Shown here: one piece after another, positions 1-64,000 of the stretch
Layout: every line of letters starts with the position of its first letter
Numbering within the stretch: the stretch's first letter is position 1
DNA from: Thuidium tamariscinum
Taxonomy: Eukaryota > Streptophyta > Bryopsida > Hypnales > Thuidiaceae
Reading direction: 5' to 3'
NCBI GenBank assembly: GCA_947034885.2
Contig: OX344750.2
Coordinates: forward strand, 44,502,821-44,566,820
Length of the DNA: 64,000 bases
Position numbers and translations under genes: made by a program
Notes under the pieces: model-generated
What the model was told of the DNA's origin: nothing
Seen by the model: only the letters and a program-made list of their open reading frames with translations
The model's database searches: none

Positions 1-15
1 CGTAGTTCCTGCTAC

Positions 16-503
16 TAAGGTGGAAGCGCCCTGTTCCTAAAAGTGCCATCTACAGTGCACATACATTTCCGAAATCAGTCATGTTCACAGAATGTAGATG
101 GCACTTTCAGAAATAGACTTTGACTGTTAATAACTTTTGCATACGGTATCCAAATCCTACGTTCTTTGGTGCGTTGGAACATGCTTTCACTTGCCAACAA
201 GACTACATAAAAATTTGAACTAATTAATAGCAGGAACTAGGCTCAGTATGAATAAGTGGCGCTTTTGGGTGTACCTACCTTAATGTGTTCAAATTTTTAT
301 GTAGTCTTGTTGGCAAGTGAAAGCATGTTCCAACACACCAAAGATCGCAGGATTTGGATACCGTATGCAAAAGTTATTAACAGTCAAAGTCAGTTTCTGA
401 AAGCGCCATCTACAGTCTATGAACATGACTGATTTCGGAAATGTATGTGCACTGTAGATGGCGCTTTTAGGAACAGGGCGCTTTTGGGTGTACCCACCTT
501 ACT
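16..503. repeat. long inverted-repeat (foldback) element
   Basis: Left arm about 16-219 and right arm about 291-503 are near-perfect reverse complements, giving a hairpin with arms of about 205 bp and a loop of about 70 bp. Each arm holds a smaller inverted repeat built on GCGCCATCTACAGTGC. The outer ends read TAAGGTGG...AAGCGCCC on the left and GGGCGCTTTTGGGTGTACCC...CCTTA on the right. The loop (259-285) has a third copy of the right-end sequence, so one element may have inserted next to or inside another. There is no coding sequence. It resembles foldback or MITE-type non-autonomous DNA elements; the superfamily is not assigned because a clean target duplication is not visible. Confidence 0.85.
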
Positions 504-599
504 ACCAGTTTACAGTGCATTGTTACAGTGCGTTGTGAAAGGTATGCATGCCTGTACTATAAGGTATTGTAGGAGGCTTAGAAACCACTCATTTAAGAG

Positions 600-940
600 C
601 TGATTTGCCTTTTCCGTGTACAGTGCAAACACCCAAAACCGTCCGAATAAGGAATTCAGCATGGTTGGAGGCATCTTTTTCTAAAACTGATATTTTTCTA
701 GTATTAGCGAGAGAAAATCATGAATATTCAAGAAAAATTAAATTTTTCGGAATCAATATGTAATTTCTACAAATTTTCAAAGAGTTGTCTCCCTAGACCA
801 CTGGAACCGTCCTATAGGTGTACCCTAAACTAAACTCTGCTGAAATCAGTTGTCAATGAATGAAAATTATACATGTGTCTTCAAACTGCGTCAGCAAATT
901 AGAGTTAAACACTTGTCAAACACTTTAATGGATGCTCATG
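600..940 (+). repeat. dispersed repeat family A, copy 1
   Basis: This block aligns with 2031-2345 and more weakly with 27000-27235. Shared landmarks are AAGGAATTCAGCAT, TATTTTTCTAGTATT, AATCATGAATATTCAAG and GGAACCGTCCTATAGGTG. No ORF is conserved among the copies, and the element type is not recognised. The bases after it (940-1296) continue without a recognisable feature. Confidence 0.75.
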
Positions 941-1300
941 GACAGATTTAGTGACACTCTAGGGACCTGGAATAGGTACAGGGACGGAAATGGGTGTTTC
1001 TCCCTTATGTCTTTAGATGGAAACATTTTTAGTTTATTTTCCATTCAAGGAGAAATAGATGAGGAATGTAACACAAGTCATTTCATATTTTTTAAAGCAT
1101 TATTGAATGAGTTATGAATTTCCAAACAAAATCTGCCATGGGACCCTATTTGTGATCAGTAGGCCTTGAAAACCCATACATGTGCAGTTTCAAAAAAAAA
1201 TATGGCTTGATTCAAAAACTAGTAATACAACATGTGAAAAGCACTAGAAATGGTTTCTGAATGTGTCCCTTTCAAAAACTGAAATGAATTCTTCAATTAA

Positions 1301-2023
1301 CCCTTAAAGGACGGGCCTATGACCACTGGTTGGAAGCCCCCTTGCTGGTCACTCAATTTGATACCGTTCATAAATCAATCAAGTATGAAAATTTTAATTT
1401 TATTTTTCAGAGATGGAAGTACATGTCTTCTGCACTTCACAGAAATTTCAGATTTTTTTGAGGAAAATTGATTTTTATGAGATTTTTTGAAGAAAAAATG
1501 AAGAAAAAATCATAGAAAATAGAAAATTATTTCAAAAAATCTGAAAATTTCACAATGTGTGTAATTGCATAGGCAAACATCACGGTGTAAACTCAACTTC
1601 AATGTACACCTATTTATAGATTGCAGTGGACATTAAAAATGAAGCCAAAATTCAAATTGCAATAAAATATTCAATTTTACGAATTTTCCAAAATTCCAAT
1701 TGGAGTAGAAACTAGAAGAAAAGACCTTCATTTCATTAGTTGGGCTCAAACTCAAAAAATGTCATTTTCAAGGAGAAATTTTAGATTTTGTCAATTTCTC
1801 AAAATACACTAAAATGGCAAATTTTGCCATCCGTTTTCTCTAATTACTTCTCAACTACATGAAAACAAATAGTAGTTAGACTAAAAACTCAATTGGAGAC
1901 TCTTTACAATTCAAAGTGAAAGGTCATTAAAAAAAAGTGGATGAAAAAATTATTGTTCAGGTCCTTTGCTGCCCCCGCAAAGTCATCCGAACGCCAAAAA
2001 TTGGCGTCGGCGTCGCTTAAGGG
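1301..2023. mobile_element. TTAA-flanked non-autonomous DNA element, copy B1 (piggyBac-like)
   Basis: The element is bounded by TTAA at 1297-1300 and 2024-2027. It opens CCCTTAAAGGACGGGCC and closes GCGTCGCTTAAGGG, giving short imperfect terminal inverted repeats that begin CCCTTAA. It is 723 bp, AT-rich inside, and has no transposase. A longer relative lies at 19649-20465 and a 178-bp relative at 8752-8929. CCC ends plus an exact TTAA duplication are the hallmark of the piggyBac superfamily, so that assignment is inferred from the ends only. It sits between two copies of repeat family A. Confidence 0.75.
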
Positions 2024-2030
2024 TTAATCA

Positions 2031-2345
2031 TTACAGTGGAAACACCTAAAAACGTCCAAATAAGGAATTCAGCATAGTCGGAGGCAGCGTTTTCTAAAAA
2101 TGATATTTTTCTAGTATTCGCGAGGGAAAATCATGAATATTCAAGAAAGAAATTAAATTTTTTAGATACAGTATGTAATTTCTACAAATTTTCAAAGTGT
2201 TGGCTCCCTAAACCAGTGGAACCGTCCTATAGGTGCCCTCAAAATTGAACCCTACAAAAATCAGCACTTTGCCAACCAGATTTTCCTACGTGTCCTTCAA
2301 TTGTGTCAGCAAATTACAATGACACATGTGGCAAACACATTAAGG
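2031..2345 (+). repeat. dispersed repeat family A, copy 2
   Basis: The block aligns along its length with 600-940 and begins four bases after the TTAA of element B1. The two copies differ by scattered substitutions and small indels, so the duplication is not recent. Confidence 0.75.
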
Positions 2346-3772
2346 GAACTCTACTGATGCATTTGGGTGAATTTACAATCCACTGCAAAGAACAAGTGCG
2401 GGAATCAGTGTCTTTATTTTAGATTTTTTAACACTTGAAAGAAGGTAGTTCAACAACCATTTTTTATTTTGAATAATATCAGTAAATACTTGCCCACTTA
2501 GTTAGGATTGAAGCCATGTAACTCTAAAACCATCCATTCTAATAGTAAAAATCAAATTTCAGCATGCTTCAATATAATTTACAATTCATTTTCTCACAAC
2601 GAGCTATCCATTTCGGACCTTCCTACTAGGCAATAGTGTTTGTTTTTTTAATTTTAAGGGAATGTGGATTTGGGCTCCAAGTGAGAAGTAAGTGGTTGAG
2701 GTTAGGTGATACTCAAATTTACTTTTGGTGCAATATTTGGCTCCAAGTTAGGAATTAGGCTAAGTTGTATGGCTTCAAAACTAAAATCCAAAAAACATTT
2801 TTGCCAACTATAGCTCTTACATTGGTGTAAAATAGGGCAACCAAGTGGTGCAAAATGGGATGCACATAAATTACGAAAAATATGACTCACAAATTCATGC
2901 ACATGAACTACAACTCATTCATGTACTTGGGTTTCAAAGTCTAATATCTTCCTAATTTATGTGCATGAAGTTTTGAGTGGTTTGTGCAACAAAAATGCAA
3001 CCTCAAAGATTGCAATTGGTAGAAAAAGTTGAGTACAATTGAAAGCAAGAAAATTGTAGCTTCAAAGGAAGTGACAAAACTTGGTGATAGGATGAAGGTG
3101 CCCTTGTATATGTGGCTACAGTCTATACCTATATCTCCAACTTTGGTATATATTAGGCGATTGCAAATGTAAAGTTGTTGAATCAACATCTAGATAGGTG
3201 GCAACAAGTAGCAAATCTTGGTAGTCCTTGTTAAGGTAGTGGCTACTAGGGTGTGATTGAAAATTTATATCTGGCTTTTAAAATTTTTTTTCCTCCAAAT
3301 TTTTCTAAGAGCTTGGTGCAGAAGAACTTTTTTGGGTGCTTTTAGTTTGTTTATTGCTTAGGAAAAAAACCCTACTCGGCAAGTGCAAAAGCCTATATAG
3401 TTTATGAGCTTCCTACCATAGAGGTACCCATTCTTGACCAGGACCCATAGCCAGTAGCCAACATGTAGAGTGCAGCTATTTTCAACCCAAGTTTGGAGTG
3501 TGTTTATTCCTCTATTTCAAGGTTGCACCCCATAAGATCATGACACATGTCTCAAAGTAGTGAGTTCCCTATATTTCCTATCTCTCTACTTGGCAAAAAA
3601 TTCACTTGCTTCATACTACTCCTAATCTGCCTAAAAATTGCTTAAGTGATTGACTATGGGTACCTCTACCTTATATGAGCAAAGATATTTAGGAACAAAA
3701 TACATAGTTGTGCATAAATGTGAATTAAAAAACCTCACACTATTATGAACTTGAAAAAGAACATTATTATTC
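2346..3772. other. intergenic, no gene recognised
   Basis: AT-rich sequence with short degenerate internal echoes (for example ATGCACATAAATTA near 2861 and TTATGTGCATGAA near 2957 in opposite orientation). The short ORFs here have no recognisable domain. Confidence 0.5.
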
Positions 3773-4492
3773 GGTGATTGCAAGAAACACCTGTCCTATT
3801 TTGTGTCACACGGTGCATTCTGATTTGTTTTTTGGTCATAACTTTTGTGTTTTAGCTTCGATTGACTCAAGATTTGTAGGGAAGGTACTCATAACTATCA
3901 TAAAGCTTCCATAATTTTTTCATAATTTTCAAAAATAGTTTTCTATCCAAAAATAGACCCCAATTGGATGTCACACTTGGCAGTTTAGGGGTTTTCAATA
4001 CCTGAGCTATACCTTTTTTTTAATGATTTTGACATGAAATGTGGATGAGATGGTCTTCTAATAGACTTCTATCTTTCTAGGGAAGGATTTTTTTTTAAAG
4101 TTAATTTTGTGAGGTGTGGAGGTCTACAAAGTGAGCTCCCTTTTGCTTGTATTTTGAAACATATAAAATATTATTTTGGTGGATTTTTTTGTGAATGACC
4201 ATCTCCATAAAGTTGTTGAAAATGTCCACCTTTTATTTTTTGAAAATATCTATTTCTACTATTTTTCCCTAATTAAAACATGAAGGTATGTATTTTCTAG
4301 AGGTTTGGCACTTTTCAAGTTCTCCTACTTAGAGAATTTTTCTATCCATTTCCTTTTGTGGAAACCTTCATCTAACAGGTATATACACTATCCATTTTTT
4401 TTAAAAATTTAAAATTAATTTTCTAATTTTAAAGTACTCCCTAAAAAATCAGCCAAACGCAACAAATAGGACAGGTGTTTCTTGCAATCACC
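3773..4492. mobile_element. DNA transposon-like element C1 with perfect 29-bp terminal inverted repeats
   Basis: The left end begins GGTGATTGCAAGAAACACC and the right end is its exact reverse complement over 29 bp. The element is 720 bp and non-coding, and ends 119 bp beyond the P450 stop codon. A second copy of almost the same length is at 60113-60840. I could not fix a target-site duplication, so the superfamily is open. The perfect repeats argue for fairly recent mobility or active end conservation. Confidence 0.8.
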
Positions 4493-4611
4493 CTATTACA
4501 TAACTAAAAAATGATATTTATTGCATATATATGTAAAAAGTATTGAACTTACAATACAAACAAATTACAAATGATAACCTTTCTATACATCATTCTTTCA
4601 AAGAAATTAGT

Positions 4612-7513
4612 TTAAAGAATGGATAAGCGACATTTTGGAATGGCAATCAAAGGGTGAGCTAGTACATGCCTAATACCTTCACCTTGTGACATATCTAAAT
4701 CCATAGGTTGCAAACCATTAGGAAGGGACCAATCAAAAGATTGCAGAAAATTTGCAACCATGATGTGAACCATAGTTGAAGCTAGCATGATGCCCGGACA
4801 TTGTCTCCGCCCAGCTCCAAATGGTAGCAACTCGAAATTTTGGCCTTCAAAGTGCACATGAGCATGAGGCATCCCATCTAAAAATCTTTCAGGCTTGAAA
4901 GTCAAAGGATCCTCCCATATTCTTGGATCTTGAGCAATTGCAGCAACATTTACAAAAACTAGTGTTTTTGGTGGTATGTCATATCCCAAAACCTTGCAAG
5001 GTTTTTCACTTGCATGAGGAATTAACATTGGGAGAACCGGGTGAAGACGGAAGTTTTCTTTGATGATGGCTTGCAAATACTTGAGATTAGGAATGTCCAC
5101 ATCTTCGACTCTTCAAGACTTGCCTACAACAGTATCAAGCTCTTCTTGCACCTTCTTCATGACAATGGGATTGCGAATGCATTCCGCAATTGCCCATTCT
5201 ATAGTGTCAGTTGTTGTACCTATACTTCCTGTAATAGCATTCTAGTTTTCAAAAGAGAAAAAAAGTTAGATGTGCATTTACTTACTTAAACCTATTTACA
5301 AAATGAACTTGAAGACTTGAGATCAACAATATAACTTTAAAAAAAATTTAGACAAGAAAATAGGAGCTTCAATGTATTTGAAATTTTTATGTATAAATTT
5401 CACCACATAATCTTCAATATACAAATCATCACTTTTAGAATGAAATAACCTTCAAAATAGTCCCCTTGTGACTATCTTTCACTTCGTTCACTTGAAAAAT
5501 TAAAATGGTGAAGTCTTTGAAATACAATAAAATTAAATATATAAGTTTTTGATAGCCTCTACTTTATGAAGAGGAATTATTCTCTTACCCACAATGTACT
5601 CTTGACGTTGTCATTGGTGATGCCAAATTGCAATGTTTCATCCTCAATTTGATCTAGAAAGACATCTACCATATCTTTGACAAAAATTGAACCACTTTTC
5701 TGTTGCACTACATGCTCAGATATTATTGGCGACATGAAAGCATCCATTCTCTTTCTCAGCTCTTGAAATTGTCTTTCAAGTCCAAAAATGTCCATCCACT
5801 TGAACACAGGGATAAAGTCTCCTGGGTTTATAATCAATGCATACTTGGTGATGTCTATCAAAATCTTTCTAAAATTGCTCACTTCTTCAAGTTCTTGTTC
5901 ATCATGTTTCTCATCAAAAGACATTGCCATAAAACGCCTTTTGAGAATCACGCGTGACATGATGTTAGTTACAGCCACTTCAATGTGGCTCCTCACAGGC
6001 ACCACTGTGATACCATCTTGGGGAATCACACTCATGACATGAGCAATTTCTTCCCTCCGCACATTTGTTGCTAGTTGAAGTTGTTTATTGGTGCTTAGTT
6101 GCATGTGAAGTATTTTCTTCAAGTGCAACCTTGTAGGTGAGTCCGATGCCAAGGCTACATCTAATATCAAATACAATCACAATTTTTAGAAAGATGAATT
6201 TTAAACTACAAAAGTTGAACTAAACTAAAAACCACTAAAATGAAATGACTTTCAATTTAGTTTAGAAAATGAAAGACTTTCAAATGCCTAGAGCTTTGAA
6301 AAATAGAAGTGTTTTAGTGTTTGGAGATGTGAATCAAACAATTGAAATGGTAGTAAGGTAACTACACTTATGACCCATTATCAACAAACAACAGTGCCCC
6401 AAATGTGACAATTGAAATTGGATCCAAAAACATAAAAGAAAAACTGGATATTGATTATTCAGGATGTACACTATCAAATTCTAATAGTCTATGAAAGCCT
6501 ATTCTTGTTTTTTTAGTAGATCTAGAGGCATTATCTAAGAAATTTATGACTTATTCACACATTAATTGTATAAAACGAGTTGAAGTGTATTAGAGTCCTC
6601 CTATAGTTGCTAATGAGATCTCATATCTTAATTCATATTTAGTAATACAAACTATCACTAGAAGGAGCTTATGTTCTCTTGAATTTGACAAATGGGTTCT
6701 TTCTAGTCTTTGCTTGGTTTTCATTAGTATCAATCCATCATAAAAGCACATACCTCAATTAACCTAAACTCTACCATTCTACTATTGAGCATTCTAGATA
6801 CTCAAGCTTCTATCTCTTCCATATATGAAAATAAAATGCAATGATCTAAAAAACCATCTTCATAACCTCAACCAAACTCCATTTGTACAAATGCCAATTA
6901 CTCATGGGGTAAGGAGAGGCATGTAATCTTTCGAAACTTTGGGTCTGTTTAGCATTACGAGTTTTTACTTATAACTTGTTCATGGAAGATAAATCTAACA
7001 ACATGAAAATGGAGTCTTGTTATGGAAACAACACTCAGTCATGACTACCTTGGTTTGCGTGTTATTTCTCATAAATTATGGAATATGTATTTTCATGTTA
7101 CATTCAGCATCCTCATAGAGGAATTCGAATCTAAGTTAGTTTCCAAGGAGAGGAAGAGGACGCAACTAATTACCTCCAGAAACAATCACATCGGAGAAAG
7201 AAGTTGCAATTCGGTTTGCAAAATTGGGGCCTTGAGTCTTGAGAATCTCCTCCGCCGCCGCAGGCGAGGTAGCCACCACAGCCAGCTTTGGCCCCAACCA
7301 CACGGACATGAGCGGGCCATAAGTCTCGGCCAGTTTGGCAAAATCCTGTGCTGGGAATTTGCTCAGCAAGTGCAAGGAACCGACGATGGGGAGAGCCCGC
7401 GGGCCTGGTGGCAAGTTCTTGTATTTGCTGCTGGTGAGCAACTTGGCAAGCAGCAGAACGAGAAGCACCACGGCACTCACAACCTGCGCAGACAGCGCCA
7501 TCGACACGTACAT
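4612..7513 (-). CDS. cytochrome P450 (CYP71-clan-like), three exons, one in-frame stop; probable recent pseudogene
   Basis: Exons are 7513-7174, 6160-5589 and 5241-4612. Junctions are GGAG|GTAATT..TAG|ATGTAG and TGG|GTAAGA..TAG|AATGCT, and together they keep one frame of 513 codons, normal for a plant microsomal P450. Visible parts: N-terminal membrane anchor (about residues 8-25), PPGP hinge (35-38), K-helix ExxR (E366-R369), PERF (421-424) and the heme loop [10 protein letters not shown] (445-454) with Cys452 as iron ligand. It would be an ER-anchored NADPH-dependent monooxygenase; the substrate is unknown. Two oddities: codon 347 is TGA (5115-5113), in a place where CGA would restore Arg, and the I-helix oxygen-activation motif reads GSIGTT, lacking the usual acidic residue of AGxD/ETT. 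Both suggest loss of function. A sequencing error could explain the stop but not the I-helix change. No other gene is within 4.4 kb. Confidence 0.85.
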
Positions 7514-8747
7514 TCACGTGATTGCGCACAGGAACTAACTTAGCTTGATTTGAGCAAACATTTGGAGACTCATTGAACTTCTACCCACACAATCATTCGT
7601 GTGGTTGCGCATACGTACATGCGATCTTGTTTGAGCAAAAAAATTGAGCAAATTTTAACTGATATGTACACTGTACGCATTCTGCGGGGCATAGTAAACT
7701 GCTTTGAGACTAAACTGACATCTTCACATTCCTTTGGTTGCTCAGAATATCAAAATTTTGAGGCCAAACTGATATCCATACTCTAAAGGCAGAGCCTACA
7801 GGTCTACTAATGTATAATCAGGTGGTTTGGGAAGCAGAGCCTGAGAGAGAGAGGCATGATGATATTACAGTCCAAGCTCCAGAAGCCTGCATCGCCATTG
7901 TCGCCGTGGCCGAGTCGAGAAGGTGGAAGCTCTCAGCTTTGCTCACAATTCCACTCGTGCAAGTATGTCAACACGTGAGGCTGATCGAGGAAGTAAACTT
8001 CTCAGGATTCCTAGGTGCCACAGGACTCATCTACTCACTCTCGCTCAAACTGGTCTCCAAGTGCACGTTGCTGCTCAAGCAGTGAGAGACAGACAATATG
8101 TGAATGGCCCTGCCGACCAGTTGGCTCACCATCATATAGCGAGGGAGCACGAATAGTCGTAGTGGCAGGTTGACATTCAATTGAAATTGACAAGAAAAAT
8201 AAGGATCAGATTCCACAACATGATCTTTTGAACTTGACTCCTATCATTATTTATTTTATTTTAATATAAATTATTTTGGACAAATGAAATGGAATTTCAT
8301 TGCAAGGGGCAAAGTGGCCTTTACTTTTGAATCGTACCTTGCTGCGCGCGGGGATTCTGACCCATGGAGTAGAATGGGAGGGATTCTTTGGAACCTTAGT
8401 GTTCTACTACTGTAGCCACATTCAGCCCATTCAGGAGTTTGCATCTGTATTATTACATGTGCACCGTGCAACAACCATGAGCCAATGAGCAAGAGAAGGT
8501 GTTGTTGCCTTCATGGTAAGGAACTAGAGCAGAAGTTGATGTAGGAGGACCAAAGTAAATTTTGTACGAGTGGGGTTGTAGTATCACTGAGTGGTATTTC
8601 TTTGTAAGAATATGATTGGGTGAATGAAAAAAAGTAAAGTACATAGGTACACCCACAATCAACACTACCTAAAAATGCAATGCCTGCATTTTGACATGTG
8701 CCTAAAAATCCCTTGAATGTATTGATGACACAAGATGCACTTGAGTC
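7514..8747. other. upstream region of the P450, no gene recognised
   Basis: Mixed composition, with a more GC-rich patch at about 7830-8160 containing short overlapping ORFs on both strands and no recognisable domain. The P450 promoter should lie at its left edge, but I see no site I would name. Confidence 0.4.
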
Positions 8748-8751
8748 TTAA

Positions 8752-8929
8752 CCCTTGAAGGACGGACCGGCGGCCACGGAAACCATGCATTTTGATACCA
8801 TGTGACATCACCTACTTTGAAAAAGCCAAATATATGTATTGGAAGTCAAAGTACTATAGAAAATCTTTCCTTTCCACCCCCAATACTGAGGATGAAAAGT
8901 CGCCAAATGTCATCGGCGTCATTCAAGGG
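8752..8929. mobile_element. 178-bp TTAA-flanked miniature element, copy B-mini
   Basis: TTAA at 8748-8751 and 8930-8933 brackets an element opening CCCTTGAAGGACGGACCG and closing CGGCGTCATTCAAGGG. Its ends match those of B1 and of the element at 19649, while the middle is mostly gone, so it is an internally deleted relative. Confidence 0.75.
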
Positions 8930-8933
8930 TTAA

Positions 8934-10589
8934 GAGAGAAAAAATACCATAAAAAGTTCACTTGGAACTTTAAAGTGCATTTACAACATGAAAACTTTAT
9001 AAAATGAAATATTGCATGCATCTATGAAATCTATATGAAATATTCTTTACACTCATTGTTGATTAAACATGTATCTTACGTTGTTCCTATGTTATGTTCT
9101 TAGAGAATGTACCGTACATTTAATTTGGACAAAAATCTAGGTGGTTGTATTTTTAATAACTCTGGAAGGTTTCACTATGTTTTCACCAAAAATGCTCCAA
9201 AACTACCATTTCTAGTACATGTACCAAATTTTAGGAAAAATAACTTTTTAGATACATATAACTATAAGAACTTGTAGTAAGATGGTTTAAGACGATGTGA
9301 TAAAATTTCAGAAATTTCTACCATGTGGAGTGCAAGATATTAGTGTTTGAATTGACTCAAATACTTTTTTTTGGCTTTCCAAAAAATTAAATAGTTGTAG
9401 TTTAGAAGGTCATGTTTGTATAAAAAAATGTCCAAAATAGTAATCACTCTTTGAGTGAATTTTTCAAGAAATAGTGCTAGTATGTGAGCATGAAATTGTA
9501 AGTATGTGAGCCTTGAGCATATATACAAGTATATATACTACAACTATTGAAGGTGCTTATAATAAAAACACCTATAATATAGGTATATATAATATAAATA
9601 TACTAAAGTAATAAATTTTTTTTTTAAGAAAGACATTGTATCATAGGTGTATAATATAGTCTTCTAGGCTCACAATCTTGGGCTCACATATTAGCAACCC
9701 TCATTTTTTAAGGTAAGTTGGCTATATGCTTGAAAATTTTCAAATCACTTAGAAATTTACAACATATAGGAAAAAATAGTATATGAAAAAAAAATAGAGA
9801 ATGATTGAAAACACTAAATTATTAAGAATTTGGTTCTAGAATTGAAAAATGTCTATCCCAATGGTTTTAATGTTGTAATAAATTTCTTTATTTTCAAAAA
9901 TATTGAAAATTAAGTTAAATAAATCATAAATGATTTCAAAGTTTGTTTTAGTGTAGAGATTCCTTGACCACATGCAAACTAAGACTCCTCGTAAATTTCA
10001 TTTCATTAACCAAATTGGAATGATTTAAAACTTTCCATGTACATAGAAATCTAAAAAATCAATTTCAAATTTATATTTATTAAAAAATTGATGCTTCTAA
10101 ATTTTTTGACTTGCCCGGGCTACTTAGAGATCAATGATAATTACATGTCAAAAAAGGAGAAAATTAAGACTATTTCCAAATAAAATTTTCAAAATTCTAA
10201 AGACACTCCTAATTTAACCTTCTTTGTTGATTCCAAACCAATGAAGCGTAGAGCCCTAAAACACAAGGATGCCCTTTTCTATTAACATTTTGTCTAAACT
10301 ACCTCTACATTTTCAAGCCTTCTAACTTTTGATGAAGGCATCCAATTTGAAAAAATTATATTCTTACAAATTTTATTGAAGTGTGCATCCATGGTAAAAT
10401 TTCACTTTCATCCATTCAAAAATGACTTTGTAAGAACTTTCCTAAGCCTTTTAAAAAGTCTAACTATAGTTGGAGTTAAATTGGTTGAAGGAATGAATAT
10501 TTGGGTGACATTTGTATATTTCTTTATGAAATTTTGGGTATATTGAATTACAAATGTCTCTAAAATATTGTTTATTTCAACATAACTTT
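8934..10589. other. AT-rich intergenic; contains a remnant of a TTAA element (about 9150-9365)
   Basis: 9150-9365 matches the reverse complement of 40440-40662, the right end of another TTAA element; shared words include CTATGTTTTCACCAAAAATG and AATTTCAGAAATTT. The rest has no gene, repeat boundary or RNA I can support. Confidence 0.55.
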
Positions 10590-10597
10590 CTACTACA

Positions 10598-10786
10598 CAC
10601 TACAAGAGAAAGGGGTGTTTTAAGTAGTGTCCTAGACATCACGTCTTTTAAGTAAGGTTTTAAGTAAAATTTTACTAAAAAGACTATCTTTTTAGTAAAA
10701 TTTTACTTAAAACCTTACTTAAAAGACATTACTTAAAAGACGTGATGTCTAGGACACTACTTAAAACACCCCTTTCTCTTGTAGTG
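10598..10786. mobile_element. 189-bp palindromic CACTA-like MITE with ACA target duplication
   Basis: It begins CACTACAAGAGAAAGGGG and ends with the reverse complement, flanked by ACA at 10595-10597 and 10787-10789. CACTA (EnSpm) elements have CACTA ends and make 3-bp duplications. Almost the whole element folds on itself; the right arm has an extra direct duplication around ACTTAAAAGAC. No coding capacity. It could yield a long hairpin RNA if transcribed. Confidence 0.9.
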
Positions 10787-10889
10787 ACACTAAAAAGTCT
10801 ATTTAGTATTGGATTACATTTAGTGTAATTACCCCCCTACTCCACACAACACTAAATCTCAATTTTGAAGGAATTAGTGTAGTGTTAAA

Positions 10890-11190
10890 CATAAGAGGAT
10901 TTTTGGGCCCATTTTCAGACAATTCCCTAAAACTGTTCCCATTGCTGCAGACTAGCTCCCTGTTGGTCTGAATTTTTGAATTTTGAAAAAAGAAATTAAA
11001 AAAAAATTTCCAAAAAAATTCAGAATGTATCAAAAAGAAAGAAAATGATTTTTTTTAAATTTCACAATTTAAATAAATAAATAATTAATATTTTCTGACG
11101 TGGTAGTCACTCAACCACATCAACATAGCGTTCCCAATGTTCCTATAGCGTTCCTAGCATTTAGAAACTTCTGTTCTAACACTAAATGTA
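10890..11190 (+). repeat. dispersed repeat D, copy 1
   Basis: It starts CATAAGAGGATTTTTGGGCC and runs parallel to 51393-51752: both share CCCATTGCTGCAGAC, GGTCTGAATTTTTGAATTT and a TTTTCTGACGTGG block before the end. The 3' terminal repeat seen in copy 2 is degenerate or missing here. It lies inside element E. Confidence 0.7.
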
Positions 11191-11337
11191 AACCTCTTCA
11201 GATTTCAGATTTACCATAGAGTACTTTTAGTGTTAGAAATGAGATTTAATGTTACTTTCTTTGGTAGGCTTAATGATATTTAGTGTCATGGTTTGTAAAT
11301 AGTGTTGCTAACACTAAATATACTATTTAGTGTAGTG

Positions 11338-12011
11338 ATAAAAGCTTAATGTCCTTCAGGGATTCAAGTATCTTTTTTTTTATAGTAAATTAGTAATTGA
11401 TGCATCAAAAAATGTGGTAGGAAAATTTGTAAGTGATAGGTTCATCACGAGTTAGTAAAACTAACTTTCACACTATAGCTAAGATATAATAAAGTTTTGT
11501 ATTATATTGTATAATTTTGAAATTGTCTGGTACATTTTATAATTGATGCACGTGTTGATGCATAAATTTTTTGCCCCTAAACCCTGAACAACTCGCAACA
11601 ATTTGAGCTTCTTTTCAAAAGAATTGAAAAAACATGATATACAAATTACAAAATACATAGGTTTGACTCCAAAAAATTAAAATGTGGCATATCATTTATT
11701 TATGATATAATTAAAATAAAGGGAGAAAAATTAAAGATTGACCCAAACAGTGATCTCAAAATAGGTTCAGGGTCTTTAGCCAAATGTTCATTTTTGGAAG
11801 ATTTTTTTGAACTTACACTGAGGATATGAAGAAATTATGTAGCAATTGAACGAAATTTAGCTAGTTTTGAAATTAAAGATTGACCCAAATCCATGAATTA
11901 CATTAATTACAAGTCACAATTGGAAAACAATTTATATTATTAGAAATCTCATTAATAGATTCTTCTACATTAGGGGGATTAGCACTCCCTAGCACAAACA
12001 AATTTCTAATT
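11338..12011. other. AT-rich intergenic, nothing recognised
   Basis: Downstream flank of the ubinuclein gene. No repeat boundary or coding signal is seen. Confidence 0.4.
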
Positions 12012-12806
12012 CTATTTCTTGTCTTCAATTTCCAAATTCTCGCATGGCTCATGGTCTTGCACTCCTCTTGAATTTTTTTTGGTTCTCTTTGACTCCTTCA
12101 ACATTCCCGTAGGTGCTTTGCGTTTCCTTTTCTTCGGCTCCACAACTTCCATTTCCAAGTTTTGGCATAGCCACGCTTGCTCCTGCTCCTGCTCCTGCAC
12201 TGCAAGATTTTTCTTGCGGCTTCCATTGGGTTCCCTTTTCTTCCTCACTCCAGGTTCTCTGCGCTTCCTTTGCTTTGGTACAACAGCTTCAAGTGACCGA
12301 GGCCCACTTGCCTTGCTTTTCTTCGATTCCGCGCGCTTCTTTTGGATGGCGGGTTGCACAACTTCAATTGGAGATGGCTCGCTGATCCTCGCAATTGCTC
12401 CTCGATTGATAAAGAACCCTGAATGTTTGGTCTTGAACTTTTCCTTCACAAAATAATTATCTAATTCCTCATCATCGATGAAAGAATCATCAGTGTCATA
12501 CCAATCTTCAGCAGCAGGACCACCATCGTCTGCATTCTCATTTTCATCGTCGCTGGGGTCTCCCTGGAACATGCGCTCAATCCTCTCAATCACAGCAGTC
12601 AATCGATTGGGAGCTTGGTGTGCTGCGGGATCCATGGCAGGAGCCAACGCAGTTTGGGCTTGCAATGTAGAGTTAAGGTCTGGTAAAACATTCGAAGGCA
12701 TTCTCAACTCCAACTCTGTTTTGGCACTCGACACCAACTTCTTCCACGAAACGACTGTGGTTTCGTCCCCTGTTAGTTCCACATGGAATCGTTGCCGTGA
12801 TGCCAT
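12012..12806 (-). CDS. short ubinuclein (HPC2-related domain) protein, intronless
   Basis: 264 residues in one exon, ATG at 12806-12804 and TAG at 12014-12012. The N-terminus RQRFHVEL...TTVVSWKKL (4-24), the NRLTAVIERIERMF segment (67-80) and the HPC2-related core WYDTDDSFIDDEELDNYF...HSGFFINRG (102-136) are the ordered landmarks of plant ubinucleins. These bind HIRA in the nuclear complex that deposits histone H3.3. Acidic residues precede the core (DPSDDENENADD), and the C-terminal half is Lys/Arg-rich with several nuclear-localisation-like clusters (KKRKRK type). Plant ubinucleins are usually several times longer; the C-terminal part is absent and nothing downstream extends it. No intron interrupts a region that, as I recall, is split in other plant UBN genes, so a retrocopy or a compact paralogue is possible. 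It is divergent from the GH9 gene at 14497, about 1.7 kb away. Confidence 0.8.
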   Translation of the reverse strand: MASRQRFHVELTGDETTVVSWKKLVSSAKTELELRMPSNVLPDLNSTLQAQTALAPAMDPAAHQAPNRLTAVIERIERMFQGDPSDDENENADDGGPAAEDWYDTDDSFIDDEELDNYFVKEKFKTKHSGFFINRGAIARISEPSPIEVVQPAIQKKRAESKKSKASGPRSLEAVVPKQRKRREPGVRKKREPNGSRKKNLAVQEQEQEQAWLCQNLEMEVVEPKKRKRKAPTGMLKESKRTKKNSRGVQDHEPCENLEIEDKK

Positions 12807-18563
<5,757 letters not shown>

Positions 18564-19644
18564 ACCCTAAACCCTAGAAACCTAAAACCCCTGAGACTTC
18601 AAATCCATCAGTTTCCTCCTTCCCAAGGTTAAGTATTTCGTTTCCTTGACGTGAGTGAAACTCAGCATTTGCTCCTCACTGGGAATTTAATTTGCAACAT
18701 TTCCTTGACTGTCTTTGGAAAGTTGAGAGCGTCGAGGATTTGCATTCCTCAGCTATCACTCTGCCCACGGGAATTTTCCACAATGGGCGAAAGTATGAAG
18801 TTTTCATTTGAAGTTCCCATGTGGCATTAGTATTTGCAAGTACTATCAGCAACAGTGAAATTGGCAGCAGTGAAGGTTCACAAATCATCCCTCCAGTGAA
18901 TACTTGTGGACATATAGCAACTTGATTGTGTAATTATTTTCCATACTTGGATTTTCTAACTATCCGTTTTGGTTGGATAGTTAGAAATATATTTGTGTTT
19001 GTAAAGACATGTTCATTTTAATTTATATGGCTACACTCCACAGAATTGTTAGGTACATCAATCGTTATGTTCTTAAAAACTATACATGTTTCGTTAAATT
19101 TTGTGATTTGAGTGTAAAATGGAAACAAATTTACAACATGAATATATGCAGGAAAATTCTATTGAGAAATATGAGAATCGAGTTCAAAGAGTGGGAGTTG
19201 GGTTAAGATAGGTTTAAATTTACAAAAAGTCATTTCCTTAAAATATATTTATCACTCGAGAGTCAATGCAAGAATGAATCAATGAATCAAAGGAAGATCA
19301 ATGGGCAAGACATTAAATCAGTCCTATGAAGGCATGACAAAGGGATAGAACGTGGCTCCAGCAGGATAAAACTCATTTTACTAGGGGTTGATTGAGGTTT
19401 GGGGTTTATGTTTTTGTTGGGGTTTTCGGTTATGTTTGACTCTCCCTACTCTAATTTGGGGTCTCTAATGCCAAATATGAATTCAGAATTTGATAAAAAA
19501 TTTATGCAAAAAATAAAAAATTTCAACGTTTACCCCTGTAGTAAACTCAGGGACTTCGTGGGACTGATTTAACGTCACGTGATCAATGGCACATAATGTC
19601 TAGAGTGCTCTGTAACCGTGTTGCTATGGGGCTGTCTAATGCAA
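18564..19644. other. 3' flank of GH9, no gene recognised
   Basis: Holds the 3' UTR (polyadenylation site not fixed) and then AT-rich sequence. No other feature seen. Confidence 0.4.
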
Positions 19645-19648
19645 TTAA

Positions 19649-20465
19649 CCCCTAAACGATGGGCCTATAACCATTGGTTTCAAGACTCTTCCCCGGTCAC
19701 TCAATTTGTTACCGTTTTAGAACCAGTCATGTCTGAAAATTTTTATTTTTATTTTTAAGAGATAAAAGTACATGTCTTCTATACTTCACAGAAATTTCAG
19801 ATTTTTTTGAAGAAAATTGATTTTCATGACAGTTTTTGAAGAAAAAGTGAAGAAAAAACAATAGAAAATAGAAAATAATCTGAAAAAATCTGAAAATTTC
19901 ACCATGTGTGTACATTATAGTGACAAACATTATGGTTCTGGTCGGGTGTTGAACGAATGTCGTCGGACGATGCCAACCGATGGAGTGTTTCTGAATACTC
20001 AATTTGTGTGGGACGGAGCAACGATGCTAATTTCAACTTCCGTGTACACCTATTTCTAGGCTGTAGTGGTCATTAAAAATGCAGCCAAAATTCAAATTGC
20101 AATAAAACATTCAATTTCCCAAATTTTCCCAAAATTCCTATTGGAGTAGAAACTAGAAGTGAGGACCTTCATTTTGTTAGTTGGGCTCAAATTCAGAAAA
20201 TGTCATTTTCAAAGAGAAATTTCAAATTTACTCAATTTCTCAAAATACACTAAAACAACAAATTCTGCCATCCGTTTTTTGTAATTACTTCTCAACCACA
20301 TGAAATCAAACATCAGTCAAACTAAAAACTCAGTTGGACACTCTTAGTAACTCAACATGCAAGGGCATTAAAAAAAATACGGATGAAAAAACTACTGTTC
20401 AGCTCCTCTTTTGGCCCACTGCAGTCATCCAAACGCCACAGAATGGCGCTGGCATCACTTAGGGG
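19649..20465. mobile_element. TTAA-flanked non-autonomous DNA element, copy B2 (piggyBac-like)
   Basis: TTAA at 19645-19648 and 20466-20469. Ends are CCCCTAAACGATGGGCC and GGCATCACTTAGGGG. The interior is colinear with B1 (1301-2023), sharing GTCACTCAATTTG, GTACATGTCTTCT and the CCAAACGCCA...TGGCG hairpin near the right end, with about 110 bp extra in the middle. No ORF for a transposase. Confidence 0.75.
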
Positions 20466-20594
20466 TTAAATAGGATCATGGTTTAGCAAACCAAATTTGA
20501 GCATGAATTGAAGGTAAGATCACTCAAAGTTTGACTTGTTCTTAAAATTGTTACCTCCAAAATTTCGAGAATTTCGAGAATTAAGTGAAAGCTT

Positions 20595-20748
20595 CATAAC
20601 ATTCAGTAGCAAGGCTGGCATTGCCTTGGCTCTACAGTGATGGTGTGGAATATGCCACACCCAGCAGTGTTTGTAAGTAACTAATTGGTTGGGAGTAGAA
20701 TATGCCACACCATCACTGTAGAGGCGTGGCATGCTACTGAATGTTATG
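20595..20748. mobile_element. 154-bp foldback element (MITE-like)
   Basis: CATAACATTCAGTAGCA at the left is the reverse complement of the right end, and the arms continue through CTCTACAGTGATGGTGTGG. The middle, with ATGCCACACC on both sides of a short loop, gives a long hairpin. Target duplication is at most TT. It lies between the convergent GH9 and methyltransferase genes. Confidence 0.75.
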
Positions 20749-21716
20749 TTGTTGCACAATGATCTTGGAATTTAGGCTGGTTTACACAATCACTATTGTT
20801 CCAACAACCACCTAATAAGAAGTTACAAGGAAAATCATGGGAAACAATAGCTCGAAAATATGGACTGGATTTACACAGGAGAGAAGGCTTTGCATTCAGA
20901 AACTTCTTGAGCTCCACTGAAAAAGTCTGAGCAAGTGCAAGAGGGACAGTCGTAGCATTACAGTGGCACTGCCGCTTGTAGTTGTCACAACAAAAGGCTT
21001 GACCTATACTATTCACAAAAAGTTCAAGGTACATCATCCAAACCTATAGGCCAACCACAGTATTTCTGATTCCCTCAAAAAATCTTGAAGGAGATGCCGA
21101 CAACAGACATTTCTCAAGACAGACACAAGATAATGAGTTTCAAAGTCACTTTGATATTCTGCCATCAAAATATTATAAACCTCAGGACCACAAGTAAAAA
21201 TTGATCAACGCTTGTTTTGGGTTGCCAATCCCAGTCAGGAATAAACAAGTGACTGCACCACAATATTCTGTGTCAAAGAAAAGGAATTCCAAGATACGTC
21301 AATAAATAATATAGTGACATGCATGCTTTTGATTTCAAGACCAATTACCGCAGCGACTCTAGAGTTCTAAGGAATCTAAACTTCCACTCTGAGCTCAATG
21401 TGTCCGTAAATCGTATCATCAGTTTCCAACGGCGAACAACTGACAACGTCGAGTCGTCAACCTCGCGGATGCTGAGGACATGAACACAGCTTACCAGCAA
21501 TTCGAAAAAAATGGATTAGAAGCATCAGCCGGACACTTCACTTCGAGAGTTGGCAGGCACTTTCTAAATTGATCTGGTAAAGGGGACAAGCTCGGTGACC
21601 TGCTACAAGCTCTATGATCAACAAAATAAATCAAATTAAATGCTATTCTTGCATCACAAACCAGAGGTAGAGGCTGTGTACTTAAATTCGTTGTGATAAT
21701 GATACAACCAATTCGC
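20749..21716. other. 3' flank of the methyltransferase gene
   Basis: Probably contains the 3' UTR of the gene to its right on the minus strand. No independent gene or repeat recognised. Confidence 0.4.
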
Positions 21717-24700
21717 TTAATTTGATGATGTTGAATTGGCAGCATTGATCTCTCCAACCCAGTAAGTCTTGACACAGACCATCACCTTCTCCTTCACGTA
21801 CGGGCCATCTTCGTGGTCTGCCAATCGGCATTCCCAACGCATTCCTTGAGTGATGGTCATCACCTTCGTCAAAACATCAACTTCATCGCGGATCAGCACT
21901 GCACCCTCGGGACGCAGAATCCGGTCCATCTCCAAAAGCACGTAGGTGATATCACACCTGCAACAACCCCATGTTCCACAATTTACATTCAATTCCAGGA
22001 CAACCACTTTCAGAAATATATATATGATACTAAAATCCATCTTCACGCTTAAATTCCACAAGGGCGGATCATCCTGAGTGCCAGGGACAATCAACGACGA
22101 CGTCATCAACATTGTTCAAAATGTCAAGCACAAGAGAGAACAGACAAATTTGAATAGCATACCTGTCCTGGTAAATGCTGAACACGCTGTCGGCATGAAT
22201 GAGGTCGTAGGTTCGTGGGTACGTAGAGAATGCTTCGCACCTAAAGCCAATTCCACTCAGTTTGACGTGTCAGTCCATCACCACCAGAAATTGCATAACC
22301 TCGACTCGCATAGAAATGTGATGCTCCAAAAGGAGGATTCCAGGGTAATTGTGAAATAACACCATAAGCTTACAGTACTCGGCGTATAGAAGCCGAATGA
22401 GAAGGGAACATCATACACTCAGGTCTACCAAAACAAGAGTTGGCCTCTTTCATAGAAGATGGATAAACTAGATCACAGTAAAATGCGTAAATACCTTGAC
22501 AGCAATCACAACACAGAGCAACTCAATGACTGTAAGCCCTCTTCAAGAAGACAGTGGACAGTGCAAGACATTTTGGATCAAAAGAGAAAGGAAGCGTACC
22601 AGTTCTGATAGGTTCCAATAAAACCACGCTCATATATGACACCCAAAGTGTCGACCTTGGCTTCAGGGGGCATTACGTTCATTACCCACACAGGTTCCTT
22701 AACAAGGGCAGCAGCAAAGCCTCCAAGACCTGCATTCATATCCATAATATTCCTGAACCGACCATTAGTAAGTGGTGGAATCAGATGAGCTTTGTAGTAT
22801 GTGACCCGCTTCTCCCACAGCTTGGAGTCCTCTTTAAACTTTTCAGCCGTCATAAGGGGAACACTCCCACTAGCGATCCTGGGGGGAATGGCATTCACGC
22901 GGGCAGGAAACTTCGCCAATTCACCGCCAGCGACCTCATTTTTGCTCTTAACTTCAGGAAGTGGAGTGATACAAGCCTCCAACTTGCGATACCTGCACAA
23001 ATGTAGAGGTATAAGAATCACCAGCCACATCCATCTCAGAGTTTCTATAATGAGACTCTTGTGCTCTCATGCAAGATCGGAACTCCAACATTCGTCACAT
23101 TATGGTCATTTCATTCCGTTCATGCTCTAAAAATCCTTTTCTCGAGGGCAGGAAAAATAGATTAGCCCCTACTGCTCTACCAACATGACGAAGGAACTGG
23201 AATTGAACTCACCAAGCATGATCAGGGTGCTCCAAACTGCTGCAGATGCGAGGAAGGACTTCGGTATTCTTCTTATGATAAACTATGCAGTCCAAATGAT
23301 TCAGAGGTTTCTGCCAGATGGCCAGATTATCTTTCTCGATCACCTTTCTCCAGCACAGACGACGAGCAGCGTCCTCAATTTCGTTCTGCTCGGCCTCCAA
23401 ATCCTCCTGGGTCCGCTCCCAACCCTTGTAGTATTTCTTCCAGTTAATGGGAGGACCGGACAAAATCCAATAACCACCAGGTCTCAGAACACGGTCCACC
23501 TCAATTAGGTACATGTTATCTGCACACATACCCCATCACTTTCAGAGAGGCGTCATAGCACTAGACTATAGAAGGAAATTAGGAGGACAAAGCAGTTGAC
23601 AAAATCATACTAGTTACATACTACATGAGAAAAGCACGAGTCTAACAAGTATTAATATTTGAAATACTAAAAGTAAAAAGAGTTCCGTCCACGGATGCTT
23701 AATAGAATCCAACACCAACTAGCACAACTAACATTTGATCTAAGGACACCAGCAGGGCTGCCTATAGTCAACAACGTTTATCATACGAGAGCTCTAGGAA
23801 GGAACACGAACATACTTCCGAATGTACAGGAACATGGCACAGGAAATAAGTCAGAAAATAAACTCTAGGGTAAGAATGTAGCAACCAGACCGCCTGTGAA
23901 CAGCACACGAGCACCCCACGTGGAGCACACGAGGACACTGCGGACGACTTCGTTGCTACATTTGTACCAAATCCAGGAGAGTACTACACTTAAGAATTGC
24001 ATCTTTTCGACAGTCAGTGGGGATCGTTGTTGCTTACCCCCTTTGCCCCAAGGAATGAGGCAGCGAGAGCAATGTGCCATGTCGAATGACCGTGCCGGGT
24101 AGGGCATCCGAATCGTGGCCATGATTCCAAGAATGGCAGGTACTCCTCTTTCTAGAGCGAATTGGACTTGAGAGATGTGATTATCTCGTGGAGCGAACGA
24201 CATGGCCAGGATGTTCTTCTTCAGCAAATAAGCTCCCCAACTGGCCACCTATTGCAGAGAGGAAAATAAGAAAAAGGATTTGCTCAAGGTAACCGACGAA
24301 AAGCACCCATCACGAACTATGGGCTCGGCAGCTGCAGAAGGAGAGAGCTCGAAAAGCAAATATAGAAGCAGACGGAGTGCTTACCCCGCAGCCAGTATCA
24401 ATGGCTGTGCGAATGGATCCATCATCCAAGGGAATGAGAGCAGCAATATCCGAAATGTACTGGTCCGCGCCACCCGCAGAGAACGTTCCTCCGCCAGGAA
24501 AGTAGAGCTTTTCACCACGAAACTGCACCCACTTCTGAATGGCCTTCTCCACTGTGAGCTCCTTGTGAGGGGTATTGGCGTACCATACATAGTCGCGGCT
24601 CTGAGGCCACCGGAAGGGATTCTTGTAACCTGGAGGGGCTGGAATCAGGCACTTCAGAAGCTCATTCTTTGCTGGGCAATGACGCTCACGGTAGATCAAC

Positions 24701-25014
24701 TTCTCTCGGGGGAACGTGAGGGCACGCTTATTGTCTTCACAGGGCGTGTACTCGCTATACTTCATGTCGCAAGCAGGAAATTGCTCAACTTTGACCCCAT
24801 CGTTAGTCGTGCTTGATAACCCGTGATGTGCCCCAAAATCAAGCGCCGAAGTCCCACAGGGTTCTCCAGCCTTGCCGCCCACCGCCACGAGAGCACCCCC
24901 GCTTTGCCACGAACCCAAAGTGTAGAAAAAGCAACAAAGCCCGGCTACAACGAACAACCAAGTTACACGACGCCTCCTTGCATTGTCGAAGTTCGCGATC
25001 TTCGGAGACCCCAT
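21717..25014 (-). CDS. DUF248 (PMT / QUASIMODO2-type) probable S-adenosylmethionine-dependent methyltransferase, six coding exons
   Basis: Exons: 25014-24385, 24248-24038, 23519-23213, 22992-22600, 22240-22163, 21957-21717; all junctions are GT-AG and keep frame, giving 619 residues. The short basic N-tail (ARRRR) and one membrane segment (about 17-35) predict a type II Golgi protein. The luminal part has the family landmarks in order: [38 protein letters not shown], the SAM-binding DTGCG (206-210), [34 protein letters not shown], a second methyltransferase half with [14 protein letters not shown] (466-479), [24 protein letters not shown] and [14 protein letters not shown]. Members such as QUA2 and QUA3 are implicated in homogalacturonan methylesterification; which acceptor this one uses is not readable from sequence. 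Length and all blocks are intact. A non-coding first exon is likely upstream. Confidence 0.93.
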
Positions 25015-26127
25015 CGTGAATCCTGCCACATGCAAGTCGAAGTCTGTGACATTAGCGAGACAAAAGCAGATCAACATACACAATAAACATCTGATTTTGA
25101 AAGGTCCATTTCACCGTGAAGAATCCAGCGATCCTGATCGAGCTGGTTTCGCCATAAATCCAGCCAACACAGACCCTTGCTGCAACAAAATGGTGAATGC
25201 GCACACATGCCTGCCCACAATTCTAAACTAGGATGGAAAACGATCATGTCCATGGGGCGAAGATTGTGCCCTAAACAACCACTCATAACAAGACAGAGAT
25301 TTTCACGGATCTCAAACTCGTTGATTTCTCTATCAAAACGCGATATCGTTTCAAATAACCAGTGAATCTGAACGAAAAATGTGCGAAGGAAGCATGATGA
25401 ACTACGGTGACCCCTCTCAAAAACTTGAGCGATCAGAAACCCTTTCTGTATCTCATTCGAAATAAGAGTTCGATACAGAACAGATCTAGCTTCCGCAAGA
25501 GCATTCACAGCACATCCAACTCCCATCTCTCAAATTATGAGCTACGAAAATCCGTCTGCAACTCGTAAATATCGCCTAAATCCCTCGAAAAAACCAACAG
25601 CAACACGGCGCTCATGAATCAAGAACCAAACGCAAACCGGTCTTCACAAGGAGCAATATTGTCGATCCCGGGTAGATCTCTACCTTTAAGGATCGGAAAT
25701 GGAAACCCCAAATCAATCTCGATAAATCAGGGTGGTGACGTTCCCGAAGTTAACATGAACCGCATCAAGACATCCACGATGGCGGAACACGCCAACCAAT
25801 TTCAGGTGCCTTCGCTTGGAGAAACCACCATGAATCGCCCAAGGGCACCAAGCGAACACAGAAGCGAAGAAAACGACATGGATTCAAGGGCCCCGAAATG
25901 CTGACAACAGGGGAAGAGCAGCAATGCAAAAAGGATTCATATATAAAATAGTGAGATACTACATTATAGCACACGCAGGCGCTAGAAATAGGGATGAGCG
26001 AAAGCACAAAGCAGAGTGAGGTGAGCACCAACACTCAGACTAGAACCCGCCCGAGAGAGCAAGAGCGCTTGCAAGCGCTCGACGCCAAAGTAAGCTTACG
26101 AGAGAGAAGGAAGCAACAAGACTCACC
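25015..26127 (-). other. probable 5' leader intron and first non-coding exon of the methyltransferase gene
   Basis: On the minus strand, CTCTG|GTGAGT at 26127/26126 is a strong donor, and a pyrimidine-rich TTTTGTCTC..CACAG acceptor ends at 25044, 29 bases before the ATG. A leader intron of about 1.08 kb is inferred. No coding gene is seen inside it. Confidence 0.5.
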
Positions 26128-26999
26128 AGAGAGGCAGGCGACTGCTGCTAGCAAAGCGCCCCGTGATCACACATGAAGACCTCCTGGCGCAGGGATCGCA
26201 AGCGTGCACCGGCGAAGCTGAAACAGGCACAGCACAAACATAACTTAAGCTTACAGACGGAAGAGGAGACTGGTCAAGGGAACTAGGCAACGCGGATACA
26301 GAGCGCAAGTAGCGCGCTTCGTCGCCGTCGTCGACTTTCGTTCGTCATCGTCAGCTTCCGTTCGTCGTTTTTCGGGCGTTGCCGCCTTGACGGTGTCGCC
26401 GGGACGCTTTCCTCCGTTAGTCCATCTGTACTGTACCGACGGAGGTTCGAGATTCTGACTTTTGCCAGATGGACCAGCTTCAATCAGTGAACTCAGCTCG
26501 TCCATTCATCCACTTTCGGTGGCGTGTTCCCACATTCATCCGTTTTCGTTGCTTTCATCCAAATCTGGATTTGGACCCCAGTTATCATATCTGGGAGACG
26601 CAAGTGCAGCTAACTTCTGTTGTTTCGCTACAAGCGTACCGGTATCATAAAGTGAATGATGCTCATTGTTCAGGTGACAGTCACTTATTGGATAAGGAGA
26701 GGCATGTTATTTTCTACGGAGTAGGGTTCATCATAATGGTGTCCTTCTCTCAAGCATTATTGAACAATATTCAATCACAAAGGTAACGGTAGGAGCGGTT
26801 TTTTGAGTTTTATCGGCTATTTTCCTTTAATTTCCAAAGAGAACCGTTTTTTCAAGTACAATGTCTGGTTATTTTCTCTATTTTGTATGCAAAATAAAAA
26901 ATTTATAGATTTTTTCACCGGTTTTTGGCCGATGTTTTTGAATTGCAATCGGGTTTTTTCCCATTCCACCGGCTAACTTTGAACTAGTTGTCGATTCTT
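26128..26999. other. promoter-side region of the methyltransferase gene
   Basis: A GC-richer patch (about 26150-26520) with CGTCGT/TTCG runs is the probable transcription start area for the minus-strand gene; AT-rich DNA follows. No separate gene is supported. Confidence 0.4.
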
Positions 27000-27235
27000 C
27001 TTGGACATTGGGGAGCACCTACAACTACTAATTTAAGCAATTTCAACATAATTGGAGGCACCTTTTCCTATAAAGAATATTTCTATAGTATTAGGAATTG
27101 AAAATCATGAATTTAGTAAAAATGAAAATGAATTTTTTTTTTATAAGGCATCTAATCTCTATGAATTTTCAAAGTAGGACTCCCTAGGGCACCTAAATCT
27201 ACATTCTTAGGAAACTTGCCTTAATTCTCACACCA
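27000..27235 (+). repeat. dispersed repeat family A, copy 3 (diverged)
   Basis: It shares with 600-940 the order AATT(GG)AGGCA..TTTTC, TATAGTATTAG, AAAATCATGAAT, ATGAATTTTCAAAG and CTCCCTAG. More diverged than the two copies near the left edge. Confidence 0.5.
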
Positions 27236-29515
27236 AGAAAAAACAAAGTAAGCCCACCAACCACAATTAAGCATGGGGATGGTTTCATGATACTTTTAGA
27301 GACACTTTTAAGGGAACTCTAGTGTCAAACAATGAATATATAGAAATAAATGGATGCTCCTACTTTATGGCCGGTGACATGAAATGTTCAATTCCATGAT
27401 AAAGAGGCTCTACGATAGAGGCCCCCATAACTGATCATATAAGCAATTGTAGACAGGATTGAAGGGAGTGCAAAACAAATAAAATACTTTTAGAGGTCCA
27501 TTGACAAAAATGACAAGGATTGCAAAAATTTTGGTAATTTTATCTCTTGAATTGAAATTCCTATGAATTTTGAAAGGCAAAAGTTGGGCATGACCCATGA
27601 CCGACATCTAAAGTCATCTAATTATGATCATTGAAGAACTATTTTCCACCATTGGTTTTGACTATCTTGCTCACTTATGTGTCATTAACTTGTTGGTCCA
27701 AACCTTGAAAAATGACACAAATATGCATTGAAAGGAGAAAATGGAAATTTGTTCCAACCTTGATTGGAAATACAACACCCTATTGATTGTTGATGGGGTG
27801 CTAGTTAATAATGGGTGCCTCTATCATATATTCATGTCAAATAGTCCACTTTTGTCTTGTGACAAAAATCTAAATTCATGATCTTTATACCCACAATATG
27901 ACAAACTATAAAAATTTCAATTTCATCAACCAAAGAAGGCCTAGTTTCTTGTTTGTTTGTAATGTTTATGTTGGATTGCTCAACAAAGACCCCCAAACAT
28001 TCACGTTTGTGTATTTTAATCATGTGTATTCTCTACAAATAAATTCCTCTGTGGTGAGGTTTTGGAGAATTCTAAACAAGATTCTATATAACTTACAAGT
28101 GTAGCAATGTCTTTTTTCTACAAGTGATCTAATATTACAACCATCCTTTTTTATTTTTGGTGGTTTCATTTGGAAATTATGGAATACAAGTTAGTGAAAT
28201 CTAATTTCTTGTGATTCAAAAAGTTGCCATATGTAGCGATTTCATTTTGGAATCTTCTACTATTTTAGGCTTAATTATCTTTTTGTTTCACAAAAATTAG
28301 GCCACAAAGGAAATGCAAGAAGTGTTGTTTGGGCACTTGATGAGAAAGTGACAAATACTTTGTAGCTTCAAAAGTAAGAATTATATTAGAAGAGTTTTGA
28401 AGGCATTTGAAGACTATTTCAGGGTTGTTCCTAAAACTAAATGAAAATAGAGTTTTAATGGTGCTTTGGCAAAAGATGACCTACAAGATTACACTTAAAT
28501 TTTACCAATCAAGAAGTAATTCCTATAGATATTGTAGATGCCTTAAGTACATAGGAATATTTCTAATATCTATTATTTTGCCTTCACAAATACATAACAT
28601 CTCCATCAGGAAGCTATAACCAAAACAATTAAAAATCAACAATTTTCTCTTGATTTGGGCACTATAGGTTACAACTTTGTCAACTTAACAAAATTCTATG
28701 TAAATGCAAAAAGATTTATGTTGATTCTATGACATGGAGTCATTTTCGCAATTCAGAAAATTACGAAATTTTTTGGGAAACTTCTAGAAAGTCTTTCAAA
28801 GCCAAGTGCAAAGTTTCATGAAAAACTCACATTTTCTAAATAAAATATAAAATGAGCATTTACTGAATTAATTCCTCCGAGGAACAATCATTTCCGTACT
28901 AGAAAATCTTTATGATCTAACTTTGTTGTTGCACTCCAACCATGCTTTTAGGCTAACAACACCTATCTTTGCTCCTTGATTGCAATTTGCCTTCGTCTGC
29001 GAGATTTCACCTACATGTGTGTATGGATGTCTATTTCCTTCGACATCTGTAATTGGAATATGTCTAGGAAAATTTCTTACAAAGGTTCCTAAGATCTTAT
29101 TGGACTCCTACTACCGCTATCGGAATCTTAATAGGTTAGGCCTATTTGTGGAAAAATCCCTCAAAAAGATAATATTAGTGTTTTCACACTAAATTGTTTC
29201 TAAAATACTATTTGCTTCAAACTTATTTTAGACTGCTAAACTACCTTTTAATACCTAAATAAACCGTAAAAACTAGTCCGAAGGAATTTTGAGAGCACTC
29301 CTAGACAATTCCAATTCATTCCCCATGGTTATAGGGAATTCCTTCAAGCATTCTGCACACACTCTTTTAGTTGTTTTTCAATCATAATGACCCTAAAAAT
29401 GAGCAATAAGTGAAAAAAAGAAAAATCCGAGGCCTAAGTTACAACTACGGGCCTTATAGAACCTTACAAGTTTGAACAATCGTGCCATCAGTGAACTCAA
29501 CAAGAAGATGCAAGA
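27236..29515. other. AT-rich intergenic, nothing recognised
   Basis: No domain-bearing ORF, tandem repeat or clear repeat boundary. Confidence 0.4.
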
Positions 29516-29943
29516 CATTCCTTCGAAGATCTACGCTAAGAGACTAATGCGGTGGTTGAATTCCTGCCTTTGCCTAGTGGTACACGCACCAAAAGTACAA
29601 GACCATACTCGCAAGGGACGTTGTGAGCATGGCAAAAGAGATCACAATGATGGAAGCAAAAGATTTTTTCAATATCAACAGTGAACTTGTTTTGTCCAAG
29701 TAGTACGCACAACAAGCAACGTTGTACATGAGTGACTTCTATATGGTGATCCTTGAGCGAAGCAAACAAAGGATTTTGAAGTCTCATTACAAGTCGAGAT
29801 TGAAGCCACTACCACCTGATCTAGGGTTGAACAAATTTTACAAATGGGTCAAAGAAATCTTTTTACAATTTGACAATTGTAGGAAGTATGTGCACACTTT
29901 TATTTGCAAGCAACTTCAACAAAAGCAAGGGTTCAATGTGTAG
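29516..29943 (+). pseudogene. unrecognised decayed coding segment
   Basis: Reading one frame to the stop near 29943 gives protein-like composition (for example KSHYKSRLKPLPPDLGLNKF and FYKWVKEIFLQFDN), but it is broken by a few stops. I do not recognise the family. It could be a remnant of a host gene or of a mobile element. Confidence 0.35.
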
Positions 29944-30513
29944 TTGTAATCAAACACATGAAAGCATGGGCATGCTACAATAAAGGACTTATACTTCTCT
30001 AGTTTTGTGAGGTGGGGTTTATAGACTTGCAGTTATTCTCAAAAACGAGGGTCTTAGGAGATTAATCATAAAAACAAATCATAGTTTACAACATACAATC
30101 TAAACCATCAGAAACCTATGTAATGAATTAAACAAATTATAATCGTACATGAGATCTTGAAATTGGTTTAAATTCCTATGGTGCAAACTTCTCAACTCCA
30201 AATTAACAATAGTAATGTAGATGTGAATGACATGTCATTCCATGATTATTCTAAGTAGAAACTTTAAACAGTGCGGTCAAAACCTCTATATTCGAGAAAA
30301 ATCCGATGAAGACCTAGTAGCTTACGCAGAACAATTTGAAGAAGTCCTCATCTCTAATTTGATAGCTTAATTTGATTACTATTTGATTTGACTTTTTAAC
30401 AACTCGTAATTTAATTGATTAGTGATGATTTGTAATAATTCAAAGTTATTTTTCAAAAAATCTTTGAGAAATTTTGACATTAGATTTTGTTTTTAACCTC
30501 AAACCTTGCCTTA
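29944..30513. other. AT-rich intergenic, nothing recognised
   Basis: Sequence between the decayed coding segment and the palindromic element. No feature seen. Confidence 0.4.
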
Positions 30514-30516
30514 AAA

Positions 30517-30787
30517 CACTAGAAGAAAAACGCAGAAAAACAGGTTTCAGCAAACAGATCACGTCAGGTAGATTGTGTTGAGACTGCGTTGCTAAAAACG
30601 CAGGAAAACACTGAAAACACTGAAAAAACGCAGAAGAAACGCAGAAAAACACAGAAAACGCGTTTTTTTGTGTTTTTTTTTGTGTTTTTTTGTGTTTTTT
30701 CCGCGTTTTCAGCAACGCAGTCTCAACACAATCTACCTGACGTGATCTGTTTGCTGAAACCTGTTTTTCTGCGTTTTTCTTCTAGTG
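30517..30787. mobile_element. 271-bp palindromic CACTA-like MITE
   Basis: It begins CACTAGAAGAAAAACGCAG and ends with the reverse complement CTGCGTTTTTCTTCTAGTG. AAA flanks both sides (30514-30516 and 30788-30790), consistent with a 3-bp duplication, though A-runs make this weaker than at 10598. The arms match over more than 75 bp (CAGTCTCAACACAAT...CACGTCAGG), and the centre is a low-complexity AAAAC/GTTTT stretch. Confidence 0.85.
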
Positions 30788-30790
30788 AAA

Positions 30791-33700
30791 AACCATCTTT
30801 GAATAAACAAAGCCTACTTTGAAAAGATCTTGGAATTATTTGCAAAATATCTAAAGTTAAATAGGTGAATGTTCAAAACATTTTTAGAAAAGATCTTGAA
30901 TTTGATTTGTTTAAGATTTCTTGACTAAATGAAGCTTGTTCTAAAAAAAATCTAATTAAATAATGATTATTTTGAAAATATTTTAGGATACATTAGAAAA
31001 TATCTTAAAATTAGGTAGATAGTATAAAATTTCTTCTAATAATTCAAGGCTAGGATGGTCTCAAATGAGTATTGAAGGTCTTTACCTTGTGATTTTTAGA
31101 ACCCTCATTTCCATTTTGGTATTTTCATTCTTTCATTTTCTTTTTGTGAATTTGACATGTTGTTAAAGGACTTATTCTAACGAAGTATTGGTCATTTCAT
31201 TTAAAATCTTCCATATTGTAGAATATAAGGGTCTCTTCAATGTGTTTTTGTTTTTATTATTTGTTTTTTGAAGGTAAAGCCTTTAAATTATTTAATTATG
31301 AGAATATTTGGAGGAATGAACCTCCTTACTTAAATTTTTATTCTAATTTTTTAAACTTACTATTCAATTGTAAACTTGCAACAAAATTTGTTGATAATAA
31401 GCTTAAGGTGGCAAAGTCGGGCTTTGCTAAGAATTTATCAAATCAATAATTGCCAAATTTTATTGTATAACAAATTTCATAAATTAGTCTTTAATTTTTG
31501 GTTAAACATTGTTATGTGTACCTCAATTTAAGATTAACTCTTTGATTACCTTGAATTTAGACTTAATAATTTTTAATGTTTGATTAAATATTGTCATATA
31601 TATCTCTTTTAAAAATTAATATACGTCAAAAAATCACAATATAGGTTAAGCAAGTTTTAGCCTTTGGTAGTTTCCATATAGCAAAATTTTGGCCTTAAAT
31701 TTTTTAAATGCTAGAATTGAGAATTCACACTTGTGACCTTAAATGTTTAAGGTGCAAAAATTGGCCTTATTGGAATTTTCTACTCTTTAAACACATTTGT
31801 GAAATTTTGCCCTATTTTCCTTTCAATTTGTTTCTTTTTTGTCACAATTATTTACATAGATTAGTAACATTTGAGAGAAAATTGTCAAAAACTTAGATTT
31901 TTTTTTTAAAATTCAAAAATTAGAATTAGAAAATGAGAGAAAGATTTTCAAAAACCTATTAAAAATTATTGTAGCTTTAGATCCCTTTTTTATAATTATT
32001 TAATCCTTTATGCCTTTCATTTTTAGTTTTTTGTGTCGATTTTAAAAATTCCAAAAACTAATTCCAAACCAGCCAATTTTAGACTATTAGGACAGACAAG
32101 GCAAGTAATTAAGCACAATTGGGAACCAACTACAAGAAAGGTTGGAAACCAAGTGCAAAAATGGTAAGAAATCAATTAGGAGAACAAATGAGGAATTACA
32201 TGTGAAAATGGTTGAGAATTAAATTGCAAGAACAAGGATCGCTAGAGGTCAAATTAATATTGGTACTACACATGCCAATTTATTGTACACAATCAACAAC
32301 TCACAATAGTACAAACAATCAACTCACAATACTACTCACAGTGAGAATTTGATCAAATTGTAAAAACACGAAAGTTGGATGACTCAAAAGCAATTGTAAA
32401 ATCTAAACCAAAATTTTGATTAAATTTGAAAATACTAAACAACCAAGGCCAAGCAATTGAAGCCATACCACACCAACTTTTCTTTTAAAAATAGAAACTA
32501 TTAGTAGTCTTTTTTGAAACTAGTCCTTCTATTAATTTTATCAAAGCCTCTGTCCAATTTTTAAAATACAAATAAAAGAAGAATTCAAAGGGGCATGACT
32601 AAAATCAAAGGAACAAAATCATGTGACCAAATATAACAATAAAGAACTATTAAGGTGAGAATCTTACTATTGAATCGAAAATCTTTATTCTTTAATCTCT
32701 TGTTTGGTAGTTATTTATTAAGATTCTTGAAGGAATAAATGGTTTGGGATTTTTATTTAGGTTTTGTATTATTAAGTCTAATAATCAGAAAAGAAAGAAG
32801 AATTAATTAAACATATACCTTAAAGATTAATAGAAAAAATATGAAAAAAAAAATTGATTTGTTTTAGATTATTAAATTTTTTTGGATATTAATTAATTCA
32901 AAAGAATATTGAAATCATCCTATATACTTCAAATATAATAAATTTCTATGTAAATGAGCATAAAACTAAAGCATTAGAGAAGAACTGAATATAAAAGTAA
33001 ATTAAAATTTCAATTACATGATGGTATAGTCAACTTGGAAGAGGTGGGATATTACAATACAATACATTTAATGGTTTTCTAAACAATGCAATGGAGTTTT
33101 TTGAGGGGGCAAATAGCAAATTGACTTTTGCTTTTGTTTTGGTTTTCATATGTTAAAAGTTTTAATGAAAAAGTGTTTAGATCAAAGTCTTAGATTTAAA
33201 AAATAATTAGAATGTAGTAGGTAGTCATTTGAGGTTTTTAAAAATATATTATTTTTAAAAATTAACCAAAACATTTTAAAAATTATAAGAAAATGAACTT
33301 TAATAACTAATTTGGATGAAAAGTTAAAAATTTCATCTAAAAAAATCAGAAAGTAAATTTAAGAAGCTAATTAGGATTTACAATTCTTAAAGCCAAAGCT
33401 AAAGTTTTATTGCTTGCTCAAAAATTGATGGATGAAGTTTAATTCACCAATTTTTAAATCAAAATTTAGTCATTAGTGACTTTGCCATTAGAAATTTATA
33501 ATTGAAGTGTTTTACCTTTTTGAAAAGCAAATTTCTTGTTTTTCACTTAAAAACTTTGAAAACCCTAAAAATATCAATTTAAGAATAGAAAGTCTATTGT
33601 AGCTTAGATTAATAAATAATAAATTAGAATCTTTTGGGATTTTACTAGGAATTATATCATTTTGAAATCTTTTAGGATATTTCAAGAAGATTATGAAATT

Positions 33701-34021
33701 CTCTAACACTCTTAAAATAGTTCATTCTTGAATGAAATAAATATAAATGAAGTATAGAACCAATTTGGAATGGGCCTTTTTAATTTTAATAATTTTCAAT
33801 AAAATTAGAATATAATTTAAGGATAGTAATGAAAAAAATTAGAAAGTTAAGTCTAAAGTTTGAATTTAAATTGACTTTATTTATTTGTAAAAAATCATGG
33901 ATGAAGTTTTTTTTGGCTATTTAATTAACACCAAATTAGACATTTTTGCACTTGGCCAAGTGCAATCACTGTTTGCACTACTATTCATTGAAAGTGTCTT
34001 AAAAAAAAAGTTAGGTACCTA
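30791..34021. other. long AT-rich stretch without recognised features
   Basis: Very AT-rich with many homopolymer runs. No RNA gene, intact ORF or repeat boundary recognised. Probably old, eroded repeats. Confidence 0.4.
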
Positions 34022-35020
34022 TGTGCCCCCGATTCGTCACCGAGGACTCACGGGTTCTTTTTTCAAATTCCTACATAATCTAAGGCATAATTAGGCTCGT
34101 AAAATCCACAAAAGGGCATTAAACCAGTAATGAAATTACACATACCAATGTGCCATTTGGTCATTAGAGGGGGTTTAGGATAGTTTGCATCCAAAGCGGG
34201 CCTTATCTTAGCTAAATAGACGCCAAACTGATAGTGATGTGCAGGATTACGGTAAGAAGCCTAAAAAGGCCCTAGCTAGGTTAGGAAGTCCTCATGGGGG
34301 AATCTAGGAGGAATCCCCTACTCCCCATAGCATCGAAGAGAATACGGACGGAATACTAACCTTGAAATGCAGGTACCGGGCGATTTCCTAATTCTAGGAG
34401 CACGCAGTGGGGATGCAGATTTGCATCCAAGTGGGGGGATCCCATGGGTGGTCCCCTCCAAAGTTTGGGAATTTTCTGACATTGTTTGGATATTTTCCCA
34501 GACGGTCAACCGCACTGGACTTTGGGTGGGAATTCGAAAGAATATCCCAAAGTGCGGTAAAATCCCACTAAAAATCCGGCGAGGCGGTCTCACACCAACG
34601 GAGCGCTTCCTCAAGTTTCAAGACAAATCGATAGTTGGAAGATCCCGAATCGGTGACATTCCTCTCCAATTGACAATTCAAATGACGGAAGCTGCAGTTG
34701 ACCGGCGTACCGGGGGGCCATACGACATCGGATCGAGGCTTACTTTGGATCTATTCCTACCCCCTCTATCTATTTAAGAGATTGGTGAAGGTTTGGGGTC
34801 CAAAATTGTCAAACTCCAAAAGTTGGGAATTTATCTCAATTTTGACCCCAGCTTACACTAAGATTCTTTGAGATTTGGGACATAGTTCAAGGGGTGAGTG
34901 GTTCCATTCAGGCTAATTGTGGCCTTCCGGACCCAATGGCGCAATCCGTTTGCCATTCGGAGCTAAACTCCAAAAGTTAGCCTTTTGGGGACAACACATG
35001 GAGGAGAAATTGGGGTTTAA

Positions 35021-35944
35021 CCCCTAAAGGACTGAGGCATTTTCTGGCTTGAAAACCACTCAAAACTGCCATGTTTGCTACTTCCTCCCAAAAAAGCAAA
35101 AAAAAGCAATTTTTTTAGAATCTAACCGTAGGATCTTGTAAAATACTTGTTTGAGATCATGCGGTAAAAATTTCATGAAGTTTGACCGTACGGATTGGAA
35201 GATATTAGCATTCAAAGCTGAAAAAAGAAGTTTTTTTGAACTCTGACTTGTACTTTCAGATGACTTTGACTGCCATTTGTTGAATTTTCTTGCACTATGG
35301 ACCATGAAGTTAAAATTTTTTATGTTGAACATTTGAGTTGAGAATTAGGGGAAAAAATTTCAAAAAATAACTACTTGATTTTCATTCATTAAAAAATTGT
35401 TAAGTAGAAGTAGGTCCAAGATTGAACAAAACACTATGTTGTTAATAACTTTAAGATGTAATTGGAAAACCATGATCCCAACGGTGAGGTTGTTTTTGCA
35501 TACATCCTAAACCCTATCAAAAAAGAAAATTTGAAAAATTTGAAAAATTGCATTCAAAAATGAATTCTATAAGTTATTTTTTGAAGAAGGTACTTAGATT
35601 GCCCGAAATACAAGATTGTCCATAACTTTCTCATTATTTGTCCAAATAAAATGAACCAAAGCTTCAGATGTAGAACAAAGCATAATCTTTGAGATAAAAA
35701 ATAAAAAATAAAAAAATAATTTATTTTGTGTTTGTTTTTTTCTGCCCGACGAACTGCTTTTTGGACTTAGAATGGCATAACTTTTGCTTCCAAGCACCAA
35801 TTGAAATAAAAATTATATTTTTGGAAAGCTAATCTGATTTCCTATCTTCAAAAAAAGTTTCAAAAAATCATAGCAAAAATTCAGGTTACACAAGCTTGCC
35901 CAAAATTCCACATGTCCCCCGAGGGAACTTCAATCCTTTAGGGG
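35021..35944. mobile_element. TTAA-flanked element, copy B3, inserted in LTR-like copy F1
   Basis: TTAA at 35017-35020 and 35945-35948; ends CCCCTAAAGGACTGAGG and the matching CAATCCTTTAGGGG (15 of 17 positions pair). 924 bp, no transposase. The related LTR-like copy F2 has the uninterrupted site GGGGTTTAAGG at the same place, with TTAA at 48931-48934, so the duplication and both boundaries are supported by an empty site. Confidence 0.85.
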
Positions 35945-36343
35945 TTAAGGCCCCCCAATGCTTTTTAGGGGAGTTTGGGCCCCAATGGCCGTGGGGAACG
36001 TGTAGGGAACGTGTGGGGAACTCCGGGCACATGTGGGAGCAAGTACTACCTCAAAAAATTAGTGGAGGTGGCTCCAAGTGCTTGGTGTAAGTAATTTCAA
36101 ATTAAGTAGGTGAGAACACATGGGAACTTCTCCCATGTGAGAACTTGTAGATTTTAGGAAAGGTAAATTAGGTGGTTTTGCAAGTTCTTGTAAGGTTAAG
36201 TAAGATTTGAATTTCTCAATTCAAATTGTATAGATTTTAGGTGAATAGTTAGATTTGGGATTGGTAAACATGTACACGGACCTCCTAAATTCCCTCATCT
36301 AGTTATTCTTAGTAGATTAGGGGGGGGGTTGCTCCCTTTTGAG

Positions 36344-36350
36344 TATAAAA
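36344..36350 (+). promoter_or_regulatory. TATA box of LTR-like copy F1
   Basis: TATAAAA followed by GGGGC and a (CT)n tract. The same arrangement is found on the minus strand at about 48520-48527 in copy F2. Conserved between two diverged copies, so probably the element's own promoter. Confidence 0.6.
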
Positions 36351-37719
36351 GGGGCGGCATTCTCCTCTCATTCTCTCTCTCTCTCACTCCTATCCATTTA
36401 AGGGAGGAGCACTATTGGGCCCGGGTTATGCCGGATTTCCTTTGCTTTTTGATGCCAAAGGAGCCTTTGATAGTTTTGAGGTTGTTGCACCTTTGGCTTT
36501 TGTGGTTTGCACTTGGGGACTTGAGACCCCCCCAAGTCTTGTTGGAACTTTTGTTAATTGATGGTGGTCCATCTTTTGTATTGTGAAACAAGTGAAAGTT
36601 GTTGTGGGAGAGACTAGTGAGGAACCAAGGGGTGACTTGGGAGGTGACTTTGAGAGTATGTTTACAAATTGTATCTACCTTCTCCCCCCCTTCTCTTGTG
36701 CACAAGGCTAGGCTAGTTCCATGAGGGACGGCGAAGCCTTGACTCTCCTCTAAACACTTAGCCTTAGTAAATAGGAAGCCCCCTCTCTTCTCCCCCTTCT
36801 CTTGTCTACGGGAATAGACTAGTTCCATGAAGGACGGCGGAGCTATGGCCCCCCCAAGTCTCTAGGCAAATAGAAGTCTTAGTCAAGTGTCAAAAATACA
36901 TCCTCACGGCGAAGCTTTGAACCCCCTAAGTCTTAGCAGGGTGTCAAATGCAAGTTCCTTTAAGATAACAACAACGTTTAGTTTCCAACACCTTGGAAAT
37001 TAACCCAACGTTTAGCTTCCAACAACTTAGTAAGCAAGCCCTCACTTAGATTAGGAAAACTAGTGTAAACTCAAGCACTTAGCCTAGCACCTTTGCATTG
37101 CATTGAGAGTAAAAAATCAAGATTCAGCCCAAGTCCAGAGCCAACCCAGTCTAGAGCCAGCCCCAGCCGGAGCCAGTCCCACCGGAACTAGCCCCAACCG
37201 GAGCCAACCCCGCAGAGCCGCCCGCGTGGGTATTGGGGAGGGGGGTCCGCGGGTGTCCGTGGGTATTGGGGGGAGGGCTACAGCAGTGGGATTAGCCCCC
37301 AAACCAAATACAAAAAGCGGGGTAGTTAAATTAGAATAGAGATAGGCTAGAGGGGGGGGTAGCCCATAAATTAAATACAACTATTGGATAGTTAGAATTA
37401 GGATAGAGATAGGCTAGAGGGGGGTTAACCCACAAATTAAATACAATTGTTAGAATGATAGCAATAGTGAGGGAAAGGTTGGGCCCAAATTACAACCAAG
37501 CATACAACGTAGCCGGGAGCGCGAAATGGCGATGGTACGGGACGGAGAAGGTCCGGCGTGGGACATACACGGAACGGAGGTGGGTCTCTAAAACTCTCCC
37601 CTTGAATTAATTAGTTGATACCATTAGGAATTCATTAGTAGGAAAAGGTTAGCATCCCAAGTGGGATTAAGGTCCGGCAATTAGCAACCACAATTAGGAG
37701 AATAACCACAACTAGAATA

Positions 37720-38110
37720 GAAAGAAGAAGAAGGAATACACAAACATAGAATAAAATACATAGAGTAGAATAGCACCAATACATAGAGTAGAAAAATACA
37801 AATACGTAGGATAGGATAAAATACCAATATGTAGAGTAGGCCAAAACAAATACAAAGACGTAAGGTACACCAAGATAAATACAAATATGTAGGATAGGAT
37901 AAAATACCAAGACGTAGAGATAGGATAGGATAGGAAATACCATACGTAAAGTAGACCAAAACAAATCCAAACATGTAGAAGTAGGACAAGAGAACGAAAC
38001 AAGCAAACACTTAAAGTAAAACAGAAGGAACATAGGAGTAGGACAAGAGAACGAAGCACATAAAGTAAGGAGCAATTAAAAGTAGGACAAGAGAACGAAA
38101 CAAACCATTG
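37720..38110. repeat. imperfect tandem repeats around AATACATAGAGTAG / AATACGTAGGATAGG
   Basis: Units of roughly 35-60 bp built on ATA(C/T)GTAG(A/G)(G/A)TAGG. The inverted counterpart is at about 42600-42830 in copy F2, so this is part of the internal region of family F rather than independent. Confidence 0.65.
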
Positions 38111-38399
38111 ATAGAATAGGTAGGTTAGTAAAGAAGATCCATTGCTTGGAAGGCACAATGGATTGACACTTAGACACCCGTAGGTAATAGAATCGTTAGG
38201 ACCAGAGCCTGGTTGTGATTGCTTAATTTCAAGGGTGAGAATGAAGTGCTCACAGTACACTACTCTTTCATTTTCTTGACCTTGCACTATGGAAATAGCT
38301 ACTTACCAATCCCATCAAGCATTTGATACATCTTCAACATCTCGACTATAGTCTATATAGCCTCCTCAACCTCCTCTAATATTCTTGAAATGTTATTTA

Positions 38400-38650
38400 A
38401 TAAAAGCTGAAATTACATGTTTAATACTCTTCAATGCTTGAACTGTCTTTACAGTAGGGTTACACCACAAGGTTTTGGATTCAACATCCAATGTCTTTCC
38501 GATCACAACAAATTACCTTCCCCCATCATCTTCATATTTGCTTACATTTATAGTAAAAACATCATCCAAAGACAAAAATTTTTCATCACCTGCTTGTACC
38601 ATCAAGAATAAAACTTGGTTCTTCACAACATCTTTCCGTTGCACAGGATC
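38400..38650 (-). pseudogene. unrecognised decayed coding segment
   Basis: The minus strand reads protein-like sequence such as VLFLMVQAGDEKFLSLDDVF and VESKTLWCNPTVKTVQALKS, with few interruptions. A GTAAGT donor-like site lies just beyond its 3' side near 38305. Family not recognised; it could be a captured host exon or part of a mobile element. Confidence 0.35.
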
Positions 38651-38879
38651 CACTGCATACGCTATAGTACTGTTGAGTGATTTAGATCCTATTTGATATT
38701 TCTAAATCCTAAGCGTAAAGTTCATTCGAGGAGGACTTTTAAATATGATTGCTTCCAACACACCTAATTGTCATTGCAACTAAATTAAGAGGTCAACTTG
38801 TTCTTTTAACCTACAAATAAATGTTTACTCACACTAAATTAATAATTATCAAATTAATCTTCATTCTTAAAAAAAACAC

Positions 38880-41470
38880 AAAGGATAAATATTCTCCCAA
38901 TTTGTAATTCTTCTTTGTGCCTTCAACCCACCAAATTGATCTTCACTGCAAACCAAATCGAATTGGCCTTTGCACCCTCAATCAGCCTTACAGCATTTCC
39001 AAATTGGTTTGGATCTTCATCTCACTTCCACTTAGTCGCACTTGCCAACCAAATTGAGTTGTTTCCTTCAAAGGGACCACAACTCCAAGCTTCCACCAAC
39101 TTGAGATAATAACTTTAATTCTAACAACCTTCACTCAATTAATTCTTCTCCTATTTGGATTTAATCTATTTTTTTTAAATTATTTTTATCATTCACTCCT
39201 CTTAGGCTATACATCATCGTTTCCTTAGAGACCAACTTGATCTCAATTCCTAATTGGTAATTGATATTGATTCCAGATCAATTAGGAAATTAGTCATTCA
39301 AATATACCCAAATTGAATTATTTTCAACTTGGATCACTCAACAGCCAACTAATTGACCAATTTGGTACTCTCAACTACCTTCCACCAACCAACTTATCAG
39401 CTTGCTAAGTCACTCTAAATTGGATTTCTCACATCACATCAAACAATTTTCAATTTGGCATACATGCCATAACATCCCAACATGCACATTGTATTACATC
39501 CCACAGCTAACAGCCTTAACACACACCAACTAGGGTTGCAACATTAATCAATTTCATTAATTCTATTCTCGAATTAATTTCTCGAATTAATTTCTCCAAT
39601 TTGAATATTTATAACAATTATCACCAATTGGATCCAATCTCTCAAGAATTAAACATAAAATTCACAGCACAAAACACCAAATTGATTTTCAATCATTCTT
39701 CCGTAAACCAAATTGGTGATTAAATCACCATTACAATATAGTCTTAACCCCTAAAGCCTTAAACTGCGTTTTTTGAGAATATAAATTTTTTGGGCAACTC
39801 ACTATAGATGGAGTTTTTATTTTATTTTCTTTAAAATTTTGATACAACATGTGCTTGAGGAGTATCTTTGAGGCCCAACAATTTTCATAACTCTTGACTA
39901 CACGGTTAAAAAGTTATGGTAGGATATGTTGTTTTCTAGGCAGATAAAATTTCTTCAAAAATTACTTTTAAGAAAAATAAAAATTTGAAATTTGTTTACT
40001 AGATTTTTATCTAAAAGTAAAGCTTTGAATCAATCCATTTCAATCAATGAGTCAAAAGTTATGAAGATTTTGAGTTTGGGGTAGTTTGTGGCCAATTACA
40101 AAATCTCTACAATACAAAAAAAGTTTGAAATTCATCATTCAATTCAATTTTTTATATTTTTGGAAAAAAACAAAAAACAAAAGGTGTAGATTGTTTATTA
40201 CAACATTTTAACCATTGGGATTGAAAATTTTCAATTCCATGAATAAAATGTTCACAATTTAGTATTTTGGCTCATTTTTTACTTCTTTCTACTTCTTTTT
40301 TTTTCCTATATGTTGTACAATTCCAAATGGTTTGGAATTTTTTGAGAATGTAGCCAGCTTGCATTGAAGTATGAATTCAAAGTGTAACCACCATTTTGAA
40401 TTTTTTTCACAAAAATGTGACCTTGTGAAGTGTAGCTACTCGGATTTTCGCTAGGATAAAAAAACAATTTTTGTCAATTCAAATGCTTATATCTTGCAAT
40501 CTACATGGTGGAAATTTCTGAAATTTTTTCCACATGTTTACAAACCACCATAATACAAGATTCTATGGTTACATGAGTCAAAAATGTTTTTTTTTTAAAA
40601 TTGCACTTGTATGGCAATTTTGGAGCATTTTTGGTGAAAACATAGTCAAAAACCTTTAGGAATTAAAATATAGTTTTTCTGTCTTTCATCAACTAACTCC
40701 ATAGTTTTCACAATCTCCCATTTGGAATCATGTTTAAAATTCAACTTTCGAACACCACTGATTCACTCAAATTATTTCCATCATAGTTCATCACCACATC
40801 GTAGACTTAAAATTCTACAAGCTACTTTTGTCCCCCAATTTCTACACTCCTAATTGGCAATAGTTCTCTCTCAACTACTCTAATTAGGAAATCACTTCCA
40901 CACAGATTTTACACTCTTCTACCACCTGCACTGGTTCTCCAACTTGGACACAGATTCACATATACATGCTGATCCACACAACACACATTAATACACCCAA
41001 AACTAACAAATTTCCCACTTCGAAATACACACACAAAACACAAGTACGTAACCAACTTCGATTGGGACTTGCAGCGGACACTCTCATACTAGGTAAAAAT
41101 CAAATTGAAAAACACAAACAAATAGGAATCCCAAAATTCAGTTACCAAAACTACCCCGACTTGGAACCTAACTACTCAGCAAACCAAATTCAAATCGCAA
41201 CACAACTGTTGCTAGCCTTCTAATCCCATTTTGAAATTGACAAGTGGCCACAACCTCCAACTACTCCGTATTGATAAACAAAAATCCAACTTGGATATAC
41301 AAAAGATCTTCCAATTAAGATCTCACTCGACCCCTAATTCAGCCATCCAACTAGCTTCACCTAACCCACTTGGCACTCGGCATACCATCGTCACATCCAA
41401 CTTGGAATTTATACAATGAAATTAATTGATTCAAATTTGCATTCCCAATTGGTAAAAAGACATATAAAAT
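38880..41470. repeat. CCAAATTGG-rich region, split by a TTAA element
   Basis: About 17 occurrences of CCAAATTG, CCAATTTG, CCAATTGG or close variants in 38890-39740, and about a dozen looser ones (AACTTGG, CTAATTGG) in 40740-41470. Spacing is irregular (15-100 bp), so it is not a simple satellite. The insertion at 39748-40662 divides it. Confidence 0.6.
39748..40662. mobile_element. TTAA-flanked element, copy B4
   Basis: TTAA at 39744-39747 and 40663-40666. Left end CCCCTAAAGCCTTAAAC; right end ACCTTTAGGAA, where the usual GGGG has drifted. 915 bp. Its right part is repeated in reverse at 9150-9365. No transposase. Confidence 0.65.
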
Positions 41471-43029
41471 CATCCAATCTAGAACATAAACACACTAAAA
41501 AGCCTTTCAAAACTCAAAATTAATACCAAAATTCACACAAAAAGTTTAAAGAAAAAATCCTATTAGATAATTTATAAGTACCTATCATAGGATTTGCAGA
41601 TGCAACACTATTGAAATAGTACCACTATGATGGGCGCTTTCCATCAACCACCTCCTTCGTAGCCATTTATTTTATTACATGTGCATAGGTCTCATTTGGG
41701 ACTTTACTTAAAGGCCTCCATCATGATGTTTTCTCCATCTTCTTTCTCCTAAGATTTTCGTCTATAGTCTCAATCGCATTCCTCTTCCTTGCCATTTTCT
41801 TCCAAAAGTCCTCTACTTTTTTGTTGTAGAATAATTTCCTTTCTTCACAATCTTAACAGATTTGCAATATTGCTTCATACAATTCCTCATCATCATTCCA
41901 AGCATGTCTTATATAGTCAACCATCTTCGTTGATAACTCCCTTAATGACATATGTTGTAGCAGCCTTTTACTATAATGCAATGCACTTGTTGCATCGTCA
42001 TCGCCTTTGTTCTCTGTGCATCATAAACTCAAGCAACAGTACCAGGGCAACCACAAGCTATTCATATGTCACGCAACTTCATCAAATTTTTGTAGAAAGA
42101 AATGTAAAAAGGCCATTGAAATTCCTTTGCATTAATTTGTACCGATGCTTCAATATAAAATTGAGCATTGTTATATATCAAGAACTTTGCTTTTCATTTT
42201 TCAAAGCGCAAATGGAACTTCTCTTCTGATATTTTTTTCATCTTGATGTTCTTGTTGGACCGTTTACAAGCACCAACAATGTGTTGACTATTCACTACCT
42301 TCTACAAAATATGATTCTTCAACCAATGGTTCTTCACCATATTCCTATGCATAGTATGGGTACTTTATTCCCATCTTTTCAATTAAGCGATCACAACCAG
42401 GTTTTAACTAAATTCTATGTCCTATGGGTGTCTAAGCTTCAATTCATTATACCTTTTAAGTAATAGATCTTTTTTACCATTCAATCTACTTCACCGTGTG
42501 GTTTGTTTGTACCTCAAGCGTTCCTTCTTCCCTACTTAAGTGTCCTAATTCTTTTTACTTTCCTTCAACTGATTACCTCTTCTTATTTTAACTTGTAGAC
42601 TTAACCCCCTAATTAGTATGTGTATATCCCGTCTTCCTTCTTCTGCGTATCTCGTTCTTCTATACTACTCCTCTATTCTACCTCCTCCGTATTGTACCCC
42701 TCTACTCTACCTCGTATAGTATATTCCTCTACTCTACTTTTAAATATTTTTCTCCCTACTCTACTCTACGTATTTGTGCCTTCTACTTTGCTTTTACGTA
42801 TTTGTTCCTTCTATCTATTCCTATGTAGTGGAGTTCATCATTGGACTTGTATCCTTATCCATCCTCATTCGCTAATCACTGTTCTTTAATTGTAATTAAG
42901 CCGCTAGTTCCTTGATCCTAAGTTGACTTTTGCATAAAGAAGGGCGATTCAAATTCAAACATATATTCAGAAAGGGTTCGCAAAGGGCTTTCTAATGACA
43001 CGTAGCACTTGCTAATTGGACTTGTAATG

Positions 43030-43085
43030 AAGAAGTTATAGACGGATGAAGTTTGCATTTGGAAGACTTCATCCGTCCATAACTA
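43030..43085. repeat. GATGAAGT hairpin, isolated copy
   Basis: AGTTATAGACGGATGAAGT pairs with ACTTCATCCGTCCATAACT across a 13-base loop (18 of 19 positions). The same hairpin is the core of each unit of the 291-bp array. Confidence 0.8.
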
Positions 43086-43194
43086 ATGCATACAAGGTCG
43101 GATGAACAAGTGCCTTACATTTTCGGAACCCCCTTTCCAAACCCTACAACGTTACTTTTGATTACATTTCCAAAATCGGCCATCTCCAAAAAGT

Positions 43195-44670
43195 CAACTT
43201 TAGGGGGACCCCAAGTCAAATCGGCCATATCTTTCTAAAAAGGCCCTATGTTTGGGCTTTTTATTACTCCATTATGTTCACAACACTTGAAGATGGGGGG
43301 TAGGTACCTTTTAATCTTTAAAATTCATAAACCCTAAGAAGATAGCAATCCCATTTGGAACTTTTGAAACGCTTATAACTCCTAACCCTAAACTCATTTC
43401 AAGAATCCAACACCACCATTGGATTCCTAATACCCTCAAATAGGGGGGTAGGTCAACTCTAAACTCAGAAATACCCTAAACTAAGCAAAGTCAACTCACC
43501 CTCTAAAAGTCAATGTTGCTATATCTCACAAACGATGAAACTATTAGGGCTTTTTATTGCACCAATGAAACGGCAATAGTTGAAAATTGGGGGGGGGGGG
43601 GGAGCCAAAATCCTAGCCTAAAAAAACATGCCAATATTTCGGGGACACCCTTGTAACCCTAAACCCTTCTAATACTTAGTGCCTAATATTTACAGAGACG
43701 TCATTCTGGTGATGAATACGTGAGGAATTACCTAAAAGGCCAAACTGATGCGGACATCAAATTTTCAGCACATTCTAGGCGCGGTCTGACGCTAAAAAAA
43801 GCCCAAAACATGTAGTAAGTGAAATATTAATTTATTTTGTTATGTGAATGTTAATTATTAGATGATTTAATATTTCTTGTAATGCATTATCTCTCTATCC
43901 TAGTGTCAAAGCCGATGGAGCGGTCCCGAGGAGAATACAAATGCAGCGAAACGTGTAAAACGCGCCGCATGCACCAGCGAGCAAGCAACATCAAGCCTCA
44001 TCCTATTTTGGCCCAAATACCTCATAACTCATCCATGGAACATCCAATCTTTAAGCGCCACGTCATTTTGTGATATTAGGAAAAAATTCTACAACTTCAT
44101 CTTTTCAAAAATGCAATGCAAATGTAATTCCAAAAGTCAAACTACCCTAAAGTCAACATATAGGGTCAAAATAGAAATGGCTATTTTTAAACAAACAAGG
44201 TATTTTTAGAAACCTCATCTAAAGCCCCACCCAAAACCACAATCCATATTTCAAAATTCAAAATATTCAATCCACAAACGCAAAGTCAAACTAAAACACC
44301 CAAAAGTTAATGTTGTTGTATCTCACAAACGGGCCTACTCGTTAGGGATTTTATTTCACCATTGCATTCGCAACGTCTGCTAATGGGGGGGGTAGGTCTA
44401 ATAAAATCACTACCCTCCAAAATAGAGTTCCTATAGGACACACATGTAACCCTAAACCCTTAAACCCTAAACCCTAAAACCCTTTAAACCTTAAATCCAT
44501 CTACAAATAGGGGGTAGTTTCATTCAAAACTTCAAAACATTTAAAAATAAAGAAAGTCAAATCACATTTGAAAAGTCAAAGTTGTTATATCTCGCAAACG
44601 GTGATACTTTTAAAGCAAATTTTTGCACCATTGGATTTGCAACATGTGAAAATGGGAGGGTAGACCAAAT
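43195..44670 (+). repeat. field of G-tract repeats (family H)
   Basis: Successive blocks end near 43303, 43453, 43602, 44394, 44517 and 44665, with a later one at 46520-46622. Each carries ATATCTCACAAACG, then TTTTATTGCACCATTG-like sequence, and ends in a run of 5-14 G followed by TAGGT or similar. Telomere-like AAACCCTAAACCC runs lie at 43651-43675 and 44450-44492. Confidence 0.65.
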
Positions 44671-44712
44671 CCCGAGCTCAAAAGACGATGTCATGTTTAA
44701 GGGCGATGCCCA

Positions 44713-46280
44713 TGTAATCCATAACTTCCACATAGAACATCCAATCAAGGAGTGCCATGTCATTTGGAACCCTGTGAAGTACGGTGCACTTGGATTAAAA
44801 TCGCCCTTCTCCCTGCCAAAGCCAAAAAGCCACCCCTTACATTTTACTTACGATAAATTTTTATTTTTAGCCAAAGATAAACACACCACTTTGAAGAAAC
44901 TTTTGTCTACTTTCCAAAAGTATCTTTGATTCATCCATCCCATGCTTCAAATAGCGGCAATGGACGGATGAAGTTCCAATGTTCAAACTTCATCCGTCTA
45001 TAATTGGCATATAGAATGTCCGATCATGGAGTGCCACATCATCTTGGAACCACGTGAAGGAGCCCTACGACGCCATGCACTTGAAATACAATCGCCCTTC
45101 TCCCTGCCAAAGCCAAAAAGCCACCCCTCACATTTTACTTACGGTAAATATCTATTCTTAGCTAGAAGAGAATGCACCACATCGAAGAGGCCTTCATCCT
45201 CTTTCCAAAAGTGTCTTACATTCATCCATGCCATGCATAAAGTAGCGGCAACGGATGGATGAAGTTTGAACCTACAAACTTCATCCGTCTATAATTGGCA
45301 CATAGAATGTCCGATCATGAAGTGCCACATCATCTTGCAACCCCGTGAAGGAGCCCTACGACGCCATGCACTTGGAATACAATTGCCCTTCTCCCTGCAA
45401 AAGCCAAAAAGTCACCCCTCACGTTTGGACATTCTATGTGGCACTTCATGACCGGCACATAGAATGACGTGGCACTTCATGACTGGACATTCTATGTAGA
45501 ATGTCCAATCATGAAGTGCCACGTCTATTTTTAGCCAAAATTGAATGCACCATATCCAAAAGGCCTTTGTCCCCTTTCCAAAAGTGTCTTTGATTCATCC
45601 ATCCCATACTTAAAATAGCGGCAACGAATAGATGAAGTTTGAACTTTCAAACTTCATTTGTCCATAACTTCCACATAGAATATCCAATCGTGAAGTGCCA
45701 CGTCATCTTGGAACCCCATGAAGGAGCCCTATGACAAGGTGCACTTGGAATACAATTGCCCTTCTCCTTGCCAACGCCAAAATCCCACTCCTCATACTTT
45801 ACCTATAGTAAATTTCTATTTTTAGTCAAAATTGAATGCATCACATCCAAGAGGCCTTCGTCCCTTTTCCAAAAGTGTCTTTGATTCATCCACCCCATGC
45901 TTAAAATAGCGGCAACGGGTAGATGAAGTTTGAACTTTCAAACTTCATCCGTCCATAACTTCCACATAGAACATCCAATCGTGAAGTGCCACGTCATCTT
46001 GGAACCCCATGAAGGAGCCCTACAACACGGTGCACTTGGAATACAATCGCCCTTCTCCATGCTAAAGTTGAAAAGCCACCCCTCACGTTTTGATAGCTAT
46101 AAATTTCTATTTTTAGCCAAAATTGAATGCACCATATCTAAGAGGCCTTTGTCTCCTTTCCAAAAATGTCTTTGATTCATCCATCCTATACTTAAAATAG
46201 CGGCAATGGACGGATGAAGTTCCAAAGTTCAAACTTCATCCGTCCATAACTACCACATAGAATGTATGATCATGAAGAAA
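44713..46280 (+). repeat. 291-bp tandem array (about 5.4 units), each unit with a hairpin
   Basis: The GATGAAGT word recurs at 44967, 45258, 45631, 45922 and 46213, spacings 291, 373, 291 and 291. Each unit has a hairpin (GATGAAGTTTGAA..TTCAAACTTCATC type), then ACATAGAATGTCCAATC, GAAGTGCCACGTCATCTTGG, CGCCCTTCTCCCTGCC and TAAAATAGCGGCAA. The long unit has about 82 extra bases (about 45430-45520) made of inverted copies of its own ATGAAGTGCCACGT and ACATAGAATG words. No protein is conserved across units. Confidence 0.85.
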
Positions 46281-46849
46281 AACATCATTTCACACTCATG
46301 CAAAGAAAATCTATAAATACATGTGATTTAAAACCTTTAGGTACCCCACACCAAAAAGTCAAACTACCCCAAATCCCCATATAAGGCCAAAATTCAAAAT
46401 TGCTATTTTTAGCCAAACAAGGTATTTTTGGAAAGCTCTTTCCAAGCCCTTTCCAAAATGGTAATCCACGTTTTCAAATTCTAAAAAATGAATCTACAAA
46501 TCCAAAGTCAAACCCAAACAACCTAAAGTCAAAGTTACTATATCTCACAAATGGTGAACTTATTAGGGTTCTGATCAACGTTTTCATGATCGCAAGGGTC
46601 ACAAATGGGGGGGGGGTAGGTTCAATAAAATCAACAATAAGAATGGCCATATCGGCATATCCCTAGGGACACCCTTGTAACCCTTAAAACCCTTGAAAAA
46701 TCACTCATAAAACACACCCTAAACAACTAAATCGGAAGAAAAATGACCCAAAATAAAATCACCCACCACCCCACAACATTCTAAAATCAACAACTCAAAA
46801 TCAAATAATTCTAAGCCCCAAAATCCACCAACAAACCTCTAAATCCCGA

Positions 46850-46872
46850 AATCCAACCCTAAACCCTAAACC
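46850..46872 (+). repeat. telomere-like AAACCCT tract
   Basis: Three successive AACCCTA units, the plant telomere motif on its C-rich strand. Confidence 0.6.
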
Positions 46873-47094
46873 CTCTATACAGATTCCCAAAACACCAAAA
46901 TCGGACATCATATGCTACCCTAATCAATTAACAAAAACACCCAAAACAATTAATTAGGAAATCCCCCCCCCCCCTAAAAAAACTAACACACTTACTTGAA
47001 ATTCTTCTACACTTGATGTCCCGCACTGAAGCCACCCGATACAATAATGAACCCCCCCTTGGCCTATATATACCCGAAATTAGGGTTTTTTGGA

Positions 47095-47220
47095 TGAAAA
47101 GTGCACGGATGGATGAAAAATTATAAAATGATCCCGAATACATGGATGGATGAAAATCATAAAATTGGATGAAAAATGGATTAAATACATCCAAAAAAGA
47201 CATGGATGAAAAAAAGCTAA
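47095..47220 (+). repeat. GGATGGATGAAAA-type short repeats
   Basis: At least six occurrences of GGATGAAAA or CATGGATGGATG within about 125 bp, irregularly spaced. Confidence 0.65.
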
Positions 47221-49927
47221 TACTATTCCCTAATTGCATAGTCAACTTAAATTAAGAACAAAGCTTAGGGTTAAAAACCCACCTCCAATCCGAGTGTAGC
47301 TCCCATTGGTTTTTTCCGTTCCACTCTATATCCATAGCCATTCTTTTGTTGAGTTAATTGGGCTCCACTTCCAAATTACTTTCTTCCTCTTTAGATTATC
47401 TTCCTATTAATTGGCTCCCACCTCTAGGTCATCCTCTTCTAAATTCCTATTCTAATTTCCTAATCTACTCTCCTATTTTAATTTCCTATTCTAATTTTAC
47501 TTGTCTTTTTTCCTAATGCCTAACTACCCTAACTATTCTATTTTTGCTCCTTAGACCCCTAGACTAACAACACCTTAATAACCCCAATTACAGCACCTCA
47601 ATACTTCGTTTACAACACCCCGATACCCGCGGTAGCCCGATACTTGGTCGGGGGGATTCTCGTCGGCGGGAAAACTTTGACTAGCTAGGGCTTTGGTTTA
47701 CCTAGGGAGCTCCGATCTAGCTGGGGAGCTCCGGTTTGGCTGAGGGCCTTCACGGCCTGTCGGCCTCAACTAGGGCCTTCTCTGTCTGGACTGGAGCCTT
47801 CATAATCTGAACTGGACCTCCGCGGTTTGAACTAGAGCTTCACGATCTAGAGTGTTGGCTGAATGCCTTCTAGTTTCTAATTAACTATGCAAAATTAGTT
47901 AAATATAAGGTTCTAACATCCCTCTACTTCAAGGGACTAACTAGCACTAGATTGCAAGATGTTAAACGTTGAATTAGTTCCAAACATGTTGGAAACTAAA
48001 CGTTGAGAGTAGCTCAAAGAAAGTTATTTTTGACACCCTGCTAAGATTTAAGGGGTCCAAAGCTTTGCCGTGAGTTTAGTAAATTTAACACTTGACTAAC
48101 ACTTGTGATTTTTTAAAAATATAGGGAAGTCAAAGCTCCGTTGTTGTACATGAAACTATTATAACTCCGTGAATAAGGGAAGAGGAGGAAGAGAAGGTGG
48201 TACAAAAATTGCATACACTCGTAAGTCACCTCCCCCTCAATTCATCCTAATTTTCTTCTACATCACCATTCAATAGCTCACAAGAATACAAAGTTTCTTG
48301 AATATCAATTGCATTAAGTATTACAAACCCTTGGTGGGGGCTCAAGTCTCCAAGGTGCAAAACACAAGTGCTAAGGGGTATAAAACCCCGAAAAAACTAT
48401 CAAAGACTTTTTTAGCATAACAAGCTAAAGAAAATCTAGCATAACTCAGGTTCAATAGTATTCCCCCCAAAATGTGGAGAGTGAGTAATAGAGAGAGAAT
48501 GAGAGGAAAATGTTGCCCCTTTTATACCCAAAAAAGAACAACCCCCCCTTAATCTACTAAAAAAAATTAGATAAAGAAATGAAGCTAAGCTTAACATGTG
48601 TCCTCTCTCTAAATCTAATTATCTATTTAGGATCTATGTAATTTGAATTTAGAATTAAAATCTTATCTGACCTTTACAAAAAATTGTATTCTATCTATCT
48701 ATTTTTACTTTCCCAAAATCTACAAATTCCCACATAAGAGTAGTTCCCATGTGTTCCCACCTACTTTTTACTCCAAATTCAAATTTACTTACACCAAACA
48801 TTTGGAACTTCTACCACCTTCTTTTTGAGGATGTACTTGCTTCCATGTGTTCCCGAAGCTCTCTACACATTTCTCACAAGTTTCCTACAGCCATTAAAGC
48901 CAAAATCTCCTAAATTTACATCAGAGGACCTTAAACCCCACTACTTTCAATATGTGATGTCTCTAAACTCTAACTTTTGGAGTTTGACTTCAAATTACAA
49001 ATGGATTGTGCCATTGAGTTTGGAAGGCCATAATTAGTTCACTGAGAACCACCTACCCCTTAAACTATGCCCTAAATCTCTACGAAATCTAGTGTAGGCT
49101 AAAGCCAAAGTTAGGATAAATTTTCAACTTTTGAAGTTTAACTTTTTTGAACTCCATTCCTTCACCAAGCTCTCAAGTAGATAGAGAAGGAGGGTAGGAA
49201 TAGACATAAATTAGGTCCTGATTTGATGTCGTTCGCTCCCAATACGCTGGTCAACTTTCAATACCGTCCTTTAAATTACTAAATATCGAGGGAGTTCTTC
49301 GATTCAGGGTCTTTTGCTTATCGAAATGCCTTGAAACTTGGAGGAGTGCTTTGTTGGTCTGAGATTGCCCAACATAATTTTTAGTGGGATTTTACCGCAA
49401 CTTGGGATATTCTTACGAATTTCCACCTAAAGACTACTGTGGTTGATTACCTGAGAAATTATCCAATAAATCTTGAAAAATTCCCAAAATTCGAAGAAAA
49501 CCTCCCATAGAATGCATTTAAGTGAATGTGAACTCACATTTGTACTATGTGCGCCGAAAAATAGAAAAATGCCATATACTTGACATTTAAAGTTAGTATT
49601 CTACCTCGTATTCTCTTCGATGCTTTGGAAAGTGAAAATCTCATTTTAGATTCTCCTATCTTCTAACTCAATATGGCCTTTTTTAAACTTCTTACCCTAA
49701 TCTTCCACATTACTCTTAGTTTGTCGTTGTTTGACCAAAGTACTACCCATTTGAAATACATACTTATCTAAACCCCTTCTATTGACCAAATAGCATATTG
49801 ATATGTACGATGCCGATACTAATTTTATCTTCTTTTATGAGTTTTATGGACCTAATTGTACATTGAATTGTATAGGAATCTAAAAAAAACTATTCATGAG
49901 TCCCTGGTGACAAATCGAAGGCTCACA

Positions 49928-51065
49928 TATAGTTGAATCAATTTTACAATGAATCAGATATGCAACTTCAAATTCTTATGCCAATGTGCCGCACCTTCAT
50001 GACAAAAAGAATTTGTACCATCTCTATTTCTTCCTCATCATAGGTAGTTTCATACAGATATGCAATAGAATAAAGTGTTATTGTATTGATTCCATTGACT
50101 TCTAATCCCTTCAAATGCTCATACATCTTTGTCACTGGCCATTCCATCAGTGTCTTATGATTTGTCTTCACATTATGTACACCGCTGTCATGTTGTAAAT
50201 AGGTGTGGTGTTTAAAAAAATATGAAAAGAACTCTTTAAAACGTCAATGGAGTATAAGGATTGAGTTTGAAAAGGTGGGGTTGTGGAGAAATCCACGGTT
50301 TGGGGTTTGTACTACATTCTGCCACTAGCTTAGGAGAAGTAGGAGACTGACTGGCTGGTTATTTCCTACCTTCACTAGCGGTGTCAAGTTGCTGCTGCTC
50401 AGATTGATTTAACGGGCCCGATGGTATTCAAACCCCCGGAACCAGTCGACAACTAACGGGGACTCTAGGGGAGGACACTTCTCGTTTTTTAATAACTTAC
50501 GTGCGGCGGAATATAGGGTACATTTAAATAATCTTAGGTAAAATTTATAAGATATTTACATATAAAATAGGGGACATTAAAAAGGCAAAGTGTTTTAAAA
50601 ATAAAATAGGGATGATAATATGTCTGCTTTTTTCTCTTTATGATAAAATGGGGGCTCTTTTAACGTTGCCAAGTAATGATTACAAGTAATTGATAGCCCC
50701 CCTAAAAATACCCCACCGCCGCACGTGGGTCCCCCAGATATACAAGAAGTATCCTCCCCGGGTGGGGACTTCAATAGCCAACCAAGTTCGCAACTTGGTG
50801 TTGATTATTAGCCCTACAACGGTTTTATACCGTTGATGGTTGCATCGTGTGGTATCAGATGAACGAAGCAGTGTACCTTAATCCATTTCTACATAGGTTT
50901 TCTTTTGAGACAAAAACATAAATTTATAAATATTTGACTTGGGATTGGTTAGTTGGAATTAGCTTCTCAATGAAGCTATTAGTTTTGTATAAAGGGAATG
51001 GATTACATTCCTTGGTTTAGAAGAACCTGTTTAGGCTTTGATTTTCGATTCAGTTATTTATAGTG
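49928..51065. other. region with a tRNA-Met-like primer site and no recognised gene
   Basis: TGGTATCAGAT at 50850-50860 matches the start of the initiator-tRNA primer site used by many plant LTR elements. AT-rich sequence with TATAAAATAGG (about 50564) precedes it. This could be the end of a different LTR, but no partner LTR is found. Confidence 0.3.
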
Positions 51066-51392
51066 ATGGACTCGCAGAATCCTGAGCATTGGGAGCTACC
51101 ATTATCTCAATCGTTGTTTAATCCTGATTTACCTCCTACTTCAAGACGTCATGTACGCAATGAAGCTGAGCCTTCTGAGCGTTGTGTTCAACCGCGAACA
51201 GATCCAGACTCAAGTATTTTTCAATTTGCAGCTGCAAGTATTTCACTTAATACCAGGGCCTTGGTTATTGTTTTGGAGGCTGAATTTACGCTTTCTGGAG
51301 ATTATCAAATGATATTTGAAGGACGTTTTGAGAATAACATTGAAAGGCAGATGGTTAGTCGCATTTCAAGTGAAATTGGCCATCGCCTTTGA
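51066..51392 (+). CDS. hypothetical 108-residue ORF cut by repeat D
   Basis: Starts MDSQNPEHWELPLSQS and ends SSEIGHRL directly at the left boundary of repeat D. Rich in Ser, Pro and Glu at the front, with a mixed second half. No family recognised. It follows the primer-like site by about 200 bp, so it may be the start of an element's protein; it may equally be chance or a host fragment. Confidence 0.3.
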   Translation: MDSQNPEHWELPLSQSLFNPDLPPTSRRHVRNEAEPSERCVQPRTDPDSSIFQFAAASISLNTRALVIVLEAEFTLSGDYQMIFEGRFENNIERQMVSRISSEIGHRL

Positions 51393-51752
51393 CATAAGAG
51401 GAGTTTTGGGCCCCCAGAAGACCGTTTCAGGGGTGTTCCCTGAAATTGTTCCCATTGCTGCAGACCAGTCCCCTGCTGGTCTGAATTTTTGAATTTTGAA
51501 AAAAATAAAAATAAATTTTTTTTTTCAAAAAACTTTAGAATGTATTAAAGAGAAAAAAAATGATTTAAAAAAAATATTTCTTTCAAAAAAATATTTTTAA
51601 AATATTTAATATTTAATAAAAATTAATTTTAAAAATTATTTTCTGACGTGGCTATCACTCGACCACATCAGCATCACGTTCCTAGAGTTTCCAATGCATT
51701 CCCAACGTTTAGGAACTCACAGTCTTGTATAGCAACTAAAAATCCTCTTATG
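51393..51752 (+). mobile_element. repeat D, copy 2, with CATAAGAGGA terminal inverted repeats
   Basis: CATAAGAGGAGTTTTGGG at the left and AAAAATCCTCTTATG at the right are inverted repeats of about 15 bp, possibly extended outward by CCTTTGA/TTCAAGG. 360 bp, non-coding. Copy 1 is at 10890. No target duplication is certain. Confidence 0.7.
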
Positions 51753-53180
51753 CTTCAAGGGCAACTCAGTCATTTGAGCAATCAATGAAGGGCTAGTTTC
51801 ATTTCCGAAGTAGTTCTTCAAGTCCTTGAGTTTTTACATGTTTAGTCATTTATTTTCTCTTAAAATATCTTTAAGAGTAGTTGATTTGTATTCTAATGTT
51901 TGTATGTTGAGTTTAGAGGAACCTTAACTTGTTTTAAAGTTTCTACAATAAATTGTGAGAAGAGTTTTTTTTCTTACTTAGTTTTTCCCTTCTAATTGAA
52001 TTTTTAAGTTTTTAGTAAATGAATAGAAGATGTAGCCGAGATAAGAGGGAGTAATACCTCAACCAGTGGGCTTCTAGATGCCTTGTGGGTCAAGACATGA
52101 GCTGATGTGGTCCTTAGGAGAGGGGAGAAGGAAGGAGGGATCTTCCTCCTCCGATTCTTCTTTATGTGTATAGTTGTGGTGGAAGAGGAAGTTTTTTTTT
52201 GGCATACTGTAATTTTGAGAAACTATGGCTTTGTGTAGGAGACGAATTTTGATTTGAGATTTGGCAAAGTTGCACATCTTGTTCTTGTGCTTCTTTTGGC
52301 ACTAGTTTCACTTGATTTGAAGTTGTTATGAGAAAGTTATGAGTAAAAGAGTGAGGGAAGGGTTTGCTGCTATCCGATTAGAGAAGTGGAGACTTCGAGC
52401 CTCTCCTACAGTCTCAATATTTCTTGTATTCAAGTGAAATTTAGAGAAAGTATAAGTCTTATTGTTAGCTTTTCAGAAAACTATTACACTTGTAAATTGA
52501 GTTTATGAATCAAAGGTTATAGACGGAAATGTGAAGGAATGATAGGAAGAAGGAGATGAAGTTAGAGACCGCTTTTACAAACTTTAACTTTGAATTTGAA
52601 GTGTCATAGAACTTAGGGAGGGTGAAATTTGGAATTGAAATTTTGGTGTAGAATTTTGAGATAAGTTAGAATTCCAACCTTTCAAGTTTTAAGAGATTTG
52701 GAGTATTATTGAACATTTTGTGGCCGAAACTAGCACATGCACATTCAGCTGCCAAGCAAATTTGAAGTGCCTAAGTTTGGGGTGCTATAGGAAGAGGAGT
52801 ATTTGGAATTTTGAGTTCAATTTTGGAGGAAATCTTTATGATATTTTAAGCTTTTCAAAGACTCAAATCTCAAGCAATTTAGAGCATTTTTGAGGATTTT
52901 ATGTCTTACAAGGTGTATGCATGTTCAACTGCCGAGGGATTTTGGAGCACCAACTTTGAAAAACTATAACTTTTGATTTCTAAGTTCGATTCTATTGAAA
53001 TTTAAAGGAAGGGTTGATGGTGTTGTTAGCTTTCCAAAAACTTATAACACGCTTAATTTGAGATTATTATGTGTTTGGAGCATCCATTTTAGTGTTGCTG
53101 CTTTTTTCAAGGGGTTTCAAGGCTTGCGATTTTGATTCCTACTTCATTTAGAACCACACAAACACTTGTATTAGTATTTA
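51753..53180. other. intergenic, nothing recognised
   Basis: No domain-bearing ORF, repeat boundary or RNA gene seen. Confidence 0.4.
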
Positions 53181-53189
53181 TATGGTATA

Positions 53190-53430
53190 GATACAGTCTA
53201 GTATATATATATTCTATATATTTACATACATGTATTTCTACACACATATATATATATAAATTTTATACGTATTTTATACTTGTAATATACGACTATATAT
53301 ACAAGACTTTTTGTATATTTTATACTTGTATTGTATGACTATACGTACACAACTTTTATACATATTGTATACTTGGTATAAAGACATTTGTATTTGAATA
53401 CAAATATTTTTACCTATACTTGTATACATA
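53190..53430 (+). repeat. AT-rich imperfect repeats (TATTTTATACTTGTA)
   Basis: TATATA runs, then about 55-bp echoes around TTTTATACTTGTA(A/T)T(A/G)TA(C/T)GACTATA, seen twice and partly a third time. Confidence 0.6.
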
Positions 53431-54044
53431 CTCTTGCATGTTCAAGTTATTCTTTTACCTTAATGGTTCATCCATTTATTTACGAATAGCTTTAATTCCC
53501 TCTACTTGAAGTTTTATCTTCTATTGTATTCTCTAAGTTTGGTGTTATAAATCAAAGGCCTGACTTTGTTTTCACTTGCTCCCAAACCTAATCACTTCTA
53601 GTTGCAGCAAAAAAACCTGTGTTTCCCCTAACCAAACTTTTATTACCCGACACCGCGGATACTATCAATATTACCATTGAAAATAGTTTTTTAACCTCAT
53701 ATATATCCAGCTCTGAATTCATTTTTTATAGGAAAAATCATTGATGGTTTTACAACACTTCGTACTAGCGCATTCTTCCATCCCTCTTCCACTTCTTCTT
53801 CTACTGAATCATCATCATATACTTCCTCTTTACTTTCATCGCTTTATTTATGAAGACCTTCTAATGGTACTCTATAGAGTTCTCTCTGATTTGTACTCCG
53901 AGTGCATATATTTTGCTCTTTCTCATTCTCTATTCTTAATTTCTCATAACTTTTGACACTTGCTGCTCTTCAACAAGGTCTTGTACTTGAGACTTTTCTG
54001 TAATTGTAGATTGACTAAGTCTTCTACCAATAACACGCCCTCAG

Positions 54045-54204
54045 TTAGTATTACGTCTTCTACCTCCAACACCACGCCCTGTACTTCCAACACCACGTCT
54101 TCCACTTTCAGCAACACGTCTTTCACTCCCAGCAACACGTCTTCCACTCCCAGCAACACGTCTTCCACTCCCAGCAACACGTCTTTCACCTCCAATACCA
54201 CGTT
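54045..54204. repeat. 21-bp minisatellite
   Basis: About seven units of the type ACGTCTTCCACTCCCAGCAAC, period 21 with a few substitutions. On the minus strand it reads as a seven-residue Arg-rich repeat (RRVAGSG). The period is a multiple of three, so it fits expansion inside a former coding frame. Confidence 0.85.
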
Positions 54205-55705
54205 TTTTACCTACTACATGTCTTCTTCCTGTACCTCGCCCTTTCTCAACAGTAGATCCTCGAACGTTCACATTAACCATTCTAACTTCCGATCTATATA
54301 TACAATTGCCAGAGTGCAGTCTTGGAACTCATGAGCTTGCCCTTGCTTTCGTTATTGTTTTGTGTGCTTCAACTTCACTTTAATTTAGAATATTTAAGAT
54401 AAATTCTTCATCATTTATCCTTTTCTTTTATTGCATTGATACTTCCTCTACACCTATCTCCGTTAATGGTGCAATAATAGGTGCACTGCCTTCAACAACC
54501 ACTACTTCAAGGATGTTACTTTCCCCCAACAACTCTTCCATTACATTTTCTATTGCAAATACTATACGCTCCCGATAAATTATTTGTCTTTGTGAAATAC
54601 CTCTTTTCTCCAAATGATTAACACTTTCTTCTTTAGTAGATGCACGCTTCCTACTTCGTTCAGGCACTAGGATCCAATTCTCCTTCAAAAAAGTTGCATA
54701 TAATCAATACAATTAATTTGTATCCTCTGGTTCCTTTAGAGAAAAACGCTCTCCAATAACAACATGATTGTTTTTTTCAAGATCCTCATAACTTCGAATT
54801 TTATATAAACAGAGCAAGCTCGAAAAATTTGCTCTGGGGTTGACACCTTGAATTTATGAATACATTCTTCTCTTTTACGCTTCAGATCATTAGACATTGT
54901 CTTCCAAAACTTAACTAAAGTCTTCAAACCATATATAGGTGAAATGGTTAAAACTAACTCCGGTGGAACAGGCGTCATCATAAATTTCTTCTTCAACTTG
55001 TACTTCTCAAACACCGTCTCAGTTTTGCTTATTCATATAGTTAATCCTTCATTAGCTATTCTTTTAAAGTCTTCAATGATTGTATACATTTACCTAAAGG
55101 AGCCCAATATCTTCTTTCTTCAATAGAAAAGTAAAAAATCCATAAACTTCGATTCCTCACATCATTGACTTCTAACCACCACCCGTGATCCAACCATGTG
55201 GAATGCACCTTTAGGACCACGATGAACTGCGAAATATAATGCAACTGAAATTTAGTACTTTTAATTTTTCTATGACACTGTAAAAAAAATAATTAATATT
55301 TGATGACTATAATAGAATTTTTTAGTCAATTGAATTAAAATTTTAGTACATTACATATATAACAAAATATTTAATATGAGCACTCAATTACCCACCTATA
55401 GCAAACGAGCTAATACAATCAAGTTCTTATTTTTAAGCTTTTAAATTAGGTGTTTATGCGTCACTCCATTGTGCCTTTTGAGTAATAAATTTTTCTATAG
55501 ATTGTAAGTGTTCAAGAGTTAAAATAACCTTAATTTATCTTAAATTAGATTTTTTTGAAATTTTTAATGGGTCCTAATTAGGCCGCTTTGATTATTTAGT
55601 CAAGTACTGCTTAGACTAAAGTTCAATGCATATTCTTATAGATCATTTCCTAGTCGTTCCAGTATGATAAGACTCAAGTTATTAAGACTATCTTAGCAAA
55701 AGTTA

Positions 55706-55752
55706 TGAATGAATGAAGTTTGACCGCTAATTAGTACTTCAAACTTCATCCA
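55706..55752. repeat. GATGAAGT hairpin, dispersed copy
   Basis: GATGAAGTTTGA and CTTCAAACTTCATC flank a short loop, as in the 291-bp array. Further copies lie at about 57255-57311 and 57585-57640. Confidence 0.7.
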
Positions 55753-56123
55753 TGATTTTCTACCTCTTGAAGTAGCATCTTCCGCATTCCCACGGACACT
55801 GGACTGTTTTCGCTGCCGTCGTTGGGTTCGCTGCCGATCGTGCTTCTCTCGCTGCCGTTGCACGCAAAAATCTCCGTTTCAATTTCTTCTCTAATAGAAG
55901 AACTTCTTGGGAGGGTTCTTGCACTCCTCCCAAGACTGCACCAATAACACTACATATGAGGTGCTCTTGAGCCATTTTGTCATGAATAACTAACCCATAC
56001 AAGTACCCTTGTGCACACCACCACTCTTTAGGTTTGTCTGAGACATAGACTTTGTTCATGGATTATTTTTTAAATAGAAACGTACTCCTCGATATATTTA
56101 CGTCAATGGTTTTTGTCGTCTTT

Positions 56124-56215
56124 CACTACAGGAAGCCATTTTTCGCGTTGTAGCATCAGTGTTGCATCTGGAAAATGTCAATTTTGTCGCAGGATCGGAC
56201 TCTGAAATATAAAGC
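56124..56215 (+). mobile_element. possible single CACTA-element terminus
   Basis: CACTACAGGAAGCCATTTTT is a typical CACTA end, followed by GTTGTAGCATCAGTGTTGCA subterminal-like repetition. No matching right end is found before the window edge, so it is a truncated element or a chance match. Confidence 0.35.
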
Positions 56216-57750
56216 TCAAAGACGAATAGTCGAAATTCCATGTAATGGAGTAGTTTACCTTACTCCAAGTTGATGTGTTACTCCAAGTTGATGACTTGGT
56301 AAATTAAAATTAAGATTTTTCTTCGTTTTAAAGTTTTTTTATTTTTTTATTTATCAACTTTACTCTACTTCTTGTACTTTTACTTTTCTTAACTACTTTT
56401 CATCTAATCTAACGCCTAAACTTCATCCAAACCTATCTTACTCGTTTAAAGTCCAAATTTTAAGTTTAATATATTTTTGAAAAGCTAAAAGAGAATTCTA
56501 AACTTTTATTATCTAGTATTTAAAAAAAAATTATATTCAACTATTGAATCACACTTCTAATTCGGTTTTATTAATATAATTATCTTACTTTGAAATTGCC
56601 TAAGTTACAAACAAATTAAGCTTTTACCTCGATAGGTAGAGTATTTTGAAGGTTGTTGTAGACTTGCTCTTATACTTTCTCGTTCGCCATGATTGAAGGT
56701 TATTTAGCAATTTCACTCACCGCTTAAAAATAGGATTTATTCACAGTTTGTGGTTTCAATTTCTTAATTCTTTTCCTTATCGTTTTTTTTCTATACTATT
56801 GAAACTATTCATTTTCGAACTTCGCACACAGACTAAAAATGACTTATTCTAATCTATGCTATCCTCAGATATCTATTGTATGGTTGGAAAGAAATCTTTA
56901 AGATTTCCTCCTCTTCCTTCTTCTTCAACCAATTTTTGCACTTTATATAAACTCTCAACTACAATTTCATCAATCTTCAACTTTAGTCTTTAAATTCAAT
57001 TGCCTCATCTATTGTAGTATAGAATAATGAGAAAAATAGTCGTAGAATAAAAGTTGCTAATTCCTACACTTTGAGTTGTTAATCTTCTATATTTAATTTC
57101 TAATTCCCTATTCTTTGTTTCCTAAGTACTTTAGCTCGCAGCCTAACTTTTAACAAATTACTATTTTCAGAATTTTAAATTTTTTTGGTAGAAGCTAAAA
57201 TCATTTTTCTACATTGATGCAAAACTTGCAAATCGGACTTTCCTAGTAAAAATTATGCATGGATGAAGTTTTGATCACTAATTAATGATTGAAACTTCAT
57301 CGATTTATAACTTCTTCAATTCAATTCGGTTTTCTCTTAACTTTATATTCTTAAAAACATCTCAACCTCTACTATCAGATTCTTAACTCAAATCTACACT
57401 ATTGCCCCTTTTTAATGGTTTGTCTTAGCTTTTAGCCTAGGCTCTACCTACACTTTAATTTTCAACTTTCTTTTAATAAATTAATATTTTAAAACTTTGA
57501 GCAACTTTTTTTTGTAGAAGTTAAGACTAACTTTTCAAATTGATATAAAACATGAAATTTGAATATTTTTAATAGAAGTTATGCATAGATGAAGTTCTAA
57601 TGGCTAATTTGTGCTTAAAACTTCATCCACTCATATCTTACTCAATTTATCTCGGATTTCTTTGTGTTTTATGTTTTTTAAAAAGCTATTGACTTCCTCT
57701 ATGAGATTATGAACTCAAATTCGTACTGACACCTTTTTTTAACAATCTGA
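56216..57750. other. AT-rich intergenic with two GATGAAGT hairpins
   Basis: Hairpins at about 57255-57311 and 57585-57640 share GTTATGCAT(A/G)GATGAAGTT. Nothing else recognised. Confidence 0.45.
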
Positions 57751-57754
57751 GTAC

Positions 57755-59200
57755 ACTCTTGGTCTCGACCCTAAAAAGAATTAATAAAAATTAGCACACT
57801 TAATTAAATATGACCAAATTTGACCAACTAAGGCCAAAAAGGCCTAATGAAAATGATCAAAGGAAAGAGGGAGGTTCAAAGATTTGCCATCAAAACTTCA
57901 AAATCTATGAAGTCAAAGCTTCGCCGCAGTTTTGAAAACAAGAAAAAACACTTAATAAATCAAGTTCCTACAAAGTCAAAGCATTGCCATCCCAAATGGA
58001 ACAAGGAAAATGATTAATACAAAAACAAAAAAATGGTTGTTAGTGTACAACTATGAATTTTAGTACAACCACCAAACAAATATTTCAAACAAATTAAAAT
58101 TCTGAATATACAAGAAGTTAGTAGCAAGAAGCTCCCCTGAACAGCATCGCTAGTCATAAAGGAAGGGGCTCTAAGATTAGTACAAGAAACACTTCAAAAC
58201 TCAACAAAATTTTACCAAAACTCTTCAACTCATGCAAAAAAAGTTAGCAAACTTTGAAAATACCTCAATGTCCTTCAAAATCAAAAATATACACCAAGAG
58301 GGAGCTTGAAATGCTTCAAAATACACACATTCACAACTTTGATTCAAACTTGGCCAAAAATTTCAAATTATTGAATCAATGAATATTGTGCCAAAATCTT
58401 GGCTACAAAATGGTTTGAAGAGGTGAGTTGAGAGAGAAATGGGTACCCATTAATACTCTCCCACCGACACTCACCTCCTCTCAATTTCATATGATAAACT
58501 TATCATCTAAGATTTTCATTCTAATTCAATCATTTTTGAATTTTTACGTAGGACCTATTTATAACTTTTGGAGTTTGACTTCAAATCTCAAATGGATTGC
58601 CCCATTAGCTTCAAGAAGTCATTTTTAGTCCCAAGAATCCCCCCTCCCTCATTTCATATGTAAAAAACTCAACAAAACTCAATGCTGGATTAACGGCCCA
58701 ATAGGATAAAAATTCAACTTTTGGAGGTTGATTTTTCTATGAAAAGTAACTAGCCTAGGGTCTCTAATAGATCTAGGGGAGTAAGAAAACACCTAATTTG
58801 AGCCTCATTTCGATGTCGTATGCACACGTAACACCAGTCAATTCCTCTGTAATATTTTATAATTGTCAATTCGGAGATGAACTTTTTAATTTGAATACTT
58901 CCTACTAGCAAAATGTCCTGAAACTTATTGGGGCTCTTTATTAACATAAAACAAACTATCCTAATTTTTAGTGGGATTTTATCGCAACCTAGATAATTTC
59001 TATGAATTTTTCATTGAAGATTGAAACGGTTGACCATCCGAAAAGGCATCTTTTGAGTATAAAAAAAATTCAGAACTTTTTGTGAGACCTCCCATGAAAT
59101 TCCGCAAAAGATGTGTAATGCTACATTTGAACTCTATATGATTGCCAAAAGATTTTGAAATCGTAATGCAAGATTCCTAGACATTGGTCACGATTCATTG
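57755..59200 (-). mobile_element. LTR-like element family F, copy F3 (fossil), partial, minus orientation
   Basis: On the minus strand it follows F1 and F2: GCGATAAAATCCCACTAAAAA (about 58985-58965), CAAACTCCAAAAGTTA (about 58580) and GCGGCGAAGCTTTGACTTC (about 57930). Its start is missing and it is diverged. Broken. Confidence 0.5.
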
Positions 59201-59689
59201 TTAAAATCTTTCCAGAATTGTAACATGCCTTAACTCAGTGCGGCATATCTTCTACTCTATTGTACAAAAGCAATAGTTGTCAACATCCTGTTCATTTAGA
59301 TTCACAACAATTGCAGAGCATATGAAAAACAAATGCAGATATGGTGAATGGAAGAAAAGTAGTCAGCAATGAATACCATTCATTGTGAACAATGGCTTCC
59401 AAAGTAGAGTTGATATGAGAGTCCCAAAAGAGGTGACTAAGTTCTAGAGAGGTTAATTGAGGATCAATGAAGGATGTAACTGACAGAATGAAAGATTAAT
59501 TCTGAAGAAAATCACTATCACATTTCAATAAATTTTGAAAGGAAAATTTCAAAATTCCTTCTAAATTCAATTACAAGCAAAATATGTTGATATAACTTCT
59601 TCTAGGTTGTTTTTCTCCCTAACAAGATTACTTGTAAACTTTACTTTTAAATGAAGGGATGTTAAAAATTGTTTGAAAGCGTCTTCGTG
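59201..59689. other. intergenic, nothing recognised
   Basis: No repeat boundary or coding signal seen. Confidence 0.4.
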
Positions 59690-59945
59690 CAGGGTTGTTC
59701 TGCTGGACATTGCGACATCGCGACATCGCGACGTCATGAAACGTCCAGTAGACCCTCCGCGACGTCCATAAAAGTCAAATTTACCTTTGACTTTTTTTAA
59801 ATTACCACGTGGAAAATAATGCCACCTGGATGCCACCTGGATGCCATGTGTTACATTTTAGGGCGACTATGGGTAGGGCAACCTCGGGTGGGGCGACCTC
59901 GGGTAAGGGCGACCTCTTTCTTTTTTTTTTTTTTTTTTTAGTTAA
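59690..59945. repeat. low-complexity patch: GCGACATC, CCACCTGGATG and GGGCGACCTC repeats, then poly-T
   Basis: Three short tandem families in 250 bp: GCGACATC about three times, TGCCACCTGGA twice, and GGG(C/T)(G/A)ACCTCGGGT about three times, then a run of about 20 T. The GGTCGCCC word (reverse complement) recurs in the tandem repeat at the right edge of the window. Confidence 0.6.
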
Positions 59946-60004
59946 CATATGGAGAAATTCCATTGCAAAAAAAAGGGGGCAACCTCTTCTATTGCAAATT
60001 ACAT

Positions 60005-61830
60005 TTGTTACACTTCTCTAAAAATACAAAAAAATGGATGTAACAATAAAATCTTCTACTTCACTTGTCTAAAATCATGTGGTAAAATTTTCATGAGGTA
60101 TGACCATATAAAGGCAATTGTATGAAAGACTTGTACTATTTTTCATCACATGTCTCATGTTGATCTATTTTTTGACCATAACTTTTGTATTTTTGCTCCA
60201 AATGACTCAAGATTTCTAGAAAAGGTACTCATAACTATCATATAGCTTACATGAATTTTTGATAATTTTCAAAAATATTTAATATAAAAATAATATTAGT
60301 GATTGAATGTCACATATGACAATTTGGAAGTTCTTAGTACTATGGAATACCGTTTTTTTAATGATTTTGAGATGAAATTTGGATGAGATGGTCTTCTAAT
60401 AGACTTCTAGTTTTAAACACAAGGATTTTTAAAAATAGTTAATTTTATGTCATGTGGAGGTCTACAAAGAGAGCTTCATTTTGCTTGTATTTTGAAACAT
60501 ATAAAATATTATTTTGGTAGATTTTTAACTAAATGACCATCTCCATAAAATTGTTGCAAATGGACACTTTTTATTTTTTGTATTTACTTATTCTTACTAT
60601 TTTTCCCTAATTAAAACATGAAGGTATGTATTTTCTTAAGGTTTGGCACTTTTCCAGTTCTCCTACTTAGAAAATTTTCCTATACAATTCCTTTTGTAGG
60701 TACCTTTGTCTTAAAGGTGTATATAGAAGACATATTTTTTTAATTTAAAAATTATTTTTCTAATTAAATAGTACTCCAAAAAAAGTCAGAAGTACTATTG
60801 CAAAATGCAACAAATAGTACAAGTCTTTCATGCAATCACCCACAAATTAGAAGATATTTGCATTCAAAGTTGGAAAAATAAAATTTTGAATGTTGGCCTA
60901 CAATTTCAATGACTTTGACCACTATTTGTGGAAAATTTATGCACTATAGACTTTGTTTTTTATGTTGAATTACTCTTAAGAACCCAAGGGGTTAGGACAA
61001 AATACAAATGTGATAAAATACAATTTCTATAATTTTTTTGAAGTTAGCATCAAAGAAAATTATGTGAAGCACAAAAAATAGAAAGTATCTATATAGGTAC
61101 AGTTATAAAGTTGTTTTTAGATTATCTTCAAATGAATTTTCAAGATATAACTTCAAAAAAATCACCAAAAATACAATTTTCATCTTAAATAGCACTTGAA
61201 GTTTTATTTGAATTAGTCAAAACTATGATTTCTATTGATTTGTGAAAAAATGAAAAAGATCTAGTAATGAGAGCATCAACACTTTCTCCAAATATTAAGT
61301 TTTTCAACACTATGCAATTATAAACACTTCATGATATTTTTCTAATAATTTCTTTTTGGCCATATTGATCTTAATTAGTTTTGAATGTAAATGTTGAAAG
61401 ACAATCTATTTTTTTAAAGTAAAGCAAAAAGAAATTATGCCCAAAAATTATACCCAAAGTAAGGCAACAACCAAAAATGGTTGCTTGAGTACTTAGGGGT
61501 TAACAAATTGTTAAGTAGAAATAGGTTGAACAAGAAAATAAATTATTAATAGTTCTAAGATGTAATTGAAACATGTAAATTCTAATTGTGTGATTCTTCT
61601 AGGAAGAAAATTAAACCTTGACAAACAATTTTTTAGAAAATTTGTGAAAATTGCATTCAAAATGAAATCTAATATGTTACTTTTTCAAGAAGTTTCTATA
61701 ATTGCTCAATAAACAAGATTGTCTATAATTTTTTATGTTTAGTCCAAATACAATTAATCATAGCTGTAGACAAGTGGATTTTTGATCCCTTACAAGTTAT
61801 ATTTTAATTTCATTTTTGCAAAAATTTTCA
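60005..61830 (+). mobile_element. diverged TTAA-element relative (B5) split by element C2 and further sequence
   Basis: Pieces at 60005-60112, 60841-61000 and 61504-61830 follow the interior of B3 (35021-35944) in order: GGTAAAA(A/T)TTTCATGA, GAAGATATT(A/T)GCATTCAAAG, AAATTGTTAAGTAGAA and ACAAGATTGTC(C/T)ATAA. Between the last two lies sequence ending ACTTAGGGG plus TTAA (61500-61503), the right end of another TTAA element. Outer ends are not resolved. Confidence 0.5.
60113..60840. mobile_element. DNA transposon-like element C2
   Basis: 728 bp, colinear with C1 (3773-4492). Ends GGCAATTGTATGAAAGACTT and the reverse complement of GGTGATTGCATGAAAGACTT, 26 of 29 positions pairing. No coding sequence. 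It interrupts element B5. Confidence 0.75.
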
Positions 61831-62693
61831 CATAATAATTTAGAAATGAACAAATGAGAGTAAATTTTATGACAAAAATTACAAAAATTTGCACAAGAAA
61901 ATTCAAATTTGAAATTCTATACATAGACCTCAACACCTTATCACCTTGCATATAGGATATTCAATATTCTTTTTTAAATGGCACATCATAAAAGAACGAG
62001 TTAATTTGTTTACATTACTTTTGAAATTTAGAGGCATGCAATGTGGCTTAAGAATTTATGCTAGTATAATAATATCATGTCTTATTATAAAACAATGGAT
62101 GGAGGAAACTACTTTCAAGGGCTTCATCAACCATGGTTTATCCATAACCAAGTTCACCAACTATCTACTTGCCAATTGCTTCTTTAGATCAATACACTCA
62201 ACTTCTTCATTAATTGATGCATTTTCAGAAACTTCACTATTGTATTTTTTCCATATTATTAATTCATTTTCATTAATTCAGCAAATTTTCTAATAAAATA
62301 CAACATAGATTCCATTGTGTATTTATACTTTTCTTGCATTCTTACTATACTCTTCTTTAAATGTTGTCACCTATTCACAGAGAATAATTCTAGAGTCATC
62401 TACCAATAGTTCTTCAACTTTCTTTCCATAATAAGATATTTGGAATGAATCTTGGGGGATAAAAAAATAATATCAAGGTACATAAAGTCAACCCACATAG
62501 TTCCCTAATGCATCTTTATTTTAGGGCTTCTTTTAGTCATTCTTAAATGACATTAAAAGTTTTAACTAGACAACCAGATTGTTTATTTTTAATGCATAAT
62601 TACAAGAAAGAGCTTGCAAACCATAATAAAGATTTTAGCACTATATAGAGGGACAATTTGAAGAACAAGGGCAATTTTAGAACACTTGAGTTC
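61831..62693. other. AT-rich intergenic, nothing recognised
   Basis: The short ORFs show no domain. Confidence 0.4.
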
Positions 62694-62697
62694 TTAA

Positions 62698-63248
62698 TCC
62701 CTAAAGGACCAAGGCCATTTTTCTACAAAAAAAAATACTTAAACTCTCATTTTATAGCAAAGAGAAGAAAAATTTGGAATTTTTTTTTTTCGGCATCTAA
62801 CCTTAGATTCTTATACCTAACTAGTACAAAAATTCGTGGATATCCTTTTTAATAATTGTAAATATTGCATTTAGATATGAATTCAATAAATTATTTTTCA
62901 AGACAATGATTCAATTGTCCAAGAAACAAGATTGTTCATAACTTTCTCAAAATAAATCGAAATGTATCAAAACTTTTCATGTAGGCAAAAATATAATCTA
63001 TGAGAAAAAAATAAAAAATAAAACTTTGATTTTAAAAATTATTGTGGGCTACTCCTCTCTTTTGTTTTGAGTTTATTTAGGCATAAATTTTTATCTTGGA
63101 TACTAATTGAAAAAATATAAATTCATATGAAGCTAATCAATTTTTCTATCTTCAAAAAAAAATCCAATAATCAAGACAAAAATTAAGACAATAGGTACCT
63201 ATATAAAATCTCATTTGTTCCCTAAAGGGACAATGGTTCTTCAAGCGT
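62698..63248. mobile_element. TTAA-flanked element, copy B6 (right end degenerate)
   Basis: TTAA at 62694-62697, then TCCCTAAAGGACCAAGGCC. The interior tracks the right half of B3 (ACAAGATTGT(T/C)CATAACTTTCTCA; ATAATCT(A/T)TGAGA). The right end (TTCTTCAAGCGTTAC) is a drifted version of the usual TTTAGGGGTTAA. Confidence 0.6.
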
Positions 63249-63624
63249 TACAAACCCTAGAAATCAAGAACTCCTAAAATACATTCCTAGAGAAAAATAT
63301 AAAGGCATTAAGCTCTCCAAACTCAATCGAAGAAACAAAGAGGAGGTAAGCAATAAATATTTTTCAATAATTTAGAAAATAACTATTTCTAGGGTCTCCA
63401 GAGTCTGTGATGATATGAGAACCCTCGGACAAAAAATAATAATAAATAATTCTTCAAGTAGAATTGAAAAAAAATTAAGAAATTCAAAACCTCGTTTTAA
63501 TGGCCAAAAAATTTCGAAATAAAAGAAACTCATCCAAAAGCAAGGTAATAGCTCACACACCAACTACAATCGCCTTAGACAAGCATTCTCCTATAAAATT
63601 ATGTTTTAAACCCACGTTCCCACA

Positions 63625-63960
63625 CAAGTGATCGCCCTAGACCCGCGTACTCCTTCAAAGATGTCCCCGAGACCCAAAATGGCCACAAAATTGCAAAAAA
63701 TTAAAATTTTGGGGGCAAACAACTTCCACCTCCTTAAGAGGTCGCCCTACACCCGCGTTCTCCTACAAGCGGTCGCCCTAGACCCACATTCTCCTTCAAA
63801 GAGGTCCCCAAGCCCCAAAATGGCCACAAAATTGCAAAAATTGAAATTTTGGGGGCAAACAACTTCCACCTCCTTAAGAGGTCGCCCTACACCCGCGTTC
63901 TCCTATCTTCGGTCGCCCACAAGAGGTCGCCCCTAGACCTGAAGTCGCCCCCAAATGGCC
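63625..63960 (+). repeat. 141-bp tandem repeat with GTCGCCCTAGACCC motif, running to near the window edge
   Basis: Units start near 63631 and 63772, spacing 141 bp, with a partial third. Each contains (A/G)TCGCCCTAGACCC, CCCCAAAATGGCCACAAAAT-like and TTTTGGGGGCAAACAACTTC sequence and a second GTCGCCCTACACCCGCG half-motif. GC-richer than its surroundings. Confidence 0.8.
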
Positions 63961-64000
63961 CAAAATGGCCCAAAAATGACTTTTTCTGAACTTGGACAAG

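Follow-up and report, generated by a model that had tools for sequence, protein, structure and literature searches.

Short TTAA-flanked elements in the moss Thuidium tamariscinum and their probable piggyBac-type partners

We analyzed a stretch of 64,000 nucleotides from Thuidium tamariscinum, named the window, which carries several short elements bounded by TTAA and by inverted ends of the CCC type, and asked which transposase moves them. The piggyBac superfamily, of which such ends are suggestive, is best known from animals. A sequence-only reading had placed all the elements in one family of candidate piggyBac-type MITEs. The explanation that we favor, and regard as very probable, is that they belong to several piggyBac families of this moss, as short members of a non-autonomous (MITE-like) kind.

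Anatomy and families of the short elements

When the coordinates are read directly, TTAA and CCC...GGG ends are exact at 1301–2023, 8752–8929, 19649–20465, and 35021–35944 (Table 1), which bears out the four exact copies that had been proposed. A scan of the window for TTAACCC...GGGTTAA pairs, with a spacing of 100–1500 bp and at most two mismatches in the 10-bp ends, returned precisely these four elements and no others. Such pairs were absent from all 200 dinucleotide-preserving shuffles of the window, ruling out a chance origin of the paired ends. The element at 39748–40662 has TTAA on both sides and one drifted end, the right one, as had also been claimed. The three places described as degenerate (9150, 60005, and 62698) are indeed remnants, the first one of the 39748 family and the two others of the 35021 family. 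A search of the window against Rfam gave no match, and no transposase was found in its open stretches of 25 codons or more.

Table 1 Elements, remnants, and an element-free site in the window (positions counted from its first nucleotide)
Feature	Position	Strand	Description
Family 1 non-autonomous piggyBac-type element	1301..2023	+	723 bp; TTAA at 1297-1300 and 2024-2027
Family 2 short non-autonomous element	8752..8929	+	178 bp; TTAA both sides
Family 4 remnant, degenerate, two pieces	9170..10078	-	match to 39748 family, reversed
Family 1 element	19649..20465	+	817 bp; TTAA both sides; 83% identity to 1301-2023 (two pieces)
Family 3 element	35021..35944	+	924 bp; CCCCTAAAGGACTGA-type ends; TTAA both sides
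Family 4 element	39748..40662	+	915 bp; TTAA both sides; drifted right end
Diverged (73%) element-free relative of the 35021 insertion site	48782..49079	-	flanks continuous over single TTAA
Family 3 pieces, degenerate	60063-60108, 60846-60969, 61500-61765 (span 60063..61765)	+	match to 35021 family
Family 3 remnant, degenerate	62694..63187	+	left end TTAATCCCTAAAGGACC at 62694; 62847-63187 matches 35021 family

The idea of a single family did not survive the comparison of the window copies, which fall by sequence into four families that share an end motif. Family 1 comprises the elements at 1301 and 19649; the element at 8752 is without a similar copy within the window; and the families of 35021 and 39748 are separate, being alike mainly over ~140 bp at 72%. 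For family 4, 39 relatives with 85–90% identity over 836–915 bases were detected among 40 scored places.

Length and sequence of the target site

The window's own genome (363 Mb), in which an Lhcb9 match points to a moss, was searched for TTAA at the ends of families 1 and 3, the families of 8752 and 39748 being read in the window copies. TTAA lies on both sides of 28 of the 30 family-1 loci, or of 25 out of 27 when one of each of three same-flank pairs is dropped, and adjoins 75 of the 77 exact left ends of this family. For family 3, it adjoins 434 of 458 exact ends and is present on both sides of 18 of 21 aligned stretches, a count that excludes one short partial match in locus L055, dropped beforehand. 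The background frequency of TTAA is 0.8% of the window positions. Thus, in families 1 and 3, TTAA occurs at the genome-wide ends far above chance, and the chance-level rate that would have spoken against the sequence-only reading did not appear. The two exceptions in family 1 are locus L023, with a perfect TTAG/TTAG duplication, and locus L003, with CTAA/CTAG flanks.

The length of the site was also assessed by joining the flanks of six insertions over one TTAA copy and aligning them to element-free relatives. Among the 17 resulting alignments, 16 have no gap in the four TTAA columns and one has a one-base gap. The element-free relatives are all diverged (70–84% identical); five of them, including one inside the window, read TTAA, and the other 12 do not. 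The three relatives of the L066 site carry gaps of one base or longer within a few bases of it.

These data bear on the possibility that the elements, in AT-rich surroundings, are MITEs of the PIF/Harbinger (Tourist-like, TTA/TAA) or Tc1/mariner (Stowaway-like, TA) type, the short duplication of which is extended to TTAA by chance. Such MITEs are standard in plants, according to PMC10004981, and TTA, TAA, and TA are all contained in TTAA. Against this origin stand the frequency of TTAA at exact ends (95% in family 3 and 97% in family 1), the four-base TTAG/TTAG duplication, the gapless four-base site in 16/17 alignments, and the piggyBac elements that match the family-1 ends (see below). A two- or three-base duplication was not found, the site being four bases long at the element-free relatives; we therefore rejected both types and consider this explanation hardly credible.

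piggyBac transposases and the ends shared with some of the short elements

The same genome contains at least 116 places above the cut-off for the transposase domain PF13843 (DDE_Tnp_1_7), with a best E-value of 5.7e-80 (116 of 659 candidates scored). Many of them carry stops, and the open frames range from 408 to 1,214 codons among the places listed. The place noticed there as nearest to the window is C2:44474707-44475855, 27 kb before it. All five transposase frames submitted to Pfam were assigned at E below 1e-78, and the N-terminal parts are long in several frames. Among solved structures, the only convincing matches are piggyBat (1e-27) and 6x67 (9.3e-23), which we take to be the Trichoplusia ni piggyBac transposase, the similarity being local and partial. 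In the alignment with the frame at locus L042, residues D268, D346, D447, and D450 of the T. ni chain fall opposite D644, D749, D865, and D868, and these columns are invariant in all six aligned frames, which were chosen from available loci; the first three are presumably the catalytic residues of the T. ni enzyme. A putative cysteine-rich C-terminal domain, judged by residue pattern alone (C962, C965, C976, C981, C985, and H990), is likewise invariant in the six frames. In 14 control genomes PF13843 was not detected; these are apparently prokaryotic, LHC rings being confined to Synechococcus, so that this result is silent on plants.

The genome hosts several piggyBac lineages, with ends that differ mutually and begin with CCC. 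The autonomous elements measure 5,088 bp and about 5.6 kb, and the L038 element has TTAA at both ends. For the L032, L034, and L040 lineages, the search for the far ends produced no more than a candidate CCCCTAAGTTCCC end, in L040. Identity to the first aligned frame is 28–66% in the five others, which suggests a long residence of the superfamily or several arrivals, not one recent transfer.

A profile of the transposase-3' end, built from five autonomous piggyBac ends with TTAA excluded, was scored on 127,936 window positions, and the top three ranks went to left ends, those of 1301, 19649, and 8752. For the opposite, transposase-5' autonomous end, the right end of 19649 came first and that of 1301 second. 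The 1301 element thus has a transposase-3' type end at left and a transposase-5' type end at right. The left end of 8752, third of all positions, is fourth without the first four profile columns, and its right end agrees with the autonomous end at 22 of 41 bases, which is chance level. Consequently, the expectation of a DDD piggyBac transposase with the same ends in the same genome was confirmed, both ends matching those of 1301 and 19649, and a partner from another superfamily was not encountered. The piggyBac assignment itself is largely upheld: it stands for 1301 and 19649 by both ends and for 8752 by the left end, while for the 35021 and 39748 families the likeness is limited to TTAA and a CCCCTAAAG-type start. 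Since family 1 has only ~32–45 terminal bases in common with the compared stretches of the autonomous element, the element from which it directly derives may belong to another lineage.

The 35021 and 39748 families are absent from the best matches to the profiled autonomous ends. In addition, of the 26 transposases scored across C1 and the initial 26 Mb of C2, none has an exact family-3 end at a distance of 70 kb or less, among the 100 listed of 434 such places. Kolobok and Sola3 transposases also prefer TTAA targets. An unrelated TTAA-specific transposase of this kind could have moved families 3 and 4, leaving only families 1 and 2 to piggyBac. Neither the end profiles nor the proximity search yielded a piggyBac with CCCCTAAAGGACTGA ends, and the perfect inverted end is longer in family 3 than in family 1, as a separate origin would allow. 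Yet family 3 shares TTAA with family 1 and hardly differs from it in the first bases (CCCTTAAAGGAC versus CCCCTAAAGGAC), and the several piggyBac lineages of the genome, one of them a candidate, vary in their ends yet start with CCC. We deem a separate enzyme for these two families improbable and regard piggyBac as the probable superfamily of all four.

In the proposed mechanism, full-length elements elsewhere in the genome would make a DDD piggyBac transposase, which would bind the CCC ends together with the adjoining internal bases, excise the element at TTAA, and insert it into another TTAA. Insertion into a new TTAA would account for the presence of this motif on both sides of the element. 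The chemistry would be that of the superfamily, with a hairpin on the TTAA overhang and seamless excision. Of this scheme, the sequences show the anatomy of the elements, the four-base site, the specificity for TTAA in families 1 and 3, the intact-looking transposase frames, and the ends in common with transposase-bearing elements (both ends for family 1, one for 8752). Mobilization of the short elements by this transposase is inferred, and the transposase may be currently active.

Apparent recent mobility and relation to known systems

One autonomous family consists of eleven copies, each of exactly 5,088 bp: all eleven exact left ends are paired with a right end and TTAA at this distance. 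TTAA was present at 9/9 of the 3'-side ends seen and at 11/11 paired 5'-side ends. Over 3,984 bp, eight copies differ from that of L042 by one or two bases, and the nine copies compared have nine different flanks, all at different TTAA sites. Intact-looking and nearly identical in sequence, these copies seem to have been recently mobile.

Alternatively, the piggyBac copies could be silent residents, the near-identity of which results from an ended burst, segmental duplication, or gene conversion and not from ongoing mobility. The stops in many of the 116 transposase places are consistent with this, and the sequence comparison covers nine of the eleven 5,088-bp copies. The identical length and the TTAA after the right end in 11/11 copies argue against it, and segmental duplication is disfavored because copies with only one or two differences from L042 in 3,984 bp lie in nine different TTAA flanks. 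Silent residence is a minority view to which we give some weight. That the moss carries a native, still-moving piggyBac, the 5,088-bp family, which with sister lineages moves hundreds of MITE-like copies, is a proposition we hold at even odds. To our knowledge, demonstrated piggyBac activity comes from animals.

A recently mobile piggyBac in a land plant is surprising. A plant lineage of this kind, native and seemingly recent, would provide transposases adapted to plants, and it would demonstrate that a land plant can be a host in which the superfamily thrives. We found no report of piggyBac elements in mosses in the literature, judged mostly by titles and the beginnings of abstracts; in the moss genome paper PMC10619864, "piggybacking" is used in another sense. 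Some plant occurrence is already in print, as PMC8086355 cites the Bouallegue 2017 survey for piggyBac-like elements in "fungi, plants". piggyBac is marginal in Stipa (one piece of 75 bp, PMC8319324) and in the fern Ceratopteris (1,230 pieces, 122 kb, PMC6890710), and PiggyBac is one of seven angiosperm MITE superfamilies (PMC10004981).

The moss elements have in common with T. ni piggyBac and Myotis piggyBat the PF13843 domain, the DDD residues, the TTAA target, and CCC-type ends; they differ by their moss host, by the long N-terminal parts in several frames, and by a similarity that is local and partial. Non-autonomous piggyBac copies occur in insects. MITEs and piggyBac are named together in papers on insects such as Helicoverpa, the hosts there being animals. 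As piggyBac-type MITEs have been reported from angiosperms, the moss elements extend an already known kind. The angiosperm ones are likewise short elements assigned by their ends and duplication, whereas in the moss a single genome contains both the short elements and a transposase with matching ends.

Four families of TTAA-flanked elements

Four elements with TTAA at each side and CCC...GGG ends, named in the sequence-only reading, lie exactly where it had placed them. A formal scan of the window for such paired ends returns these four and no others, and no pairs were obtained in the same scan of 200 dinucleotide-preserving shuffles. The element at 39748 likewise keeps TTAA at either side, with one end drifted, and comparison within the window confirms the degenerate copies that had been claimed. 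The proposal of a single family did not hold, as the elements split into four families. No transposase frame was found inside the window. The three long hairpins are possibly foldback elements or small-RNA sources.

Repeats and related features of the window
Position	Feature	Remark
1301-2023	TTAA-flanked element	family 1
19649-20465	TTAA-flanked element	family 1
8752-8929	TTAA-flanked element	family 2
35021-35944	TTAA-flanked element	family 3
39748-40662	TTAA-flanked element	family 4
9170-10078	degenerate remnant	groups with 39748
from 60063	degenerate stretch	groups with 35021
from 62694	degenerate stretch	groups with 35021
34722-37031 / 47946-49232	large diverged inverted duplication	73-88% identical in pieces; includes the element-free relative of the 35021 site
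24-483; 10598-10786; 30517-30787	long near-perfect hairpins	arms of 64-204 nt
44460-44500	short telomere-like CCCTAAA run	distant from any chromosome end
44718-46407	tandem array	~291-bp spacing, ACTTCATCCGTC-type inverted motifs
54053-54241	21-bp tandem repeat	

The genome containing the window comprises 363 Mb in 19 contigs. Family 1 occupies at least 40 near full-length places (40 of 3,232 candidates scored), including the window's own, the other 39 being 91-95% identical. TTAA stands at both sides in 28 of the 30 loci inspected, or in 25 of 27 when three pairs with common flanks are each counted once. The exceptions are L023 (TTAG/TTAG) and L003 (CTAA/CTAG); TTAG and CTAA are rare piggyBac duplications in animals too, according to a passage of one paper (PMC10813416). 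For family 3, both sides carry TTAA in 18 of 21 aligned stretches from 20 loci, one short partial match having been left out beforehand; the misses comprise L060 and L061, where one end has drifted, and L063, in which a second copy is diverged. Family 4 has at least 39 scored relatives, 85-90% identical. Genome-wide, TTAA precedes 75 of 77 exact 25-base left ends of family 1 and 434 of 458 exact 15-base ends of family 3, against 0.8% of window positions at which TTAA begins, as expected from the TTAA specificity first proposed.

Transposase and shared ends

A piggyBac lineage had been suggested as one possible source of these elements, and a piggyBac transposase with its catalytic aspartates kept is indeed encoded in the same genome, in elements whose ends match 1301 and 19649 at both sides. 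The piggyBac transposase domain PF13843 scores above cut-off at 116 places, a lower bound, as scoring covered 116 of the 659 first-look candidates; its absence from 14 control genomes is uninformative, since the controls look prokaryotic. Convincing solved-structure matches by sequence are restricted to piggyBat and 6x67, which we take to be T. ni piggyBac. The catalytic aspartates align with those of the T. ni chain and are invariant across six aligned frames, as are six C-terminal Cys/His positions. Identity of the five remaining frames to the first is 28-66%, so the genome contains several deep lineages side by side.

In the autonomous element read in L042 and L051, the end on the 3' side of the transposase starts CCCTGAAACGCCGGGC and the opposite end starts CCCCTAAACGCCGGCAGCGCC. 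A profile of the five 3' ends visible in the loci (L031, L033, L035, L041, and L042), TTAA excluded, was run on both window strands; out of 127,936 positions, the left end of 1301 scores highest (27.4 bits), ahead of those of 19649 (24.3 bits) and 8752 (23.7 bits), with the next position at 16.5. Without the first four columns, 19649 ranks first, 1301 second, and 8752 fourth. The opposite autonomous end is best matched by the right ends of 19649 (33/41 bases) and 1301 (32/41), followed by 23, while that of 8752 is at chance level (22/41).

The ends of 35021 and 39748 are absent among the profile positions listed. A partner transposase of families 3 and 4 was looked for and not found, and no exact family-3 end among those listed falls less than 70 kb from any of the 26 transposases scored on contig C1 and on C2 up to 26 Mb. 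Both families are taken as putative piggyBac elements because they have TTAA and a CCCCTAAAG-type start in common with family 1.

Apparently recent copies and insertion sites

Exact matches in the genome number 11 for the 3' end and 12 for the 5' end together with TTAA; 11 end pairs span exactly 5,088 bp each, and the twelfth 5' end adjoins the L033 transposase. Nine of the 11 copies were compared: eight differ from L042 by 1-2 bases over 3,984 bp, and all nine have different flanks, always at TTAA. A second lineage (L036-L038), with identity of 99.68% or more across 4.1 kb, has CCCTTAAATGACCC ends on both sides at TTAA; in the single copy that was read, these ends stand ~5.6 kb from each other. 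Its members L036 and L037 (C8:23933884 and C8:23941055) are near-identical and lie in opposite orientation, ~7 kb apart. By analogy with the piggyBac superfamily, present-day movement, expression, and the same chemistry may be inferred.

Insertion flanks were fused over one TTAA and compared with other DNA, giving ~45 spanning matches, 17 of which, covering six insertions, were drawn out as alignments. The four site columns are gap-free in 16 and carry a one-base gap in one; three L066 alignments have gaps close to the site. The site reads TTAA in five element-free relatives and other bases in 12, which are distant (70-84% identity), so the original target is not readable from them. The clearest relative, located in the window itself (48782-49079, inverted, 73%), matches the 35021-35944 site with a single TTAA and lacks the element. 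To judge from these alignments, the four-base site length fits TTAA and disagrees with a two- or three-base duplication. Elsewhere, elements are stacked end to end with one common TTAA (L053:2821, L044:217, and L072), as in L053, ...TTAGGGG TTAA CCCAGG...; the TTAA of an earlier insertion seems to have been used as the next one's target.

Host genome and known systems

The plant light-harvesting family has 49 matches in the genome. Among the best 60 of 265 matches of one such gene (L076), chain 9 of 7xqp and 8htu leads with 389 and 388 bits, followed by 9vfj chains (at most 343 bits, mostly long with several stretches) and other chains (at most 217 bits). We take chain 9 to be Lhcb9 of the moss Physcomitrium patens; Lhcb9 is a moss protein, and on this ground the host is taken for a moss.

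No title announcing piggyBac in moss was found in the literature, which is weak evidence of absence, as open-licence papers were covered, mostly by title. PiggyBac itself is already known; what stands out here is the host, the abundance, and the apparent youth of the copies. In excerpts of the respective papers, plants are named among the hosts of piggyBac-like elements (PMC8086355) and PiggyBac is included in a list of angiosperm MITE superfamilies (PMC10004981), and piggyBac is marginal in Ceratopteris (PMC6890710) and in Stipa (PMC8319324).
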